From Opitutaceae bacterium (GTDB taxonomy: Bacteria; Verrucomicrobiota; Verrucomicrobiia; Opitutales; Opitutaceae): 64,000 nt of DNA. Under the pieces are notes generated by a model that searched no databases, was not told where the DNA came from, and was given only the letters and a program-made list of their open reading frames with translations. The position numbers and the translations under genes are program-made. Shown in pieces: positions 1 to 64,000 of this stretch. The stretch's first letter is position 1; the number at the start of each line of letters is the position of its first letter. The DNA lies in NCBI GenBank assembly GCA_030648295.1, contig JAUSID010000188.1:1-64000 (forward strand), in the 5' to 3' direction.

Positions 1-1
1 G

Positions 2-109
2 GTCGCTTTGCCCGATGCGACCGGGGGCGGTCGCGCTCCCAGCGGCGTGACGCCCGCGCCCACGACCGGATCGGCGACGGATTCGATCGCGGAGCGGCCG
101 CCGCAATGA
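2..109 (+). CDS. 3' end of an unidentified upstream gene (partial)
   Basis: The frame is open from the window edge and ends in a TGA that shares an ATGA overlap with the following symporter gene, the usual sign of translational coupling. The visible 35 residues are rich in Pro, Ala, Thr and Gly and show no domain. Positions 17-42 match a dispersed GC-rich palindrome also seen near 14.8 kb and 28.7 kb, so the end of this protein may be encoded by repeat sequence. The function cannot be judged from this fragment. Confidence 0.4.
   Translation, partial: VALPDATGGGRAPSGVTPAPTTGSATDSIAERPPQ
17..42. repeat. Dispersed palindrome, family B (in-frame copy)
   Basis: GC-rich repeat with arms GCGACCG and CGGTCGC around GGGG, followed by GCTCCCAG. 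Similar copies lie at 14785-14837 and 28717-28779. Here it falls inside the 3' end of a reading frame. Confidence 0.6.
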
Positions 110-1605
110 CACCGGTAATCATCATTGGGATCTACCTGCTGGTGCTGGTCACGCTCGGGGTGATCAGCGCCCGATTTTTCCGCGGCGGCACGGCGGATTA
201 TTTCGTCGCGAGCCGTTCGCTCGGACCGTTCGTGCTGTTCATGACCGTCTTTGGGACGACGATGACGGCGTTTGCGATGGTCGGCAGCACGGCCGAGACC
301 TTCGAGCAGGGCGTCGGAACGTTTGGAAAACTCGCCTCGTGGTCCGCGCTGGTTCATCCAGCGTGCTTCTTCCTCATCGGGCTGCCGCTTTGGTCGCTCG
401 GCAAACGGCACGGCTACGTGACGCAAATTGAATATTTCCGCGATCGCTTCCACAGCTCCGCGCTTGGCTATGTGCTCTTCCCGGTGCTCGTCGGCCTGCT
501 GATCCCGTATGTGCTCGTCGGGCTTCTCGGCGTCGGCTCGGTGGTCGGCGGCGTAACGGCGGGCGCGTTTCCCGCTGCGTTTCCCGAGACGCGCGGCGCG
601 ATTCCGCCGTGGGTCACGATGGCGGTGATTTCGGGCGTGGTGTTGTTCTACATCTTCATTGGCGGCGCGCGCAGTACGGCTTGGGTGAATGTGTTTCAGA
701 CGATCGTCTTCGTTGGCATGGGCCTGCTCGCCTTCTGGCTCATCGCGGACAAACTCGGCGGCGTGGAGGCCGCGTCCGCCAGGGCAAATCCCGCGCGGGC
801 CGTGCGCACGGGCAACGTAGGGGAAGTCGAATTTTTCACCTACTGGATGATACCGCTCTCCGTCGGCGTGTTTCCGCACGTCTTTCAAAACTTCCTGACC
901 GCGCGTTCGGCAAAGACCTACAAATTGCTCGTGGTCGCGCAGCCGCTTTCGATCCTGCTGGCCTGGCTGCCGTGCATTCTGATCGGATTCTGGGCCACGG
1001 GCGCGTTGGTGCCGGATACCGGTGCGCCGGTGGTGCCCGCGAGAGTCAATCCCAACGCCGTCCTCGGACTGATGGTCGGCAAACTCACCTCACCCATCGT
1101 CTCTGGCCTCGTCGCCGCGGGCGTCCTCGCGGCGATTTCACTCGATGCCCAGTTCCTCGCCATGGGCACGATGTTCACGCGCGACATCGTCGTGCACCGA
1201 TTCGGCGCCGAGCGATTCTCCGACGCCGCGATTATGGCGCTCGCACGCGGGTTCATCGTCGTGCTCGTCGTCCTCTGCTACCTGCTCACGTTCACTGGCA
1301 CGCGCCAGATCTTCGCCCTGGGCACGTGGTGCTTCACCGGGTACGCGGGCCTGATCCCGCTGTTGCTCGCCGCGATTTACTGGAAACGCGTGACCAAGGC
1401 CGCCGCCCATGTGTCGGTCGTCGCTACGATTGCGGTCTGGCTCGGGCTGTTCGTCGCCTCGGATTACGGCGCGGATCGAAAATTTCTCCTCGGCGGCATG
1501 CTGCCGGTGGTCGCCGTGTTTGCGACTTGTGCGGTTTCGGTCGTGGTGGTGTCGCTATTCACCCGGCCACCACCCGCCGTCACGCTCGCGAAATTTTTCC
1601 GCTGA
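106..1605 (+). CDS. Sodium:solute symporter family protein (SSF)
   Basis: A 499-residue polytopic membrane protein with about 13 hydrophobic segments, starting with a membrane helix directly after the initiator Met. The early motif GGGTADYFVASRSLG (about residues 24-38) and the following TTMTAFAMVGS stretch are typical of the SSF family, which couples solute uptake to sodium entry across the inner membrane. Family length is usually 480-550, so the gene is complete. It overlaps the preceding frame by ATGA and is followed after 22 bp by a small DoxX-like gene, so the three may be co-transcribed. The substrate cannot be read from the sequence. Confidence 0.9.
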   Translation: MTPVIIIGIYLLVLVTLGVISARFFRGGTADYFVASRSLGPFVLFMTVFGTTMTAFAMVGSTAETFEQGVGTFGKLASWSALVHPACFFLIGLPLWSLGKRHGYVTQIEYFRDRFHSSALGYVLFPVLVGLLIPYVLVGLLGVGSVVGGVTAGAFPAAFPETRGAIPPWVTMAVISGVVLFYIFIGGARSTAWVNVFQTIVFVGMGLLAFWLIADKLGGVEAASARANPARAVRTGNVGEVEFFTYWMIPLSVGVFPHVFQNFLTARSAKTYKLLVVAQPLSILLAWLPCILIGFWATGALVPDTGAPVVPARVNPNAVLGLMVGKLTSPIVSGLVAAGVLAAISLDAQFLAMGTMFTRDIVVHRFGAERFSDAAIMALARGFIVVLVVLCYLLTFTGTRQIFALGTWCFTGYAGLIPLLLAAIYWKRVTKAAAHVSVVATIAVWLGLFVASDYGADRKFLLGGMLPVVAVFATCAVSVVVVSLFTRPPPAVTLAKFFR

Positions 1606-1627
1606 ATCATCCTGAACGGAAAACATC

Positions 1628-2080
1628 ATGAATCCTCCAACCATCGCCCACCCTCCGGCGGGAGAGACCCGCACCACCAAGTCCGTCACCCGCTACATTC
1701 CCGCGATCGCGCGGGTTCTCATGGGATTGCCCCTGGTCGTGTTCGGGCTCAACTGCTTTCTAAACTTCATTCCGCCGCCGTCGACCCCGTTGCCGGAAGG
1801 TGCGATGGCGTTCGCCGGCGCACTGGTGAAAACCGGATATATGATGCAGTTGATTGGGCTGACCCAGTTAATCGTCGGCGTCTTCCTCCTCACGAATCGC
1901 TTCGTGCCGCTCGCGCTGGTGCTCTTCGCGCCGTTCATCGTGAACAGCATCGCGTTTCACCTCTTTCTCGAGCGCTCGGGCCTGCCGATGGCGGGCGTGT
2001 TCCTTGCGCTCGAACTGTACCTCGCGTGGGTGTATCGCGCCGCCTACCGGGCACTGCTCACCGCGCGGTTCACGCCATGA
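1628..2080 (+). CDS. DoxX-like small integral membrane protein
   Basis: A 150-residue protein with a polar N-terminal tail of about 25 residues and four predicted membrane helices (about 27-47, 70-90, 95-115 and 120-140). Arrangement and length fit the DoxX/DoxD-like superfamily of small inner-membrane proteins, but no catalytic motif is visible. It lies 22 bp after the symporter on the same strand and is probably in the same transcription unit. Family assignment is by topology and general resemblance, so the name is tentative. Confidence 0.6.
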   Translation: MNPPTIAHPPAGETRTTKSVTRYIPAIARVLMGLPLVVFGLNCFLNFIPPPSTPLPEGAMAFAGALVKTGYMMQLIGLTQLIVGVFLLTNRFVPLALVLFAPFIVNSIAFHLFLERSGLPMAGVFLALELYLAWVYRAAYRALLTARFTP

Positions 2081-2137
2081 TCGCGGTCATCGTCGTGCCC
2101 AGCGGTCTCGTGCGGTCTTAGCCGTATCGATTCAGTG

Positions 2138-2171
2138 GACAACCGCGAATGAACGCGAATGGACGCAAATT
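2138..2171. repeat. Word-like repeat, GCGAAT/ACGCGAATGG type
   Basis: Imperfect tandem copies of a 9-bp word close to ACGCGAATG. The same word occurs in both orientations inside the nested inverted repeat at 25517-25783. The intergenic stretch 2081-2273 holds this repeat and the first family-C copy and no gene that I can support. Confidence 0.5.
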
Positions 2172-2183
2172 CCAGAGGGGTTT

Positions 2184-2210
2184 GAAAGGGACCGGTTATT
2201 ATCGCGGTCC
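2184..2210 (+). repeat. Family C dispersed repeat, copy 1
   Basis: First of five direct copies of a 27-bp sequence beginning GAAAGGGAC and ending TCGCGGTCC. This copy carries ACCGG where the others have ACAGG. It sits just downstream of the protease gene on the opposite strand. All five copies lie between 2.1 and 6.4 kb. Confidence 0.8.
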
Positions 2211-2273
2211 CTCAAGGTCGCGGGCGTCCCGCCGCCAATTCATGGGCTGGGAGCCCGTCGACCCACAAGCGCT

Positions 2274-2660
2274 TCAGCAGCGCAATTTCACCGCCGTGGC
2301 TGCGATCACCGGTCCGGCTGCAACAAGTTTCTTTTCCCGGGAGTCGACCTTAAGGTGCAAGCCCTCCAGCGCGCGACAGCCCAACAACGGCAAGTCCCCC
2401 GGTTCAGCGAAAACAATTTCGTCAGTCGTCTCGCTCTGGTCCACCCGCAAAATGGCGTAGCCGACGGAGCGGGTGATGATTTGCCCGTTGGCCATTTGGA
2501 TCTGAATATCTTTCTTGCGCCGCTCGATCCCGAGTTTCTCCAGGATTCTGGCCTCGATCCACGTGAACACGGAGCCGGTATCAACCATCATTCGCGAAAC
2601 CACGGCAGACTTGCCGTCCCGGTGGTTCTCCACTTTGCAGCCGACGTAGAAACGACCCAT
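2274..2660 (-). CDS. Retropepsin-like aspartic protease
   Basis: A 128-residue protein with the aspartic-protease signature MVDTGSVFTWI (Asp-Thr-Gly at about 27-29) near the N-terminus and a downstream LLGCRALEGL segment matching the hydrophobic-Gly element of single-domain retropepsin-like (clan AA) proteases. These act as homodimers, each chain giving one catalytic Asp. The start is placed at the ATG at 2660, because the longer frame upstream only translates two copies of the family-C repeat. It has no secretion signal and no obvious operon partner. The neighbouring Fic gene is divergent. Natural substrates of this bacterial group are mostly unknown. Confidence 0.75.
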   Translation of the reverse strand: MGRFYVGCKVENHRDGKSAVVSRMMVDTGSVFTWIEARILEKLGIERRKKDIQIQMANGQIITRSVGYAILRVDQSETTDEIVFAEPGDLPLLGCRALEGLHLKVDSREKKLVAAGPVIAATAVKLRC

Positions 2661-2739
2661 GGCAGATGCAAACTGGCCGGGCCTGGCGGAAAAGCAAAGC
2701 GCGTCCCGGCCGCCAAAAGCAACGAACGCTCGGGGGTCT

Positions 2740-2766
2740 GAAAGGGACAGGTTATTCTCGCGGTCC
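2740..2766 (+). repeat. Family C dispersed repeat, copy 2
   Basis: Direct copy of the 27-bp element, 54 bp before copy 3. Both lie upstream of the protease start, so its long 5' frame extension is an artefact of repeat translation. Confidence 0.85.
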
Positions 2767-2820
2767 TGGAGTCGCGACAGGTTTTCGCGCTCGGCACGTG
2801 TTGTTTCAGCGGAGGGGGCT

Positions 2821-2847
2821 GAAAGGGACAGGTTATTCTCGCGGTCC
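2821..2847 (+). repeat. Family C dispersed repeat, copy 3
   Basis: Identical in its core to copies 2 and 5. The 81-bp distance from copy 2 (start to start) and the same orientation make this a local tandem pair. Confidence 0.85.
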
Positions 2848-2900
2848 ACGACCTCGAGCTCGACCGGTTGCTGGCTGGCGCCGGCAAGTGAGGGCCCAAT

Positions 2901-3050
2901 GTGGCGCAAATAGACCTTTCGCGCCACTTTGAGTGCTTAAGTGGCGCGAATCGTTAAATGCCTGTGCTCGATTAACTATCTGCTGGCCTGAGATCGACAT
3001 TTGCGCCACATTCGGCGTGAAAGTGGCGCAAATCGCGCCATTCGCGCCAC
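2901..3050. promoter_or_regulatory. Operator array of six GTGGCGCRAA sites upstream of the fic gene
   Basis: The 10-mer GTGGCGCAAA or GTGGCGCGAA occurs at 2901-2910, 2941-2950 and 3023-3032 on the plus strand and at 2918-2927, 3000-3009 and 3041-3050 on the minus strand, so it forms inverted pairs. The last site ends 9 bp before the fic ATG. The fic product has an N-terminal winged-helix-like region, so autorepression through these sites is a natural inference. The surrounding gap 2661-3059 otherwise holds only repeat copies 2 and 3. Confidence 0.65.
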
Positions 3051-3059
3051 TATCCCGCC

Positions 3060-4469
3060 ATGCGCCAACCCATCTCCGACGAGCAACTGGACACCGTGCT
3101 CCGCGCTGTCCGACGTCACCCCGGGGGCGCCAGCATCGATGATATTCTGGCGGCGGTGAGGCCGGTCGTGCCCCGGCGCACCTTGCAGCGGTGGCTCGCT
3201 GTCCTCGTGGGGCAGCGGCGGATCGTCCCGGAAGGCGCGACCCGCAGCCGGCGCTACCGTGCGGCCGAAGCGGTTCCGACGTTGCCCGCCGGTCGCGGGG
3301 CGCGCGCGGACCCGCCCCCGACCGCTGCCGGCAAAGACCTCGACCCCATCCGCCTTTCCGCCGCCGCGAAGGAAATCAAACGGCGCGTCACCCGGCCACT
3401 GACCCAGCGCCAGCCGGTGGGCTACAAGCTTTCGTTTCTCGACGGCTACCGGCCCAACGTGTCCGCGTATCTCCCGCCCGCGTTGCGGAAAAAACTCGCC
3501 GCGCTCGGGCGGACCACCGGCGAGACGTTGCCCGCCGGCACCCACCTGCGCAAGGTGCTGGACCGGCTGCTCATCGATCTCTCGTGGAATTCGAGCCGGC
3601 TCGAGGGCAACACCTACTCGTTGCTGGAAACGCAGCGACTGCTCGAGGCGGGCGAGGCCGCCGAGGGCAAGGCGGCGCACGAGACCCAGATGATCCTCAA
3701 CCACAAGGCGGCGATCGAGCTGCTCGCGGAGCACGCGAGCGAGATCGGTTTCAACCGCTACACGCTCTGCAATCTCCACGCGTTGCTCGCGGAAAACATG
3801 CTGCCCGAACCAGCGGCGGGCGGGCGGCTGCGCACCCACGCGGTCGGGATCGGCGGCTCGGTCTATCACCCGCTCGAGGTGCCATCGACCATCGAGGAAT
3901 GCTTCGATCAGATTCTCGCCACCGCGGCCGCGATCGCGGACCCGTTCGAGCAGGCGTTCTTTGCGATGGTGCAGCTCCCCTACCTCCAGCCGTTCGAGGA
4001 TGTGAACAAGCGCGTGTCGCGGCTCGCGGCCAACATCCCGCTGGTGCAGCGCAATCTCGGGCCGTTGTCGTTCGTCGACGTGCCGCAGTCCGACTACACG
4101 CAGGCGATCCTCGGCGTCTACGAGTTGAACCGGGTGGACTACCTGCGCGATGTCTTCGAGTGGGCCTACGAGCGCTCGTGCGCGCGCTACGCCGCGGTGC
4201 GGCAGGTGCTGGGCGAACCGGATGCGTTCCGGCTGCGCCATCGCGAACGTTTGAAGGAGGTCGTCGCCACTGTCGTCCGCGACGGCATGGACAAGAAGGC
4301 CGCGGCGGCCTTTGTCCGGCGCGAGTCAGCGAAGCTGCCGGAGGCAAACGACCAAAAACGCTTCGCCGAAATGGCCGAGACGGAGCTCACGAGTCTGCAC
4401 GAGGGCAACTTCGCCCGCTACCGGCTGCGGCCATCGGAGTTTGCGGCTTGGCAGAAAACCTGGCGATGA
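3060..4469 (+). CDS. Fic-domain protein with N-terminal winged helix and altered catalytic motif
   Basis: A 469-residue protein. Residues 1-67 look like a winged-helix DNA-binding region ending in basic residues. Residues 178-183 (SSRLEG) fit the (S/T)xxxE(G/N) inhibitory helix of Fic proteins, placed before the Fic core. The core motif at 310-321 reads QPFEDVNKRVSR, where canonical Fic AMP-transferases have HxFx(D/E)GNGRxxR. The catalytic His is therefore Gln and the GNG turn is VNK. Arg319-type basic residues remain, so nucleotide binding may survive, but classic AMPylation is doubtful. The operator array directly upstream suggests a self-regulated module. It lies in an accessory island next to an orphan methylase. 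Confidence 0.8.
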   Translation: MRQPISDEQLDTVLRAVRRHPGGASIDDILAAVRPVVPRRTLQRWLAVLVGQRRIVPEGATRSRRYRAAEAVPTLPAGRGARADPPPTAAGKDLDPIRLSAAAKEIKRRVTRPLTQRQPVGYKLSFLDGYRPNVSAYLPPALRKKLAALGRTTGETLPAGTHLRKVLDRLLIDLSWNSSRLEGNTYSLLETQRLLEAGEAAEGKAAHETQMILNHKAAIELLAEHASEIGFNRYTLCNLHALLAENMLPEPAAGGRLRTHAVGIGGSVYHPLEVPSTIEECFDQILATAAAIADPFEQAFFAMVQLPYLQPFEDVNKRVSRLAANIPLVQRNLGPLSFVDVPQSDYTQAILGVYELNRVDYLRDVFEWAYERSCARYAAVRQVLGEPDAFRLRHRERLKEVVATVVRDGMDKKAAAAFVRRESAKLPEANDQKRFAEMAETELTSLHEGNFARYRLRPSEFAAWQKTWR

Positions 4470-4508
4470 GCCAATCCTGACCCATGCCCAAACCCGGCGA
4501 GGGGGTTT

Positions 4509-4535
4509 GAAAGGGACAGGTTATTTTCGCGGTCC
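4509..4535 (+). repeat. Family C dispersed repeat, copy 4
   Basis: Copy between fic and hsdM, with TTTTC instead of TTCTC near the centre. It marks the 5' border of the methylase gene, and copy 5 marks its 3' border. Confidence 0.85.
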
Positions 4536-4637
4536 TGGGCGAGCCGCCGGCTGAGACCGATCGGGTCGACGGAAACCGAATGCGTTTCGAAAATGGCGCC
4601 TCGCCAAGTCACGGCCTCTTTACACCCTCTTTTTCAA

Positions 4638-6296
4638 ATGGCCCAGGCAAAGTCTTTCTCGAACGACGCTGTGGCGGCTCATGCGCCGGCTGAGACCGCC
4701 AAGCCGGCCCGCGCCGTCCCGGACAAATCGCTCGAAAATTGGATCTGGGATGCCGCGTGCTCCATCCGTGGCGCCAAGGACGCCGGCAAATACAAGGACT
4801 ACATCCTCCCGCTGATCTTCACGAAGCGGCTCTGCGACGTCTTCGACGACGAGCTGAACCGCATCGCGGAAGAAGTCGGCGGCCGCGCCAAGGCCTTCAA
4901 GCTCGTGCGGCACGACCGGAAACTCGTCCGCTTCTACCTGCCGCTCGATCCCAAGACGCCCGACGATCCCGTCTGGTCCGTCATCCGCACGCTCTCCGAC
5001 AAGATCGGCGAGCAACTCACCACCCACCTCCGCGCGATCGCTGACGCCAACCCGCTGCTCAAAGGGATCCTCGACCGCGTCGACTTCAACGCCACCACCC
5101 ACGGCTCGCGCGACCTCGACGACGACCGGCTTTCCGCCCTGATCGAGGCCATCAGCGCCAAGCGGCTTGGGCTGCGCGACGTCGAGCCCGACATCATCGG
5201 CCGCAGCTACGAATACCTTATCCGCAAATTCGCCGAGGGAGCGGGCCGCAGCGGCGGCGAGCAATACACGCCCACCGAGGTCGGTTTCGTCATGGCCCGG
5301 CTCATGGAGCCCGAGCCCGGCATGGATTGCTACGATCCCACGTGTGGCTCCGCCGGACTCCTCATCAAGCTCGACCTCGTCCTCCGCGAGCGCATGGCGG
5401 CGAAACGGAAACTCCCCTCGCCCTCTGGGAGATGGGCAAGGGGTGAGGGTGCGAAGCATGCCCCGCTCAAGCTCCACGGCCAGGAATACGAGCCCTCCAG
5501 TTGGGCGATGGCCAACATGAACATGATCATCCACGACCTCGAAGGCCGGATCGAGATCGGGAACACGTTCAAGAATCCAAAATTTCGCGCCGGCAACCGG
5601 CTCCAGACGTTCGACCGCGTCGTGGCCAATCCGATGTGGAACCAGGACTGGTTCAAGGAGCAGGACTACGAGGCCGACCCCTTCGACCGCTTCCCGAAAG
5701 GCGCGGGCTTTCCCGGCAACAAGGCCGACTGGGGCTGGATGCAGCACATCCTCGCGAGCCTGAAACCGACGGGACGCGCGGCCGTGGTGCTCGATACCGG
5801 CGCCGCCGCGCGCGGCTCCGGCAACGCGAATACGAACAAGGAAAAGGACGTTCGGAAATGGTTCGTCGAGCAGGACGCGATCGAGGGCGTGATTTATCTC
5901 CCGGAAAATCTTTTCTACAACACGACCGCGCCCGGCATCATCATCGTCCTCAACCGCGCCAAGCCGAAGACTCGCGCCGAAAAGATCCTGCTCCTCAACG
6001 CGAGCCGCGACTTCGTGAAAGGCGACCCGAAGAATTATCTGCCCGAGGAAGCGGTCACGCGGATAGCGGAGACGTTTCTCGCGTGGAAGGAAGTCGAGAA
6101 ATTCAGCCGGATCGTCGGCACCAACGAAATCGCAAAGAACGATTACAACATTTCCCCGAGCCGCTACATTCACACCGGCGCCGCGGATGAATACCGGCCA
6201 CTGGCGGAGATTGTGGAAGAGTTGGACGAGTTGGAGGACGAGGCGCGGGAGACGGACAAGACGCTGCGGAAAATTCTCGCCCCATTCACCGTATGA
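4638..6296 (+). CDS. hsdM: Type I restriction-modification N6-adenine methylase subunit (orphan)
   Basis: A 552-residue HsdM. The N-terminal helical domain (about 30-160) is followed by the methylase fold with SAM-binding motif DPTCGSAGLL (about 232) and motif IV NPMW (about 330), the NPPF/Y variant common in HsdM. In a full system HsdM pairs with HsdS to methylate adenine. Here hsdS overlaps by ATGA but is cut to 30 codons, and no hsdR is visible, so the enzyme probably lacks a specificity subunit. About 13 codons (5412-5450) are an in-frame dispersed palindrome inside the catalytic domain. An alternative ATG lies at 4593; neither start has a clear ribosome site. Confidence 0.88.
   Translation: MAQAKSFSNDAVAAHAPAETAKPARAVPDKSLENWIWDAACSIRGAKDAGKYKDYILPLIFTKRLCDVFDDELNRIAEEVGGRAKAFKLVRHDRKLVRFYLPLDPKTPDDPVWSVIRTLSDKIGEQLTTHLRAIADANPLLKGILDRVDFNATTHGSRDLDDDRLSALIEAISAKRLGLRDVEPDIIGRSYEYLIRKFAEGAGRSGGEQYTPTEVGFVMARLMEPEPGMDCYDPTCGSAGLLIKLDLVLRERMAAKRKLPSPSGRWARGEGAKHAPLKLHGQEYEPSSWAMANMNMIIHDLEGRIEIGNTFKNPKFRAGNRLQTFDRVVANPMWNQDWFKEQDYEADPFDRFPKGAGFPGNKADWGWMQHILASLKPTGRAAVVLDTGAAARGSGNANTNKEKDVRKWFVEQDAIEGVIYLPENLFYNTTAPGIIIVLNRAKPKTRAEKILLLNASRDFVKGDPKNYLPEEAVTRIAETFLAWKEVEKFSRIVGTNEIAKNDYNISPSRYIHTGAADEYRPLAEIVEELDELEDEARETDKTLRKILAPFTV
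5412..5450. repeat. In-frame dispersed palindrome inside hsdM
   Basis: The stretch reads CTCCCCTCGCCCTCTGGGAG followed by a near-complement ending GGGGTGAGGGT. Its reverse translation gives the LTPCPSPRGRGE-type peptide known from short interspersed bacterial repeats. It adds about 13 residues between the SAM-binding motif and the NPMW motif without breaking the frame. Confidence 0.7.
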
Positions 6297-6385
6297 GCGA
6301 TGCGCCGCACGCAACCGATCTCGGCGCGCTGCCAAAATCTTGGCGAGTTGCTCCGATGGGCGACTTTCTGACCGAGGCGCAGTAG
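6293..6385 (+). pseudogene. hsdS: Truncated hsdS specificity subunit (30 codons left)
   Basis: Starts in the ATGA overlap with hsdM, the normal arrangement of type I loci. It encodes 30 residues with the LGALPKSWRVAPMGDFL segment typical of the start of HsdS (Leu-Pro-x-x-Trp). It stops at TAG 6383-6385, and the family-C repeat core begins 7 bp later. No further target-recognition domain is found downstream. The abrupt end at the repeat suggests deletion or recombination there. Confidence 0.75.
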
Positions 6386-6391
6386 AATGTT

Positions 6392-6418
6392 GAAAGGGAC
6401 AGGTTATTCTCGCGGTCC
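6392..6418 (+). repeat. Family C dispersed repeat, copy 5
   Basis: Core identical to copies 2 and 3. It directly follows the stop codon of the hsdS stump and precedes the toxin-antitoxin pair, so it marks the junction of the truncated restriction locus. Confidence 0.85.
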
Positions 6419-6462
6419 TCTTGTCGAACGTAGCGACATGACCTCGTCGAATGCCCCGGCGA

Positions 6463-6765
6463 CTATCGTGCGGTACGCCGCTCCTGCCAGTAGTCCGGGT
6501 CGCGATGCAGGTGCTTCACCGCCCAAATCACGATCCGGTCATCCTCGACCGTGTAGTAGATGCCATAGGGAAAGCGCGCGACCAGGAAGCGTCGCACGTC
6601 ATCCTCAACGATCCGCCACACGTATGGAACGGCGCGGATTTTGCCGACACCCGCCTCGATTTCATCTGCGAACGCATCACCCAATCCCGGCACCTGGCGG
6701 TTGTAACACTGGCCTGCGGCGATGTATTCGGCCAGCGCCTCTTCGGCGAACCGGTGCGTCATCAA
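6463..6765 (-). CDS. RelE/ParE-family toxin
   Basis: A 100-residue protein with the ParE/RelE fold pattern: an N-terminal helix (RFAEEALAEYIAAGQCYNRQ), a middle segment VRRFLVARFPYGIYYTVEDD, and the closing strand IVIWAVKHLHRDPDYW. The RxPYxIYY and HxxRxPxYW elements are typical of ParE-like toxins, which target gyrase or ribosome-bound mRNA depending on subgroup. Its ATG overlaps the antitoxin stop by 4 bp, so the pair is translationally coupled. It lies at the edge of the island holding the broken restriction locus. Confidence 0.85.
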   Translation of the reverse strand: MMTHRFAEEALAEYIAAGQCYNRQVPGLGDAFADEIEAGVGKIRAVPYVWRIVEDDVRRFLVARFPYGIYYTVEDDRIVIWAVKHLHRDPDYWQERRTAR

Positions 6766-6992
6766 CCCAGGGCAGCTCGCGCGCGACGCAAGGCTTCATC
6801 GCCGTCAATAAGAGCCGCCTTGCCCGAACGCACCTCCTCGCGCCGACGGCGAATTTCCTCCAAGTGCGCCCGCTCTACCGTGGGATCGGCTTCGCCGGAA
6901 AGGCTGTCGAGCAGCATTTCCACGAGCAAGGCACGACCGGCGCTCGGCAAACCGAGTGCTTCGGCGGCGACTTTTTCGACGGTGGAACCCAC
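6762..6992 (-). CDS. Addiction-module antitoxin (PF09720-like)
   Basis: A 76-residue helical protein with the EALGLPSAGRALLVEMLLDSL pattern typical of the putative addiction-module component family: an N-terminal region ending in Leu-Pro, an R/L-rich helix, then DSLSGE and an ExxRRRxEVRSGKAALIDGDEALRRAR C-terminus that should wrap around the toxin. It is the first gene of the pair and overlaps the ParE-like toxin by 4 bp. Such antitoxins usually bind their own promoter, but no clear operator was recognised upstream. Confidence 0.85.
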   Translation of the reverse strand: MGSTVEKVAAEALGLPSAGRALLVEMLLDSLSGEADPTVERAHLEEIRRRREEVRSGKAALIDGDEALRRARAALG

Positions 6993-7334
6993 ACGTGAAA
7001 GATGCGCGAGGATCCGCCAAAATCAAGGTGCATCCCCGGGGCGGCAGCAGTCTTTCCGGATGAGTCACGGCATCGGCGTAACAGCGGTCAAGCTCGTCGA
7101 GTGGCACTGGCGAACGATCAACCCATGTCCGACGCGAAGGGCAGCCAGCGGCCCGGTCAGCGGACCGCGATTTTCTCGCAGTCCGAAAACTCCCAAGCGT
7201 CCTGTCGCTCGGCGAGGCCGGTGGCGAGGAGATGGTTTCGCAAGAGAAAGAGGATGAAACGCCCCACAGAGGGCGATTACTTCGCGTCTTCCCCGTCTCG
7301 CGTTCTTCCGTCTCTCGCGTTCTTCCGCAGTTCT
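6993..7334. other. Gap without a supported gene
   Basis: The stretch separates the toxin-antitoxin pair from the reductase gene. On the minus strand there is a short frame ending near 7156 with ATGLAERQDAWEFSDCEKIAV, which looks protein-like but is only about 35 codons and matches nothing I recognise; it may be the tail of a decayed gene. Positions 7281-7331 are a word-like tandem array built from CGTCTCTCGCGTTCTTC-type units just downstream of the reductase stop codon. Confidence 0.4.
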
Positions 7335-8753
7335 TCAAACTGTCTGATACGCCCGGGCGCGGAAGAGGAAGTCCACGATGCTGCCTTCGTGCGGCTGGAA
7401 CCAGTTGAGCTGAACCGTCGGGAGCGCCCCGATGTTCAGCCGGTCGATGTGACGCGCGTCGAGCAGCTCGCGGCTGAACTTCGCGTCCTTCGTGATCGCC
7501 GAGCAGACGAGCGTCGGCCCAATCTTCGCGAGCATCTGCTCCTGCGGGCACTCGACCACGGTCGCGAAGGGGAACATGTACTCCTTTTTCACCATCGCCG
7601 CGTCCGGCGAAGCACAGTGCACGATCGTGGAGCGCACGTAGTCGCAGCGTTCCATCTTCACCAGCCGGTCGCCGCCGCGATACTTCGCGGTGACATCCTC
7701 GACGCCGGACTCCTTGAGCGCGGCCTCGATGTCCTGGTTAATCCCCTCCGCCTGGCCCTTCACCGTGAACGCGGCAAGGGCGGCCTGCGGGTCGGTGGGC
7801 GGCAGCGGCTTGATCGGGCCGAGTTTCTGCGCGAGCGCGTCGGCGATCTCCTTCGTGTGGCGCGAGGCCCACACGCCCGAACAGTTGATGCAACCGCGAC
7901 CGCTGTTGATCGCGATGCTCGTCGCCATGAGGTCGACATATTTCTCCCAGTGGTCGACCTCGTCGTCGCCCAGGAGAATTTTGCTGAACCCGGGACCGTG
8001 CACCTGGACGGCGGGGTTGCCGTGGTAGCGCTCGACGGTCGCGGTCGAGCCGAAAATGAGCGTCTTGGGGCAATGACTGAGCACGGCGGCGCCGACCTCG
8101 CCAGCGCCCGGATAGATTGAAATCGCCGGCTTGGGAATGCCCGCCTGGAAAAAGGCCTGGGTCATCCGCCAGGGCGTCCAGGGCTCCTGCGGTCCGGGTT
8201 TCAGCACGAGGCCAATCTGGAGCGGAATGATCGGGAGCCAGAGTCCGTGCACGCCGGGAGAATTGGAGGGCAGCACCATCCCAAGGACCGGGGTCTGCGC
8301 CTGGTAGCTGCGCATGACGCCGTTCTCCATTCCGTAGCCGCGTGAAAGGATGTCGAAGTCCAGTCCGCGCGTCAGCGAACTGAGGATGGCCTCGAGGTTC
8401 TGGAGCACGTAGGCTAGCTTCCCCATGTTGAACCGGCACATGTGTTCGGGGAGTCCCGTCGTGGCGGACTGGCATTTGACGAACTCGTCGGGCGTCTGGG
8501 TGCCGTCGCCCGCCGGGAGCGTGGCGCTCGTGAAGAGCTCGCCGGCCTTGCGACACATCGCGAGCAGTTCCTTGCAGGGAATCTCGCGCAGCACTTCTCT
8601 CGCGCGCGCCGCCTGCCGCATGTCACGGGCGATCAGGCCGGCGTTGGCCTGGCTGACTTCGGCCATCTGTTCGCCGGTCGCGTGGTGGAAGACCTTGTCG
8701 ACTTCGAGGCTCTTGTAGGCTTCGCCCCAGCGGAGGATTGGGAAATGGATCAT
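7335..8753 (-). CDS. Aldehyde-dehydrogenase-fold acyl reductase (LuxC-like)
   Basis: A 472-residue protein of the aldehyde dehydrogenase superfamily. It has a cofactor-side motif LPSNSPGVHG (about 161-170), the strand-turn FGSTATV (234-240), and a candidate catalytic Cys in NSGRGCINCSGVW (Cys288, with Cys291 nearby). The PSNSPG element is closer to acyl-CoA/acyl reductases such as LuxC than to ordinary aldehyde dehydrogenases. The gene upstream on the same strand encodes a LuxE-sized AMP-forming ligase, so a two-step acid-to-aldehyde reduction is plausible. The actual acyl group is unknown. The two genes are separated by a 214-bp word-repeat hairpin. Confidence 0.7.
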   Translation of the reverse strand: MIHFPILRWGEAYKSLEVDKVFHHATGEQMAEVSQANAGLIARDMRQAARAREVLREIPCKELLAMCRKAGELFTSATLPAGDGTQTPDEFVKCQSATTGLPEHMCRFNMGKLAYVLQNLEAILSSLTRGLDFDILSRGYGMENGVMRSYQAQTPVLGMVLPSNSPGVHGLWLPIIPLQIGLVLKPGPQEPWTPWRMTQAFFQAGIPKPAISIYPGAGEVGAAVLSHCPKTLIFGSTATVERYHGNPAVQVHGPGFSKILLGDDEVDHWEKYVDLMATSIAINSGRGCINCSGVWASRHTKEIADALAQKLGPIKPLPPTDPQAALAAFTVKGQAEGINQDIEAALKESGVEDVTAKYRGGDRLVKMERCDYVRSTIVHCASPDAAMVKKEYMFPFATVVECPQEQMLAKIGPTLVCSAITKDAKFSRELLDARHIDRLNIGALPTVQLNWFQPHEGSIVDFLFRARAYQTV

Positions 8754-8825
8754 GGTTTAACGACGATCGATACGATCTAGTTTATGGCTCAAATGACTGC
8801 GCTTTCGATTGCGTCTCGTGCGGTT

Positions 8826-8955
8826 GGTTTTGGGTTTTGGGTTTTGGGTTCTGAGTTCTGAGTTCTGAGTTTCGAGTTCTGGCCTCTGGCTTCTGGCTCC
8901 TGGCTTCTGGGTTTGGTTTATCGAACTCAGAACGCAGAACTCAGAACCCAGAACT
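8826..8955. repeat. Word-repeat hairpin array (TTCTGAG / CTCAGAA words)
   Basis: The left part repeats TTTTGGG and TTCTGAG words, passes through CTTCTGGC words, and is followed from about 8932 by the inverse CTCAGAA / CCCAGAA words. The whole can fold into a long imperfect hairpin. It fills most of the gap 8754-8967 between the reductase and the ligase. Closely related words appear at 19774-19919. Confidence 0.8.
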
Positions 8956-8967
8956 GACACCCGAAGG

Positions 8968-10077
8968 TCAGTACACTCCGACCGTTGTGGTTGCGGCAAA
9001 GACCCGGTAGGGACGCACGCCGCTGACGCCGTCCCAAGGAAATTCAGCGCAGGGCGGCTCCAGCTCCGCTTCATCGCGTTCCAGGAAGCGGGGCACAAAG
9101 AACTCCTTGGTCAGCGTGGTAATCATGACGCGCCCGGTCTGGCCGTGCTGGGTGATGGCCTTTTCATTGTCGTCCACATCCACGAGCTGGATGACTGCGC
9201 GGGGCTGGGGCGCGTGATAGATGATCTTGTACTGGTTCTCCGGCCGCAGCGTTCGCGCTCGCGCGAGGCCCATGAGGGTGTTGCCGTAACAGGCGGCCAG
9301 ATAGACCTTGGGTCCCAGCAGTTCCTCGACGGCGAACCGCGCCCACTGGGCGGTCATTTCCGTGCCGCCGCAAAAGATGCCCGTGATGCCGCTCTGCTCG
9401 ATGCTGGAACCCCCGGCCTCGAGCCGCGCAGCGAGCGCGTCCAGCAGTTTCGGCGTGACGAACATGCACTTGATGTCGTGTCCGGCCGAAAGGACGGTCA
9501 TCGCCTGATCGATCACGTGGTCGGAGTAGAGCTTCAGCTCGGCCATCGCCCCCCGCTTGATGAGCTTGACGACCCAGCGCGGGTCGAGGTCGACACAGAA
9601 GCAAATGCCGCCGCGATGCTGGCAGAGGTGCTCGACCGCGAGCCGGAGACGGCGCGGCCCCGAGGGCCCCAGCATGAGCCAGTTGGAACCCTTCGGGAAC
9701 TGGGCATCCGGGAGAGTCTCGGAGAGCATCTCGTAATCGATGCGGAAATCGTCGACGACCACGCGGCTTTTCGGAATTCCAGTCGTGCCGCCGGTCTCGA
9801 ACACGTAGGTGGGCTTGTTCGCGTAGGCCTTGGGCACCCAGCGGCGGACGGGGCCGCCGCGGAGCCACTCGTCCTCGAAGTGGCCGAAGCGCGTGAGATC
9901 GGCGAACGACTTGATCTCCCGGCGCGGATCCCATCCGGCTTTCTTCGCCCATCCGAGCCAGAAGGGAGTGCCGGTGTCCGGGGAGAAATGCCAGTCGACG
10001 ATTTCACGTACGTGAGCGTCGAGTTTTTCGGCGGCGCTCTTGATGGCGTCAGGGGAGACGGAGGCGGTCTGACTCAT
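8968..10077 (-). CDS. AMP-forming acyl-activating enzyme, LuxE-like size
   Basis: A 369-residue protein with the adenylate-binding loop ETGGTTGIPKSR (about 94-105) of ANL-type acyl-activating enzymes. The usual ANL length is 450-550 residues; the length here is close to LuxE acyl-protein synthetases (about 370), and the downstream neighbour is LuxC-like. Later segments GIFCGGTEMT and YLAACYGNT fit the A5-type Y/F-G-x-T/S-E region in altered form. It should activate a carboxylic acid with ATP and pass it to the reductase. It is divergent from the iron alcohol dehydrogenase across a 294-bp intergenic region. Related proteins are sometimes labelled phenazine biosynthesis proteins, which says little about substrate. 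Confidence 0.7.
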   Translation of the reverse strand: MSQTASVSPDAIKSAAEKLDAHVREIVDWHFSPDTGTPFWLGWAKKAGWDPRREIKSFADLTRFGHFEDEWLRGGPVRRWVPKAYANKPTYVFETGGTTGIPKSRVVVDDFRIDYEMLSETLPDAQFPKGSNWLMLGPSGPRRLRLAVEHLCQHRGGICFCVDLDPRWVVKLIKRGAMAELKLYSDHVIDQAMTVLSAGHDIKCMFVTPKLLDALAARLEAGGSSIEQSGITGIFCGGTEMTAQWARFAVEELLGPKVYLAACYGNTLMGLARARTLRPENQYKIIYHAPQPRAVIQLVDVDDNEKAITQHGQTGRVMITTLTKEFFVPRFLERDEAELEPPCAEFPWDGVSGVRPYRVFAATTTVGVY

Positions 10078-10260
10078 GCGTGGGGCTGACTTTGTGGGGT
10101 GGTTGACGGGGATCTGTCTTGCGAAAGGCGAAGACGCAAACCTCCGCCCGCGCCGCCGTCAACGGGCGAGTGGATCAAACTGTTGCGCGCAGGCGATTGA
10201 TTCGTTTCGACAGACGTGTTCACGGGTTTTCTGCGTCATAAGTGGCATCCGGGGTAGGGC

Positions 10261-10299
10261 CCGACAAAAACCCTTGTCCGGATCTGAGGAATTTGTCGG
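10261..10299. promoter_or_regulatory. Inverted repeat in the divergent intergenic region
   Basis: Arms CCGACAAA (10261-10268) and TTTGTCGG (10292-10299), a perfect 8-bp pair 23 bp apart, lie between the divergent ligase and alcohol dehydrogenase genes. It could be an operator shared by both directions. No regulator gene is adjacent, so this is only a candidate. Confidence 0.35.
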
Positions 10300-10371
10300 T
10301 CTGACACGCCCGCGGTGTTCGCGGATTTCGAAATTGCCCGTCACGTTGTCTGCGCGCCCCACAAATTCCTG

Positions 10372-11505
10372 ATGATTGAACCCTTCGTCTCCAAAACTTC
10401 CCCGAAACTCGTTTTTGGCGCCGGGTCGCTGTGCGAGCTGCCGGCGTGTGTTCGTGAGGTAGGGGCGTCGGCCGTGTTTCTCGTCAGCGACACCGGGATC
10501 GTGCGCGCCGGGCACATGGATCGGGCGCGGGAGTATCTCGAAGCCGCCGGCATTGCGGTCGTGCCTTACGATCACTCGCACGAAAACCCGACCGAGGCGG
10601 ACGCCGCGGCATGTTGCGCGATTGCCCGCGAAAAACAGTTCGACGCCATCGTCGCGCTCGGCGGCGGCAGCAGCATGGACACGGCGAAGGCGTGCAATTT
10701 CCTCCTCACGAATGGCGGGGCGATGCGCGATTACCACGGCTACGGCAAGGCGGCCAGGCCGATGCTGCCGTTCATCGCCATACCCACGACCTCAGGAACG
10801 GGCAGCGAGTGCCAGTCGTACGCGCTCGTGAGCCGCGACGACACGCACGAGAAAATGGCGTGCGGCGATCCGAAGGCGCGCGCCCGGATCGCGATCCTCG
10901 ATCCGAATCTCACCGCCACGCAGCCGAAGTCGGTCGCGGTGCAAACCGGGCTCGATGCGGTGGCGCATGCGCTCGAGTCGGCGGTGTCCACCCGCCGGAA
11001 CCCGCTGTCGGCCCTCTATTCCGAGGGGGCGTTTCGGAATCTCTCCCGCGCCATCGGCAACGTGATCGCGGGCCGCGCAACCAGTGACGATCGCGGACAC
11101 ATGCAGCTCGGCGCGGCGCTCGCCGGGCTGGCGATAGAAAACAGCATGCTCGGCGGTGCGCATGCGAGCGCGAATCCGCTCACGGCGCGCCACAACGTGA
11201 TTCACGGGCACGCCGTGGCGCTGATGCTACCGCACGTGATGCGGTTCAATGCGGAGAACACCGGCGCCGCCGCCATTTATGCGGGATATTCCGCCATCCT
11301 GCGGGAGTCCGGGATCACGTCGCTGCCGCTCATCGAGTGGGTCGTCGAATTGGTGGCGCAGAGCGCGCTGCCGCGGGTAAATGGTGGCGTCAGCGATTTA
11401 GCGGCGCTCGCCGCGGACGCGACGAAACAGTGGACCGGCCAGTTCAACCCGCGGCCGTTGCAGGCGGACGATTACATCGCATTGTATCGACGTGCGCTGG
11501 GTTAA
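10372..11505 (+). CDS. Iron-containing alcohol dehydrogenase
   Basis: A 377-residue group III (Fe-type) dehydrogenase. The start is placed at the ATG opening MIEPFVSKTSPKLVFGAGS, which begins the conserved family N-terminus; the frame extends 19 codons further up without support. It has the NAD(P)-binding GGGSSMDTAK motif and the metal-site region with HALES and HNVIHGHAVALMLPHV. These enzymes interconvert alcohols and aldehydes or ketones. Facing a ligase and an acyl reductase across a divergent promoter, it could finish a reduction acid to aldehyde to alcohol, which is an inference from context. Confidence 0.88.
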   Translation: MIEPFVSKTSPKLVFGAGSLCELPACVREVGASAVFLVSDTGIVRAGHMDRAREYLEAAGIAVVPYDHSHENPTEADAAACCAIAREKQFDAIVALGGGSSMDTAKACNFLLTNGGAMRDYHGYGKAARPMLPFIAIPTTSGTGSECQSYALVSRDDTHEKMACGDPKARARIAILDPNLTATQPKSVAVQTGLDAVAHALESAVSTRRNPLSALYSEGAFRNLSRAIGNVIAGRATSDDRGHMQLGAALAGLAIENSMLGGAHASANPLTARHNVIHGHAVALMLPHVMRFNAENTGAAAIYAGYSAILRESGITSLPLIEWVVELVAQSALPRVNGGVSDLAALAADATKQWTGQFNPRPLQADDYIALYRRALG

Positions 11506-11506
11506 C

Positions 11507-12775
11507 ATGGCTTCGGATTGGAGTGGATCGAACCTGGGAGCGCGGGCGTCCCGCCCGCAATTGCCTTGGCGTCACTCGCGCCCACACGTCCGATTTGCGC
11601 AAAACCTTCTTGCCGTAGTTTGCGCCGCCGCCCTCACCGGCTGCGGCGATCGCGGTGCGACCCACGGCGGAAACTCCACCACGGCGAAAACGGCAAACGC
11701 TCCCGCCATCACCTGGCCGATGACGCGCGGCGGACCGGCGCTCAACGGCAGCGTGCCGACCAAGGTGCCGCTGAATCCGAAGACCGCGTGGACGTTCGCT
11801 TCGTCCGGCCCCATCACCGCGGAGGCCGCACTCGCGGGTGGCCGCGTCTACATTGGCACCGGCAAGGGCACACTCCACTGCCTCGCCGCTGACACCGGAC
11901 GTGAACTCTGGCACTTCGACACGAAGGACGCGATCACCGCCGGGCCCGCCGTCGCCGGCACCACCGTGTTCGTCGCCTCCAACGATGGATCGCTGTATGC
12001 GTTAAAGGTGGAAAATGGCGCACCGGCCTGGACGTTCTCCACGGACGAGAAAATCAGTTCCGGTCCGACGGTGATCAAAAACCCGGGCGGACCCGGCGAC
12101 TGGGTTTTGCTGAACGGCTACGACGGTACCACGCGCGTGCTCGATGCGGCCGACGGCAAACTTGTGTGGTCCTACAAAACCGACGACTTCATCAACGGCG
12201 CGCCGGCGATCGTCGATGGCCGCTACGTGGTCTTCGGCGGATGCGATGCGCAACTGCACGTGGTCAACCTGAAGGACGGCACGCCGGTGCACAAAATTCC
12301 CACCAGTGCGTACATCCCCTCCTCGATCGCGACCTACGGCTCGATGGCGTTTTGCGGCAACTACGCGAACCAGACCGTCGCATTCGACGTCGCGGGCGGA
12401 AAGGTCGCCTGGGTTTACGAGGATCGTCCGCTGCCATTTTTCAGCTCGCCGGCGGTCAACGAGCGGCTGGTCCTGATCGGATCGCGCGACAAGCACCTGC
12501 ACGCGATCGACCGCAAGTCGGGCCAGAGCGCATGGAAGTTCCGCACCGGCGGCCGCGTGGAGGGTTCGCCCATCGTGTTCGAGGACGCCGTGGTATTCGG
12601 CTCCAGTGATGGCCGGCTGTATGCGGCGGGCCTCGTGGCGGGGGCGGAACTCTGGCAACTCGATCTCGGCGAACCGCTGGTGGCGGCGCCGGCGTATGGC
12701 GACCGGCAGATTGTGATTGGCGGCGAAAAGGGAACGGTGTTTGCCATCCGGGCGGAGACTGCATCCATTCGTTAG
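11507..12775 (+). CDS. PQQ-type beta-propeller lipoprotein (BamB-like)
   Basis: A 422-residue protein with a lipoprotein signal (LLAVVCAAALTGC, lipobox LTGC), followed by about seven repeats of the PQQ/WD-like blade pattern (for example GRVYIGTGKGTLHCLAADTG and GSLYALKVENG). It is probably anchored in a membrane facing the periplasm. The ATG follows the dehydrogenase stop by 1 bp. The n-region before the lipobox is unusually long (about 45 residues to the Cys) because a family-A repeat (11533-11560) lies in frame within it. A true start inside or after the repeat cannot be excluded. Confidence 0.8.
   Translation: MASDWSGSNLGARASRPQLPWRHSRPHVRFAQNLLAVVCAAALTGCGDRGATHGGNSTTAKTANAPAITWPMTRGGPALNGSVPTKVPLNPKTAWTFASSGPITAEAALAGGRVYIGTGKGTLHCLAADTGRELWHFDTKDAITAGPAVAGTTVFVASNDGSLYALKVENGAPAWTFSTDEKISSGPTVIKNPGGPGDWVLLNGYDGTTRVLDAADGKLVWSYKTDDFINGAPAIVDGRYVVFGGCDAQLHVVNLKDGTPVHKIPTSAYIPSSIATYGSMAFCGNYANQTVAFDVAGGKVAWVYEDRPLPFFSSPAVNERLVLIGSRDKHLHAIDRKSGQSAWKFRTGGRVEGSPIVFEDAVVFGSSDGRLYAAGLVAGAELWQLDLGEPLVAAPAYGDRQIVIGGEKGTVFAIRAETASIR
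11533..11560. repeat. Family A dispersed palindrome (in-frame, lipoprotein N-terminus)
   Basis: Copy of CTGGGAGCGCGGGCGTCCCG followed by CCCGCAA; the arms GCGGGCG and CGCCCGC pair. It encodes GARASRPQ in the n-region of the lipoprotein signal. Similar copies lie at 16227-16254, 28671-28696, 43325-43383 (two degenerate units) and 62534-62560. Confidence 0.85.
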
Positions 12776-12822
12776 CCAATACGTCCTGCCGGCGGCCCCC
12801 ACCCGCCTCAATTCCCACGTTA

Positions 12823-14157
12823 ATGAACCACGACCCAACCACGCCTGCCGTACCCGCGAAAAGCGACACGGTGGCAGGCAACTACTTCATATCCAACTAC
12901 CCCCCGTTTTCGTTCTGGTCCGAGGATCAGAAGATCGAGGTAGAGGTTGCGCTCAATTCCGAGCCGGCGCCGGACACGAAGCTCGGGGTCTATCACCACA
13001 TCCCGTTTTGCCGGAAGCGGTGCCATTTCTGCTATTTCCGCGTCTACACGGACAAGAACGCGAAGGAGATTCAGACTTATCTCGACGCGACCATCGCCGA
13101 GCTGAAGTCCATCGCGGAGCGGCCGCTGCTCCAAGGTCGGAAGCCGCATTTCATTTATTTCGGCGGCGGCACGCCGTCGTATCTTTCGGCGAAGCAACTC
13201 CACGAACTCACCGACCGGTTGAAAGCCATTCTGCCGTGGGATCAGGCCGAAGAAGTCGCCTTTGAAGGTGAGCCCGGCACGCTCAACGCTGCAAAACTCG
13301 CCGCAATCAAGCAGGTGGGCGTTACGCGCCTTAGCCTCGGCATCGAGCATTTCGACGACCATGTCCTCGAAATCAACGGCCGCGCCCACCGTTCCGGGGA
13401 AGTCTATGCCGCCTACGAGCGGGCCCGCGCCGAGAATTTTTCCCAGATCAACATCGACCTCATCGCCGGCATGGTCGAGGAGACCGAGGCCTTGTGGCAG
13501 CGCAACATCGAGGAGACGATCAAGCTGCGGCCCGACAGCGTGACCATCTACCAGATGGAGGTGCCCTACAACACGACCATCTACAAAGAGATGAAGGCGG
13601 AGGGAAAACTCGTCGCGCCCGTGGCCGACTGGATGACGAAACGCCGGTGGGTGAAGGAGGCTTTCGCCGCGCTGGAGAGCGCGGGCTACACCATCGGCAG
13701 CGGCTACACCGCGGTGCTCAATCCAAAACGCACGAAGTTCGTCTATCGTGACGAGCTCTGGAGCGGAGCGGACTTGATCGGGCTGGGCGTAGCCTCGTTC
13801 TCCCACGCAGCCGGCGTGCATTACCAGAATCTCACGGAAATCGACCCCTACCTCGCCGTGCTCAAGGCCGGAGAGCTCCCGATCAAGCGCGCGTTCCGCA
13901 CCTCGCCCGAGGAGCGGATGATCCGCGAATTCATCCTCCAGATGAAACTGGGCCACGTGGAGTTCGCGTACTTCATCGACAAATTCGGCGTCGATATCTC
14001 GCAGCGTTTCGCCGGCCAGCTCGATCACCTCGCCGCCGAGGGACTGCTGACCGTATCCGATACGGGCGTACGGTTGTCGCGCGACGGTCTGCTCTGCGTC
14101 GACACGCTGCTGCACGAATTTTTTCTCCAGCAGCACCGCACGTCGCAAATCGTGTAA
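12823..14157 (+). CDS. Radical SAM protein, HemW/coproporphyrinogen-oxidase-like
   Basis: A 444-residue radical SAM enzyme with the cluster motif CRKRCHFCYF (Cys63, Cys67, Cys70), the CxxxCxxC of the family with the aromatic residue after the last Cys. GGGTPSYL follows at about 114-121, and a C-terminal region resembles the HemN_C-type domain. It is closer to HemW-like proteins than to true HemN, since the N-terminal trip wire expected for HemN is not evident. It sits 47 bp after the beta-propeller lipoprotein and 7 bp before the chorismate-lyase-like gene, so it probably belongs to the same operon. The role could be haem handling or a radical step in the pathway. Confidence 0.75.
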   Translation: MNHDPTTPAVPAKSDTVAGNYFISNYPPFSFWSEDQKIEVEVALNSEPAPDTKLGVYHHIPFCRKRCHFCYFRVYTDKNAKEIQTYLDATIAELKSIAERPLLQGRKPHFIYFGGGTPSYLSAKQLHELTDRLKAILPWDQAEEVAFEGEPGTLNAAKLAAIKQVGVTRLSLGIEHFDDHVLEINGRAHRSGEVYAAYERARAENFSQINIDLIAGMVEETEALWQRNIEETIKLRPDSVTIYQMEVPYNTTIYKEMKAEGKLVAPVADWMTKRRWVKEAFAALESAGYTIGSGYTAVLNPKRTKFVYRDELWSGADLIGLGVASFSHAAGVHYQNLTEIDPYLAVLKAGELPIKRAFRTSPEERMIREFILQMKLGHVEFAYFIDKFGVDISQRFAGQLDHLAAEGLLTVSDTGVRLSRDGLLCVDTLLHEFFLQQHRTSQIV

Positions 14158-14164
14158 GCCCGCC

Positions 14165-14770
14165 GTGCCCGATCATGACACCGACGCCCGGCCCGCGCCC
14201 CACCAACCTGCCATGCCCGCCATGCCCGAAGTAATGGCTCGCGGCGTGCCGGAGCCGCTTTGGAAATTTGCCCTTGAATCGTGCGGCATCCCGTCCGGCG
14301 CGGTGCTCATGCTGCCGGGAAACAAGCTGCCGGAGCCGGCCCGCCAGCTGCTCGTGCACCATCGGGACATGACGTCGACGCTCGCGACCCATCACGGCAG
14401 CGCGCTGCGGGTGGAAATCCTTCACCAGCATGACGTCGGTGAGGTCTACCTGCGCGAAGTGTTTCTCCGCACGATCGCCGGCGACCGCATCGTCGAGTAC
14501 GGAATCATCGCCATAGTCCTGGAGCAGTTCAGCGCGCCACAGCAGGCGGCGATTCGCGCCGGCCGGACACCGTTGGGTGGGGTGTTGCACCGGTTTAAAA
14601 TTCCCTTCGAAAGCAGTCCGATTGGTTTCTTTTCCGTCGCGGCGGCGCGGCTGCCGGAGACGCGGCGCCTGGGATTCAATGGCTCGCCGTGCCATGGCCG
14701 GTTCAACCGGATCTCAAAGCCGACGGGTGAGCCGCTCGCGTGGATCATGGAAATTTTGCCGCCGGCATGA
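14165..14770 (+). CDS. Chorismate pyruvate-lyase-like protein (DUF98/PF01947-like)
   Basis: A 201-residue protein. The segments LLVHHRDMTSTL, EVYLREVFL, VEYGIIAIVLEQF and PLGGVLHRFKI follow the pattern I know from the DUF98/chorismate lyase-2 family, whose mycobacterial member converts chorismate to 4-hydroxybenzoate and pyruvate. The GTG start at 14165 is 7 bp after the radical SAM stop; an internal ATG at 14213 would remove the low-complexity leader. With an acyl-activating enzyme, a thioesterase and a glycosyltransferase nearby, a hydroxybenzoate-derived product is conceivable. The family call is from memory of motifs and is moderately sure. Confidence 0.6.
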   Translation: MPDHDTDARPAPHQPAMPAMPEVMARGVPEPLWKFALESCGIPSGAVLMLPGNKLPEPARQLLVHHRDMTSTLATHHGSALRVEILHQHDVGEVYLREVFLRTIAGDRIVEYGIIAIVLEQFSAPQQAAIRAGRTPLGGVLHRFKIPFESSPIGFFSVAAARLPETRRLGFNGSPCHGRFNRISKPTGEPLAWIMEILPPA

Positions 14771-14784
14771 ATGTTGGCCGCATG

Positions 14785-14837
14785 CGCGATCGCCCCCGGT
14801 CGCAATGCCGCCGCGACCGGGGGCGGTCGCGCTCCCG
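14785..14837. repeat. Family B dispersed palindrome
   Basis: Two arms of the GCGACCGCCCCCGGTCGC type face each other around AATGCCGC, giving a long GC hairpin directly before the glycosyltransferase start. The same sequence as at 17-42. Confidence 0.8.
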
Positions 14838-14849
14838 CCAAACCCTCCC

Positions 14850-16148
14850 GTGAAGATCATTTTTCTCACGCCCGGCACGGGCAGCTATTATTGCGGCGCC
14901 TGCATGCGCGACAACGCGCTGGCACGGGAGCTGTATCGGAGCGGCCATGATGTGACGCTCGCACCGATGTATCTGCCGATGATGCTCGACGACGAGACGC
15001 CAGCGGAGGTCCGCCGGGCGCCGATTTTCTTCGGCGGGATCAATGTCTACCTGCAGCAGAAGGTCGCGCTGTTCCGCAAGACCCCCGCCCTGATCGACCG
15101 GCTGTTCAACCGCGATGGACTGCTCCGCTGGGCCGCGCGCCACAGCCACATGACGTCGGCCCGCGAGCACGGCGAAATGACGCTGGAGATGCTGCGGGTT
15201 GAAAACAGCCGTTTCCGCAAGGAGTGGGACAAGCTGCTCGACTGGCTCGCGCACGAAACGCCCGACCTCATCTGCCTCTCGAACGCGCTGCTCGCCGGTT
15301 TTGCGGCCGAGTTGAAGCGCCAGCTGCACGCGCCGGTCATCACGTTCTTTCAAGGCGAGGACTCGTTTCTCGATGGGTTGCCGGAACCGTATCGAACCCA
15401 GTGCTGGACCGCGCTGGGGCAGCGGCTCGCGGACTCGGACCTGCTGCTCGCGCCGAGCCGCTTCTATGCCGAGCTGATGCGCGAACGGCTCGGGTTGCCG
15501 CCGGGCTCAATCGACGTCGTTCCCAATGGCATCCGGCTCGACGATTATGCTCCGGCCGGGGCGCGACCGTCGTCGCCTGTGATTGGATACCTCGCCCGGA
15601 TGAACCGCGACAAGGGGCTGGAGGTACTGGTGGACGCGTTCATTCAGATTGCCGGTGAAGTGCGGGATGTCCGGTTGAAGATTGGCGGGGCCGCGACCGC
15701 GGGTGACGAGCCGTTCGTGGCCGCAATGAAGCAGCGGATTGCGGCGGCGGGACTCGCCGACCGGGTGGAGTGGGCGCCGAACCTGACGCGTGAAGGGAAG
15801 ATCGCGTTCTTGCGCAGCCTGACACTTTTTTCCGTGCCGGCCGTGTACGCCGAGGCATTTGGCCTTTACCTCATCGAAGCGATGGCGTGCGGCGTGCCGG
15901 TCGTGCAGCCCGACGCGTCCGCGTTTCCCGAGATCATCGAACTCACGGGCGGCGGCCTCTGCGTCGAACCACGCAACCCCTCCGCGCTGGCGGCCGGCTG
16001 GCGGCAGTTGCTCGGCGACGAAACCAGGCGGACGGCGCTCGGCCGGGCCGCACGATTGGGCGTTGAAAAATATTTCGGGGCCAAGACGATGTGCGCCCAG
16101 TTCCTGGCCGCGTGCCGGGTGACACCCCATGCCCAAAAGATATCCTAA
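14850..16148 (+). CDS. Glycosyltransferase (GT4/GT1-like fold B)
   Basis: A 432-residue protein with the GT-B layout. The N-terminal half begins KIIFLTPGTGSYYCGACMRDN. The C-terminal half has IGYLARMNRDKGLEVLVDAF, a nucleotide-sugar side region, and the EAFGLYLIEAMACGVPVVQPD acceptor/donor motif (E-x7-E) typical of GT4 enzymes. The start is the GTG at 14850, immediately after the family-B hairpin; upstream extension only translates repeat sequence. It should transfer a sugar from an activated donor in the cytoplasm or at the inner membrane. It closes the run of genes starting with the iron alcohol dehydrogenase. Confidence 0.85.
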   Translation: MKIIFLTPGTGSYYCGACMRDNALARELYRSGHDVTLAPMYLPMMLDDETPAEVRRAPIFFGGINVYLQQKVALFRKTPALIDRLFNRDGLLRWAARHSHMTSAREHGEMTLEMLRVENSRFRKEWDKLLDWLAHETPDLICLSNALLAGFAAELKRQLHAPVITFFQGEDSFLDGLPEPYRTQCWTALGQRLADSDLLLAPSRFYAELMRERLGLPPGSIDVVPNGIRLDDYAPAGARPSSPVIGYLARMNRDKGLEVLVDAFIQIAGEVRDVRLKIGGAATAGDEPFVAAMKQRIAAAGLADRVEWAPNLTREGKIAFLRSLTLFSVPAVYAEAFGLYLIEAMACGVPVVQPDASAFPEIIELTGGGLCVEPRNPSALAAGWRQLLGDETRRTALGRAARLGVEKYFGAKTMCAQFLAACRVTPHAQKIS

Positions 16149-16226
16149 CATTTTTCCTGCTTGTAATCGTAGCAGCAGACCCAAGGAGGCTGGCCGATCG
16201 ATGAATTATTCGCCCAACAATCGCGG

Positions 16227-16254
16227 CCTGGGAGCGCGGGCGTCTCGCCCGCAA
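16227..16254. repeat. Family A dispersed palindrome
   Basis: Variant with GTCTCG in the loop. It sits inside a 29-codon frame (16201-16290) that has a good ribosome site AAGGAGG at 16183-16189 but no recognisable product. This may be the start of a gene destroyed by the repeat. Confidence 0.8.
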
Positions 16255-16318
16255 TGTCTTGGAGCGGGCCCGGCCGCCGCCGCGAAGTGAGACAATATCA
16301 TCTCTGATTCCACCCGCG

Positions 16319-16786
16319 ATGCCGACAAACTCCCCTCACTTTCATTTTTGCCATCGTCGATTGGTCGAGTTCGCGGACACCGACCTCGCGGGGATCATGC
16401 ATTTCTCGAACTTCTTCCGTTTCGTGGAATCCGCCGAGCATGCGTTTTTCCGCTCCCTCGGTCATCGCGTCCACACCGCCAATGGCACGGAACACGAGGG
16501 CTGGCCGCGGCTGGAGGTGTCGTGCAAGTTTCACCAGCCGGCGCGATTCGAACAGACGCTCGAAATCTGCCTGCGGATCGACGAAATCCGCACGAGCAGC
16601 CTGACCTACTCGTTTTCGGTTTTCGTAGCTGAAGCCGCCGAACGCGCGCCGCTCGCGACCGGCGCGTGCTCGATTATCCACGTCGAACTCGACACCGGCG
16701 CGCACAAAATCCGCAAGGCCCCGATTCCACCCGCGCTGCGCGAGAAGCTCGAAGCAACGGTGGCTCGCTCGGAAAAGACCGCCTGA
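16319..16786 (+). CDS. Hot-dog fold thioesterase (4HBT/YbgC-like)
   Basis: A 155-residue hot-dog protein. The start at 16319 (MPTNSPHFHF) is preferred over the longer frame because the conserved region begins soon after. The motif FADTDLAGIMHFSNFFRF carries the catalytic Asp and the helix expected of the 4-hydroxybenzoyl-CoA thioesterase/YbgC branch, and length is normal (130-160). It hydrolyses acyl- or aroyl-CoA thioesters. Next to a chorismate-lyase-like gene and a PaaK-like CoA ligase it could edit an aromatic CoA intermediate. Context suggests this but does not prove it. Confidence 0.85.
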   Translation: MPTNSPHFHFCHRRLVEFADTDLAGIMHFSNFFRFVESAEHAFFRSLGHRVHTANGTEHEGWPRLEVSCKFHQPARFEQTLEICLRIDEIRTSSLTYSFSVFVAEAAERAPLATGACSIIHVELDTGAHKIRKAPIPPALREKLEATVARSEKTA

Positions 16787-16816
16787 CGGCATGCGACGCG
16801 CCACCGCCCAATCGTC

Positions 16817-16881
16817 ACCACGGATTGCACGGACGAACACGGATCGATCCGTGTTCATCCACGCGCTCCGTCATCCACGGC
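16817..16881. repeat. Inverted word repeat (CACGGAT / ATCCGTG words)
   Basis: Left side CCACGGATTGCACGGACG and right side ending TCATCCACGG form an imperfect hairpin centred on ACGGATCGATCCGT. The same words are used at 25517-25783 (outer arms) and 49508-49578. The gap 16787-17134 holds this element and the next one and no gene. Confidence 0.65.
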
Positions 16882-16898
16882 ACCGAATGAGCCGCGCG

Positions 16899-16996
16899 TG
16901 TCATCCTGAGCGCAGCGAAGGATCCAGCATCATGGCCGCATCCGAAGGCGCTCATGGATCCCTCCCCTCCGCTCCCGCTCCGGGTCAGGATGACAG
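16899..16996. repeat. Inverted repeat of the TCATCCTGAGC / GGATGACA type
   Basis: Left arm TGTCATCCTGAGCGCAGCGA running into AGGATCCA; right arm TGGATCC up to GGTCAGGATGACAG. This type of short repeat is found dispersed in many bacterial genomes. It probably folds as a long hairpin between the thioesterase and the next membrane protein. Confidence 0.7.
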
Positions 16997-17134
16997 GCAG
17001 CGAGGCATGGCAGTCAAGTTGCGCGCCGGCCGCGACACTGACTCTGTATCGCAAAACGTAGGGAGCGAGCGCGCCACCCAAACGCCCCGTCGGTCGCATC
17101 TCTTAGCATTCACCTAAACCCGCACCTACCCATC

Positions 17135-17662
17135 ATGCAGTGGCTATTCTATGTTTTCCTGACCGTTTGCACCTGGGGGCTCTACGGAGTCTTCCTGCAC
17201 AGCGGCCAGATCGCGATGAAGGATCCGGAACTCGGCCGGTACAAGGCCTTCCTCTTCGTCGGCGTCGCGTACTTCATCTTTGCCGTGCTCGCGCCATTGG
17301 TGCTGTTGAAGCTCCACGGCTCGAACTGGAATTTTCCCAGCAAGGGCGTGTGGATCTCGCTGTTCGCCGGTGCGCTCGGCGCGATCGGCGCCTTTGGCAT
17401 CCTGCTCGCGTTCGGCGCCAAGGGGACGCCCCAGGTCGTGATGTCGATCGTGTTCGCCGGCGCGCCGATCGTGAATGCGATCGTCGCGACGTGGATGCAT
17501 CCGCCGCGGGGCGGTTTCGCCGGCGTGCCGTGGCAATTCTATCTTGGCATCGTCATGGCCGCGGCCGGCGGCTGCATCGTGAGCCTCTACCGTCCGCCGC
17601 CGGCGCCATCCGCCGCCACGGCGAAACTGTCGGTTCCCCCCGCCACGTCGGCGCGCCGGTGA
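17135..17662 (+). CDS. Small multi-spanning membrane protein (EamA-like)
   Basis: A 175-residue protein with five predicted membrane helices (about 2-20, 38-60, 72-94, 98-117 and 130-150) and a Pro/Ala-rich cytoplasmic tail. The GALGAIGAFGILLAFGAKGTPQVVMSIVFAGAPIVNA region resembles one half of a drug/metabolite (EamA/DMT) transporter, but it is only half the usual length. It ends 3 bp before the CoA ligase start, so the two are probably co-translated. It may dimerise or may be a non-transport relative; the substrate is unknown. Confidence 0.6.
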   Translation: MQWLFYVFLTVCTWGLYGVFLHSGQIAMKDPELGRYKAFLFVGVAYFIFAVLAPLVLLKLHGSNWNFPSKGVWISLFAGALGAIGAFGILLAFGAKGTPQVVMSIVFAGAPIVNAIVATWMHPPRGGFAGVPWQFYLGIVMAAAGGCIVSLYRPPPAPSAATAKLSVPPATSARR

Positions 17663-17665
17663 GGT

Positions 17666-18943
17666 GTGATTGCGGCGAAGTTCGCGGCGCCTGACGTGTC
17701 CATCGAGCAACAGCAACTGGCCGCGCTCAACCGGCTGATCGCCGGCATTGCGGCGACGAACGTTTTTTACCGGCGCAAGCTGGAGGCCGCCGGCGGACTC
17801 GGCGGGTTCGAATCGCTGGCCGCATTCCGCGAGCGAATGCCGTTCACCACCAAACCCGAGCTCGCCCGCGATCAGCTGGAGAATCCGCCGTTCGGATCGA
17901 CCCTCACGTATCCTCATAAAACGTACACACGGTACCATCAGACCAGCGGCACCGGCGGACGACCGCTGGCCTGGCTCGACACGACCGAGAGCTGGCAATG
18001 GGTGTTGGATAACTGGAAGGTGGTCTGGCAGAAGGCCGGGGCCGGGCCCGGCGATGCGGCCTTCTTCGCGTTCTCCTTCGGGCCGTTTCTCGGCTTCTGG
18101 GCCGCCTTCGATTCGGCCGTCCAACTGGGACTGCGCGCGATTCCCGCGGGCGGGCTTAGCAGCCTGGAGCGACTCCGGTTTCTGATCGCGCGCCGGCCGC
18201 GCCACCTGTGTTGCACGCCGACGTATGCGTTGCGGCTGGCCGAGGTCGCGCGGGCGGAAGCGATCGATCTGCGCGATTCCGGCGTGCAGCGCATCCTGGT
18301 GGCGGGCGAACCCGGCGGCAGCGTGCCGGAAATCCGCGCGCGGATCGAACAAAGCTGGCCGGGCGCGCGCGTGGTCGACCACCACGGCATGACGGAAATC
18401 GGTCCCGTCTCCTATGGTGTGCCGGAACAGCCGACGCTGCTGCGGCTGATGCACCACTCCTACCTGTGCGAAGTGCTGAAGCCCGACGGCAACGAACGCG
18501 TCGCGGCAGGCGAAACGGGTGAACTCGTATTGACTACCTTGGGACGGACGGCATGTCCGCTGGTCCGTTACCGCACGGGCGATCTCGTGCGACCGGTGCC
18601 GGTTTCACAGGCAGATCCCGCCGACTTCGCGCTCGAGGGCGGCGTGCTCGGCCGGGTTGACGACATGGTGATTGTCCGGGGCGTGAATCTCTATCCGAGC
18701 GCGGTAGAGGCGGTCGTCCGCGGCGTGAGCGGCGTGCGCGAATATCAGGTCGAGATCGACAAGCGCCGTACCCTTCCTGAGGTGACAGTGCGCTTCGAAG
18801 CCGTCGATCACCGCGATCCAAGCCACGAACTGGCGAAGCAGCTCCGCGCGACGTTCCAAATGCGCATCGAGGTGGAGAAGGTCTCTCCCGGCACGCTCCC
18901 CGTCTTCGAAATGAAAGCCCGCCGCTGGAAGATCCTGGGCTGA
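17666..18943 (+). CDS. Phenylacetate-CoA ligase-like AMP-forming enzyme
   Basis: A 425-residue ANL enzyme of the PaaK type. It has the ATP loop YHQTSGTGGRPLAW (about 89-102), HHGMTEIGPVSYG as the A5 motif, YRTGDLVRP as A7, and GRVDDMVIVRGVNLYPSAVE as the hinge and start of the C-terminal domain. PaaK family members activate aryl acids to CoA thioesters, and length fits. The GTG start follows the preceding membrane-protein stop by 3 bp. With a chorismate-lyase-like enzyme 3 kb upstream the substrate could be hydroxybenzoate, which is an inference. Confidence 0.85.
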   Translation: MIAAKFAAPDVSIEQQQLAALNRLIAGIAATNVFYRRKLEAAGGLGGFESLAAFRERMPFTTKPELARDQLENPPFGSTLTYPHKTYTRYHQTSGTGGRPLAWLDTTESWQWVLDNWKVVWQKAGAGPGDAAFFAFSFGPFLGFWAAFDSAVQLGLRAIPAGGLSSLERLRFLIARRPRHLCCTPTYALRLAEVARAEAIDLRDSGVQRILVAGEPGGSVPEIRARIEQSWPGARVVDHHGMTEIGPVSYGVPEQPTLLRLMHHSYLCEVLKPDGNERVAAGETGELVLTTLGRTACPLVRYRTGDLVRPVPVSQADPADFALEGGVLGRVDDMVIVRGVNLYPSAVEAVVRGVSGVREYQVEIDKRRTLPEVTVRFEAVDHRDPSHELAKQLRATFQMRIEVEKVSPGTLPVFEMKARRWKILG

Positions 18944-18950
18944 TTCAGGT

Positions 18951-19022
18951 TTTACAGGAGGACGCAGAGGCAGCAGAGAAAGACGTGCATCCGCTCTGCT
19001 GCTTCTGCGTCCTCCTGTTAAA
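18951..19022. repeat. 29-bp imperfect inverted repeat (GGACGCAGAGG words)
   Basis: Arms TTTACAGGAGGACGCAGAGG with CAGCAGAG and the reverse CTCTGCTGC with TTCTGCGTCCTCCTGTTAAA enclose about 15 bp. It lies between the ligase stop and the ABC ATPase start and could end the upstream transcript. Built from the ACGCAGAGG word common in dispersed repeats. Confidence 0.7.
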
Positions 19023-19037
19023 TCGGTTCTATCCGCC

Positions 19038-19709
19038 ATGATTGAGGTCTCACGCATCTCGAAGTCCTACGAAACTGCGGCGGGCCCGCTGACGGTGTTG
19101 CGCGACCTGGATTTCATGGTTGGGGCGGCGGAGTCGGTGGCGATCGTCGGCCCGTCGGGTACCGGGAAGACGACCTTCCTCAACCTCCTCGGTGCCCTCG
19201 ACCGGCCGAGCAGCGGGACCATCACGATCGACGGGGTGTCAATCGACGCGCTCGAGGCCGAGGCGGCCGCCCGTTTTCGGAACCGCTCGATCGGATTCAT
19301 CTTCCAGCTGCACTACCTGCTGCCGCAATGCACGGTGCTGGAAAACGTATTGGTGCCGCGGCTCGCCGGCGGATGGGACGAGCCGCCCGCCACCACCCGC
19401 GCCCGCGCCGAGTCGCTGCTCGAGCAGGTCGGGCTCCAGGACCGGATGCAACACCGGCCGTATCAGCTTTCCGGAGGCGAACAACTGCGGGCGGCGATCG
19501 CCCGCTCGCTCATCAACCAGCCGAAGCTGCTCCTCGCCGACGAGCCCACCGGCTCGCTCGACCCGGCAACCGGTGAGCGCATTGCCGAACTGCTCCTGCG
19601 CACGAACGAGCATGCGCGCGTCGCCCTCGTCGTGGTCACCCACAATCCCGCGCTCGCCCAGCGGATGGGAAAGACGTACCGGCTCGAAAACGGACGGCTT
19701 GTCGGATGA
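19038..19709 (+). CDS. ABC transporter ATP-binding protein (LolD/MacB type)
   Basis: A 223-residue ATPase with Walker A GPSGTGKTT (about 38-46), Q-loop FQLHYLLPQ, signature LSGGEQLRAAIARSL (about 144-158), Walker B LLLADEPTGSLD and the switch His in VVVTHN. The spacing and the VENVLVPRL helix fit the LolD/FtsE/MacB group that works with FtsX-fold permeases. The gene directly upstream of the large permease is its obvious partner. Such pairs move lipoproteins or other periplasmic cargo using cytoplasmic ATP. Confidence 0.92.
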   Translation: MIEVSRISKSYETAAGPLTVLRDLDFMVGAAESVAIVGPSGTGKTTFLNLLGALDRPSSGTITIDGVSIDALEAEAAARFRNRSIGFIFQLHYLLPQCTVLENVLVPRLAGGWDEPPATTRARAESLLEQVGLQDRMQHRPYQLSGGEQLRAAIARSLINQPKLLLADEPTGSLDPATGERIAELLLRTNEHARVALVVVTHNPALAQRMGKTYRLENGRLVG

Positions 19710-19773
19710 CCGGTTCAACGTACGACCAACATGCTGTTTCGCCGCGGCGATAGGTCGAATGCTCGTCCGAACT

Positions 19774-19919
19774 CGGTTTTGAGTTCTGGGTTTTGGGTTC
19801 TGAGTTGGAAGGAACCTCCTAACTCAAAACTCAGCGTCCCATTCTCGATTGTCGTTCAGCGTTCTGGATTACGGTTGGTTCGCAACCCAGAACTCAAAAC
19901 CCAGAACCCAGAACCAACT
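19774..19919. repeat. Word-repeat hairpin array (GGTTTTGAGTTCTGGG / AACCCAGAACTC words)
   Basis: Left arm from 19774 with TTTTGAGTTCTGGG words, a short inverse segment near 19821, and a right arm 19883-19919 of CCCAGAACTCAAAA words. Shares its words with the array at 8826-8955, 11 kb away. It separates the ATPase from its permease and supplies the false 5' extension of the permease frame. Confidence 0.8.
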
Positions 19920-19947
19920 GCGCTGTGAACCCAAAACCGATAGCTTG

Positions 19948-22900
19948 GTGAACGCATCTCGTTACGTTTTTCTCAGCGTCCTGCATCACCGGTTCGCCTA
20001 CCTCGGCGTGCTGGCGGGAGCGGTGCTCGGCGCGACGGTGCTGCTGGGCGCGTTGTTCGCGGGAGACTCGGTGGAGCGGTCGCTCCGGCAAATTGCCGCG
20101 AACCGCACCGGCCGGGTCACGCATCTCGTCGCCGCCGGCGATCGTTTTTTCCGCCAGGCCCTCGCGGACGATCTTGGTCGTGCCGCCGGTGCCCGCGTCG
20201 CACCGGTGCTGTACGCCCGCGGGACCGTGAGTCATGCCGCCACACGCGGCGCCGCCAATCAAGTTCAGCTCGTGGGTGTGAGCGACACATTCTGGCAACT
20301 GGCACCCAAGCCAACGCAGCTGCGGTTGGATTCCGGAAAGTCGGAGGTCGCGATCAACGACACGCTCGCGCGGCGGCTCAACGCGAAGATCGGCGACACG
20401 ATTATCCTGCGGTTGCAAAAACCAGGCATCCTTTCGGGCAACGCGCCGGTCGCCGGCACCGAGAGCAAACTCGAGACATTGCGCGGCACCGTTGCCGCGG
20501 TGGTCGATGACGCGTCATTCGGCCGGTTCAGCCTCGAAAGCACACAGGTTGCCCAGCCGTCCGTATTCCTTCCGCTCACGATGCTCCAGCAGGTTCTCGA
20601 TCGCGCCGAGCGGGCAAACCTCCTGCTGATCGAAACCGCGCGCCCGGCCGCGGAAATTCAGCGCGCGCTCGCGAGCTCGGTTCAGCTGGCGGATTACGGA
20701 CTGACGTTGAAGTGGCTCGATGCCGCGTCTGCGTTCGAGCTGACCTCGAACCGGATTTTCATCGATCCGGAAATCGCGGGGGCAGTCAGCGGTGCGCTGC
20801 CAACCGCGCAACCGGTGCTCTCGTATCTGGTCAACGAATTCCGCGTTCGCGACAAAGCCACGCCATATTCAATCGCGACCGCAACCACGGCGGACGCCGC
20901 GCCGTTCCTGCCGCGGAATTTGGGCGACCAGGAAATCGTGCTCAACGACTGGCTGGCGCAGGACCTGAATGCGAGGACGGGCGATGACGTGCGGCTGACC
21001 TACTTCCAAACCGGCGAAGGCGGAGCGCTGCTCGAATCGGCAGCAACCTTTCGCGTCCGGGCCATCACCCCGCTCGAAGGCCTCGCCGCCGACCGAGCGT
21101 GGATGCCGGATTTCCCAGGCATGACGGATGTCGAGCGCGCCGCCGACTGGGATCCGGGGCTGCCGCTCGACCTGAAGCGGATTCGTGATCAGGACGAGCG
21201 TTACTGGAACGAGCATCGCGGCGCACCGAAGGCATTCCTTTCGCTGGCCGGCGGTCGTGCGCTGTGGTCGACGCGCTGGGGAAATTCGACGGCACTGCGG
21301 ATCCGATATGATCGCGCGCGGGAATCGGAACTCGCCGCGTCGGCGCTCGCGGCCTTGCGGCCGGAAATGAACCAGCTCCTCGTCCGCGATTTTGGCGCGT
21401 CGGCCACCGACGCGGCCAGATCGCCGGTGGATTTCGGCGGATTGTTCATCGGGATGAGTTTTTTCCTGATCGTCGCCTCGCTCGGACTCGTCGCGATGCT
21501 CTTTCAACTGGCGCTGCTCGAGCGAAACCGCGAAGACGCGCTGCTCGGCGCGGTTGGGTTGCGTCCCCGGCTCCTGCTGAGGTGGCGTCTCGGGGAGGGC
21601 TTCGTGATTCTACTCGTGGCCGGCGCCGTCGGGCTGGGACTGGCGACACTCTACACCCGGGGCATTCTCAGATTTCTCGAATCGATCTGGGCCGGACAGG
21701 CCGCGAGCCCGACGTTCGTGTTCGCCGCCACACCGGCCAGCATCGCAATCGGCTCAGTCGTTTTTCTGGCGCTGTCGCTGCTCGCGATCTGGTTCGCGAT
21801 CCGAAAGCAAACCCGCCGCGCGCTCTCGATTCGGTTGCTCGCCCACGCGGAGGAAATCGCTCCCGCGGCCGCGATCCGCCGCTCGTCCATTGCCGTGGCC
21901 GGATTTGCGGCCGCAGTGGCGCTGGTCGCGGTGGCGCTGTCGGGCCGCGCTCTGCCGGCGCAAGCGGCGTTCTACATCGCCGGATTTGCGCTGCTCGCCG
22001 CCGGCATCGCGGTCTGCCGTTGGTGGATGGCACGTGCGGCCGAAAGCGGAGCGACCGTGGAGCTCAATGCGGTTCAATTGGGAAGGCTCAATGTCACCGC
22101 GCGGCGCACCCGCAGCCTCACGGTCGTCGGGCTGATCGCCACTGCTGTCTTCATGGTGCTGTCCGTGGCGTCGTTCCGGAAACACGTCGGCGACGACTGG
22201 CTGGAACGCGGCAGCGGCACAGGCGGATTTGCCTTCTGGGTGGAGACGACGGCACCTCTCAACGCCTCGCGTACGGGCGGCGCCGGCCGTTTCGAGCTCT
22301 TCGAGCCCCACGCGACCGAACTCGGCGACATCGTCGCGCTGCGCACCGGTGCCGGCGACAACGCCAATTGCTTCAATCTCAACTCCACGGCGCAGCCGCA
22401 GCTGCTGGCCGTCGATTCGGCGAAGCTCGCGGCGCGGAACGCGTTTCGACTGAAACTGCCGCGCGACGCCGGCACCGCGGGTTGGAAAGCGCTGCGATCA
22501 TCATCCGCAAATGCCGCGATCCCGGCGCTCGTGGACGAGACGACGCTGCTCTGGGCCCTGAAGCGAAAAGTCGGGGACGTGCTCCGCTACGCCGATGAAA
22601 ATGGTCGCCCGTTCGACGTGGTGATTGCCGGCACGCTGCCCGACTCGCTGTTCCAAGGCTACGTTCTCGTCGACGAGCAGGCGTTCCTGAAAAAATTCCC
22701 CTCGCATCCAGGCTATTCCGTTTTCCTGGTCGACGCGCGCAGTCGCGATGCCACCAGCCTGCACGAGTTGCGCGGGAAACTCGAAGCGGCGGTTCGTGAT
22801 GCCGGCGGCCGGGTCGAGCTGACACGCGACGTCCTCGCGGCTTTTCACGAAATCGAGAACACCTACATCGCGATCTTCAACGTCCTCGGTTCGCTCGGCG

Positions 22901-23244
22901 TGATCCTCGGCAGCCTCGGCCTCGCGATCGTGGTCGCGCGCAACCTCCGCGAGCGGCGGGGCGAATTCGCCGTCATGTCCGCGATTGGAATACCGCGGCC
23001 GGTGCTGGCGCGGATGGTGTTCTCGGAGTTCGGCCGGCTCGTCGGCTGGGGCATCGGCATCGGGGTGCTGAGCTCCGCGCTCGCGATCTGGCCCAGCCTG
23101 CCGCAGTTGCCGCCGGCGCCGACGGTGTGGCTGGTGGGCGGACTGCTCGCGGGCATCGTGGTGCTGAACCTCGCGAGTGGCTGGGCGATCTTCCGTTGGT
23201 CATTGCGCGACCTGCGGCCGGGATTGGAGCAGGCGGCGGGATAG
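19948..23244 (+). CDS. Large ABC transporter permease (FtsX/MacB_PCD type)
   Basis: About 1,098 residues. The start is set at GTG 19948 because the upstream frame encodes only repeat sequence. A first membrane helix (about residues 15-37) is followed by a large periplasmic domain, a cluster of helices around the centre (FIGMSFFLIVASLGLVAMLF and following), a second periplasmic part, and a C-terminal FtsX domain (NVLGSLGVILGSLGLAIVV to the end). The double arrangement in one long chain is typical of the large FtsX-like permeases paired with LolD-type ATPases. The cargo is unknown; near a biosynthetic-looking cluster it could export the product. Confidence 0.85.
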   Translation: MNASRYVFLSVLHHRFAYLGVLAGAVLGATVLLGALFAGDSVERSLRQIAANRTGRVTHLVAAGDRFFRQALADDLGRAAGARVAPVLYARGTVSHAATRGAANQVQLVGVSDTFWQLAPKPTQLRLDSGKSEVAINDTLARRLNAKIGDTIILRLQKPGILSGNAPVAGTESKLETLRGTVAAVVDDASFGRFSLESTQVAQPSVFLPLTMLQQVLDRAERANLLLIETARPAAEIQRALASSVQLADYGLTLKWLDAASAFELTSNRIFIDPEIAGAVSGALPTAQPVLSYLVNEFRVRDKATPYSIATATTADAAPFLPRNLGDQEIVLNDWLAQDLNARTGDDVRLTYFQTGEGGALLESAATFRVRAITPLEGLAADRAWMPDFPGMTDVERAADWDPGLPLDLKRIRDQDERYWNEHRGAPKAFLSLAGGRALWSTRWGNSTALRIRYDRARESELAASALAALRPEMNQLLVRDFGASATDAARSPVDFGGLFIGMSFFLIVASLGLVAMLFQLALLERNREDALLGAVGLRPRLLLRWRLGEGFVILLVAGAVGLGLATLYTRGILRFLESIWAGQAASPTFVFAATPASIAIGSVVFLALSLLAIWFAIRKQTRRALSIRLLAHAEEIAPAAAIRRSSIAVAGFAAAVALVAVALSGRALPAQAAFYIAGFALLAAGIAVCRWWMARAAESGATVELNAVQLGRLNVTARRTRSLTVVGLIATAVFMVLSVASFRKHVGDDWLERGSGTGGFAFWVETTAPLNASRTGGAGRFELFEPHATELGDIVALRTGAGDNANCFNLNSTAQPQLLAVDSAKLAARNAFRLKLPRDAGTAGWKALRSSSANAAIPALVDETTLLWALKRKVGDVLRYADENGRPFDVVIAGTLPDSLFQGYVLVDEQAFLKKFPSHPGYSVFLVDARSRDATSLHELRGKLEAAVRDAGGRVELTRDVLAAFHEIENTYIAIFNVLGSLGVILGSLGLAIVVARNLRERRGEFAVMSAIGIPRPVLARMVFSEFGRLVGWGIGIGVLSSALAIWPSLPQLPPAPTVWLVGGLLAGIVVLNLASGWAIFRWSLRDLRPGLEQAAG

Positions 23245-23247
23245 ATT

Positions 23248-23392
23248 CTCATTTCGGATTTCGGAAACCGGATTTTTCATTTCGGAAACCGGATACCGGA
23301 TTCCGGAAACAGTCGATCCGCCCGGTCTCTGGTCTCTGGTCTCGGGTCTCTGGTCTCAAGTCTCCGGTATCCGGTATCCGGTATCCGATATT
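23248..23392. repeat. Word-repeat array (CGGAAACCGGAT, GGTCTCT, CCGGTATC words)
   Basis: Three blocks follow each other: TTTCGGAAACCGGAT units (23250-23312), GGTCTCT units (about 23323-23363), and CCGGTATC units (about 23364-23390). The first and third blocks are partly inverse to each other, so a long hairpin is possible. It lies between the permease stop and a truncated toxin gene whose end is 39 bp away. Confidence 0.8.
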
Positions 23393-23430
23393 CCAGCCCG
23401 CGCGGCAACTGCCTACTGTGCTGTCGGTTT

Positions 23431-23520
23431 TCAAAACACCTCGATGAGCCTATTGCCTCTCCTTTCAAGCCAGTGCATGAGCGCGACCGGCAGTTGATTA
23501 TCGACGAGAAAGCGTCTCAC
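23431..23520 (-). pseudogene. Truncated DUF5615-like (PIN-fold) toxin
   Basis: Starts with GTG overlapping the DUF433 stop by 4 bp, which is the usual arrangement of DUF433/DUF5615 pairs. It encodes 29 residues beginning RRFLVDNQLPVALMHWLERRG, the N-terminal strand and first Asp (VDNQLP) of the Mut7-C/PIN-like toxin fold. It then meets TGA; family members are about 110 residues. The word-repeat array begins 39 bp beyond the stop, so the rest seems to have been lost there. Confidence 0.7.
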
Positions 23521-23744
23521 GACGCACGCAGCACAACATGGTCATTCTGTGCGGCGGCAAATGCCAGACACGCGCGGATGTCGTCAGCTTCGAGGAACGA
23601 ATAGTCTGACAGGATTTCCTCCCAGGACGCGCCATGCGCCAGCAACTCCAGTACGTCTTTCACACGCAGCCGGTATCCGCGAATGCACGGCCGGCCACCA
23701 CACTTGCCGGGCTCGACGGTGATACGGGAAAGGAGCGGATTCAT
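23517..23744 (-). CDS. DUF433 antitoxin-like protein
   Basis: A 75-residue protein with the typical DUF433 pattern: RITVEPGKCGGRPCIRGYRLRVKDVLELLAHG, then SWEEILSDYSFLEADDIRACLAFAA. The fold is a small winged helix used as antitoxin and DNA binder in pairs with DUF5615 PIN-like toxins. The ATG at 23744 is chosen since upstream sequence has no family match. The partner toxin is truncated, so this is probably an orphan antitoxin. It is transcribed in the same direction as the MFS gene upstream. Confidence 0.85.
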   Translation of the reverse strand: MNPLLSRITVEPGKCGGRPCIRGYRLRVKDVLELLAHGASWEEILSDYSFLEADDIRACLAFAAAQNDHVVLRAS

Positions 23745-23881
23745 GGGCAAGACGGTAATCGTCCCGCGCGCGAAGGAAAGGCTGGGATTTGTATTGGCAC
23801 GCAGCGTCCGACGCGAAACGGCAATAGCCGTGATTCGCGCTGTCAACCATCTCATCGTGCGCCAATCACACCGCCAAATGG

Positions 23882-25414
23882 TCACACCACGTTTCTTGGT
23901 CCTGCGGCAGGCTCCTCTGATATCGGTGACGCACGGTTTGCCGTTACCACATCCGCGTCCTCCAAATCCCCCGCTTTCGGCTCGGGCAGGAAGAACGAGA
24001 GGATGAACCCGCCCAGGAAGACCGCGAACCCGATCGCCGCCGCCGTATAGGCGAGCTTCGTCGGCGCGAACGCGGCATCGGATGTCGTCGCGATCGTGGC
24101 CGTCACCCATGCGAACGAGGTGCCGATCAGCCGGCCGCCAATGTTGGCGGCGAAACTTTCACCCGTGCCGCGCAGATGCAGCGGATATGCCCGCGGCAGA
24201 TAATTCCCCCAGAAACTGAACTGGCCGACCGTCAGCAGGCCGGCGAAAAAGATGCCGATATACAACCACTGGAGACTGTGCGTGGCACAGAGCGCAAAGA
24301 CCACGGGCATGACGATCAATCCGGGGACCTGGAAGATTCGAACCAGCGTGCGGCGGCTGACGATTTGCACCGCGAGCACGGCAAGCAGGAATCGTCCCGC
24401 CAGGCCACCGAGTTCCTGGATCTTCGTCGCATCGGCCGCCGTGGTCTGGGCGACGCGCGCGCGCGTCTGGCCGGCGATTTTCTTCTGGTCGGCGGGCGGC
24501 TTGTCCTTCACCGCCGTGGCTACCGCGGCATCGGCCTTTGCCTTCACCTCGGCGAGACCCGGCACGATGCGCGGGATGTGCTGGATCGCGCCGAAGGCCG
24601 CGCCATACGCGCATGCAAACATCAAGGTTGTCACGATGGTGGTCCTCCTCAATTCGGGCGCGAACAGCTGGCCGATGCTCGGCCGCTTGAGCGTGCCGGC
24701 CGCCTTCCGCTGCGCCCACACCGGCGACTCGGGCAGGAACGGCCGGATGAGCATCAGCGGAATCGCGGGGATTACGCCCGACATGAGTGTGAACCGCCAG
24801 GCCGCATGCGAGTCGCGGATGGCGCCGCCGAACACGTTCAGCGCTTCCGGCAACGCGATGCCCGGCAGGCTCGCCGCGTGCGCGACGCACCAGCCGTTGG
24901 CCAAGGCCACGAGGAAGCCGCCAATCGAGGAGAACGCCTGCGTGTAACCGAGGACCTTCTCGCGGCGCTTGTATTCAGGAAACAACTCCGCAAGCCAGGC
25001 GACCGCCGCCACAAACTCGACGCAGACGCCGACGAACACGAGGCAGCGGAAAACCAGCAGCATCCAGACGTTCGTCGAAAAACCCGACGCAAAGGCGGAA
25101 AATGCGTAGATCAAAATGCTCCACGTCAGCACGCGCCGGCGGCCGAGCCGATCGGTGAGGTAGCCGCCGAGCAGACCGAAGAGGCCGCCCGCGACCGCGG
25201 GGATGTAAAAGAGACGTCCGATCCACATCTGGAACTCGGGTGTGCCGGGAGCGGCGCCGAGGAGCTCCTGCAATGCCGGCCCGACGATCAGCGGGAGCAT
25301 GAGGAGTTCGTAGATATCGAAGGCGAAACCGATCGCCGCGATAACGCAGATAAGCCACGCGGTGGGATGCAGCCGCGAGCCGCCGGCGGCGGAGGGGTGG
25401 ACGGTGGGGATCAT
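23882..25414 (-). CDS. MFS transporter with a central Ala/Lys-rich insert
   Basis: A 510-residue major facilitator with about 12 helices. The loop motif GGYLTDRLGRRRVLTW (about 83-98) is the MFS signature between helices 2 and 3, and LPESPVWAQRK precedes the central loop in the manner of sugar/acid porters. The central loop is extended by a charged, Ala/Lys-rich segment (about residues 290-335, containing VKDKPPADQKK). It has no adjacent metabolic genes, so the substrate stays open. The 464-bp region upstream is a nested inverted repeat. Confidence 0.85.
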   Translation of the reverse strand: MIPTVHPSAAGGSRLHPTAWLICVIAAIGFAFDIYELLMLPLIVGPALQELLGAAPGTPEFQMWIGRLFYIPAVAGGLFGLLGGYLTDRLGRRRVLTWSILIYAFSAFASGFSTNVWMLLVFRCLVFVGVCVEFVAAVAWLAELFPEYKRREKVLGYTQAFSSIGGFLVALANGWCVAHAASLPGIALPEALNVFGGAIRDSHAAWRFTLMSGVIPAIPLMLIRPFLPESPVWAQRKAAGTLKRPSIGQLFAPELRRTTIVTTLMFACAYGAAFGAIQHIPRIVPGLAEVKAKADAAVATAVKDKPPADQKKIAGQTRARVAQTTAADATKIQELGGLAGRFLLAVLAVQIVSRRTLVRIFQVPGLIVMPVVFALCATHSLQWLYIGIFFAGLLTVGQFSFWGNYLPRAYPLHLRGTGESFAANIGGRLIGTSFAWVTATIATTSDAAFAPTKLAYTAAAIGFAVFLGGFILSFFLPEPKAGDLEDADVVTANRASPISEEPAAGPRNVV

Positions 25415-25516
25415 GAGAGGGGGCGGGAATTTGCGTGGGAATGACGCCGCACTTCAAGCGGGGATTCCGTGTTTTTCGCGCGAGCGTTTTCCACCCGAAA
25501 ATGATACCGGGCCGGG

Positions 25517-25783
25517 CACCGACCACGGATCGAACCGGATCAAGGCGGAAACCAACCGCGAATTGACGCGAATGGACGCGAATCGAGCGGCGGTGAGAGG
25601 CGGCCGCCGCCGCGAATTCAACGGGCACACACAAGTGCAATCGTCCCCCCCAATGAATTCCGCCATGATGCGCGTGAATTGGCGTCCATTCGCGGCTGCA
25701 ACGGGTGGTTCGGGGTCAATCGCGCGAAAAACCGCACGCACCAGACCCGATCCGTGCCGATCCGTGACATCCGTGGTTGCCTG
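25517..25783. repeat. Nested inverted word repeat (CACGGAT outer, ACGCGAATGG inner)
   Basis: Outer arms: ACCACGGATCGAACCGGATC (from 25521) against GATCCGTGCCGATCCGTGAC and ATCCGTGGTT (to about 25779). Inner arms: CCGCGAATTGACGCGAATGG (from 25556) against TGAATTGGCGTCCATTCGCGG (about 25675-25695). The centre holds a GC-rich stretch. The whole gap 25415-25878 between the MFS gene and the propeller gene is occupied by this structure and shows no gene. Confidence 0.7.
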
Positions 25784-25878
25784 GATCGCCCGCGAGATTG
25801 ACCGGTCCATCGAAAGCCGCAACCTCCGGCGCGGTCGAACGTCAATCCGGCCGTTCCGTTATCCCCTTCCCCTGCCAT

Positions 25879-27264
25879 ATGAAACCACTCCTTCGCGTTC
25901 CGCTGCTTGGAATCGCCCTCAGCGTCTTCTGCACTCCGCTCGCCCTGGCCAACTACGCCGACTCCTGGCCCACGTGGCGGGGAGCATCGGGTGCCGGCAT
26001 CGCGCCCGCCGCGCAGCCTCCGCTCAAATGGAGCGATACAGAAAACATCAAATGGAAAACGAAAATCCCGGGCTCGGGGTTTTCGACGCCGATCATCTGG
26101 AAAGATCGCATCTTTTTGCTCACCGCGATCGAGGTGGCCGATGCAAAGCCGGCTGCGGCGGTCGCCACGGCTCCGCGCGAGGAACCGGCCAGCGGAGGCC
26201 CCAAGGGCGGAAAACGAGGCGACCGCAAAGGCGGGGGCGGCTTCGGCGGCGGCCCGGCTCCGACCAATCCGTACGAATTTGTTGTTCTCGCGCTCGACCG
26301 CGGCACCGGAAAAATCGTGTGGCAGAAAACCGCCAAAAAAGAGATGCCGCACGAGGGGCATCACGCAAGTCACGGTTACGCGTCCGCCTCGCCCGTGACC
26401 GACGGCGAGCATCTCTACGTCTCGTTCGGCTCGCGCGGATTCTTCTGCTACGACCTGAATGGAAACTTGAAGTGGGAAAAGGATCTCGGCGACATGCGCA
26501 GCCGCGGCGGATTTGGCGAAGGCGCTTCGCCCGCAGTCGCCGGCGGGCTGCTGATCATCAACTGGGATCACGAGGATCAGTCGTTCATCGTCGCACTCGA
26601 CAAAAAGACCGGCGCCGAGGTCTGGCGGAAAAATCGCGACGAGCGCTCCTCGTGGTCGACGCCGCTCATCGTCGAGGTGAACGGCCGGTTGCAGGCGATC
26701 GTCGAGGCCACGAACCGCACCCGCAGCTACGATGTGCTGACCGGTGACGTGGTCTGGGAGGCGAGCGGAATGACCGCGAACGTCATCCCCACCCCGGTAA
26801 CCGGTCACGGCATGGTCTACTTGACCAGCGGTTTCCAGGGTCGCTCGGTGCAGGCGATCAAGCTCACGTCCCGTGGCGATATTTCGGATACGGACAACAT
26901 CGTGTGGAGTTCGCGAAAGCAGAGCACGCCGTATGTCCCCTCGCCGGTCCTTTCCGGCGACCGGCTTTACCTCTGCAAGAGCAACGACGCCTACCTGTCG
27001 TGCCTCAACGCACTGACCGGCGACGTGCATTACCAGGATCAGCCGCTGCCGGGAGTGCGTGGGATCTACGCCTCGCCCCTCGCCGCGAACGGCCATCTTT
27101 ACGTCGTTGGCCGGGAGGGCACGGTCATGGTGTTGAAGGACGCGCCGAAATTCGAGGTCGTCGCGACGAACAAGCTGAGCGACAAACTCGACGCCTCGCC
27201 CGTGATGCTCGGCAAGGAGTTGTTCCTCCGCGGCCACGAGCACCTCTTCTGCATCAGCGAGTGA
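25879..27264 (+). CDS. Secreted PQQ-type beta-propeller protein
   Basis: A 461-residue protein with a cleavable signal peptide (MKPLLRVPLLGIALSVF, cleavage near LALA-NYAD), then NYADSWPTWRGASGAG, the tryptophan-rich opening of this propeller group, and blades containing GRLQAIVEATNR, GRSVQAIKL and GHLYVVGREGTVMVLK. The frame extends 34 codons upstream, but that part is repeat-derived. The loop after the first blade is long and rich in Gly/Lys. Such proteins are common in Planctomycetes and Verrucomicrobia; they are probably periplasmic and most lack a proven substrate. A paralogue follows 98 bp later. Confidence 0.85.
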   Translation: MKPLLRVPLLGIALSVFCTPLALANYADSWPTWRGASGAGIAPAAQPPLKWSDTENIKWKTKIPGSGFSTPIIWKDRIFLLTAIEVADAKPAAAVATAPREEPASGGPKGGKRGDRKGGGGFGGGPAPTNPYEFVVLALDRGTGKIVWQKTAKKEMPHEGHHASHGYASASPVTDGEHLYVSFGSRGFFCYDLNGNLKWEKDLGDMRSRGGFGEGASPAVAGGLLIINWDHEDQSFIVALDKKTGAEVWRKNRDERSSWSTPLIVEVNGRLQAIVEATNRTRSYDVLTGDVVWEASGMTANVIPTPVTGHGMVYLTSGFQGRSVQAIKLTSRGDISDTDNIVWSSRKQSTPYVPSPVLSGDRLYLCKSNDAYLSCLNALTGDVHYQDQPLPGVRGIYASPLAANGHLYVVGREGTVMVLKDAPKFEVVATNKLSDKLDASPVMLGKELFLRGHEHLFCISE

Positions 27265-27329
27265 GCCGCCCAGATCGGGGGATCGTAACGAAGTTATCGT
27301 ATACATACTCAACTGGCGTCTCACTTGGT

Positions 27330-27344
27330 GTCCGCTGCGCGGAC
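27330..27344 (+). terminator. Possible weak terminator hairpin
   Basis: GTCCGC-TGC-GCGGAC, a perfect 6-bp stem with a 3-bp loop, followed by AATTCTTAG. It lies between the two propeller genes. The tail is not a clear T run, so it could instead be a processing site. Confidence 0.35.
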
Positions 27345-27362
27345 AATTCTTAGCTTCCCGCC

Positions 27363-28637
27363 ATGACCAACTCACCTGCGCGAGTTACCATCTCTTTCTT
27401 CCTTGGCTGCAGCGCCGCGTTTGCGGCGGCTGACAACGCGAATTGGCCGCAGTGGCGTGGCCCGGACAACAACGGCACGACACCGATCTCCGCGCTGCCG
27501 CGAAAGGTGGATGCCGCAAACGTGCTCTGGAAAGCGCCACTGCCGGGCAAGGGCTGTTCGACGCCCATCGTTTGGAACCAACACGTTTATCTCACTGCAC
27601 CCGTCGGCGGAAAGGATGCGGTGCTCGCATTCGACTGGTCCGGAAAACAGGTCTGGCAAACCACGTTTGGCGGCGAAGACAAGGGCAAGCATCGCAACGG
27701 TTCGGGCAGCAATCCTTCACCGGCGACGGATGGCAAAGGGATCTTTGTCACCTTCAAGAGCGGCAACGTGGCCGCACTGAACCTCGACGGCACGATTCGG
27801 TGGCAGGTCAACCTGGTCGAAAAGTTCGGGCCGGTGAGCCTTTTCTGGGACTACGGGACATCGCCGGCCCTAACTGAAAAAAATGTCATCATTGCGCGAA
27901 TGCACGCCGGCGAATCCTGGCTCGCCGCCTTCGACAAGCTCACCGGCCAGGTGCGCTGGAAAACCGCGCGCAACTACGAGACGCCGCGCGAAGTGGACCA
28001 GGGCTACAGCACTCCGCTCGTCATCCCGTACGATGGACGCGAGGCATTGCTGACCTGGGGAGCGGAGCATCTCACCGTGCATGACGCCGCCGACGGCAAG
28101 CTGCTCTGGAGCTGCGGCGAATTCAATCCGTCCGCGACGGCGCTCTGGCCCGCCGTGGCGTCGCCACTCGTCGCGGATGGAGTCGCGGTCGTGTGTTTCG
28201 GCCGCGCCGACAAAGGCGTTCCCCGGCTGCACGGCATCAAGCTCGCGGGCAAAGGCGACGTGACGGCCACGAATCGACTGTGGCAGCGAGAGGATGTGGG
28301 CGCGTTCGTGCCGACACCGGCGGAATACAAAGGCCGCGTTTACGTGCTGAGCGATCGCGGGCAGCTGGACTGTCTCGATCCGCGGACGGGCAAGACGCTG
28401 TGGACGCAGACGCTGCCGCGTTCGAGTTCGAATTTTTACGCCTCACCGCTGGTGGCCAACGGCATCATGTATGCGGCCCGCGAGGACGGCACGGTTTTCG
28501 TCCTTCAGATCGACGGCGGGTTCAAGGTGTTGTCGGAAACGAAATTTTCCGACCGCGTGATCGCATCGATCGTACCGGCAACGGATCGGCTCTTCGTCCG
28601 CGGCGAGGCGAATCTGTACTGCATCGCCGCGCAGTAA
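27363..28637 (+). CDS. Secreted PQQ-type beta-propeller protein (paralogue)
   Basis: A 424-residue protein with signal peptide MTNSPARVTISFFLGCSAAF ending near FAAA-DNAN. It opens NWPQWRGPDNNGT, the same tryptophan-rich start as the preceding gene, and has repeated blades such as GIFVTFKSGNVAALNLDGT and GRVYVLSDRGQLDCLDPRTGK. It is probably periplasmic. Similar length and architecture to the previous protein suggest an old tandem duplication. A Gfo/Idh enzyme follows after a repeat-rich 230-bp gap. Confidence 0.85.
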   Translation: MTNSPARVTISFFLGCSAAFAAADNANWPQWRGPDNNGTTPISALPRKVDAANVLWKAPLPGKGCSTPIVWNQHVYLTAPVGGKDAVLAFDWSGKQVWQTTFGGEDKGKHRNGSGSNPSPATDGKGIFVTFKSGNVAALNLDGTIRWQVNLVEKFGPVSLFWDYGTSPALTEKNVIIARMHAGESWLAAFDKLTGQVRWKTARNYETPREVDQGYSTPLVIPYDGREALLTWGAEHLTVHDAADGKLLWSCGEFNPSATALWPAVASPLVADGVAVVCFGRADKGVPRLHGIKLAGKGDVTATNRLWQREDVGAFVPTPAEYKGRVYVLSDRGQLDCLDPRTGKTLWTQTLPRSSSNFYASPLVANGIMYAAREDGTVFVLQIDGGFKVLSETKFSDRVIASIVPATDRLFVRGEANLYCIAAQ

Positions 28638-28670
28638 GGAAAGTGCGTCAGAAGTGGCGCGGCTTGCTCC

Positions 28671-28779
28671 CAGGGTGCGCGGGCGTCCCGCCCGCACGGT
28701 GGCGAAGAAAGTTTGGTGGGAGCGCGTACGCCCCCGGTCGCACCGAGTTCATTGCGCCCGAGGGCGGTCGCCCTCCCAG
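28671..28779. repeat. Adjacent family A and family B palindromes
   Basis: Family A copy at 28671-28696 (GCGCGGGCGTCCCGCCCGCA) is followed at 28717-28779 by a family-B unit with facing arms around ACCGAGTTCATT. The two families therefore occur side by side in the gap 28638-28867, which has no gene. Confidence 0.8.
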
Positions 28780-28867
28780 GTGCACAAAAGGGCGAGGAGT
28801 GCGCGCCGAATCCTGACGAATTGGCGGCAGCGAAAATCGCCAGGCTCCGGGAAACTCCATTTCACCC

Positions 28868-30211
28868 ATGAATGCCTCCGCTCCATCCCTCTCCCGCCGT
28901 TCGTTTCTCAAAGCGACCTCGCTCGCGTCGGCGGCCGTGGCGTTTCCCCACGTCATGCGCAGCCAGCAGGGCGCGTCGCCGAACAACAAGCTCAACGTCG
29001 CCTGCGTTGGCGTCGGCGGCCGTGGCTCCGCGGCAGTGGGCGCGATGAAAGGTGAAAACATCGTCGCGTTCTGCGACGTGGATGACGCGCGGGCGGCGGG
29101 CACATTCAAGACGTTGCCCGAAGTGCCGCGGTTCCGCGATTATCGGATGCTCCTCGATCAGCTCGGCTCGAAGATTGATGCCGTCACCGTTTCGACGCCG
29201 GACCACATGCATTTCCCGATCGCGATGGCGGCGATGTCGCTCGGCAAACACGTTTTCGTGGAGAAGCCGATGGCGCACACGATTGCCGAGACGCGGAAAC
29301 TTGCCACCATGGCCCGCGAGAAGAAAGTCGCCACGCAGATGGGCAATCAGGGCCACGCGGCCGAAGGCACGCGACTGCTGAAGGAGTGGTATCAGGCGGG
29401 CGTCCTCGGTGACGTGCGCGAGATTCACAGCTGGACCGATCGACCGATCTGGCCGCAAGGCGTGAAAGCCCACGATCACTCCAAGTTGATGCCGGTCGTG
29501 CCGAAAACGCTCGATTGGGATCTTTGGTTGGGCGTCGCCGCGCCGCGCGAATACGATCCGGGTTACCTGCCGTTCAACTGGCGCGGGTATTGGGATTTTG
29601 GCACCGGCGCGCTCGGCGACATGGGCTGCCACATGATGGATGGTGGATTTTGGGCGTTCGATCTCGGTGCGCCGAATGCCATCGAAGCGGTCGCCGCGAA
29701 TCCCACGGCCATCAGCGCGCCGACCGCGTCGGTGGTCACATATCATTTCAACGCGCGCGGCACCCGGCCGGCGATTAAGTGGGTGTGGTACGATGGCAAC
29801 ATGCAGCCGGCTTTCCCGGTGGAGTTGGGCCTGAGCGAAAACCTGCCCGACAACAGCACGCTGATCATCGGCACCAAATGCGCGGTGCTCGCGCAGGCAA
29901 ACTACTTCACGATTCGGATCATTCCGGAAACGAAGATGCAGGAGATGGCGCCGTCACTGCCGGCAAAAACAATCCCGCGGATTCCCGGCGGGAACCATTT
30001 CAATGAGTGGATCAACGCCTGCAAGGGCGGCACTCCCGCCGGTGCGAACTTCGAGTACTCGTCGCGGCTCACCGAGATGGTGCTGTTGAGCAACGTCGCC
30101 GTCCGCGCCCGGCGCCGGATCGAGTGGGATTCCGCCGCGCTGAAGGTGACGAACCTCGCCGCTGCGAACGATTTCGTGACGAAGGAATATCGCGGTGGGT
30201 TCGGCGTGTGA
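28868..30211 (+). CDS. Tat-exported Gfo/Idh/MocA-family oxidoreductase
   Basis: A 447-residue protein. The N-terminus carries a twin-arginine signal (SRRSFLK, then a hydrophobic stretch to AFPHVMRSQQ). The NAD-binding Rossmann fold follows with GVGGRGSAAVGAM, then VSTPDHMHFPIAMAAMSLGKHVFVEKPMAHTIAET, where the EKP motif marks the Gfo/Idh/MocA family. Cofactor is loaded in the cytoplasm before export. These enzymes modify sugars or polyols; in Verrucomicrobia large paralogue sets exist. The gene stands alone with a repeat-rich upstream gap. Confidence 0.92.
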   Translation: MNASAPSLSRRSFLKATSLASAAVAFPHVMRSQQGASPNNKLNVACVGVGGRGSAAVGAMKGENIVAFCDVDDARAAGTFKTLPEVPRFRDYRMLLDQLGSKIDAVTVSTPDHMHFPIAMAAMSLGKHVFVEKPMAHTIAETRKLATMAREKKVATQMGNQGHAAEGTRLLKEWYQAGVLGDVREIHSWTDRPIWPQGVKAHDHSKLMPVVPKTLDWDLWLGVAAPREYDPGYLPFNWRGYWDFGTGALGDMGCHMMDGGFWAFDLGAPNAIEAVAANPTAISAPTASVVTYHFNARGTRPAIKWVWYDGNMQPAFPVELGLSENLPDNSTLIIGTKCAVLAQANYFTIRIIPETKMQEMAPSLPAKTIPRIPGGNHFNEWINACKGGTPAGANFEYSSRLTEMVLLSNVAVRARRRIEWDSAALKVTNLAAANDFVTKEYRGGFGV

Positions 30212-30352
30212 GGCAAGGCGTCGGCGGAATCTAGCAGCCCGTCGTGAGGGGACTGGCGGCAGCCGGCTCTGGAGTCCGGCGGCACGTCGCCCACCCGCGC
30301 TCCGGCACACGGATGTGCCCGCAACGGAAACGCGGCTTGTGCTTCGCGGCTA

Positions 30353-30370
30353 CTTGGCTATTTTGCCAAG
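30353..30370. promoter_or_regulatory. ArsR-type operator before the first arsR
   Basis: Perfect inverted repeat CTTGGC-TATTTT-GCCAAG ending 1 bp before the arsR ATG at 30372. The placement over the start region fits repression by an ArsR protein. The half-sites differ from those upstream of the second arsR, while the 6-bp spacer is the same. Confidence 0.65.
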
Positions 30371-30371
30371 T

Positions 30372-30695
30372 ATGAATTCAAGGGCATGCCGCGACCGGTC
30401 GGCGCAACGGGCGGTCGTGGTGAAGGCACTGGCGCACCCGTCGCGCCTCATGATCGCCGAAGCACTGGCCGATGGCGAACGCTGCGTCTGCGAGCTGACC
30501 GCTCTCATCGGCGCGGACATGTCCACCGTTTCGAAGCATCTGGCGCTGATGAAATCCGTCGGGCTGATCGAGCCCGAGAAGCGCGGACTCAACGTGTACT
30601 ATCGCCTCAGCTGCCCGTGCTTCGCCGACTTGCTGCGCTGCGTCGATCTCATCACCCGCAAGCAGGCGGCGGCGCTGCAGCGGGTGGCCGGTTAG
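30372..30695 (+). CDS. arsR: ArsR-family metalloregulator 1
   Basis: A 107-residue winged-helix repressor. KALAHPSRLMIAEALADGERCVCELTALIG is the standard ArsR start with the CVC metal-binding motif in helix 3 (Cys46 and Cys48 by this start), followed by the recognition helix DMSTVSKHLALMKSVGLIEPEKRGLNVYYRLSC. Further Cys occur in SCPCFADLLRC. Arsenite binding releases the operator. The ATG at 30372 is chosen because the upstream frame runs through the intergenic region and the operator. It begins a run that continues with arsD and arsA. Confidence 0.92.
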   Translation: MNSRACRDRSAQRAVVVKALAHPSRLMIAEALADGERCVCELTALIGADMSTVSKHLALMKSVGLIEPEKRGLNVYYRLSCPCFADLLRCVDLITRKQAAALQRVAG

Positions 30696-30777
30696 AAACC
30701 GTAACTTCCATCGACACTGACCAACCGGCTGGGCGCGCCAGGCTGCTCATCGAAATGAAGCTCAATCACTCTAACTC

Positions 30778-31392
30778 ATGAAAACCGTCCAAGTCTACGA
30801 CCCACCCATGTGCTGTTCGACCGGCGTCTGCGGTCCCGAAGTGGACCCGGCGCTGGTCACGTTCGCCGCGGATCTGAAGTGGGTGCAGGATCAAGGTATC
30901 GAGGTAAGGCGGTTTGGCCTGGCGCAGAATCCCGCGGCGTTCGTCGAGAACGAGGCGGTGCGCGACGCGCTCACCAGGACGGGCGAGGCGGCACTGCCGC
31001 TCGTGCTGGTTGGTGATGCCGTCGTCGTGAGCGGCCGCTATCCGAAGCGCGATGAACTCGCCACATCGCTCGGCCTGGCCCCTTCTGCGCCGTCCCGGTT
31101 CACTCCCGCGGTGGCGGAACTGGTCGCGATTGGCGCGGCGATCGCGGCCAATTGCGAACCCTGCCTGCGTTATCATTTGCATGAAGCCGAGAAGCTGGGC
31201 GTAACGATGGAAGATATCGGCGGCGCCGTTGCCATGGGCGCAAAAGTCAAAGACGCCCCACACCGGAACATCATGCGGCTGGCAGCCAGACTTACCGGCG
31301 GTGATCCCGTTGCGGCAGCATCCACCCCGCGCACCCGCCCGGATGGCGAGGCGCCGCCGGCCGATGCCGCAAAAAGCCCCTGCTGCTCCTAG
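30778..31392 (+). CDS. arsD: ArsD metallochaperone fused to a carboxymuconolactone-decarboxylase-like domain
   Basis: A 204-residue protein. Residues 1-105 are ArsD: VQVYDPPMCCSTGVCGPEVDP has Cys12, Cys13 and Cys18, the positions used by the E. coli chaperone to bind arsenite and hand it to ArsA. Residues about 110-185 form an alpha-helical region with AIGAAIAANCEPCLRYHLHEAEKLGVT, the CxxC pattern of carboxymuconolactone decarboxylase/AhpD-like proteins. A final KSPCCS tail adds two Cys. The ArsD domain alone would be about 110-120 residues, so this is a fusion. ArsA follows after 12 bp. The AhpD-like domain may supply thiol redox chemistry, an inference. Confidence 0.85.
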   Translation: MKTVQVYDPPMCCSTGVCGPEVDPALVTFAADLKWVQDQGIEVRRFGLAQNPAAFVENEAVRDALTRTGEAALPLVLVGDAVVVSGRYPKRDELATSLGLAPSAPSRFTPAVAELVAIGAAIAANCEPCLRYHLHEAEKLGVTMEDIGGAVAMGAKVKDAPHRNIMRLAARLTGGDPVAAASTPRTRPDGEAPPADAAKSPCCS

Positions 31393-31404
31393 CCGGGCCA
31401 CGCC

Positions 31405-33204
31405 ATGACCGAACTTGCGATTCCCGCCGGCCAACTCGCGGACGTTATTGCTGACGCCACGCGTTATCTTTTCTTCACCGGGAAAGGCGGCGTCGGGAAA
31501 ACTTCACTCGCGTGCGCGACGGCGGTCGCGCTCGCCGACAACGGCAAACGCGTGCTTCTCGTGAGCACCGATCCGGCGTCGAATCTCGATGAAGTTCTCG
31601 GCGCGGTGTTAAGCAGCGTGGCCTCGGCCGTGCCGGCCGCCCCCGGTCTGTTTGCGCTGAATATCGATCCGGAAGCCGCGGCGCAGGGGTATCGCGACCG
31701 CATTGTCGGCCCGTATCGCGGCAAGCTGCCACCCGCGCTCGTGAGGAGCATGGAGGAGCAGCTCTCCGGCGCCTGCACCACGGAAATCGCGTCATTCGAC
31801 GAGTTCGCGAAATTGCTCGGCGAACCGAACGCGACCGCGGACTTCGATCATGTGATTTTCGACACCGCGCCCACCGGTCACACCCTGCGGTTGATGACGC
31901 TGCCCACGGCGTGGACCGGATTTTTGGATAACAACACATCCGGAACGTCGTGCCTCGGCCCGCTCGCCGGGCTGCAAGAGCAACGCACCATCTACGAAGC
32001 CGCCGTGGCCGCCCTGGCGGATGGCGACCGGACCACACTGATCCTCGTCAGCCGGCCGCAAAAGGCGGCGCTCGATGAAGCCGAGCGCACGAGCGGTGAA
32101 CTCGCCGCCATCGGAGTACGCAATCAGCGGTTGATTCTAAACGGCGTGTTTCGCGCCTGCTGCCCCGGGGACAAAATTGCCACCGCGATGGAGCGGCGTG
32201 GCACGAGTGCCTGGTTGACCAAGGGCGATTTCCTTTCCCGCCTGCCGCGTATCGAGGTACCGCTGCGTCCATATAATCTGATCGGCATGCCCGCGTTGCG
32301 AAACCTCGCGCAAAGCGCCGAGGCCGTGGTGCCGGCGGCGAACGGAGATCGTCCCGAACTCCCCGCAATGGAATCACTCGCGGACCTGGTCGACGATCTG
32401 GCGCGCGCCGGGCGCGGCGTGATTATGACGATGGGCAAAGGCGGCGTCGGCAAGACGACCATCGCCGCCGCCATCGCGACGGAACTCGCGCGTCGCGGCC
32501 TGCCGGTGCATCTGAGCACGACCGACCCGGCGGCGCACGTCGCCGCGGCAGCAGGCCGAATCGAAGGCATGCAAGTCAGCCGGATCGATCCGCAGGCTGA
32601 AACCAAAGCCTACGTCGAGCAGGTGATGACCTCGGCCGGAAGGAACCTCGACGCCAGTGCGCGCGCCATGCTCGAAGAGGATCTGCGTTCGCCCTGCACG
32701 GAGGAGATCGCGGTATTCCGCGCGTTCGCCCGCATCGTCGCGCAAGGCGCGGACCGGTTCGTCGTCCTGGATACGGCGCCGACCGGTCACACGCTGTTGC
32801 TCCTCGATGCCACGGAAGCCTATCACCGCGAGATCGCCAGGAAGGCGAGCAATCTCCCCGAAGAAGTGAAGCAACTACTGCCGCGACTGCGGGATCCCGA
32901 CTTCACCCGCGTGCTCATCGTCACGCTCCCCGAAGCCACGCCCGTCCACGAAGCCGCCGCCCTGCAAACCGATCTGCGGCGCGCGCAGATCGAACCTTTC
33001 GCGTGGGTCATCAACCAGAGCATCGCGCGAGCGGACACACGTGATCCGGTGCTTCTCGCGCGGGGTTGCGATGAGGCACCCTACATCCGCGAAGTGACCG
33101 ACCGGCTGTCCAAGCGAACCGCGATCGTACCTTGGCTGGCAGAAGAGCCCATCGGTCCGGTCAAGCTTCGCCAGCTTTTTGCCACCGCAATTCCAAACGG
33201 ATAA
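31405..33204 (+). CDS. arsA: Arsenite-stimulated ATPase, two-domain
   Basis: A 599-residue ArsA with duplicated halves. The A1 P-loop is GKGGVGKTS (26-34), with IFDTAPTGHTLRL; the A2 P-loop is GKGGVGKTT (about 347), with LDTAPTGHTLLL. The three metalloid-binding Cys of E. coli ArsA have equivalents here: Cys124 (SGACTTE), Cys183 (SCLGPLAG) and Cys431 (SPCTEE). It hydrolyses ATP to drive metalloid extrusion with a membrane partner. No ArsB or Acr3 is present; the only large permease in the cluster is the PF03773-type protein 700 bp downstream. Confidence 0.93.
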   Translation: MTELAIPAGQLADVIADATRYLFFTGKGGVGKTSLACATAVALADNGKRVLLVSTDPASNLDEVLGAVLSSVASAVPAAPGLFALNIDPEAAAQGYRDRIVGPYRGKLPPALVRSMEEQLSGACTTEIASFDEFAKLLGEPNATADFDHVIFDTAPTGHTLRLMTLPTAWTGFLDNNTSGTSCLGPLAGLQEQRTIYEAAVAALADGDRTTLILVSRPQKAALDEAERTSGELAAIGVRNQRLILNGVFRACCPGDKIATAMERRGTSAWLTKGDFLSRLPRIEVPLRPYNLIGMPALRNLAQSAEAVVPAANGDRPELPAMESLADLVDDLARAGRGVIMTMGKGGVGKTTIAAAIATELARRGLPVHLSTTDPAAHVAAAAGRIEGMQVSRIDPQAETKAYVEQVMTSAGRNLDASARAMLEEDLRSPCTEEIAVFRAFARIVAQGADRFVVLDTAPTGHTLLLLDATEAYHREIARKASNLPEEVKQLLPRLRDPDFTRVLIVTLPEATPVHEAAALQTDLRRAQIEPFAWVINQSIARADTRDPVLLARGCDEAPYIREVTDRLSKRTAIVPWLAEEPIGPVKLRQLFATAIPNG

Positions 33205-33217
33205 ACCAACGAGTACC

Positions 33218-33451
33218 ATGACGACCTACGTTTATGAAACGATCCCGCAGAAGCCGGGTGAGAAGCCGCGCTATTTCGAGATCAAGCAGTCCATGAGCGA
33301 CAAACCGCTGACCAGGCACCCGGACAGCGGCGAAACGATCCGGCGGGTCATGTTGGGCGGCTTTGGCGTGCTCAGTTCTTCGCCCAAGAAGTCGAGCGCG
33401 AACGCCGACACCGGGGGCAGCTGCTGCGGCGGCACGGGCTGCTGCGACTGA
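33218..33451 (+). CDS. Small FmdB-like protein without zinc ribbon, Cys-rich tail
   Basis: A 77-residue protein. The body follows the FmdB/zinc-ribbon regulator pattern (TTYVYETIP, FEIKQSMSDKPLTRHPDSGETIRRVMLGGFGVL), but all four ribbon Cys are missing, replaced for example in RHPDSG. The C-terminus ends GGSCCGGTGCCD with four Cys. The metal site seems to have moved from the fold to the tail. It lies 13 bp after arsA, so it is probably part of the ars operon; it could bind arsenite or a metal, but this is not shown. Confidence 0.6.
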   Translation: MTTYVYETIPQKPGEKPRYFEIKQSMSDKPLTRHPDSGETIRRVMLGGFGVLSSSPKKSSANADTGGSCCGGTGCCD

Positions 33452-33498
33452 GCAAGGGCGCGTGGTTCGAGGGCGCGGCGGAAAATCGGAGCTGGCTA

Positions 33499-33516
33499 TT
33501 TCGCAGAAGTGCGAAA
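33499..33516. promoter_or_regulatory. ArsR-type operator before the second arsR
   Basis: Inverted repeat TTTCGCA-GAAG-TGCGAAA, i.e. TTCGC-N6-GCGAA, ending 10 bp before the ATG at 33527. The same TTCGC-N6-GCGAA spacing recurs before the permease gene at 33910-33925. Confidence 0.7.
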
Positions 33517-33526
33517 CACTTCCCGC

Positions 33527-33862
33527 ATGCCTCCGCTGAAAAAGCAGCCCGCTCCGCGCCGTGAAGCGGCAGTCTTCAAGGCGCTGGGACATCCGGCGCG
33601 GTTGCAGGTGGTCAACAAACTGGCCGACGGCGAGCGCTGCGTGTGCGATCTGGTCGAGTTGACCGGCCTGGGGTGGTCGACGGTTTCCCGGCACCTGACC
33701 GTGTTGAAGTCCGTCGGGGTGATTGAGGACGAGAAACGCGGACTGCAGGTTTTCTACCGGCTGAAACTGCCGTGCGTGGCGCGTTTCGCCGCGTGCCTGC
33801 GCGAAGCGGGCGAAAATCAGGATGTGACAATCACGCTGGGTTCCTGCTGCAGCGGGAGCTGA
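33527..33862 (+). CDS. arsR: ArsR-family metalloregulator 2
   Basis: A 111-residue ArsR protein: VFKALGHPARLQVVNKLADGERCVCDLVELTG with the CVC motif, then the helix GWSTVSRHLTVLKSVGVIEDEKRGLQVFYRLKLPC, and a Cys pair in the final GSCCSGS. The start at 33527 is preferred to the GTG at 33509, which lies in the operator. The recognition helix differs from the first ArsR (GLGWSTVSR against GADMSTVSK), in line with the different operator half-sites. It probably controls itself and the permease downstream through the two TTCGC-N6-GCGAA sites. Confidence 0.9.
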   Translation: MPPLKKQPAPRREAAVFKALGHPARLQVVNKLADGERCVCDLVELTGLGWSTVSRHLTVLKSVGVIEDEKRGLQVFYRLKLPCVARFAACLREAGENQDVTITLGSCCSGS

Positions 33863-33909
33863 GAAATCTCCCGTCATGAAGCCGAGCCCGGCAAATCCCG
33901 CCCAACTAT

Positions 33910-33925
33910 TTCGCTCTTTCGCGAA
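33910..33925. promoter_or_regulatory. Second TTCGC-N6-GCGAA operator, before the permease
   Basis: TTCGC (33910-33914), 6-bp spacer, GCGAA (33921-33925), preceded by CTATT as in the operator at 33499-33516. It lies 10 bp before the permease ATG. Two matching sites suggest one regulator for both genes. Confidence 0.65.
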
Positions 33926-33935
33926 GTAAGGGACC

Positions 33936-35294
33936 ATGAACAGCCGCAAAGAACTCCCGATCCTCGCCCTGATGGCCACGGTCTTTGCCGGCTTTTATTT
34001 CCTGCCCCTGGGTTCCCCGCGCTTCGATGACGCGGTACAGGCGTCACTGGCGCTGACCAAGTGGTATGCGCGCGAGCACGTGATCCTCTGCCTGCTGCCG
34101 GCATTCTGGATTGCGGGCGCGATCGGCGCGTTCGTGTCGCAGCAGTCGGTCATGCGCTACCTGGGCGCCAACGCTCCGCGGGTGACGAGTTATGGCGTGG
34201 CGTCGGTTTCGGGCACGATCCTCGCCGTGTGCTCGTGCACCGTGCTTCCGCTCTTTTCGGGCATCTATCGCATGGGAGCGGGCCTCGGACCGGCGACCGC
34301 GTTTCTCTACTCCGGCCCGGCGATCAATACCCTCGCGATCATCCTTACGGCGAAAGTGCTCGGGCTCCAACTCGGCGTGGCGCGGGCCGTGGGCGCAGTA
34401 ACATTCAGCGTGGTGATCGGCATGGCGATGCACGTGATCTTTCGCCACGAAGAAAAAGCCAAGGCGGCCAGGATCGCGGAGCTGCCCGTGCCACCCGCGA
34501 TGCGCTCGTTGTGGCAGACGGCGGTGTTTTTCGGCCTGATGGTGGCGGTGCTGATCTTCGCCAACTGGAGTCGCGCCGACGAGGAGGCTGGGTTCTTCGC
34601 CACCGTGTTTGCAGCGAAGTGGTGGCTGACCTCGATCTGCGCGGCATTCCTCGGCCTGATCTTGTGGCGCTGGTTTGCGCTGTCGGCCGTCCGCCTCGCC
34701 GTCACGGCGGGGGTGGTGGCGCTGTCCGCGCTATTCATCCCCTCTCAACCAACGCTCGCAGTTCTCCTCGGAGTCGCCGGGCTCGCCTGGGCGACGGCCG
34801 GTCAGCCCGGTGAAGCGGGCGAGTGGTTTGTCCAGTCTTGGGCTAACGCGAAACAGATCTTTCCGCTGTTGATCGCCGGCGTGGTGGTCGCGGGATTGCT
34901 GCTCGGGCGCCCCGGACACGAGGGGCTGATTCCGAACGAATGGATCGCTCGATCCGTCGGCGGAAATTCGCTTGCCGCCAATGCCTTCTCGGCTGTCGCC
35001 GGCGCTCTCATGTATTTCGCGACGCTGACCGAGGTGCCAATCCTTCAGGGACTCCTCGGCAGCGGCATGGGCCAGGGGCCGGCGCTGGCGCTGCTGCTCG
35101 CCGGCCCGGCCTTGAGCCTGCCGAGCATGATTGTGATCAACTCAGTCATTGGTCCGAAGAAAACGGCCGCCTACGTCGCGCTCGTCGTTGTGCTCTCGAC
35201 CCTGGTCGGTTGGGCCTACGGCGCGATCGCGCCCAACCCGGACCGCGGATCGCTTCCGGCGGAGCAGGTGCCGGCCGGGCATCCCCTCGCATGA
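33936..35294 (+). CDS. PF03773-type permease (ArsP-like / SO_0444-like efflux)
   Basis: A 452-residue permease with about 10 membrane helices. The segment VSGTILAVCSCTVLPLFSGIYRMGAGLGPATAFLYSGPAINTLAI is the first repeat signature of the PF03773 permease family, which includes the ArsP organoarsenical exporter and SO_0444-type metal exporters; CSCT stands where ArsP-like proteins have their Cys pair. The second repeat is MYFATLTEVPILQGLLGSGMGQGPALALLLAGPALSLPSMIV. As the only large transporter in the ars cluster it may be the membrane partner of ArsA. The operator just upstream ties it to ArsR2. Confidence 0.8.
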   Translation: MNSRKELPILALMATVFAGFYFLPLGSPRFDDAVQASLALTKWYAREHVILCLLPAFWIAGAIGAFVSQQSVMRYLGANAPRVTSYGVASVSGTILAVCSCTVLPLFSGIYRMGAGLGPATAFLYSGPAINTLAIILTAKVLGLQLGVARAVGAVTFSVVIGMAMHVIFRHEEKAKAARIAELPVPPAMRSLWQTAVFFGLMVAVLIFANWSRADEEAGFFATVFAAKWWLTSICAAFLGLILWRWFALSAVRLAVTAGVVALSALFIPSQPTLAVLLGVAGLAWATAGQPGEAGEWFVQSWANAKQIFPLLIAGVVVAGLLLGRPGHEGLIPNEWIARSVGGNSLAANAFSAVAGALMYFATLTEVPILQGLLGSGMGQGPALALLLAGPALSLPSMIVINSVIGPKKTAAYVALVVVLSTLVGWAYGAIAPNPDRGSLPAEQVPAGHPLA

Positions 35295-35337
35295 ACCGCG
35301 ACCGATCAAAACGCGCAAACGAACGCAGGAAATCTCC

Positions 35338-35571
35338 ATGAAAACGATCCAGATCCTGGGCATCGGCTGCCCGAAATGCCACAAGCTCGCCGATGTCGCC
35401 GAACAAGCGGCGAAGTCGCTCGGCCTCGAATACTCGATCGAGAAGGTCACCGAGATCGCCCGCTTCGCCGAGTTCGGCGTGATGTTCACTCCCGCGCTCG
35501 CCGTGGACGGGCAGGTGAAAGTCGCCGGCCGGGTGCCCTCCGTCGAAGACATGAAGAAAATGCTCGTCTGA
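35338..35571 (+). CDS. Small thioredoxin-fold protein (redox-active disulfide protein 2 type)
   Basis: A 77-residue protein. It has IQILGIGCPKCHKL with the CPKC redox motif (Cys11 and Cys14), and the cis-Pro region VMFTPALAVDGQVKVAGRVPSVEDMKKML. This is the short thioredoxin-like family often found beside PF03773 permeases. The ATG at 35338 lies 43 bp after the permease stop. It probably handles the redox state of a metalloid or of the permease thiols in the cytoplasm. Confidence 0.85.
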   Translation: MKTIQILGIGCPKCHKLADVAEQAAKSLGLEYSIEKVTEIARFAEFGVMFTPALAVDGQVKVAGRVPSVEDMKKMLV

Positions 35572-35581
35572 CTTTACGCCC

Positions 35582-36850
35582 ATGAATGCCACCGCCCTGA
35601 AATGCCCGAGTATGAAACCACTTCGAGCTTTGCGCACTCTTGCACTCTCGCTCGCCTGCGGAGCGTTCCTTGCGGTTGGACTCCGCGCCGCCGCGCTCTC
35701 GGCGCCCGCAGAATCCACGCCTGCCCTCCCCCGGCTCGTCGACCTCGGAGCCGACAAATGCATTCCGTGTAAAATGATGGCGCCGATTCTGGCGGAGCTG
35801 AAAAAGGAGCACGCCGGCCGGCTCGACGTCGTCTTCATCGACGTGTGGAAGAACAGCGACGCCGGGAAACAATATGGCATCCGGGTGATCCCGACGCAGA
35901 TCTTCTACGACGCATCCGGTAAGGAGCGCTTCCGGCACGAGGGATTTATCTCGAAGCAAGACATCGTGAAGAAGTGGAAGGAACTCGGCGTCGATCTCGC
36001 GCCGAAAAAATCGGCTGGCATCGTCCGTGAAAAGCCCGTCGCCCCCGACACCCGCCCTCGCGATCGGGTGTGTTCACTTTGTGACGGCGACGTCGACGCG
36101 AGGACGAAGACCATGGTGAGGGGCCAGAGCGAGCAGCGCACCCTGTGCTCGCCGCACTGTTACTTCATTTACCAGTCGAGCCTCGTTGGCGCCGATGCGC
36201 AGGCTGAAGCGGGCAAGGTCAGCGTGACCGATTGGACGAACGGCCGGCTCATCGCTGCGACCACGGCAACCTACCTCTACGGCATGGCCGCCAATGGTCG
36301 GCCCACGATCCGGGCGTATGCCGACAAGGGTGCCGCCATCAGGGATCAGGCCGCCAGCCCCGGCAATGTGGTGACGTGGGACGTGCTGCGCGCGAAGGAA
36401 CTCACGACCCGCTGCGGCTTCTGCGACCGCGCCGTTTACCCGGAAGACGCCTGCCCCGTGAAGGCAGGGTCGATGCACACCTACGGCTGCTGCACCCACT
36501 GCGCGATGGGCGTCGCGGCGCGGCTGCAAAAGGACATCGAAGTCGAGGCTGGCGACGGACTCACGGGCGAAGTCATTCGCGTGAAGACGCTGAACGGCAG
36601 TGTCGCCGCGCTCGAACCCGCGTCAGCCGTGGCGTGGTTTGGCCAGATGAGAGGTCCCGATGGCAGCTGGGCCTCCGCCGGTTGTTTCAAACAAGCCTTC
36701 TTCGCCAACGTGACCAACCTCCAGAAGTGGCTCGACGCCCGTCCGACCATGACCGGCCGGCAGATTACCATCGACCAGGCGCTGGCGGACAAAATGAAGC
36801 TGAGCCCCGAACAGATCGCCAAAGCGTGCAAGCTCGGGGAATGCAAATGA
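35582..36850 (+). CDS. Exported thioredoxin-domain protein with NosL-like Cys-rich region
   Basis: A 422-residue protein with a signal peptide (a second ATG at 35612 gives MKPLRALRTLALSLACGAFL). A thioredoxin domain with CIPC active site follows (VDLGADKCIPCKMMAPIL, about residues 52-69, numbering from 35582). The C-terminal half has two Cys-rich units, CSLCDGDVDA and CGFCDRAVYPEDACPVKAG with CCTHCAMGVA, resembling NosL-like metal-binding regions. It should work in the periplasm and receive electrons from the CcdA protein encoded next. Neighbour order permease - small thioredoxin - thioredoxin - CcdA points to a thiol relay. Confidence 0.75.
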   Translation: MNATALKCPSMKPLRALRTLALSLACGAFLAVGLRAAALSAPAESTPALPRLVDLGADKCIPCKMMAPILAELKKEHAGRLDVVFIDVWKNSDAGKQYGIRVIPTQIFYDASGKERFRHEGFISKQDIVKKWKELGVDLAPKKSAGIVREKPVAPDTRPRDRVCSLCDGDVDARTKTMVRGQSEQRTLCSPHCYFIYQSSLVGADAQAEAGKVSVTDWTNGRLIAATTATYLYGMAANGRPTIRAYADKGAAIRDQAASPGNVVTWDVLRAKELTTRCGFCDRAVYPEDACPVKAGSMHTYGCCTHCAMGVAARLQKDIEVEAGDGLTGEVIRVKTLNGSVAALEPASAVAWFGQMRGPDGSWASAGCFKQAFFANVTNLQKWLDARPTMTGRQITIDQALADKMKLSPEQIAKACKLGECK

Positions 36851-36882
36851 AAGGAACCGCACGATGAGATGCGGGCTCCGCC

Positions 36883-37581
36883 ATGGAAACCCTCTTTGTC
36901 ACGTTATCGGAAGCAATGTCCGGGGCACCGCTCGTCGCGCTGGCGGCCGCATTTGCATGGGGCGTACTGAGCATCGTGCTCAGCCCGTGTCACCTCGCGA
37001 GCATCCCGCTGATTGTCGGTTTCCTCCAGGGGGGCGGCGCCGTGACGCCGCGTCGCGCGGCGGGACTGTCGACCCTGTTCGCATTGGGAATCCTGGTCTC
37101 GATTGCCCTCATTGGCGCGGCGACGGCGGCCGCCGGACGGATGCTGGGTGATCTCGGACCGTGGGGAAACTACGCGGTGGCGGCGGTGTTCTTTGTATTC
37201 GGACTCCACCTACTCGACCTGCTGCCAATGCCGGAGGGCTGGCGGCCGGCTCCGCATCAACCCCGACGGGGTGCGCGGGGTGCGTTTCTCTTCGGGCTCG
37301 TCTTCGGCGTGGCGCTCGGCCCGTGCACGTTCGGATTCATGGCGCCGGTTCTGGGGATTACATTTGGCATGGCCGGGACGGCACCCGCATTCGCGCTGGG
37401 CGTGCTCGCGCTTTTTGCCGCCGGCCACTGTGCCGTAATCGGGCTGGCGGGCGTCTCGAGCACATGGGTACAGCGCTGGCTCGACTGGCAAAACGACAAC
37501 CCCGGCGCCAAGTGGCTGCGCCGAACTTGTGGGGCGCTGGTGGTCGCCGCCGGCGGGTGGCTGATCGTCAGCGCACCGTGA
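36883..37581 (+). CDS. ccdA: CcdA-type thiol:disulfide transmembrane carrier
   Basis: A 232-residue protein with six helices. The first helix carries SIVLSPCHLASIPLIVGFLQ with the Cys-Pro-type CcdA signature (SPCHLASIPL) and the fourth carries GVALGPCTFGFMAPVLG, the second redox Cys of the CcdA/DsbD family. It moves reducing power from the cytoplasm to periplasmic partners. It follows the exported thioredoxin gene by 32 bp and closes the metalloid block. Confidence 0.9.
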   Translation: METLFVTLSEAMSGAPLVALAAAFAWGVLSIVLSPCHLASIPLIVGFLQGGGAVTPRRAAGLSTLFALGILVSIALIGAATAAAGRMLGDLGPWGNYAVAAVFFVFGLHLLDLLPMPEGWRPAPHQPRRGARGAFLFGLVFGVALGPCTFGFMAPVLGITFGMAGTAPAFALGVLALFAAGHCAVIGLAGVSSTWVQRWLDWQNDNPGAKWLRRTCGALVVAAGGWLIVSAP

Positions 37582-37590
37582 GCCGGCGGA

Positions 37591-37983
37591 TTACTCGCCC
37601 ATCGTCCGCCGCCGGTTCGCCTTGATGCCGGCGCGGTGTTTTTTGGCCTGAATCATCCGGACCTTCTGGCCGCGGCTCTTCTGCCGTTTTTGCCGCAGCT
37701 GTTTTTGGACTTCGTCCTGGTGCGCCGCCGCCGCGGCGCGCCGCCGCTCTTCGAGCTTCGCGCAGAGTTCGGCCCAAGCCAGCTCCCGATTCTCCGCCTG
37801 CGAGCGTTCACGCTGGCAACGCACCTCGATTCCAGTCGGCCCGTGTCGGAGCCACACCGTCGACGAAGTCTTGTTGATCTTCTGCCCGCCCGGCCCGGAG
37901 CCGCGCACAAACCGCTCCTCCACGTCGGCCGCACGGATCCCCGCAGCCGCCAGCCGTTCAGCGATTTGGGTTGGAGCGCTCAT
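37591..37983 (-). CDS. Release-factor-like peptidyl-tRNA hydrolase (GGQ protein)
   Basis: A 130-residue protein with the catalytic motif [18 protein letters not shown] (GGQ at about 33-35), the following [21 protein letters not shown] helix, and a long basic tail ([28 protein letters not shown]) expected to enter the ribosomal mRNA channel. This is the arrangement of short rescue release factors such as ArfB/YaeJ and mtRF-R. It releases peptide from stalled ribosomes. It is convergent with ccdA, with 9 bp between stop codons, and has a word-repeat hairpin upstream. Confidence 0.85.
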
Positions 37984-37989
37984 GGGGAT

Positions 37990-38167
37990 GAAGGACCAAG
38001 GGACAAAAGGACTGTCCTGATGCCACGATAAGTGAACATTTTACTTTCATGTTGTCCCATAGTCTCGTGGTCTCGTTCCAATTCGCTCCATCGCCAGCGT
38101 CTTGTGTCTCGTAGTGAATTAGTCCCTTAGTCTTTTGGTCCCTTAGTCCTTTAGTCCTTGTAGTCTC
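37990..38167. repeat. Word-repeat hairpin array (GGACCAAGGGACAAAAGG / CCCTTAGTCCTTT words)
   Basis: Left arm 37990-38015 (AAGGACCAAGGGACAAAAGG), right arm about 38119-38165 with TTAGTCCCTTAGTCTTTTGG-type words in inverse orientation. Middle part has GTCTCGTGGTCTCG words. It occupies the divergent gap between the release-factor-like gene and the MoxR gene, so it lies in both promoters. Confidence 0.8.
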
Positions 38168-38171
38168 CCTC

Positions 38172-39134
<963 letters not shown>

Positions 39135-39150
39135 TGCGCCGCGCTGCGCG

Positions 39151-39285
39151 GAAGCTCCAAGCTCCAAGATCCAAGCTCCAATGAAGCTCCAATCAGCAAA
39201 CACCCAATCGCGTGAGTCAGGCGGCTTTGGCCTTCTTGCCGAGTTTGTGTTTCTCTGGAGCTTGGATGTTGGAGCTTGGAGCTTT
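39151..39285. repeat. Word-repeat hairpin array (GCTCCAA / TTGGAGC words)
   Basis: Left arm 39151-39192 with AAGCTCCAAGCTCCAAGATC words, right arm about 39255-39285 with TGGAGCTTGGATGTTGGAGC words. Fills the gap between the MoxR and DUF58 genes. The next gap (40212-40330) uses the same words, so adjacent gaps in one operon share a word set. Confidence 0.85.
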
Positions 39286-39313
39286 AGCGAGAGCTGAACG
39301 GTCGTCCGCGCTA

Positions 39314-40207
39314 ATGGCAGTCGAACCCACAACCTCTCCCACCACCGCCTCCCCGCTCGCGCTGCTTCGTCAGCTCGAATGGCGGGTGCGGCATGCGGTG
39401 GAAAACGTGCTAAGTGGCGAATACCGCTCCGCATTTCGCGGCCGGGGCATGGAGTTCGACCAGGTGGTGAAGTACGAGTTCGGCGACGACGTGCGAGACA
39501 TCGACTGGAACGTCACCGCCCGGCTCGGCGAGCCTTACCGGAAGAAATTCGTGGAGGAGCGCGAGGTCACTCTGCTGCTGGTGTTCGAGGATTCGCCCAC
39601 GCTCCATTTTGGATCCGGCGAGCAGTCGAAACGCGAGGCGCTGCTCGAGCTCGCCGGACTGGTCATGCTGCTCGGCGCGGTGAACCGCGACCGGGTGGGG
39701 TTCGTTCACGCCGGTCCGGCGGGAAATCTTTTTCGCGAACCGGTGCGCGGCCGCGGGCAGATCATGCATTCGGCCGCGACGCTTCTGGCCCGGCCGGCAC
39801 CTTCGCCGACCGACACGCCGCCGGAAATCCCCTGGCGGTTTCTCGCGCGCGCCGCGCCGAAACACAGCGTGTTGATCTGGCTCGGTGATTTTCCGCCGCG
39901 TACGCATCCGGAGGGCTGGCCGGTCCTCCAACGGCGGTATCAGACCATGGGATTTCGCGTCGACGATCCGTGGGAACGGTTCCTGCCATCCGACGAGACG
40001 TTCGCGGCTTACGACCCCATGGCGGGCCGGCTCGTCACGCTCGAGGGCAGCGCGGCGGAACGCGCGGCGCATGCGGCGTGGCGGCGGGAGCGCGAGGAAG
40101 CGTGGACGGCCTTGTTTCCGGACGCATTGAGCCGGCTTACGGTCGGCACGGACGAGAACCGACTCGATGCGCTGGTGCGCTTTTTCCACGCGCGAATGGC
40201 GCGCTGA
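39314..40207 (+). CDS. DUF58-domain protein
   Basis: A 297-residue cytoplasmic protein. The start at 39314 (MAVEPTTS) is chosen since the longer frame upstream reads through the word array. LSGEYRSAFRGRGMEFDQVVKYEFGDDVRDIDWNVTAR is the DUF58 signature (the GxGxEFxxxRxYxxGDDxRxIDWxxxAR pattern), followed by a VWA-like region (VTLLLVFEDSPTLHFG) in which the usual DxSxS is altered to EDSPT. It belongs to the MoxR-VWA system and may act as its adaptor. Confidence 0.92.
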   Translation: MAVEPTTSPTTASPLALLRQLEWRVRHAVENVLSGEYRSAFRGRGMEFDQVVKYEFGDDVRDIDWNVTARLGEPYRKKFVEEREVTLLLVFEDSPTLHFGSGEQSKREALLELAGLVMLLGAVNRDRVGFVHAGPAGNLFREPVRGRGQIMHSAATLLARPAPSPTDTPPEIPWRFLARAAPKHSVLIWLGDFPPRTHPEGWPVLQRRYQTMGFRVDDPWERFLPSDETFAAYDPMAGRLVTLEGSAAERAAHAAWRREREEAWTALFPDALSRLTVGTDENRLDALVRFFHARMAR

Positions 40208-40211
40208 CGCA

Positions 40212-40330
40212 AAGCTCCGGGCGCCAAGATCCAACCTCGCAGAATTTCAAATGACCAAGGTTCAGCCTCCATCGTTTTGCGAGTTTGAGAATTGGAGCTT
40301 CTCTGGATCCTGGATGTTGGAGCCTGGAGT
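40212..40330. repeat. Word-repeat hairpin array (GATCCAAC, TTGGAGC words)
   Basis: Left arm near 40214-40235 (CTCCGGGCGCCAAGATCCAA), right arm 40291-40330 (TTGGAGCTTCTCTGGATCCT and TTGGAGCCTGGAG). Same word set as 39151-39285. It lies directly before the first VWA gene and produces its false 5' extension. Confidence 0.8.
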
Positions 40331-40342
40331 TTCCCACCACGC

Positions 40343-41362
40343 ATGACCCGTTTCGCCCTGCACGACCCAATCTGGCTGTTTGCGCTCGGCGTGCTGCCGC
40401 TGGTGATCTGGCTGCGCGGGCGGCGGCGGGTGCCGGTTCTCCTGGTTCCATTCGCTGCGTCCTGGCACCGACCGTCGCTGGCGGCACCGTCGCGCTGGCC
40501 GGTCATGATCGCGTTTCTCGGGCTCTCCTTGCTGATTGTCGCACTGGCGCGGCCGCAACGTGTCGAAGACAAGCACGAGGTCCGGACCGAAGGTTACGAC
40601 CTGATGCTGGCGATCGACCTTTCAACCTCGATGCGGGCGGAGGATTTCGAAAAAGGCGGCGAACGGCTCAACCGGCTCCAGGCGATCAAACCGGTGATCC
40701 AGGCCTTCATCGAGCGGCGGCCGACCGACCGGATCGGCATCGTGCTTTTTTCCGGCCGCGCGTACACGATGGCGCCGCTGACCTTCGATCACGACTGGCT
40801 CGCCAAGCAGCTGGAACGCGTGCGGATCGGAATGATTGAAGACGGGACCGCGATTGGCGACGGGCTGGGCGTGGCGCTCACGCGGCTCGAGCAGGCGAAG
40901 CGCGATCGCACCGGCCGCCGCATCGGCGCGTTCGTGGTGCTGATGACCGATGGCGCGAACAATCGCGGCGCGCTCAGTCCCGAACAGGCGGCGGACATCG
41001 CGAAGTCCCGCGGCATTCCAGTGTACACGGTCGGCGCCGGCCGCGAAGGCTACGTGCCGGTGCCGATCTACGATGAAAAAAACCGGCGCGTCACCACCCG
41101 GCGGATGCTGTCGGACCTGGACGAACCGACGCTGCGGCGAATCGCCGAGATGACGGGGGGAAAATTCTTCCGCGCGTCCGACACGGACACCATCGAAAGT
41201 GCGTTCAAGGCGATCGATCGCGCCCAGAAAATCGAATTCCAAGCCAAGAGCTACCTGATTACCACCGAGCTGTTCTGGTGGCTGGCGACGCCCGGTCTTT
41301 GTGCCCTCGTGCTCGGCGCGGCGTTTGCGCGACCAAACTGGCGGAGGGAGGTGCTGGTATGA
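40343..41362 (+). CDS. VWA-domain membrane protein (BatA-like)
   Basis: A 339-residue protein with two N-terminal helices (about 7-22 and 54-72), a VWA domain with the MIDAS motif AIDLSTSMRAEDF (about 94-106) and MTDGANNRGALSPEQAA, and a C-terminal membrane helix after residue 305. This is the BatA arrangement, with the VWA domain facing the periplasm. The stop overlaps the start of the next VWA gene by ATGA, so the two are coupled. The long upstream frame is repeat sequence. Confidence 0.9.
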   Translation: MTRFALHDPIWLFALGVLPLVIWLRGRRRVPVLLVPFAASWHRPSLAAPSRWPVMIAFLGLSLLIVALARPQRVEDKHEVRTEGYDLMLAIDLSTSMRAEDFEKGGERLNRLQAIKPVIQAFIERRPTDRIGIVLFSGRAYTMAPLTFDHDWLAKQLERVRIGMIEDGTAIGDGLGVALTRLEQAKRDRTGRRIGAFVVLMTDGANNRGALSPEQAADIAKSRGIPVYTVGAGREGYVPVPIYDEKNRRVTTRRMLSDLDEPTLRRIAEMTGGKFFRASDTDTIESAFKAIDRAQKIEFQAKSYLITTELFWWLATPGLCALVLGAAFARPNWRREVLV

Positions 41363-43239
41363 CCTTTGCCTGGCCCCATCTTCTCTGGCTGCTGATTGCA
41401 CCCGCGGGTTTGCTCGCGTGGGAGCTCAGCCATCGTCGCAAGGCCGCAGCGGTGAATGTGCATCCGAAAATCATGCGGGTCGAGGCGGGGACAAACCAGG
41501 TGCAACTCGCGCGCGACAACGCACCGCTGCCCACCGGCCCGAAGCCCCGCGTATGGCTTTGCATCGGGCTCGCGCTGGCCGTGGGTGCGCTCGCCCGGCC
41601 GCAGTGGGGCCGGCTCGAGGAGCCGGTGTTCGATCAATCGCGCGAAATCCTGCTCGCGGTGGATTTGTCGCGCTCGATGCTGACACCGGACGTGATGCCA
41701 TCGCGGCTGGACCGGGCAAAACTCCTGATTCAATCGCTGCTCGAAAAACTCGCTGGCGAGCGCGTCGGGCTGGTGGTGTTTGCCGGCACGGCGTTTCTGC
41801 AAAGCCCCTTGAGCGCGGACTATGAGATCCTGCGCGAATTCCTGCCGGCGCTCGGGCCGGATTTCCTGCCGCAAGGGGGTACGAATTATCGCGCCCTGAT
41901 CGACACATCGATCGAGGCCTTCGGCGCCGCGGCGTCAGCCGATCGGTACTTGATCGTGTTGAGCGATGGCGAGGCGACGGATGAGGATTGGAAATCGCGC
42001 GTCGACGAATTGAAGAAAAAGAACATCCGGGTGATCGGGCTCGGCGTGGGCACCGCGGGCGGCGCGATGATTCCGGATGGCACCGGCGGATTCGTGAAAG
42101 ACGAACGTGGGGCCGTGGTACTTTCAAAGCTCGAGAGCGGCACGCTGACAGAACTCGCCCAATCCACTTCCGGCGCGTATCGCGACGCGAGCAGCTGGGT
42201 GGATCTCGCGGTTTTGCTGAAAGAAACCGTGGAAACGGGGCAGAAGGGCCAGTTCGTGGAAAAGAACACGATCCGGCTGGTCGAACGATTCCAGTGGCCG
42301 CTGGCGTTCGGCGTCTGGTGCCTGTTCGTGAGCCTGTGCTACGAATTTCCAGTGCGGCCGCGGCCGCGCGCGATACCTCTGAATAGCGGAAACCGGAAAG
42401 CGGACACCGGAAAGATCGCAGTGGCCGCGGTGATCGCTCTCTTGGTGTCCGGTTTCGCGTATCCGGTATCCGGTTTTGCGGCCGCCACCATTGCCAAACC
42501 CCCGCCGCTAAACGTGAGCCCGCCGGCGGCGGCACCGGCCGACCCGACCGCGCTGGCGAAAATTGTCACGCGATTGTCGGCGGCGGACAACCGCAGCGCG
42601 CGCGACTGGGCGGAGCTGGCGCGCGAAACGGTAACCTGGGGATCGCAGTTGAAATCGGCGCAACAAACCGTGCCCGAGGGTCCGGTGCGTGATGCCCTCG
42701 CCGCCGTCGATCTCGGTTCGAAACTCGATGCGAAAACCGCGGACTGGTCGAAGTTGCGCGAGGATCTCGAGGCGTTGCTGAAAAAGCCGGACGAACAGAA
42801 ACAGGAAAACAAGCAGGACCAGCAGCAGCAAAAGCAGGATCAGCAGAACCAGGACCAGAATCAGAACAGCGATCAGAAGCAGCAATCGCAGCAGAACCAG
42901 TCCTCGGACCCGCAAAAGGGCCAGCCGAACAAGGAGCCGGAGACGCCGAACGAGAATCCTTCGGAGCAGAACAAATCGCCCGAGGAGCAGAAGCCGCCCG
43001 GCGAATCGGCGTTCGGTGACATGAAGCAAAAAGAACCCCCGCCTCCGCCGCCCGGTGACACGCAGAAGGTCGGCGGCGCACCGGAGAAAAAAGAGGAGGC
43101 CACCGAACCGCCGGATCCGGCGCTGGCGTTGCCGCTGCAAAAACTCGAACAACTCAAGAACCAGGATTCACCGGCGCAGCTCTTCCAGCTGATGGAAGGC
43201 GAGAAGAAGCCGGCGAAAAAAGCGGGGAAAGATTGGTGA
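41359..43239 (+). CDS. VWA-domain membrane protein with Gln-rich tail (BatB/BatC-like)
   Basis: A 626-residue protein. It has N-terminal helices, then a VWA domain with AVDLSRSMLTPDVMPSRL (MIDAS DxSxS), a membrane helix near 315-335, and a long low-complexity tail very rich in Gln, Asn, Lys, Pro and Glu (about 475-600). The middle (about residues 343-374) is encoded by an in-frame word array (42386-42479) that itself encodes a hydrophobic stretch VAAVIALLVSGFAYPVSGFA. The tail corresponds to the place where BatC is a separate gene in other genomes. It overlaps BatA by ATGA. Confidence 0.88.
   Translation: MTFAWPHLLWLLIAPAGLLAWELSHRRKAAAVNVHPKIMRVEAGTNQVQLARDNAPLPTGPKPRVWLCIGLALAVGALARPQWGRLEEPVFDQSREILLAVDLSRSMLTPDVMPSRLDRAKLLIQSLLEKLAGERVGLVVFAGTAFLQSPLSADYEILREFLPALGPDFLPQGGTNYRALIDTSIEAFGAAASADRYLIVLSDGEATDEDWKSRVDELKKKNIRVIGLGVGTAGGAMIPDGTGGFVKDERGAVVLSKLESGTLTELAQSTSGAYRDASSWVDLAVLLKETVETGQKGQFVEKNTIRLVERFQWPLAFGVWCLFVSLCYEFPVRPRPRAIPLNSGNRKADTGKIAVAAVIALLVSGFAYPVSGFAAATIAKPPPLNVSPPAAAPADPTALAKIVTRLSAADNRSARDWAELARETVTWGSQLKSAQQTVPEGPVRDALAAVDLGSKLDAKTADWSKLREDLEALLKKPDEQKQENKQDQQQQKQDQQNQDQNQNSDQKQQSQQNQSSDPQKGQPNKEPETPNENPSEQNKSPEEQKPPGESAFGDMKQKEPPPPPPGDTQKVGGAPEKKEEATEPPDPALALPLQKLEQLKNQDSPAQLFQLMEGEKKPAKKAGKDW
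42386..42479. repeat. Word array inside the BatB-like gene
   Basis: Left arm GCGGAAACCGGAAAGCGGAC with ACCGGAAAG words (42386-42415), right arm GGTGTCCGGTTTCGCGTATC and CGGTATCCGGTTTTGCG (42445-42479). Words match those of the intergenic array at 23248-23392. The frame stays open through it. Confidence 0.75.
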
Positions 43240-43324
43240 AGGCGATGTGTTTCAATTTGGAGAGCAATGACGTGATGTCAGTCGAAGCGGCGCGGCCAAC
43301 GCGTCGCATCGTTGGGCGATCGCT

Positions 43325-43383
43325 GTGGCACGGGCGTCCCGCCTGTGGATTTGCAAGTGGCATGGGCGTCCCGCCCATGATGG
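43325..43383. repeat. Two degenerate family A palindromes
   Basis: GGCACGGGCGTCCCGCCTGT and GGCATGGGCGTCCCGCCCAT, 32 bp apart, in the 206-bp gap before batD. They lie in an open frame that could extend the BatD start upstream, so the annotated start must be placed downstream of them. Confidence 0.75.
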
Positions 43384-43445
43384 GGAGGCGCTGCGCGCCG
43401 TCCACGGGCTCGGTGCCACGTTCTTACCGCTGGCGGACGCGCTTC

Positions 43446-45923
43446 ATGACCGGACTGTTCCTCGTGTTCGCCGCGTTGGTGCAGGCCCAGTCGGTCCGCT
43501 GGGAGACGGATGCGAACACGCCGAACACGGTGCAACTCGTGTTCGAGGATTGCGCGCCGGAGGGGCAGCCCGACTTGCCCGCGATCCAGGGGGCGACGCT
43601 CACGTTCGTCGGCGATTCCCAGAACATGAGCATGATCAACGGCGCCTTCTCGCGCTCGGTCACGTACTCCTACCTCGTGCGCACGCGCCAGAGCGCACCG
43701 ATGCAGATTCCGGGTTTCACGGTGAAGACAAACAAGGGCGTGTTGCGCGTGCCGGCGTTCAACCTCGCGGCGCCCAGCGTGTCGCTCGAGTCGGTGGCCA
43801 GTTCCAAGCTGACGCCGGAGCGAACGAAGGTGTGGGCCGGCGAAGTCTTCGGGCTCACCTACGAGTTGTCGGCGTCGCGCCGCACGAATCCGCAGGTCAA
43901 CCAGACCTTCGACTGGACGGCGGCGCCGCTGGTCGCGGAGGACTGGTCGAAGCCCGAGGTGACCGAGGCGATGGTCAACGGTGAACGGCGGCTGCAGGTC
44001 GTGTATCGCACGCGCGCGGCGGCGAAGACGCCGAACACGATCAAATTGGAAGCGGCGCGTCACCTGCTGAACATCCAGACGGGTACCGTTGGCTTCGGTT
44101 TTCTTTCGCAGCCGCGGATGGAACCGGTGTCAGTGACCTCGGACCAGCCGGTGATTGATGTGCGGCCGTTGCCGCCGTCGCCGGCCGGCTTCACCGGTGC
44201 GGTCGGAGAGTTCAAGCTGGTTTCAAAAGTGGTCCCGGAAAAGGCCGCAGTCGGCGAACCCGTGACCTGGACACTCGAGCTCAGCGGCACGGGCAACTGG
44301 CCGGACATTCCGGGGCTCCCCGCGCGCGAAGTCTCGAACGATTTTCAGGTCGTGCAACCGAAGGCCAAGCGCACGCCGGTCGAGGGAAAGTTGTTCGACG
44401 TGACGATGGCCGAGGACGTGGTGCTCGTGCCGACGAAAGCCGGCAATTACACGCTCGGGCCGATCACGTTCAACTACTTCGACCCCAAGAGCGGCACTTA
44501 CAAGACCCTGACCTCGCCGCGCACGACGCTGGCCATCACGCCGCCGCATGCGCCGCAGTTCAGCGTCACGCCGCCGGTTGCCACCGCGACCCAGCCTCCC
44601 GGCGGCATTCCGGAAGAATCGTCGGCCGCCGAGCGCGGTTCGGGTATTCGTGGTCCGGTGACGGCGCCGTCACCACCGGCCGGCATCCCGCGCGATCCGC
44701 TGGCCGGCCTGGCCACGTCGGCGACGCCGCTCACGGCCGGCACGGTCGTCCTCTGGTCGCTCGCACCCTTCGCCGCGTGGTTGTTGTTCTGGTTCGCGCT
44801 GGCGGTACGGCGGGCGAAGCGGACGGATCCACTTCGCCCGCGCCGCGAGGCACGCCTGCGCATGGTGAAAACGATCGGGGAAATCGCCGGCGCCGACGAG
44901 GCGGACCGGCGGTCTTTGCTGCTCGCGTGGCAACATGACACCGCAGTGATCTGGCAGCTTTCGCATGCCGCACCGCCGGCGCGTGCGCTGGAGGATCCAG
45001 CTTGGGCGAAGTTGTGGACCGAGGCGGATCGCGCGCTTTATGGCGCGAAGGCACCGCTGCCATCGGACTGGGCCGCCCGGGCACAGGAGGCGGTATTCAA
45101 CAAACGAATCCCAGGCTTCAAGGTCTGGCGACTCTTCCTCCCGCAGAACCTCATGCCGTTCGCCGCCGTCCTCGCCGTGGGCACGGCGATGCTCGTCCAG
45201 GCCATCGCGGCCGAGTCGTCGACGAAAACCGATCCGCTCGCCGCGTATCGCAGCGCGGATTTCGCGACCGCAGAAAAATTATGGCGGACACGGCTCGTCG
45301 CAGCGCCCACCGACTGGATTGCGCGGCACAATCTCGCGCTCGCCCTCGCGCAGCAGGACCGGCCCGGAGAATCTGCGGCGCATGCGGCGGCCGCCTTCGT
45401 GCAGCATCCGCGCGACCCGTCGGTGCAATGGCACCTCCGGCTGGCCGCGGAGCGGGCGGGTTTTGCCCCGGCTGATCTGGCGGTGTTTTTGACCGATGGA
45501 CCGTTGCCCGCGGTCGCCGCGAAGGCTTCGCCCGCCGTTTGGCAGCGCACGATCATTGGCGCCGCGGTCGTGATCGCACTCGCGCTGGGATTGATGCTCG
45601 CGAACGCGTATGGCCGGCGACGCCGGCCGCTTTACTGGTTCGCGACTGTTCTCATCGCCCTCGGAGTCATCAGCGGAACGGCGGCCGCCACGGGCTGGCA
45701 CGCGTATGGCATCGCCGCAGACGCGCGAGCGGTCATTGTTCCGCGCAACGGCACGCTCCGCTCGATTCCAACGGAGGTGGACACCTCGCAAAAGACGACG
45801 GTGCTCGCCGCGGGATCGATCGCGATCGCGGACAAAACCTTCCTCGGCTGGGCGCGGATTGCCTTCGAGAACGGCCAGACCGGTTGGGTACGAAGCGAGG
45901 AACTGGTGCCGATTTGGAAGTAG
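43446..45923 (+). CDS. BatD-like protein with TPR and SH3-like C-terminus
   Basis: An 825-residue protein. The start at ATG 43446 gives a signal peptide (MTGLFLVFAALVQA-QSVRW); the longer frame upstream encodes family-A repeats. The first half is BatD-like with repeated immunoglobulin-type segments (RQSAPMQIPGFTVKTNKGVL, LTPERTKVWAGEVFGLTYEL). A membrane helix follows near 435-455, then a charged cytoplasmic part, further helices, and a TPR-like stretch (AAYRSADFATAEKLW). The last 65 residues (GTLRSIPTEVDTSQKTTVLA to WVRSEELVPIW) look like an SH3-type domain, as in TPR-BatE proteins. BatD and BatE parts therefore seem fused in one chain. Confidence 0.8.
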   Translation: MTGLFLVFAALVQAQSVRWETDANTPNTVQLVFEDCAPEGQPDLPAIQGATLTFVGDSQNMSMINGAFSRSVTYSYLVRTRQSAPMQIPGFTVKTNKGVLRVPAFNLAAPSVSLESVASSKLTPERTKVWAGEVFGLTYELSASRRTNPQVNQTFDWTAAPLVAEDWSKPEVTEAMVNGERRLQVVYRTRAAAKTPNTIKLEAARHLLNIQTGTVGFGFLSQPRMEPVSVTSDQPVIDVRPLPPSPAGFTGAVGEFKLVSKVVPEKAAVGEPVTWTLELSGTGNWPDIPGLPAREVSNDFQVVQPKAKRTPVEGKLFDVTMAEDVVLVPTKAGNYTLGPITFNYFDPKSGTYKTLTSPRTTLAITPPHAPQFSVTPPVATATQPPGGIPEESSAAERGSGIRGPVTAPSPPAGIPRDPLAGLATSATPLTAGTVVLWSLAPFAAWLLFWFALAVRRAKRTDPLRPRREARLRMVKTIGEIAGADEADRRSLLLAWQHDTAVIWQLSHAAPPARALEDPAWAKLWTEADRALYGAKAPLPSDWAARAQEAVFNKRIPGFKVWRLFLPQNLMPFAAVLAVGTAMLVQAIAAESSTKTDPLAAYRSADFATAEKLWRTRLVAAPTDWIARHNLALALAQQDRPGESAAHAAAAFVQHPRDPSVQWHLRLAAERAGFAPADLAVFLTDGPLPAVAAKASPAVWQRTIIGAAVVIALALGLMLANAYGRRRRPLYWFATVLIALGVISGTAAATGWHAYGIAADARAVIVPRNGTLRSIPTEVDTSQKTTVLAAGSIAIADKTFLGWARIAFENGQTGWVRSEELVPIWK

Positions 45924-46042
45924 CCGGATCGACTTGCGTAGCGGGGAGCGCCAGCGAGCCGATGTTGATGGCTGCTGCCGCCCCTGCCGATTCGATGAAG
46001 CACCTGCTTCACCGAAACGGCAAGCGAGCGTCCTGTTACTTC

Positions 46043-46603
46043 TCAACGCCGCGGGAATTCGAACCGTTGCGTCTTTCGGACCATCCGCGCCATCGACTCC
46101 TCCGGGTTCAACCCGAGCACGCGCTCCAGTTTCACCCACGCCAGCGCTTTTGACTCGTTCGAGACGACCAATGGCGCTGACTCATCCGCCTCGAACATGA
46201 AACGCAGGTCGTAGTGGTAATGCGCCGGGTCCGCTTGGCGTGCCGGAATCAAATGCCGGTCGACGTCGAAAACCTCAACCGACACCGGACGAAGTCGCGT
46301 CAGTCCGCTTTCCTCCTTCGCTTCCTTTCGAGCCACTGCCAGCAGATCGGGATCACTGTCGGCGTGTCCACCGAGTTGCAGCCACTTCTCCAGTTTGAGG
46401 TGGTGCGTGAGCAAGGTGCGCGATCGCGCGGTATTCACGATCCAGGCCGAGCCGGTGAGATGACCCAGAACGCACGAACGAAGCAGGCAGTCGGCGTGTG
46501 CCTCCACAAACGCGATCGTGTCCGCCGTCATCGCCGCTTCGTGGGGATCCAGCACGCGCCAGGCATGGGAACGAAGCAGCGCGAGGACGGATTGCCGATG
46601 CAT
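46043..46603 (-). CDS. Nudix hydrolase
   Basis: A 186-residue protein with a Nudix box GGHADSDPDLLAVARKEAKEESGL at about 87-110. The usual Glu near the start of the box is replaced by Asp, but the REUXEE core is close (RKEAKEES), so activity is plausible. Preceding LKLEKWLQLGGH marks the family strand. Such enzymes hydrolyse nucleoside diphosphates linked to another moiety; the substrate is not predictable. It lies 24 bp downstream of the LOG gene on the same strand, so they may be co-transcribed. Confidence 0.88.
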   Translation of the reverse strand: MHRQSVLALLRSHAWRVLDPHEAAMTADTIAFVEAHADCLLRSCVLGHLTGSAWIVNTARSRTLLTHHLKLEKWLQLGGHADSDPDLLAVARKEAKEESGLTRLRPVSVEVFDVDRHLIPARQADPAHYHYDLRFMFEADESAPLVVSNESKALAWVKLERVLGLNPEESMARMVRKTQRFEFPRR

Positions 46604-46627
46604 TTTTCCGCTGAGATCGCGTTTCGC

Positions 46628-47209
46628 TCAACGGGTCTCGAACCACTTCGGGTCAGCGCTGACGCCGGTCGCGGCTTCGATCTGGTCGAACACTCCGCTC
46701 GCGGTGGTCGCGACGCGATAGAGCTCCAGGTTCGACGGTTTGAAGAAATTCTCCCGCAGCATCCGCTCGAACAACCGCAGCAGTTCGTCGTAGAAGCCAT
46801 CCTGGTTGAAGAACACGCACGGTTTTTTCACCACGTCGAGCTGCCGCAGGGTGAGGATTTCCATGATCTCCTCCAGCGTGCCCCAGCCGCCGGGCAGCGC
46901 GACAAACGCGTCCGCGCGCGTTTCCATCAGCAGCTTCCGTTCGCGCATGGTGATGACGGTGACGAGCTCGTCCGCGTCGGTGTAGGCGAGCTCGCGCGCC
47001 TTCATGAACTCGGGGATCACGCCGATGACGCGGCCGCCATTTTGTTTCACCGCACGGGCCACCGCGCCCATGGCGCCGGTCTTGCCGCCGCCGTACACGA
47101 GGCCCCAGCCCCGCAAGACCATTTCGCGCCCGAGCTCCGCGGCCGCCGCATAATACTTGGGGTCCAGTCGATCGCTGGAGGCGCAGTAGACGCAGAGGAG
47201 TTTCGTCAT
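46628..47209 (-). CDS. LOG-family protein (cytokinin riboside 5'-monophosphate phosphoribohydrolase-like)
   Basis: A 193-residue protein. The start at 47209 (MTKLLCVYCASS) matches the usual family N-terminus. GWGLVYGGGKTGAMGAVARAV binds phosphate and the signature PGGWGTLEEIMEILTLRQL (PGGxGTxxE, about 109-117) marks the LOG/TIGR00730 family. These proteins remove ribose 5-phosphate from purine nucleotides. It is divergent from gluQ; a 21-bp palindrome lies between. Confidence 0.92.
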   Translation of the reverse strand: MTKLLCVYCASSDRLDPKYYAAAAELGREMVLRGWGLVYGGGKTGAMGAVARAVKQNGGRVIGVIPEFMKARELAYTDADELVTVITMRERKLLMETRADAFVALPGGWGTLEEIMEILTLRQLDVVKKPCVFFNQDGFYDELLRLFERMLRENFFKPSNLELYRVATTASGVFDQIEAATGVSADPKWFETR

Positions 47210-47307
47210 GATGGCGGCAGCCCCGAATGGACACGAATCGCGCCGGATTTCCAGCATCTGTTCGTTGCTTCTGACCTGTTTCCCGCGCAGAGCGCGCCGA
47301 CTCCATT

Positions 47308-47328
47308 TTAACGTATTACGTTAAAACC
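47308..47328. promoter_or_regulatory. Perfect 21-bp AT-rich palindrome between LOG and gluQ
   Basis: Arms TTTTAACGTA and TACGTTAAAA separated by a single T. Its AT content contrasts with the surrounding GC-rich sequence. It looks like an operator for a dimeric repressor and lies 99 bp upstream of the LOG start and 141 bp upstream of gluQ. No regulator gene is next to it. Confidence 0.65.
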
Positions 47329-47468
47329 GGCCGGGCGGGGCCGAAGCGAATTCGCGCCAATAGCGCGGCCGGCAAGACGCGGGCACCATGAACGGTTGCC
47401 GTTCTACTGTTTTGCTTCGCCGGTAGCTTTCCTGTGGGCTGTCTGGTGTCGCTGCGTCTCCTGCTCCC

Positions 47469-48323
47469 TTGCACCCTGCTCCTGAAATCTATCGTGGTCG
47501 GCTTGCCCCCTCCCCCACGGGGCACCTTCATCTGGGGCACGCGCGCACCTTCTGGATCGCGGCGGAACGCGCCCGCGCGGCCAGCGGCGTGCTGTTGCTA
47601 CGCAACGACGATCTCGATCGCGCACGGTGCCGGCCGGAGTTTGTCGTCGCGATGCAGGAGGATTTGCGCTGGCTCGGGCTGAACTGGGATGGTCCGATGA
47701 TTGCGCAAAGCGCGCGGATTCCACGCCACCGCGCGGCGCTCGAACAGCTGCACGCCGCGAAATTGATTTTCCCATGTCACCGCTCGCGTCGCGACGTGCA
47801 GGAGGCCGCTGGCGCTCCGCACGAAGGGCCCGGCGCACTGGACGACGAACCGGTTTACCCGCGCAAATTCCGTCCGCCACCGGATGCGCCGCTGCCGCCG
47901 CTGACGGAACCGATCGCGGTGAACTGGCGATTTCGCGTACCCGACGACGAGACGATTCATTTTGCCGATGGCGCGGCCGGAATGAAGCAGGCGATCGCGG
48001 GCCAGGATTTTGGTGACTTCCTCGTCTGGAGAAAGGACGACACGCCGGGCTACCAACTGGCGACGACGGTCGACGACGCCGAACTCGGTATCACCGAAGT
48101 CGTGCGCGGTGCGGACCTCATTCAAAGCACCTTTCGCCAACTGCTGCTGTTTCGCGCACTCGGCTGGACGCCGCCGGCTTTTTACCACGCGCCGCTCATG
48201 CGGGACGAAAAAGGTGAACGGCTCGCAAAGCGGCATGACGCGCTGGCATTGCGGACGCTGCGCGCACAGGGAAAATCGCCTGAGGAGGTGCGGCGGCTGT
48301 TCGATCCTGAGCTCGAGCGCTAG
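47469..48323 (+). CDS. gluQ: Glutamyl-Q tRNA(Asp) synthetase
   Basis: A 284-residue protein with the class I synthetase motifs: RGRLAPSPTGHLHLGHARTFW (HIGH equivalent HLGH at about 20-23) and ERLAKRHDA in the KMSKS position (about 254). It lacks the C-terminal anticodon-binding domain of GluRS, which defines the YadB/GluQ group that puts glutamate on the queuosine of tRNA-Asp. The usual zinc-site Cys are reduced to one (FPCHRSRRD). Translation seems to start at TTG 47469; no ATG fits. Confidence 0.9.
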   Translation: MHPAPEIYRGRLAPSPTGHLHLGHARTFWIAAERARAASGVLLLRNDDLDRARCRPEFVVAMQEDLRWLGLNWDGPMIAQSARIPRHRAALEQLHAAKLIFPCHRSRRDVQEAAGAPHEGPGALDDEPVYPRKFRPPPDAPLPPLTEPIAVNWRFRVPDDETIHFADGAAGMKQAIAGQDFGDFLVWRKDDTPGYQLATTVDDAELGITEVVRGADLIQSTFRQLLLFRALGWTPPAFYHAPLMRDEKGERLAKRHDALALRTLRAQGKSPEEVRRLFDPELER

Positions 48324-48382
48324 CCCACGGTCGCGTTTTGTCCGTGTCACGGCGGCCTTCAGCCGTATATCTCGATGCCATC

Positions 48383-48910
48383 ATGCGCGCCAAGATCGGA
48401 GTCCTGAACATTTCGGATCGGGCCAGCGCCGGCGTCTATGAGGACACGCCAGGCAAGGCGTGCGTCGCGTTGTTGCGCGAGTGGCTGGTGACCGAATTCG
48501 ACGTCGATTACCGGGTCATTCCGGACGAGCGCGCGATCATCGAGGGCGAATTGCGGCGGATGGCCGATGACGTGGACTGCTGCCTCGTAGTCACGACAGG
48601 AGGAACGGGGCCGGCCGCGCGCGATGTGACGCCCGAAGCCACGGCGGCGGTCTGTGAGAAAATGATGCCGGGATTCGGCGAACAGATGCGGGCCACGTCG
48701 CTCAAGTACGTTCCGACGGCGATTTTGTCGCGGCAAACGGCGGGCATCCGCGGCCGCACGCTGATCGTGAATCTGCCGGGACGGCCCAAGGCCATTCGCG
48801 AAAATCTCGAGTCCGTCTTCCCCGCGATCCCGTATTGCATCGATTTGATCGGCGGCCCCCGGCTCGAAACGAACGAGTCCGTGATGAAGGTGTTTCGGCC
48901 GAAAGCGTAG
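48383..48910 (+). CDS. Molybdopterin adenylyltransferase-like (MogA/MoaB) protein
   Basis: A 175-residue protein beginning MRAKIGVLNISDRASAGVYED. The signature CLVVTTGGTGPAARDVTPEAT (about 71-91) is the MoCF-biosynthesis motif that binds molybdopterin, and LPGRPKAIRENLESVFPAIPYCIDL follows as usual. It adenylates molybdopterin before metal insertion. No other molybdenum cofactor gene is nearby. The ATG at 48383 is used because the family N-terminus begins there. Confidence 0.9.
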   Translation: MRAKIGVLNISDRASAGVYEDTPGKACVALLREWLVTEFDVDYRVIPDERAIIEGELRRMADDVDCCLVVTTGGTGPAARDVTPEATAAVCEKMMPGFGEQMRATSLKYVPTAILSRQTAGIRGRTLIVNLPGRPKAIRENLESVFPAIPYCIDLIGGPRLETNESVMKVFRPKA

Positions 48911-49029
48911 CGAGGCTCCGCCTCAGACCAAGGACCAGAGACCAATGGGCGGGTTTGCGACGCGACCGGAATTGAACGAAGTTAGAACCGCTCGAAAGTC
49001 GGAACGCCAGCCGTCAACCCAGGACCGCC

Positions 49030-49374
49030 ATGCCCTATCTCAAAATCCAGACCAATCTCCCGCTGGGCAAAAAAGCCGAACGGACGATTCTCAAACACGC
49101 CTCGATCCTCGTGGCCGAGCAACTGGAGAAGCCGGAGAGTTTCGTCATGGTCGCGGTGCAACCGGACACGCCGATGCTGTTTGCCGGGAGTGACGATCCG
49201 GTTGCATTTCTCGAGTTGAAAGCCGTGGGCCTGCCCGCCCGCCGCACGAAGGATCTTTCCGAGGCGCTTTGCCAGTTAATCGAAGGCCATCTCGGCATCC
49301 CCCGTGATCGCGTATACGTGAAATTCATCGACGTGAAGGGCAGCATGTGGGGCTGGAAGGGAGATACGTTTTGA
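49030..49374 (+). CDS. MIF-like tautomerase family protein
   Basis: A 114-residue protein that begins MPYLKIQTN, giving the N-terminal catalytic Pro of the tautomerase/MIF superfamily after Met removal. The later parts ASILVAEQLEKPESFVMVAVQPD and GIPRDRVYVKFIDVKGSMWGWKGDTF match MIF-related proteins of bacteria and plants. They form trimers and tautomerise phenylpyruvate-type substrates in vitro; physiological roles in bacteria are unclear. A purine-rich word array starts at its stop codon. Confidence 0.88.
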   Translation: MPYLKIQTNLPLGKKAERTILKHASILVAEQLEKPESFVMVAVQPDTPMLFAGSDDPVAFLELKAVGLPARRTKDLSEALCQLIEGHLGIPRDRVYVKFIDVKGSMWGWKGDTF

Positions 49375-49450
49375 GAAGTGAAAGTGAAAGTGAGAGTGAG
49401 AGGGAGGGTGAGAGGGAGGGTGAGAGGGAGAGTGAACTTGAGAGGGTGAG
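49373..49450. repeat. Purine-only word array (GTGAGAGGGAGG words)
   Basis: Imperfect units of GTGAAA, GTGAGA and GAGGGAGG with almost no pyrimidine other than T on this strand. No clear inverted arm follows, unlike the other arrays. The same words occur at 58979-59007. Confidence 0.8.
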
Positions 49451-49507
49451 ACGCCATTTTCGGAAGCGGGCCCGGTCGCGTGGCAGCTGAGAATATTCGG
49501 CCCGATC

Positions 49508-49578
49508 AACCACGGATTTCACGGATCGGCACGGATGCGTGCATTGTTTCTCCGTGCTGATCCGTGTGATCCGTGGTT
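49508..49578. repeat. Inverted word repeat (CACGGAT / ATCCGTG words)
   Basis: Left arm AACCACGGATTTCACGGATC with GGCACGGAT, right arm TCCGTGCTGATCCGTGTGAT with CCGTGGTT, enclosing a short loop. Related to 16817-16881 and to the outer arms of 25517-25783. The gap 49375-49814 contains this repeat and the purine array; I see no gene in it. Confidence 0.75.
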
Positions 49579-49814
49579 AAGAGATCTGCTCTTCGCGCTC
49601 GTGGCGGCGGCGGTGCGTTGCGGATGATCCGGCCTCGAGCTGGAGGCGCATCACTCGCGGCGAAGCGAACGACCACGAACAGGGGAACCACAGCGACGAG
49701 GAACTGCCCGGCTTGCGAACGGCCGGATTGTTTGCCACTAGTCATTTCCTTCCGGGCCTCGCCTCGACATTTTCACCGCGAGGTTCCGCCCGTCCCAATG
49801 ACTCCCCCACTCTT

Positions 49815-50261
49815 ATGATCAATTACTCCGCCCCCGACCTCAAACAGCATCCCCCGCGCAGCGTGCACGTGCGCATCGGCGGCTTCGCCCACCTGGGCCG
49901 GCTCCTCGACAAGGGGCGAGCAGTCGCGGCCGGCAAAAACGGCGACTACAAGTACAACTGCCCGCTCGACCGGAATTTCTTCGAATTCACGGGGATTGAT
50001 CACGAAGCAATGTTCGCCGAGATCAAAACGGGGAAATCGGATACGGAGATGCTGGCCTGGGTTCGCGCCAATACGAAACGGACGACGCCGGAAATCTGGG
50101 CATGGTCGACCTGGCTCGAACAGCACGGGCCGGGCGGTGCGGCCGGCCACGAATGGGTGGCCGAGACGATCAAGGCCAACGCCGGCGACCGCGACGATAT
50201 CCGCGCGTTCGCCGACCTGCTCGATCTCGACGACTACGTGAGCTTCGGCGGCCAGGGCTGA
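49815..50261 (+). CDS. DUF5069-domain protein
   Basis: A 148-residue soluble protein beginning MINYSAPDLKQHPPRSVHVRIGGFAHLGRLLDKGRA, the typical opening of the DUF5069 family often found in Verrucomicrobia and other bacteria. LDRNFFEFTGIDHEAMFAEIKTGKSDTEMLAWVR follows. Length is normal for the family. No enzymatic function is established. The stop codon is followed directly by two terminator-like hairpins shared with the convergent MazG-like gene. Confidence 0.85.
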   Translation: MINYSAPDLKQHPPRSVHVRIGGFAHLGRLLDKGRAVAAGKNGDYKYNCPLDRNFFEFTGIDHEAMFAEIKTGKSDTEMLAWVRANTKRTTPEIWAWSTWLEQHGPGGAAGHEWVAETIKANAGDRDDIRAFADLLDLDDYVSFGGQG

Positions 50262-50314
50262 GGTTTTTGCTGCGCAAAAACCTAAAATAGTTTTCCGCCA
50301 AAGGCGGAAAACTA
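50262..50314. terminator. Double hairpin between convergent genes
   Basis: Hairpin 1 at 50262-50282: GGTTTTTGC-TGC-GCAAAAACC. Hairpin 2 at 50288-50314: TAGTTTTCCGCC-AAA-GGCGGAAAACTA, a perfect 12-bp stem that overlaps the stop codon of the minus-strand gene. Hairpin 1 should stop the DUF5069 transcript and hairpin 2 can act on either strand. Confidence 0.75.
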
Positions 50315-50686
50315 AAGTTCCGTGTACTTTTCCGCGCGGCCGCGGGCTTTCTCGATCGGGTATTTCTTGGCGTTCGCGGCCATCTTGGCCTCAATCGCAG
50401 CGGAGACGTCAAGGCCGGTCATGTTGGCGAACTCCAGGGCGTAAATCACAACGTCGGCGAGCTCCTCTGCAATCTTCGCCCGTTTCGAGGGCTCGTTGGC
50501 GACGGCGACCGACTGCTCGGCCGTAGCCCAGAGAAAATGCTCCATCAACTCGGCGGCTTCGGCCGCGAGCGCCATGCTCAGGTTTTTTGGCGTGTGGAAC
50601 TGCTCCCAGTCGCGGTCGCGGACAAATCCAAGTACCCGTTCCCGGAGCGCGGCCACCGTCGTCGCGGAGTCGTTAAGTGCGGCCAT
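50312..50686 (-). CDS. MazG-like nucleotide pyrophosphohydrolase
   Basis: A 124-residue all-alpha protein. FHTPKNLSMALAAEAAELMEHFLW carries the ExxE pair (EAAELME) and EELADVVIYALEFANMTGLDV the second metal pair (ExxxD), the pattern of the short MazG/dCTPase group. These hydrolyse non-canonical or excess nucleoside triphosphates. The start at 50686 (MAALNDSATT) is used; an in-frame start 30 bp earlier is possible. Its end overlaps the shared hairpin. Confidence 0.87.
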   Translation of the reverse strand: MAALNDSATTVAALRERVLGFVRDRDWEQFHTPKNLSMALAAEAAELMEHFLWATAEQSVAVANEPSKRAKIAEELADVVIYALEFANMTGLDVSAAIEAKMAANAKKYPIEKARGRAEKYTEL

Positions 50687-50747
50687 GCCCGCAGGATGCC
50701 GCCAGCACACCGCCATGCAATCCCGGGCGTCACAAAAAAATTCGTGC

Positions 50748-50764
50748 TTGGCATGGGCCCTGCA
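50748..50764 (+). promoter_or_regulatory. Sigma-54-like -24/-12 promoter
   Basis: TTGGCATGGGCCCTGCA has GG and GC separated by 10 bp, the invariant spacing of sigma-54 promoters, and matches the consensus TTGGCACG-N4-TTGCA at most positions. An A-tract lies just upstream. The expected transcription start near 50776 precedes a 45-codon frame and, 240 bp later, an Hsp20 gene. Confidence 0.5.
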
Positions 50765-50788
50765 ATATGCAGCGTCACCACCGATTCA

Positions 50789-50926
50789 ATGACCGGATAC
50801 GTCCATCACCTGCTCAGCCGCGCTCGCGCCACCTTCACGGTGTGCTGCCAGCAGCGCTGCATCGTGATGCGCCCGGTCGCCATTTCCGTTTGGAATAAAA
50901 AGACCGACGCGGGCGACCAGAACTAA
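50789..50926 (+). CDS. 45-residue hypothetical protein
   Basis: The first reading frame after the sigma-54-like promoter, beginning MTGYVHHLLSRARATFTVCC and containing CCQQRC. There is no recognised family. It could be a leader or a real small protein. Its start codon position relative to the predicted transcription start (about 13 bp) leaves little room for a ribosome site, which weakens the case. Confidence 0.3.
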   Translation: MTGYVHHLLSRARATFTVCCQQRCIVMRPVAISVWNKKTDAGDQN

Positions 50927-51012
50927 ACCTCCGATTCCACGGAAGCGTTTAGTCCTCAAAGCCCGGCGGTCCCCAAACCGACCGAGGAAACGCTTTCGTT
51001 CGTTTTCCTCCC

Positions 51013-51405
51013 ATGACATCGACCCTCCATCCCGTCCTTCCCCCCAGTCGCAAGGCTGGCGGGCGCACGCCCCCGGAAAAATTTCGCGAGCCGAGCTACG
51101 ACTGCCAGGAGCAGCGCGACGCGATGAAACTCGTCGTCTACGTTCCGGGAGTCGCAGCATCGGGAGTCGACATCGAGGCGCATGGCGCCGACCTGACCGT
51201 TACGGCGCGCAAGCCGCATGTTGTTCGCGTCAACTGGCAGGCTCTCCATCTCGAAACCGCGCAACGCGACTATCGGCTGCGGCTGCGGCTGGGCACCGGC
51301 TTCAATTACGCCGCGATGGAGGCGGAGATCAGTCAGGGCGTGCTGACGGTGAGGCTGCCGAAGCTGGCGACGATAAACCATTCGCGGCTGCGGGCCGTGG
51401 CGTGA
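51013..51405 (+). CDS. Hsp20/alpha-crystallin-family small heat shock protein
   Basis: A 130-residue protein. After a 30-residue variable N-terminus the alpha-crystallin domain runs from about 38: AMKLVVYVPGVAASGVDIEAHGADLTVTARK, then YRLRLRLGTGFNYAAMEAEISQGVLTVRLPKLA, matching the GVLTVxLPK end of the domain. The C-terminal I-x-I tail is not evident. It prevents protein aggregation under stress. Upstream lie a small frame and a sigma-54-like promoter; a terminator follows downstream. Confidence 0.85.
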   Translation: MTSTLHPVLPPSRKAGGRTPPEKFREPSYDCQEQRDAMKLVVYVPGVAASGVDIEAHGADLTVTARKPHVVRVNWQALHLETAQRDYRLRLRLGTGFNYAAMEAEISQGVLTVRLPKLATINHSRLRAVA

Positions 51406-51548
51406 TTCTCGCTCCGGCGGTGTCGGAACGCGTGGGTGGTGGCGCGCATCGCGCCACCGGCCCATTGCCCCGACACCGCCGGGGCTTAATCCGGCCGGTG
51501 CCTGCCGCAGCGGCTGCAGGGGCGGGGCGCGCAAGGGAACCAAAAGAA

Positions 51549-51571
51549 AAGCCGCGCTTTTCGCGCGGCTT
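51549..51571. terminator. Terminator-like hairpin after hsp20
   Basis: AAGCCGCG-CTTTTCG-CGCGGCTT, an 8-bp perfect stem (9 with C-G closing). It is preceded by an A-rich stretch, which serves as a T-tail on the minus strand, so it could end the MFS transcript coming from the other side as well. Confidence 0.6.
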
Positions 51572-51611
51572 GAGAGAGTGGCGGCCGTAAATCCGGCCGC
51601 AACGAATCGCG

Positions 51612-53207
51612 TCAGGTCGCTTTGGCCGGGACCCCGGGCGCAGCGACATTCGGATCCACGATGTGCACGGGCTTGTACCCGCCGATGCTCCGGAAATAGA
51701 TCAGGATCCCGAGGTAGATGACCGCCATGATGGTCGGTACCCACGAATCGGCGATCAGCGTCTTGCGATCGCCGGTGCGGTCGGCAGCAACGATCGCTTT
51801 TTGTCCCTCGGTCTGGGGTTTGGCCTCCTTTGCCTCCGCCAGTTTCTTGCCATCGATGGCTTGGACCGGGGAGAAGAAGAGGAACTTCGAGGGATTCTCG
51901 GCCTTCACACTTTCATACACGGCGGGGTTGGCGGCGCGCAACGTATCCGCGGCGTACCGATCCTTGCTGTAGCCGAGACCGGGCCCGCCGATCAGGCCGG
52001 CCGAAAGCATGCCGATGCCACCCATGATCGAAATGGCGATGGCGCCCGTGCGAGGAAAACGATCCGAAGCGACCGCCAGCATGGAGGGCCAGAAGAAGGT
52101 CTTGCCCATGGCATAAATCGTGAGCGCCACCACGGCCATCGCGAACGACTCGATGCTGCTCACGAGCCGCAGACCGACCATCGCAAGAATCGAGCATACC
52201 AACAGGAGCCCAACGGGCGAAAGCTTCAGGTTCTTTTCAATCCAGTTCGCGCAGAATCGCAGGGTGAACATCAGGGCCGAAGTCCAGATAAAGAGGAATT
52301 TCCCCTGTTCGGATGTGAGCAGATTGCCCGTGATGTTCTGAATCCAGCCATCGGTGCCGAGCTCGACCGCGCCAACCAACGCGTGGGTGATAAAGAGCAC
52401 GAAAAGCAGAAGAGAACCGATCGAGCCTTTCGTGATTACGGCGACCGTAACCAGCAACACACCGGCGACAAGATAGGCGGACCACTGCGGCATGCCGAGG
52501 TTCGTCGCGCAAAAGAGCGAAACGAGATAGGCAATCACCAGTGCGCCGAGGATGCCAACGTCCTTGAACATCTCGCCCAGCTTTGCGCCTTTCTGCGAGG
52601 CTTCGGATTTCGGCATATGCTGGCCCAAGAACATCAATCCATAGGCGATGGTTGGGATCAGGTAGATCGCCAGTTGCCACTTCCACGGCACCTGCATCCG
52701 GTCGTCGAGATACCAGCCGACGACCGCGCCGATCACCATCCCGGCCGGCCAGCTGGCGTGCAGGATGTTGAGGTAGTGGAGCCGATTATTGGGGAAGAGC
52801 GTGGCAACCAGTGGATTCGCGACCGCCTCGAGCGTGCCGTTGGCGAACGCGAAGATGAACATGCCCCAAAGCAGCATGGTGTAGGCGTTGTCGGGCGAAG
52901 TCGCGCCGAAGGTGACGAACGCTGAGATGACGTGGCACGCGAACGCGGCAATCACGAGCTTGGCGTAGCCAATCTTGTCGCAGATGACGCCGCCGATGAT
53001 GATGCCGAAGCAGAATCCGGTGAAGCCAGCGCCACCGATGGCGCCGAGCTGCGTGGCCGTGAAGCCAAATTCCTTGCCCCAGTTGTCAAAGATTCCACCA
53101 CGCACCGCAAAGCCAGTGCCGGCGGCCAGAATGGCCATGAAGCCCGCCCACAAAAGCCGCTTGGCATTCGGCACGACGGCTTCGTTACTCGCGTTATAAT
53201 TACTCAT
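51612..53207 (-). CDS. MFS sugar transporter (FucP-like group)
   Basis: A 531-residue major facilitator with 12 helices. The early segment [31 protein letters not shown] and [44 protein letters not shown] fit the FucP/sugar:proton symporter branch. Near the C-terminus a hydrophilic insertion of about 80 residues ([20 protein letters not shown] to [14 protein letters not shown]) sits between helices 11 and 12, not usual in short family members. It probably takes up a monosaccharide; no catabolic genes are adjacent. Confidence 0.85.
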
Positions 53208-53708
53208 AGATGTGAATCAGCGGATGGTTGTAACCGGAAACTACGGGGTCCGCCACCCATCGGTGCGCACCACCGCGCGCGGCCATCCACATGAAGACGC
53301 GGGGGTTCGTCATATTAGGGTAAAAAGCAGGACGCGCCGACGTTGAGCAGCGGCAAGGCGCGCGGCAAGGGCGCATTTAGTCCTTTCGCGCCGATTTACG
53401 TCATCGGAGAAATCTTGATACGCCGCGGCTTGCTTCCGGGTTTTCCGCCCGACGGTGTCAGGGCAGCCCCGGCGAGGAGCGTCCCGGGTCGGCGAATGCA
53501 GCCGCGGAGGGGCGAAACGCGCCGACCCATTGGCGGGCGAGCCACCGGCAAAAAACGGAGGGCTGGCCGATGCAAAAAACGCATTCGCCCGCTCGAAAAA
53601 ACCGCCAGCGGTGAGTCGTCACACGCCTGATGGCGGGTCTTTCATTTTCCCGGGAAACTGACGGCACAATTCTGCGTCACCCCGGTCTTCTTTCCCCACC
53701 TACACACC
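53208..53708. other. 500-bp region without a supported gene
   Basis: Lies between the MFS start and a small conserved-looking frame. A frame at 53343-53630 is open but Arg/Pro/Gly-rich with no family features, as expected for chance frames in GC-rich DNA. No inverted repeat of note was seen. The MFS promoter should be in its first 100 bp, but I could not identify it with confidence. Confidence 0.4.
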
Positions 53709-53903
53709 ATGCCATTTCCGATTCCACACTTCCGGCCCCCGCCGATTCCCGAGCCGACTCCCATCGTGCGCGTGGTCGGGCGCGATGTGACCGAGTGGGA
53801 CCGTCCCCTCTTCAAGGCGCCAGCGCTCGAGATTCAGCCGAAGAAATCCGCCATCGAGACCGCGCTGGAAAGTTTGCGGCCGGTTTTCACCAGCGGTCGC
53901 TGA
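53709..53903 (+). CDS. 64-residue hypothetical protein
   Basis: A small Pro-rich frame starting MPFPIPHFRPPPIPEPTP, then a more ordinary half (RVVGRDVTEWDRPLFKAPAL and SAIETALESL). The codon choice looks coding (GC-rich third positions), but no family is known to me. It stands alone 200 bp before the first histidine kinase. Confidence 0.35.
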   Translation: MPFPIPHFRPPPIPEPTPIVRVVGRDVTEWDRPLFKAPALEIQPKKSAIETALESLRPVFTSGR

Positions 53904-54105
53904 GCCCGGACGGGCTCATCACGGTCCATGTCGGATCCCGCTCCGCTGCTCGCGGCGCCGGCGACCTTCCTTGCGGATCCATTCCACTCGCGGCACCGCG
54001 ACAATGCGGAACGCAAACGTGAACGGGTGACGGGGGCGATTGGCCCCGCCTGATGGCTCGTAATCCGACCATCGGGCATTTACGGTCGACGGCGAGAGTC
54101 CAGCC

Positions 54106-55992
54106 ATGTCCGCCGCAGGTTCCTCCGTCGCGCTATCCGTCAGCCTGCCATGGGATGCGCGCGTCCGCGCGGAACTCGTGCGGACTGCTTATTACGATTC
54201 CGGAACGGCATCCCGTTTGCAGCCGGCGTGGCACTGCTGCTCGCCTATGCCACTTTCCCGGCGTTTTCGCGGACCTTCGTCATCACGTGGTTGGTCGTCA
54301 CGCTGAGTTGTTTCGGGGTACGGCTGGCCACGCGTTGGATCTATTTCCGCGCTGCCGGCGACCGGGGGAATTCGTTGCGGTGGGAAAGGTTGTTCATCGC
54401 GGTCAGCGCCGCCACCGGACTGGCATGGGGCATCTCGGCCTGGTACTTTTACACGCCCGAGGATTCCATCTACCGCGTGCTCGTCGTGCTGGTCGTGGCC
54501 GGCGTGACCACGGGTGCTTCCCGCGTGCTGGCGCCGATCCCGCTCGCGAATCTCGCCTACGTTTACTTCGCCATTACTCCGCTGGTGGCCCGCGTGCTCG
54601 TGAGCCCCGAGACGCGCAGTGTCATCGTCGGCCTCATGGCCACGCTGTATCTCGTGTACATGAGTGTGGCCGCACGGCAGCAAGTCCGAGGGCTGCGCCG
54701 CACCGTGCGACTTGGATACGAGAACGCTGCCCTGGTCGAATCGCTCGGCGAAGCCAAGGAGCGGGCGGAAAAGCTCAACCAGGATTTGTCGAATGAGATC
54801 GGCCGCCGCAAGGTGGTCGAACGCGAATTGCGCACCGCCAATGAGCAGGCCGTGGCCGCGAGCCGGGCCAAGAGTGAATTTCTTGCCACCATGAGCCACG
54901 AGATTCGGACACCGATGAACGGCGTGCTGGGCATGCTCCACATGGTTCGAGGCACCCCGCTCACGCCGGTCCAGCGCGAACAGGTGGAAACGGCGGCGGC
55001 CTCCGCCGACACGCTGCTCGATCTCCTGAACGACATCCTCGATTTCTCCAAAATCGAGAGCGGCCGGCTTGAACTCGAACGCATTCCGTTTTCACCCTCC
55101 GTGGTCGTGAGCAACGTCGTCGAGTTGCTGCGACCGCGCGCATCGCTCAAGAACCTTGGCCTGGAAGTGATCGCCGATTCGCACCTTCCCGTCGGACTCA
55201 TCGGCGATCCCACCCGGCTGCGCCAGGTGCTCTTCAATCTGCTCGGCAACGCGATCAAGTTCACCGACCGCGGCGGCGTACAGGTGCGCGTGGACTGCGA
55301 ACCCAGCGATGCGCGTCACGTCACCGTGACGTTTGCGGTCGCGGATACCGGCATCGGGATCAGCCACGAAGCCCAGGCACAAATCTTTACTCCCTTCACC
55401 CAGGCCGACAGTTCGATGAGCCGGCGCTTCGGTGGCACCGGGCTCGGTCTCGCGATTTCGCAAAAACTCGTCGAGGCGATGGGCTCCAGACTCACGGTGC
55501 AAAGTGAACTCAAACGGGGCTCCACGTTTCAGTTCACGTTGCGCTGGGAGAAAGCGGTGGGGTTGGATACGGGCGAAACGGTGGCGGCGCAGCCGTTTGT
55601 CCTGCCAAGACTGTGCGGACGCGTGCTCGTGGTCGAAGACGATCGCATCAACCAGCGCGTGATTGCTCACTTCCTCAAACAAATGGGCCTGGAAAGCGCC
55701 GTCGTGGAGGATGGGCACGCGGCGGTGGAGGCCGCGTGCGGCGGCACGTGGGACGCCATCCTCATGGATTGCCAGCTCCCCGGGATTGGATGGAATGGAG
55801 GCGACACGGCACATTCGACGCCGGGGAAACACGACCCTTCCGATCATCGCCTTGACGGCGAACGTTGCGTCACAGGATCGCGTGGCATGTTTTTCGGCGG
55901 GAATGAACGATTTTCTGGCCAAGCCCATCCGCGTCGAGATATTGGCGGAGTCACTCCAGCGCTGGCTGCCGAAGCAGGAGCCAACCTCGTAA
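54106..55992 (+). pseudogene. Hybrid histidine kinase with two compensating 1-bp frameshifts
   Basis: The correct product is a paralogue of the next gene: N-terminal LVRTAY segment, about six membrane helices, coiled coil, HisKA with MSHEIRTPMNGVLGML, HATPase with FNLLGNAIKFTD and DTGIGIS, and a receiver with ILMDCQLPG, LTAN and a C-terminal lysine (FLAKP). The first part (54106-54197) is in one frame, the middle in another, and the end from 55789 to 55992 again in the first. A base is missing near 54197 and one G is extra at 55788-55789. If translated from ATG 54150 the product would have a kinase core but a wrecked receiver (end at 56045). Confidence 0.8.
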
Positions 55993-56200
55993 CGGACCGC
56001 CGCATTCACCCGCGATTGCAGGCGGCTTTTGTCGCAAGCCGCTGACGTGACGGAGAGAATCCGCCCGATCCATCGGCCGGTATTGGTGGATCGGCATCAT
56101 TCGAAACTTCCGAACTCCGCCTAAGTAACAACACCCAGACGCGACGCCTCGCCATGCTCGTGCCCGTTCCCATGCTGGCGCAATCGAACGCCCAGCCGTC

Positions 56201-58072
56201 ATGACTGCTCCGATGTCCGCTGTCGCGTCTACTCCACCCGTGGTAGACGAGACGGTGCCGCACGCCCGCGATCACCCGATCGAGATTCATACCCGGATCG
56301 AACTGGTACGGATGGCGTATCGGGAGTTGACGAATGGAACGCTGGCATCAGCCGCCAGTGCGGTCGCACTGGCGTTCGTCGTGGGCCTGAAGTCTCCGGG
56401 GGTGATGGTTTGGTGGTGGCTTGGCGCCATGTTGGTCGTGGCGGCTTACCGGCTCGGACTTGCGGCCGCGTTCAAACAAGCGCAGCCGAGCGCCGAGGAC
56501 TTCTCCCGGTGGGGGCTGAACTACGTGATTTCGACCACGGCGACGGGAATTGGCTGGGGCGCGAGCACCTGGCTGTTCGGCACGCTGGAGGCGGGAAACC
56601 CGCTCGGGATCGTCCACGTGTTGCTGCTCGCGGGGCTCACCGCCGGATCCGCACGGCTGCTGCTGCCGATGCAAAAAGGAAGCGTGCTCTACCTGGTTGC
56701 GGTCATGGGGCCACTCGCGGCCTGGTTTCTCGCCGAAGGGGATACGACGGGTTACCTCCTGGGCGGTTGCGTGGTGATTTTCATCGCGTTCATGACGTCC
56801 GCCTCGTGGCACAACCACCGCACCCTGTCCGACGCCTTGTCGCTGCGGTTCGAGCGTGAGGCCGTGGCGGACGAGTTGACGGCGGAGAACGCCCGCCGCG
56901 AAACGCGCGAACTGGAATTGCAGGAGGCACGGGAACGCGCCGAATCGGCCAGCCGCGCCAAGGGCGAATTCCTCGCGACCATCAGCCACGAAATTCGGAC
57001 GCCGATGAACGGCGTGCTCGGCATGCTGCGCGTCGTGCGCGACACCTCGCTTACCTCCGACCAGCGTGGGTACCTCAAGACCGCATCCGACTCGGCCGAA
57101 TCGCTCCTGCTGCTGCTGAATGACGTCCTGGATTTCTCGAAGATTGAAGCCGGCCGGCTCGAACTCGAGCGGGCGCCATTCCCACCCGTGACCACCGTCA
57201 AGGCGGTGGCGGATTTGCTGCTGGCTCGCGCCCGCGACAAGGGACTGCAATTCGACGTCAATCTGGGCGAGAACCTTCCCGGCGCGATCATCGGCGACGC
57301 GACGCGGCTGCGGCAAATTCTGGTCAACCTGCTCGGCAATGCGATCAAGTTCACGGAGCGCGGGCGCGTCGAACTATCTGTTGCCTGTGTTGAACGCACC
57401 ACCGCCAAGGCGGTGATGCATTTCACCGTTACGGACACGGGGATCGGGATCGACTCCGCGGCGCTGGACCGGCTGTTCAAACCGTTTACGCAGGCCGACA
57501 CCTCCATGAGCCGTCGCTACGGTGGCACCGGGCTGGGGTTGGCAATTTCGATGCGGCTCGCCCAGGCGATGGGCGGCGCGCTTCAAGTGCACAGCGCGGT
57601 CAACCAAGGGACCACGTTCCGGCTCATCCTTCCGTGCGACCTGCCGGAAATGAGCGTGGCGCCGCGGCCGCAGGAAGCGCCCCGGTTCGTGACGCCTTCG
57701 CTCAAGGGCCGCGTCCTTGTCGTGGAGGACGATTCTGTCAATCAGCAGGTGATCGAATTGTTCCTGAAAAAACTGAACGTCACGCCCCGCTTCGCGACGA
57801 ATGGCGAAGAGGCGATCACGACCGCGACCGCCGAGGAGTTCGATGTGATCCTGATGGATTGCCAGCTGCCGGGAATCGACGGACTCGAAGCGACGCGGCG
57901 CATCCGGGAAAAGGACGCCTCGTCGCCGACGAAGATCATCGCGTTGACGGCGAACGCGAGCACGCACGTGCGCGAGGCCTGCCTCGCAGCCGGGATGAAC
58001 GATTTCCTGACGAAGCCGGTGCGGTTCGAATTGCTGGCCGGCGTGCTGCAAAAGCATCTGCCCGCAGCCTGA
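56201..58072 (+). CDS. Membrane-bound hybrid histidine kinase with receiver domain
   Basis: A 623-residue protein. About six membrane helices fill residues 50-205, with no large periplasmic sensor. A coiled coil follows, then HisKA with the phosphoaccepting His in ATISHEIRTPMNGVLG (about 260-275), HATPase with NLLGNAIKFTERG, DTGIGIDSAA and GGTGLGLAIS, and a receiver (about 505-620) with EDDSVNQQV, phosphoacceptor Asp in ILMDCQLPGIDG, and LTANAS and FLTKPVR. It is intact, unlike its paralogue directly upstream. No response regulator or HPt gene is adjacent, so the output partner is unknown. Confidence 0.92.
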   Translation: MTAPMSAVASTPPVVDETVPHARDHPIEIHTRIELVRMAYRELTNGTLASAASAVALAFVVGLKSPGVMVWWWLGAMLVVAAYRLGLAAAFKQAQPSAEDFSRWGLNYVISTTATGIGWGASTWLFGTLEAGNPLGIVHVLLLAGLTAGSARLLLPMQKGSVLYLVAVMGPLAAWFLAEGDTTGYLLGGCVVIFIAFMTSASWHNHRTLSDALSLRFEREAVADELTAENARRETRELELQEARERAESASRAKGEFLATISHEIRTPMNGVLGMLRVVRDTSLTSDQRGYLKTASDSAESLLLLLNDVLDFSKIEAGRLELERAPFPPVTTVKAVADLLLARARDKGLQFDVNLGENLPGAIIGDATRLRQILVNLLGNAIKFTERGRVELSVACVERTTAKAVMHFTVTDTGIGIDSAALDRLFKPFTQADTSMSRRYGGTGLGLAISMRLAQAMGGALQVHSAVNQGTTFRLILPCDLPEMSVAPRPQEAPRFVTPSLKGRVLVVEDDSVNQQVIELFLKKLNVTPRFATNGEEAITTATAEEFDVILMDCQLPGIDGLEATRRIREKDASSPTKIIALTANASTHVREACLAAGMNDFLTKPVRFELLAGVLQKHLPAA

Positions 58073-58105
58073 GGGCGAACCTGCCGGGTGGACGCCTGGC
58101 AAACG

Positions 58106-58975
58106 CTACCGTTCCGGCACGATCCACTCGATTCTCGCGTTGCCGCCCGGCGCCTGGGCGAGCACGTCAGCCATGAACCGCAACAGCGGTTCAACCTCGC
58201 GATCGAACTGCCACGGCGGATTCAGAATCAGGAGCCCGCACCCCTTCATCTTCAGGTCCGCGTGCTCGCCGCCCACGGCGAGTTCCGCCGCCATCGTGGG
58301 CGGCAAAGCGAGTTCACGCAGCGCGACGAAAAAATCATCCACGCGCGCGCGTTCGGTGAGCGGATACCAGACGGCAAAGACCGCCGCCGGCTGTCGTTCG
58401 AGACCCGCGGCCAGGGCATTGGTGATGGCGGCAAACTCGTTCCCGGCCTCGAACGGCGGGTCAATCAGCACGAGCGCGCGCCGCTCGGCGGCGGGAAGCA
58501 TCGCGCGCATGGCGACGTATCCGTCCATTTGATGCACGGAGGTGCGCGAGGCGAAGCAGAATTCGTCACGCAGGGCGGCCGCTTCCGCCGGATGTTGCTC
58601 GCACAGGGCCAGCCGGTCCTGGATCCGGCCGACCATCCGCGCGAGCGCCGGGGAACCGGGATAAAACCGAATCGACGCGTCGATGTTGCCGCGGTTGCGA
58701 TCGAAATCGCGAACGAGGGCGATGTATTCTGCCATGAGCGGCGGCAAATCGTCACGCGGCCACAGCCGTCCGAGGCCATCGGGCCATTCCGGCTTGCGCG
58801 CCAGCGTTGTGCCGGTCGCCGCCCGTTCGAGATCGTAACCGCCGCGGCCGGCGTGCGTGTCGAGGTACAGAAACCCCTTTTCCTTCCGTTGCATCGCGCG
58901 GAGCAACCGGACGAGCAGGACGTGCTTCATCACATCGGCAAAATTTCCGGCGTGAAAGGCGTGCCGGTAATTCAT
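58106..58975 (-). CDS. rlmJ: 23S rRNA (adenine(2030)-N6)-methyltransferase
   Basis: A 289-residue methylase beginning MNYRHAFHAGNFADVMKHVLL, which is almost the exact start of E. coli RlmJ. FLYLDTHAGRGGYDL is the SAM-binding motif and LVLIDPPFEAGNEF the catalytic DPPF of N6-adenine methylases (about 168-172). It methylates A2030 of 23S rRNA. Length is close to the usual 280. Confidence 0.95.
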   Translation of the reverse strand: MNYRHAFHAGNFADVMKHVLLVRLLRAMQRKEKGFLYLDTHAGRGGYDLERAATGTTLARKPEWPDGLGRLWPRDDLPPLMAEYIALVRDFDRNRGNIDASIRFYPGSPALARMVGRIQDRLALCEQHPAEAAALRDEFCFASRTSVHQMDGYVAMRAMLPAAERRALVLIDPPFEAGNEFAAITNALAAGLERQPAAVFAVWYPLTERARVDDFFVALRELALPPTMAAELAVGGEHADLKMKGCGLLILNPPWQFDREVEPLLRFMADVLAQAPGGNARIEWIVPER

Positions 58976-58978
58976 CGG

Positions 58979-59007
58979 AAGTGAGAGTGAGAGTGAAAGT
59001 GGACGAG
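58979..59007. repeat. Short GTGAGAGTGA word array
   Basis: GAAGTGAGAGTGAGAGTGAA followed by AGTGG, just upstream of rlmJ. Uses the words of the purine array at 49373-49450. Confidence 0.6.
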
Positions 59008-59102
59008 TAGCCGGCAGTGACCTTCAGGTTCAGCGCTCCGCCGGGCGCGCGACCGCGAGAAACCAGAGCATACCTCCGCCCCTGCCACCCGCACGCTCGC
59101 TT

Positions 59103-59603
59103 TCACCCGGCAATCGGCACTTTCACCACCGACTTGCGGACCAACACCGGCGTTGCCCGGATGCGCAGCGTGGGCATGTGCACATCGGCCGGGAAGAAAA
59201 CCGCGACCTGGCCCGGGAAGACGCGAAGCAGCGATGCGTCGCTGCTATCGTCGTAAATGATAAGATCGCGTTCGCCGTTATACGCCTGCCGCACGGTCAT
59301 CCGCGCAATATCGGCGACCTCCATCAGTTCCTCACCCTCCACCACGACCTGAACGTCCATGTATTTCCGGTGCGATTCGAAGAATCCGTCGGCGCGAAGC
59401 TTGGTCTCGAACGCCTGCTCTATCACGAAGGCACCGCCGGCCAGATCGATTTTCTGCGTGTCGCCCGAGGCAATGGCGCGCAACCGCGCCTGCACGTCCG
59501 AACCGGGTCGGAGCAATTCATCGACATAGGCAAACGCAGTGGAGAATCCCTCTGTGCGCGGCGCCTGGGCGCGAACCGACTGCAGGGAACCGAAGAGAGC
59601 CAT
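59103..59603 (-). CDS. YhcH/YjgK/YiaL-family protein
   Basis: A 166-residue cupin-like beta-sandwich protein. FFESHRKYMDVQVVVEGEELMEVA and YDDSSDASLLRVFPGQVAVFFPADVHMPTL are the family signatures; the His and Glu residues in ESHRKYMDVQVVVEGEE and the final DVHMP site line up with the metal-binding positions. Family members act on sugar or sialic acid derivatives, mostly as anomerases by proposal. It stands alone. The start at 59603 is the first Met. Confidence 0.87.
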   Translation of the reverse strand: MALFGSLQSVRAQAPRTEGFSTAFAYVDELLRPGSDVQARLRAIASGDTQKIDLAGGAFVIEQAFETKLRADGFFESHRKYMDVQVVVEGEELMEVADIARMTVRQAYNGERDLIIYDDSSDASLLRVFPGQVAVFFPADVHMPTLRIRATPVLVRKSVVKVPIAG

Positions 59604-59712
59604 CGGCGGATTGAGCCGACGCCATACCCGGCTGGCAAGCCGCTAAACCACGTGGCATGAACACGAACTCGTTGCACCGGAGTCGAACCCGTGGTTCGTT
59701 GAGCCATTCCCC

Positions 59713-60402
59713 ATGAAAAAACTGCTTGTTTGTCTCGTTGCCGCCGCCGTCGGACCCGCGGCATTCGCCGCCACTCCCTTCGAAGGAAAGGTCACGTTCA
59801 AGATGACCGCGCCCCGCGGTGCACCGCAGGAAATGCGCTACGCGATCAAAGGCGACAAGGTGCGAATCGAAATGCCCGGCCAGCAGGAAATGGGCGGCAT
59901 GATCATGGATACTTCGAAGCGCGAGATGCTCGTGCTCATGGACGCGCAACGAATGTACATGGTGATGCCGATGGGAGAGGTCACCAATGCGGTGGCGGAA
60001 AAGTCCGGCCCCGAAGCAACATTGGAGAAAACCGGCGAGACGGAAAAAATCCTCGGCTACACGGCGGAGAAGTACATCTCGACGTATCAGGGTTCCAAGA
60101 CGGAGCTCTGGCTCGCCGAGGGACTTGGCTCGTTCACGGGCATGGCGAAGAACCCAATGGGCGGCGGCCGCGGCGGCTCGGCGCCGAAAGCCTGGGAACG
60201 CTCACTCGCGGGAAAGCCGCTGTTTCCGCTGCGCGTCGTCGATCGCGACAAGTCCGGCAAGGAATCCTTCCGGATGGAGGCGACCTCAATCGACAAACAG
60301 GCGCTCCCCGACGGGATGTTCACCCCGCCGGCCGATTACCAAAAGATGGACATGGGTGGCATGATGATGCCGGGGATGATGCGGGGCATGCCGAAGCGGT
60401 AA
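59713..60402 (+). CDS. Exported DUF4412-like protein
   Basis: A 229-residue protein with a signal peptide (MKKLLVCLVAAAVGPAAFAA-TPFEG). Mature part FEGKVTFKMTAPRGAPQEMRYAIKGDKVRIEMPG, then many Met residues (MGGMIMDTSKREMLVLMDAQRMYMVMPMGE) and a final Met/Gly-rich tail MDMGGMMMPGMMRGMPKR. This fits DUF4412, a LolA-like exported fold. The Met-rich tail could bind copper, an inference. No neighbours in the same direction are close. Confidence 0.8.
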   Translation: MKKLLVCLVAAAVGPAAFAATPFEGKVTFKMTAPRGAPQEMRYAIKGDKVRIEMPGQQEMGGMIMDTSKREMLVLMDAQRMYMVMPMGEVTNAVAEKSGPEATLEKTGETEKILGYTAEKYISTYQGSKTELWLAEGLGSFTGMAKNPMGGGRGGSAPKAWERSLAGKPLFPLRVVDRDKSGKESFRMEATSIDKQALPDGMFTPPADYQKMDMGGMMMPGMMRGMPKR

Positions 60403-60501
60403 GCCGCAGCCACAATTTCTTAAGGTCAGCGGCTTCTCATCCCGGCTGACGGCCGATTGCCCGGCCGACCTGCGCCGTCCGCAATCCGGGGCGGCCCGGG
60501 A

Positions 60502-61269
60502 TTATTCTTTCTCGTTTGCCGCCGGCGCTTTCGCCGTCGATTTCGGCCGCGTGAACGTTTCGGCCGTAATCTGTGGGTTGGGATCGATGCGTTCGATCTT
60601 CGTCTGCTGCGTGCCCTTGCCATCGACAATCAACGTGACCTCATGCGGAAGCAGCACTCCCTTGACCGGCCGGAAATCGTCGAAGCGGGTGGCAATCTGC
60701 ATCGGCCGTCCACCGGGCGTCTTCCGCTGTTCGATGCGGAAGCTGATCAGATAAGTGTCCGGATCGAGGAGCAGCGAATAGGTTTCCCGCAGCTTGCGCG
60801 TGGCGAGCAGCCGGAGGAACTTTCGCCCGTCCACATTGACTTCGCCCGCGAAATCAAAGGTGAACCCACGCTTTTCGCCCGCGACCAACGGGTCATCGAA
60901 TTCCGCGTCGGCAGTGAAGATCTTCACGTTCGATTCCGCCATGTCGCGGTAGCGCGGCGGCCAGGTGCCGGTGTCGAACTCCCAGGGCGGTTCCTTGCCG
61001 TCGGTCGCCTGCACCAGCGTGCGGCCACCGGCCTGGGTCTCGAGTCTCACGCGATCCGGCCGCGCCGCAATCATCGTGAACCGGACCAGTTGTCCGCCCG
61101 CAATGACCATTCCATGGGCCCGCAACGCCGCGAGCGCCTCGATCCGCTCGCGACCGCCGATCGCCTCGATGTGGATTCGCGCGAGGTCCGCTGCGCGATC
61201 AGCCCACGCCTCCGTGAGTCCAATCATCATCGAGCCGAAAGCCAGGAGAGCGCAAAACCGCAAACGCAT
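60502..61269 (-). CDS. Exported LolA-like outer-membrane-lipoprotein-sorting-fold protein
   Basis: A 255-residue protein. The start at 61269 gives a signal peptide (MRLRFCALLAFGSMMIGLTEAWA-DRA). The mature region ARIHIEAIGGRERIEALAALRAHGMVIAG and the following beta-rich part resemble LolA/outer membrane lipoprotein sorting proteins and their many relatives (YLISFRIEQRKTPGGRPMQIATRFDDFRPVKGVLLPHEV). Probably periplasmic, binding a hydrophobic ligand. It is divergent from the phosphoesterase gene with 99 bp between. Confidence 0.75.
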   Translation of the reverse strand: MRLRFCALLAFGSMMIGLTEAWADRAADLARIHIEAIGGRERIEALAALRAHGMVIAGGQLVRFTMIAARPDRVRLETQAGGRTLVQATDGKEPPWEFDTGTWPPRYRDMAESNVKIFTADAEFDDPLVAGEKRGFTFDFAGEVNVDGRKFLRLLATRKLRETYSLLLDPDTYLISFRIEQRKTPGGRPMQIATRFDDFRPVKGVLLPHEVTLIVDGKGTQQTKIERIDPNPQITAETFTRPKSTAKAPAANEKE

Positions 61270-61368
61270 CGTCGCGCAGTCGAGCGGTCCTTCGGCGCCG
61301 ATGACAAGGTATTTTCGCCAGCAAATCCGGTTGCACCAAGACTGCGGGCCCGCCACTCCTCCACCCCC

Positions 61369-62181
61369 GTGCCTGGCCACCTCACCCGCATCCTGTCGGA
61401 CATCCACTATGGCGACCGGGCCAGCATCGTCGGGAATCTCGGCCAGCTGCAACCGCTCACGGAATCGGCGGCCTGTCTTGTCCTCAACGGTGACACGCTC
61501 GACACGCGCGCCGGGCCGCTTCCCGCTCACACCCAGACGTGCCGCGAGGAGGTCCAGGCGTTCGCCGCCAGCCTGCCCGAAGCGGTGCTTATTTCGGGCA
61601 ATCATGATCCCGACTTGGTCCCGAAACACATGTTGGAGCTGGCCGGCGGCCAGGTGATCGTGACGCACGGGGACGTGCTTTTTGATGACATCGTGCCCTG
61701 GGGCCGTGATGCGCACCTGATTCGCCGGCGCATCGCCGCGGCTCTCGCCGCTCGCGTCGGCGGCCGGCTTGGTCTCGATGAGCGTTTTGCGATTTGGCGC
61801 GCAGTCGCCGCAACGATCCCGCAACGTCACCAGTCCGAACGCAACCCGCTGAAATACGCGGTGCGGTTCGCCGCCGACACGGTCTGGCCGCCGCTCCGGA
61901 TCGTGCGAATTCTTCGGGCCTGGAAAAGGGCGCCGTCACTTGCGGCGGATTTTGCGCGCGAGCACTGGCCCGGCGCGCGATTCATCGTGATTGGTCACAC
62001 CCATCGGCCGGGAGTGTGGTCGCCGGCTGGCGGGCCCGTGGTGATTAATACCGGATCGTTCTGTCCACCCCTCGGCGGATTCGCGGTAGACATCGAGCCG
62101 GCGCGGTTACAGGTGCGGCAGATCCAACGCCGCGGCCACGCGTTTCATGCCGATCGGCTGATTGCGACGTTTGCTTTGTAA
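61369..62181 (+). CDS. Metallophosphoesterase (LpxH-like)
   Basis: About 270 residues, starting at GTG 61369. The metal-binding blocks are all present: RILSDIHYGDR (DxH), VLNGDTLDTR (GD), LISGNHDPDLV (GNHD), IVTHGDVLFDD and VIGHTHRPGVW (GHxH). The long region between GNHD-type and the last motif is helical. This set is shared with LpxH-type UDP-2,3-diacylglucosamine hydrolases, but identity with LpxH cannot be claimed from motifs alone. The long upstream frame is antisense to the LolA-like gene. Confidence 0.8.
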   Translation: MPGHLTRILSDIHYGDRASIVGNLGQLQPLTESAACLVLNGDTLDTRAGPLPAHTQTCREEVQAFAASLPEAVLISGNHDPDLVPKHMLELAGGQVIVTHGDVLFDDIVPWGRDAHLIRRRIAAALAARVGGRLGLDERFAIWRAVAATIPQRHQSERNPLKYAVRFAADTVWPPLRIVRILRAWKRAPSLAADFAREHWPGARFIVIGHTHRPGVWSPAGGPVVINTGSFCPPLGGFAVDIEPARLQVRQIQRRGHAFHADRLIATFAL

Positions 62182-62232
62182 TCTGGCGTTGCGCACCTTC
62201 CTCCGCGCGGAGCGAATCCGAAAACCAAAACC

Positions 62233-62523
62233 ATGAGCATCGAGTTCGGCTGGTGGAACAAAGACGATGACGGCAAGTATCAGGTGAACGTTGCCGTCCA
62301 CGGCGGAAACATCTCGTGGACGCGCAAGCAGGGCCACCACAGCACGTGGGAAGCGCACACGCCGAGCGAGGACGATCGCGCGAGGCTCATCACGGAGGCG
62401 GAGCGCCGCGTGCCGCGCCGGCTGATTTCGCAGAAGCAGTTCGACGAGATCAAACGCCTGAGCGAAAATTTGGGTCCGGGCGGATTGTCTGGCCGCCGAC
62501 ATCGCAGTTCACCGGAACTCTGA
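62233..62523 (+). CDS. Small conserved-looking hypothetical protein
   Basis: A 96-residue protein, MSIEFGWWNKDDDGKYQVNV, with a Trp-rich N-terminus and a charged C-terminal half (EDDRARLITEAERRVPRRLISQKQFDEIKRL). It has no membrane segments and no motif I recognise. The even amino acid composition and good codon use make it a real gene. It lies 51 bp after the phosphoesterase. Confidence 0.65.
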   Translation: MSIEFGWWNKDDDGKYQVNVAVHGGNISWTRKQGHHSTWEAHTPSEDDRARLITEAERRVPRRLISQKQFDEIKRLSENLGPGGLSGRRHRSSPEL

Positions 62524-62533
62524 GCCCCCGGCT

Positions 62534-62560
62534 CCTGGGAGCGCGGGCGTCTCGCCCGCA
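62534..62560. repeat. Family A dispersed palindrome
   Basis: CCTGGGAGCGCGGGCGTCTC followed by GCCCGCA. It lies between the stop codons of convergent genes and may act there as a hairpin. Fits the 16227-16254 copy in having GTCTCG in the loop. Confidence 0.85.
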
Positions 62561-62581
62561 CTGGCCTGGCGGGCTGGAAGT

Positions 62582-63109
62582 TCATCCTTCTCCGTCGACT
62601 TTCAGCCGTTCCGCCACCATCGGCCAAATCAGATTGAAGGAGGGGCAGAAATCATCCGGCCGCGCCGCGAGTCGCGCCAACACTTCATCGGGCGCCACCC
62701 ATTCGCCGTATTGGATTTCCGCCGGGTCGAGCGTGAGCGGTCCGTCGTGACGAAGGTGGTATACCCAGACGAACTCCCATCCCGTCGGTTCGCAGGCATC
62801 GATTCGAAACCAGCGCTCCGGCGCAACCGCGCCGCGGATCCCGATTTCCTCGTACAGCTCGCGAACCGCGGCCGCATCGTAATCCTCGCCGGCGTCGAGG
62901 TGACCGGAGCAGGACGAGTCCCATTTTCCCGGGGAGAGATCCTTCAGCCGCGAGCGCTTCTGCAAAAAAACGCGTCCCGCCGAATCGAACACCAGCACGT
63001 GGACCGCACGGTGCCACCAGCCATTCGCATGCACGTCGCGCCGCGTCGCGCGGCGGAGGACCTCGTCGCGCTCGTTGACGACATCAAACCACTCTTCCGT
63101 CGCGCTCAC
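62582..63109 (-). CDS. Nudix hydrolase (isopentenyl-diphosphate isomerase-like group)
   Basis: A 175-residue protein with the Nudix box SGHLDAGEDYDAAAVRELYEEIGI (about 67-90), which keeps the Gx5Ex7REUXEEXGU pattern. The N-terminus EEWFDVVNERDEVLRRATRRDVHANGWWHRAVHVLVFD is that of the YfcD/IDI-like branch. Substrate unknown for this branch. Convergent with the small hypothetical gene. Confidence 0.9.
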   Translation of the reverse strand: MSATEEWFDVVNERDEVLRRATRRDVHANGWWHRAVHVLVFDSAGRVFLQKRSRLKDLSPGKWDSSCSGHLDAGEDYDAAAVRELYEEIGIRGAVAPERWFRIDACEPTGWEFVWVYHLRHDGPLTLDPAEIQYGEWVAPDEVLARLAARPDDFCPSFNLIWPMVAERLKVDGEG

Positions 63110-63127
63110 GGCGGCAGCGCGGGGGCC

Positions 63128-63427
63128 TTATTCCGCATCGTAGATCTGGACGCGGTTCCAGAACGTCTTGAAGCGATCGATGAACACGTGGTGGATCGGA
63201 TCGAGCTGATAGGCGTCGTGGGCGGCGACGTTCTTGCACAGCACCGTCAGCGCCACCGAATACGAGTCGTCGATGATCGGCCGCTTTTCGGTTCCCGCCG
63301 GAGTGCCGACGTAGATTTTGTCGACCGACTTGATGCCACCGAGCGACTCCACGCCGCGGCGAAAATCGGCGCGCTGCGCGTCGGTGAGTTCGGGTTTGAG
63401 CCAGAAGTAAACGGTGTGGACCAGCAT
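63128..63427 (-). CDS. Dabb-domain (stress-responsive A/B barrel) protein
   Basis: A 99-residue ferredoxin-like barrel protein: MLVHTVYFWLKPELTDAQRADF, DKIYVGTPAGTEKRPIIDDSYSVALTVLC, and DAYQLDPIHHVFIDRFKTFWNRVQIYD, which is the closing Dabb segment with the His pair. Dimeric Dabb proteins have varied roles, some catalytic. It lies 18 bp before the Nudix gene on the same strand and is probably co-transcribed with it. Confidence 0.9.
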   Translation of the reverse strand: MLVHTVYFWLKPELTDAQRADFRRGVESLGGIKSVDKIYVGTPAGTEKRPIIDDSYSVALTVLCKNVAAHDAYQLDPIHHVFIDRFKTFWNRVQIYDAE

Positions 63428-63615
63428 GGGTGTGAAAATGAGTTTCGCCTTTTGAGTTCAGGGCCGGCGGGGCGCAATCCCAAACCTCGGCATCGGAAAG
63501 TCGGACGAAACCGACATCGATTCCCAAGTGAACCGGGGGCTCGGCGACGGGTGTCCGCGCCGCGGCGTGACTTCGTCCTTGCGGGCTGAAGTTTGCCGGT
63601 GGCACGCTTCGGTCC

Positions 63616-64000
63616 GTGTCCGCCGCCCCCGTTCACGATCTGCGTCTGTTATTCTTGGCGCGGATGTCGCGGATGTTTGGGTACGGAATGCTGGGCGTGG
63701 TGCTTGTCTTGTACCTCGTTCGACTAGGGTTCAGCGGCGCACAAATCGGCGTACTGCTCTCGCTGACGCTGCTCGGTGATGTGGCGATTTCTCTCTGGCT
63801 CACGGCCCGCGCGGATCAATGGGGTCGCCGGAAAACGATGCTCATCGGCGCGGCGCTCATGGCCGGGAGCGGCGCCACGATGGCGATGAGCGGGAATTTC
63901 ATCGTTCTTCTCATCGCCGCGACGCTCGGCGTAATCAGCCCAAGCGGCGGCGAAGCCGGCCCGTTTCAATCGGTCGAACAGGCCTGCCTGGCGCAAGCCG
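63616..64000 (+). CDS. MFS transporter, N-terminal part (cut by window end)
   Basis: Starts at GTG 63616 and stays open to the window end, about 128 residues. It has three or four membrane helices (for example RMFGYGMLGVVLVLYLVRLGFSG) and TARADQWGRRKTMLIGAALMAGSG, the loop signature of major facilitators (DRxGRR type, here ADQWGRRK). A GTG start is used because it precedes the first helix. Substrate cannot be judged. Confidence 0.8.
   Translation, partial: MSAAPVHDLRLLFLARMSRMFGYGMLGVVLVLYLVRLGFSGAQIGVLLSLTLLGDVAISLWLTARADQWGRRKTMLIGAALMAGSGATMAMSGNFIVLLIAATLGVISPSGGEAGPFQSVEQACLAQA

What the first reader, a model, noticed from the sequence alone, without database searches (positions are those of the whole stretch)
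8826..40330. A family of intergenic word-repeat hairpins, each gap with its own 7-9 bp word
At 8826-8955, 19774-19919, 23248-23392, 37990-38167, 39151-39285 and 40212-40330 the gap is filled by imperfect tandem units of a short word followed in most cases by the same word inverted. Words differ: TTCTGAG, CCGGTATC/GGTCTCT, TTAGTCC, GCTCCAA. Arrays within one operon (39.1 and 40.2 kb) share words; the 8.8 and 19.8 kb arrays also share theirs. The common architecture with changing sequence is not explained by insertion sequences or CRISPR. Cyanobacterial heptanucleotide repeats (STRR) are a distant analogy. Possible roles: RNA hairpins between genes of an operon, protein binding, or a slippage-driven element.
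Basis: seen in the sequence. Interest (0 to 1): 0.8.

Follow-up and report, generated by a model that had tools for sequence, protein, structure and literature searches.

The report
Word-built hairpin repeats in Opitutaceae genomes
Gaps between genes, and some spots inside genes, of these bacteria are filled by short DNA hairpins built from repeated seven-letter words; the layout recurs between species while the words change, and what makes them is unknown.

Summary
The six gaps carry imperfect tandem words of 7 nt (one of 8 nt), mostly followed by their inverse; a seventh lies inside a gene at 42385-42474. Period-7 arrays exceed chance (53 in 864 kb of this genome, 93 in 1.27 Mb of relatives; Markov controls 0). 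Nearest named relatives: Opitutaceae. Words are not private to a gap: AAGCTCC recurs at about 30 places here and in 3 of 27 genomes of the genus, with a shared layout (four CCAANNN heptads, register break, inner heptads, loop, mirror). Pattern hits per genome run from 0 to 775 within the genus. In sister species the same gap can hold an unrelated hairpin. At one coding site 20 of 73 orthologs carry heptad arrays of several words, the two sides matching better within than across species (2 of 20,000 shuffles). Tests for an RNA role were negative. No tag was found, and no transposase or target duplication in the places examined. Best reading: MITE/REP-like hairpins, probably mobile, whose words drift by slippage and mutation. 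Closest precedent: inverted GGGAATC heptamer arrays of Xanthomonas.

The parts
8826..8965 (.). Heptad hairpin, words TTCTGAG/TTTTGGG/TTCTGGC; arms 8830-8871 and 8924-8965
   Evidence: word family 281 hits in the genome
19768..19922 (.). Heptad hairpin, same word family (GGTTCTG/GGTTTTG); arms 19768-19807 and 19883-19922
23248..23399 (.). Compound heptad hairpin: CGGAAAC/GGTATCC arms 23279-23310 and 23360-23391 around a GGTCTCT array
37989..38167 (.). 8-nt word hairpin (GGGACCAA / TTAGTCCC), ends 4 nt before the MoxR-type ATPase start codon at 38172
39147..39289 (.). AAGCTCC-family hairpin between the MoxR-type gene (38172-39134) and DUF58 (39314-40207): four CCAANNN heptads, ATGAA/GAGAA break, inner heptads, loop, mirror
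40208..40335 (.). Degenerate AAGCTCC-family hairpin, begins right after the DUF58 stop codon, ends shortly before the VWA gene start at 40343
42385..42474 (+). In-frame heptad hairpin (GGAAACC ... GGTATCC) inside a second VWA gene (41359-43239), encoding a hydrophilic stretch and the end of a hydrophobic segment

Best explanation
These are short (about 100-200 bp) interspersed hairpin repeats, probably non-autonomous mobile elements of the MITE/REP kind, whose two arms are each built from tandem words of 6-10 nt, most often 7. Shown: the word classes that I followed are families dispersed through the genome, and the AAGCTCC class is patchy among congeners; its copies share a layout with a register-breaking marker; sister species hold different hairpins in the same gap. 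Inferred: copies spread by transposition or a similar copying process, settle in spacers and permissive coding segments (linkers, hydrophobic segments), and their words then drift by slippage of whole units (7-nt loops are, from general knowledge, too large for MutS) plus point mutation. Families thus keep a grammar (7-nt spacing, a GA/TC dinucleotide in nearly every word, inverted arms) but not the sequence. This reading needs no conserved function.
For: Period 7 is the commonest period, with none at 5 and few at 10-11. Inverted partner (at least 14/18) in 34 of 72 intergenic arrays against 6.5% and 4.2% in two controls. AAGCTCC element: 73 matches in G000, 71 in G007, 8 in G026, none in the other 24 genus genomes, with shared layout. 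Three copies of one element with like unit order and loop in L035. Genus counts from 0 to 775. Replacement and nesting in orthologous gaps of sister pairs, read by eye: L060/L062, L102/L110, L091/L100, L050/L063. Same coding site, several words, in 20 of 73 orthologs, the two sides coupled. Units change by single letters along arrays. MutS present in the four richest genomes.
Against: Mobility was not seen. The five genes examined between or beside neighbouring AAGCTCC copies are metabolic or ankyrin genes and a DUF4440 gene, not transposases. No clear target duplication in 36 copies, whose ends are only approximate. Y1_Tnp count correlates with array count in the genus (rho 0.58, p 0.0016), but not clearly once genome size is removed (0.23, p 0.25), and the richest genome has one match. 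Arms of one AAGCTCC copy are no more alike than arms of different copies (20.75 against 21.00 of 28), odd if each hairpin were copied and kept as a unit. In the clade L080-L110 at the coding site the outer units look vertically inherited (by eye), pointing to drift in place.
Confidence: 0.55

Rival explanations
1. Local origin only: heptad arrays arise and turn over in place by replication slippage, and the inverted arm is made by template switching at a hairpin; families look dispersed because slippage favours certain words.
For: Unit length 7, words changing stepwise along arrays, exact mirror arms in a few hairpins (36 of 38 and 37 of 38 nt in L035, 30 of 31 in L095); drift in place at the coding site; 7-mer slippage has been proposed for bacteria at large (passages of PMC4692102 and PMC4679880).
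Against: Shared register-break marker or loop among dispersed copies; a family present in 3 of 27 genus genomes and not found in 24; most of 82 hairpins show no mirrored unit order beyond shuffles (5 of 82 at p 0.05 or less, median p 0.45; hairpins were chosen by complementarity, which biases the test upwards).
Confidence: 0.27
2. Functional RNA hairpins between operon genes (attenuation, transcript stabilisation or termination).
For: Located in spacers, strong folding in the window (z -3.1 to -7.9); in the own sample 43 of 60 array-bearing gaps are tandem, though tandem gaps are 277 of 408.
Against: On the sense strand, stems of tandem gaps have fewer G:U than A:C mismatches (18 against 37 in 43 stems); no covariation among AAGCTCC copies; no significant depletion from divergent gaps (Fisher p 0.21 own, 0.84 relatives) and no clear convergent excess (10 of 56 gaps own, 3 of 55 relatives); found inside coding sequence; absent or replaced in sisters.
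Confidence: 0.08
3. Binding array for a protein that reads a core repeated every 7 nt (CCAA in the AAGCTCC family, more generally YCVRA), with the rest of each word free.
For: In 272 units of 68 AAGCTCC-family arms, CC and AA stand at 0.85-0.92 and the triplet at 0.60-0.70 (extraction was anchored on CCA, so partly built in); GA/TC in 97% of 71 distinct words against 71% for permuted letters.
Against: Some words, such as CATTGGT, do not fit YCVRA; arms occur in both polarities (24 against 8, 13 ties of 45); 6 of 27 genus genomes have no match to the pattern.
Confidence: 0.08
4. Chance or assembly artefact.
For: Low-complexity DNA is prone to assembly error.
Against: Markov controls 0 at lag 7; the same pattern in 40 of 80 loci, each from its own species record, among them a record not labelled as a metagenome bin, Ereboglobus sp. 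PH5-10, L105.
Confidence: 0.02

Closest known systems
Inverted GGGAATC heptamer arrays of Xanthomonas and GGGGA(C/T)T arrays of Nostoc (PMC4692102; sections 10 and 16 and passages read)
   Same: Seven-nt units, imperfect, 186 and 183 arrays in two genomes, 89-93% intergenic, 70 and 75 inverted pairs, same gaps vary in length and sequence between two species
   Different: One G-rich word and a quadruplex focus; here many word families per genome, words of 6-10 nt, a hairpin layout with a register break in one family, and several words at one coding site
TAACTGA heptamer repeats of Beggiatoaceae, Cyanobacteria and Bacteroidetes (PMC4679880; abstract and passages seen)
   Same: Seven-nt direct repeats, intergenic, patchy phylogenetic spread
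Cyanobacterial STRR heptanucleotide repeats (recalled; three Calothrix heptanucleotides are mentioned in a passage of PMC4692102)
   Same: Several 7-nt words in one genome
   Different: Not compared by sequence here; I saw no description of paired inverted arms
GTAG/CGTC REPs and RAYTs (PMC3733652; abstract and passages seen; Opitutus terrae is named there as highly enriched in GTAG repeats)
   Same: Small interspersed hairpins, in gaps and sometimes inside genes, also in Verrucomicrobia
   Different: Palindromes of 20-40 bp with a tetranucleotide tag; the word hairpins as a set lack the tag
MITEs and intragenic small mobile repeats (PMC10969869, PMC2229807: search listing with start of abstract only)
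   Same: Small non-autonomous inverted-repeat elements, some in coding sequence
   Different: Fixed terminal repeats and target duplications (recalled) were not found here

Membership tests
Heptameric SSR arrays (Xanthomonas/Nostoc type) | Tandem units of 7 nt, mostly intergenic, above chance | tested here: met
   53 lag-7 arrays in 864 kb, 45 of them not mostly in called genes, Markov 0
Heptameric SSR arrays (Xanthomonas/Nostoc type) | One predominant G-rich word able to form quadruplexes | tested here: not met
   71 distinct words in own sample plus relatives; words such as AAGCTCC or AATCGAA lack G-runs; folding into quadruplexes not tested
GTAG/CGTC REP (RAYT-mobilised) | GTAG or CGTC at the foot of the stem | tested here: not met
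   GTAG at 6 of 86 word hairpins (5 of the 45 with period 7), CGTC at 2 of 86 (1 of 45); random places 4.5% and 18.4%; other hairpins 40 and 27 of 225
GTAG/CGTC REP (RAYT-mobilised) | Associated Y1 tyrosine transposase | tested here: inconclusive
   Raw rho 0.58 (p 0.0016), with size removed 0.23 (p 0.25); G015 has 775 hits and one Y1_Tnp match
MITE | Interspersed copies with inverted repeats | tested here: met
   AAGCTCC family at about 30 places, some as single arms, with mirrored arms in the copies read
MITE | Target-site duplication | tested here: inconclusive
   Direct repeats in 14-nt flanks of 36 copies: 4 nt 14, 5 nt 6, 6 nt 3, 7 nt 1, against 15, 5, 0, 0 with one shuffle; element ends approximate
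MITE | A transposase whose element carries the same ends | tested here: inconclusive
   None among six proteins beside neighbouring AAGCTCC copies; no genome-wide search was made
Cyanobacterial STRR | The named STRR words and their setting | not tested
   No cyanobacterial genome was compared
Known RNA family | Match to a described Rfam family | tested here: not met
   0 matches at gathering score in the window

The most novel reading that the evidence does not exclude
A class of interspersed DNA element with no sequence of its own: its identity is a grammar (inverted arms of tandem 6-10-nt words, 7 preferred, a GA/TC in nearly every word, a register break), and the word can change in both arms together at a fixed site, even inside a gene, while the element persists.
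Probability: 0.3. Interest if true: 0.85.

Novelty: new variant of a known kind. Interest (0 to 1): 0.62.

Why it matters
Repeat finders look for shared sequence; elements that keep a layout while changing letters would be missed or filed as simple repeats. Here word arrays sit in 60 of 408 measured spacers of the own sample, are written into proteins, and vary from no hits to hundreds within a genus. That makes the old question of why heptamer repeats are over-represented in bacteria testable by comparing rich and poor sister genomes.

Tried and rejected
RNA role: G:U against A:C, covariation and gene-orientation tests gave no support. Loss of mismatch repair: MutS is present in the four array-rich genomes. 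Loss of SbcCD: SbcD passes its cut-off in 2 of 27 genus genomes, both poor in arrays; four more, rich ones among them, have weak matches, and most poor genomes lack it too, so not informative. Y1/RAYT as driver: raw correlation, not clear after genome size. GTAG/CGTC tag: not a feature. Target duplication and autonomous partner: none seen in the places examined. Mirrored unit order as a sign of template switching: rare, biased test. Unit order shared between arrays of the same word at different loci: 22% of 218 pairs at p 0.05 or less, mean z 1.24, pairs not independent. Arrays abutting gene ends: 46% against 19% for single tracts, but close to random in the own genome when whole hairpins are merged (0.28 against 0.22 at stops, 0.26 against 0.21 at starts), with an excess at starts in relatives (0.52 against 0.27), so not claimed. 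Rfam: nothing. Papers by literal sequence: two unrelated. Other paper searches.
Full report
What is there. The window lies in a 9.12 Mb, 294-contig genome. The named records closest to its DUF58 protein are Opitutaceae/Opitutae, most of them metagenome bins; the best 80 of 571 relatives were kept, highest identity 90%. The six gaps were read base by base. Five hold 7-nt words and one, at 38.0 kb, 8-nt words (the 40.2 kb array is weak and passes only). Inverted arms of 32-46 nt at 83-88% complementarity were found in four. The 38.0 kb hairpin needs a looser scan, and the 40.2 kb one is recognised by similarity to 39.1 kb. A seventh, in-frame, hairpin lies inside a VWA gene.

More than chance. 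In the window a Markov-3 control gives 0.0 lag-7 arrays per 64 kb. In 864 kb of this genome (40 stretches of 20 kb plus the window, 9.5% of it) there are 53 arrays at lag 7, 22 at 8, 19 at 9, 17 at 6, one each at 10 and 11 and none at 5; one Markov-3 copy gives 0 at lags 6-11 and 2 at lag 5. About half of those at lags 6 and 9 lie in called genes (8 of 17, 9 of 19), but only 8 of 53 at lag 7. In 1.273 Mb of relatives lag 7 gives 93 against 0, in 40 of 80 loci; lags 6, 9 and 15 are also high there (53, 29, 47) and were not checked against genes; lags 5 and 11 give none, 8 gives 12 and 10 gives 6. Of 74 intergenic arrays of periods 6-9, 72 could be tested: 34 have an inverted partner of at least 14/18 in the 150-nt flanks or within the array, against 6.5% with swapped and 4.2% with random flanks.

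Words. From 145 segments I get 71 distinct heptamer necklaces of 1172 possible. A GA/TC dinucleotide occurs in 97%, against 71% of letter-permuted words and 68% of intergenic 7-mers; the fitted position profile beats all 60 permuted sets. Words are related within genomes, so these are not independent draws. Along long arrays the word changes stepwise (e.g. L180:19061, L142:4475). Of 311 hairpins with 24-nt arms in relatives plus own sample, 86 have periodic arms: 45 of period 7, 11 each of 10 and 6, 9 of 8, 8 of 9, two others. A printed sample of 40 of the other 225 shows REP-like and other palindromes, some probably in genes.

Families, not private words. The pattern GTTCTGAGTTCTGAGTTCTG with up to 3 mismatches gives 132+149 hits in this genome against 1+1 for the reversed pattern. 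The 39.1 kb element matches 73 stretches here (about 30 places by my count of a cut listing, some single arms), 71 in G007, 8 in G026 and none in the other 24 genomes of the genus. Copies read share a layout: four CCAANNN heptads, a GAGAA/ATGAA-type register break, inner heptads, a variable loop, and the mirror. In 272 units CC and AA stand at 0.85-0.92 and the triplet at 0.60-0.70 (extraction was anchored on CCA). L035 holds three copies of another element with like unit order and loop.

Spread. A degenerate heptad pattern, chosen from 22 cores on the own sample and relatives, is found in 110 of 194 genomes sampled from the phylum, but the reversed control also hits many, since other words match it. 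Within the genus hits run from 0 to 775 (registers counted apart): G015 775, G000 622, G003 558, G001 519, against 4 in the 7.9 Mb G008 and 5 in the 10.3 Mb G025; 6 of 27 have none.

Turnover at one place. The MoxR-DUF58 and DUF58-VWA gaps of the 80 loci hold hairpins of different words or none. Among sister pairs on the DUF58 tree, with flanking DNA about 80-95% identical, I read by eye: L060 has a 6-nt-word hairpin where L062 has another type plus a heptad array; L102 has a CCAAANN hairpin where L110 has a GTAG REP; L100 has one word hairpin nested in another where L091 has only the outer type; L063 has a REP inside a heptad loop where L050 has only part of it. In DUF58 itself a variable linker carries heptad-coded insertions in 14 of 81 sequences by my threshold, needing 9 changes on the tree among the labelled rows. 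In the second VWA gene 20 of 73 orthologs, window included, have a lag-7 stretch of at least 16/21 at the same site, against 0 at lags 5, 8, 10 and 11 and 4 each at 6 and 9. Words vary (CCGGTTT in several species, also CTCCCTT, CATTGGT, GCCTCCG, CTCAGCT, CTCCGTC and others). Not all have both arms. The two sides complement each other better within a species than across species: 13.45 against 12.07 of 18, 2 of 20,000 shuffles; a six-species clade 14.83 against 13.27, 179 of 20,000; 40 orthologs without arrays 12.05 against 11.85, 1,833 of 20,000. Shared ancestry was not modelled. In that clade the outer units look inherited and the inner ones changed (by eye).

How it may work. Dispersal, patchiness, nesting and replacement argue for copies that move. 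The 7-nt spacing, stepwise words and drift in place argue for slippage and mutation afterwards; unit loops of 7 nt escape MutS (general knowledge), which is present in the four richest genomes. Mobility itself is inferred: I saw no new insertion, no clear target duplication and no transposase beside the copies examined. Among 28 non-redundant AAGCTCC copies the arms of one copy are no more alike than arms of different copies, 20.75 against 21.00 of 28 (37 looser rows gave 20.30 against 20.50). So within this family the hairpin is not kept by pairing within a copy; the shared word suffices. An RNA role is disfavoured: 18 G:U against 37 A:C mismatches on the sense strand in 43 stems of tandem gaps, while other hairpins give 75 against 73, and no significant orientation bias.

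Comparison with print. PMC4692102 (sections on Xanthomonas repeats and discussion read) describes 186 and 183 GGGAATC heptamer arrays with 70 and 75 inverted pairs, 89-93% intergenic, under-represented between divergent genes, role unknown; it cites the idea that 7 nt reflects the DNA segment held by the polymerase. PMC4679880 (abstract and passages) describes TAACTGA repeats. PMC3733652 (abstract and passages) names Opitutus terrae as rich in GTAG repeats. My searches listed no paper that I recognised as describing word-diverse heptad hairpins in Verrucomicrobia; the library holds open-licence papers only and I opened three.

Noticed in passing
window 25556-25695: Hairpin with 10-nt words (CCGCGAATTGACGCGAATGGACGCGAAT ... 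ATTCGCGG); like ones (AACCGCGAATGAACGCGAAT, AACCACGGAT) occur in several Opitutae loci, and two gaps of this genome, L155 and L146, share 202 nt at 85% around one.
   Followed up: partly
window 28717-28778: Non-periodic REP-like palindrome TGGGAGCGCG...CGCCCTCCCA.
   Followed up: no
window 49371-49435: Six-nt word array (GTGAGA/GAGGGA) at a gene end; in L050 and L052 six-nt words of the TTTCTC/GTTCTC kind appear to encode a signal peptide (by eye).
   Followed up: partly
L097 and L103, DUF58 linker: Sister species about 92-96% identical in flanking DNA share heptad ends, but in L103 the middle of the linker is replaced by a REP-like palindrome.
   Followed up: no
genus of G000: SbcD, the palindrome-cleaving nuclease subunit, passes its cut-off in only 2 of 27 genomes.
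   Followed up: no
L143:10242, L150:4215-4396, L152:17019, L163:15891: Nine-nt word arrays GGAAGACGC/GTCTTCCGC, paired as a hairpin in L150.
   Followed up: no
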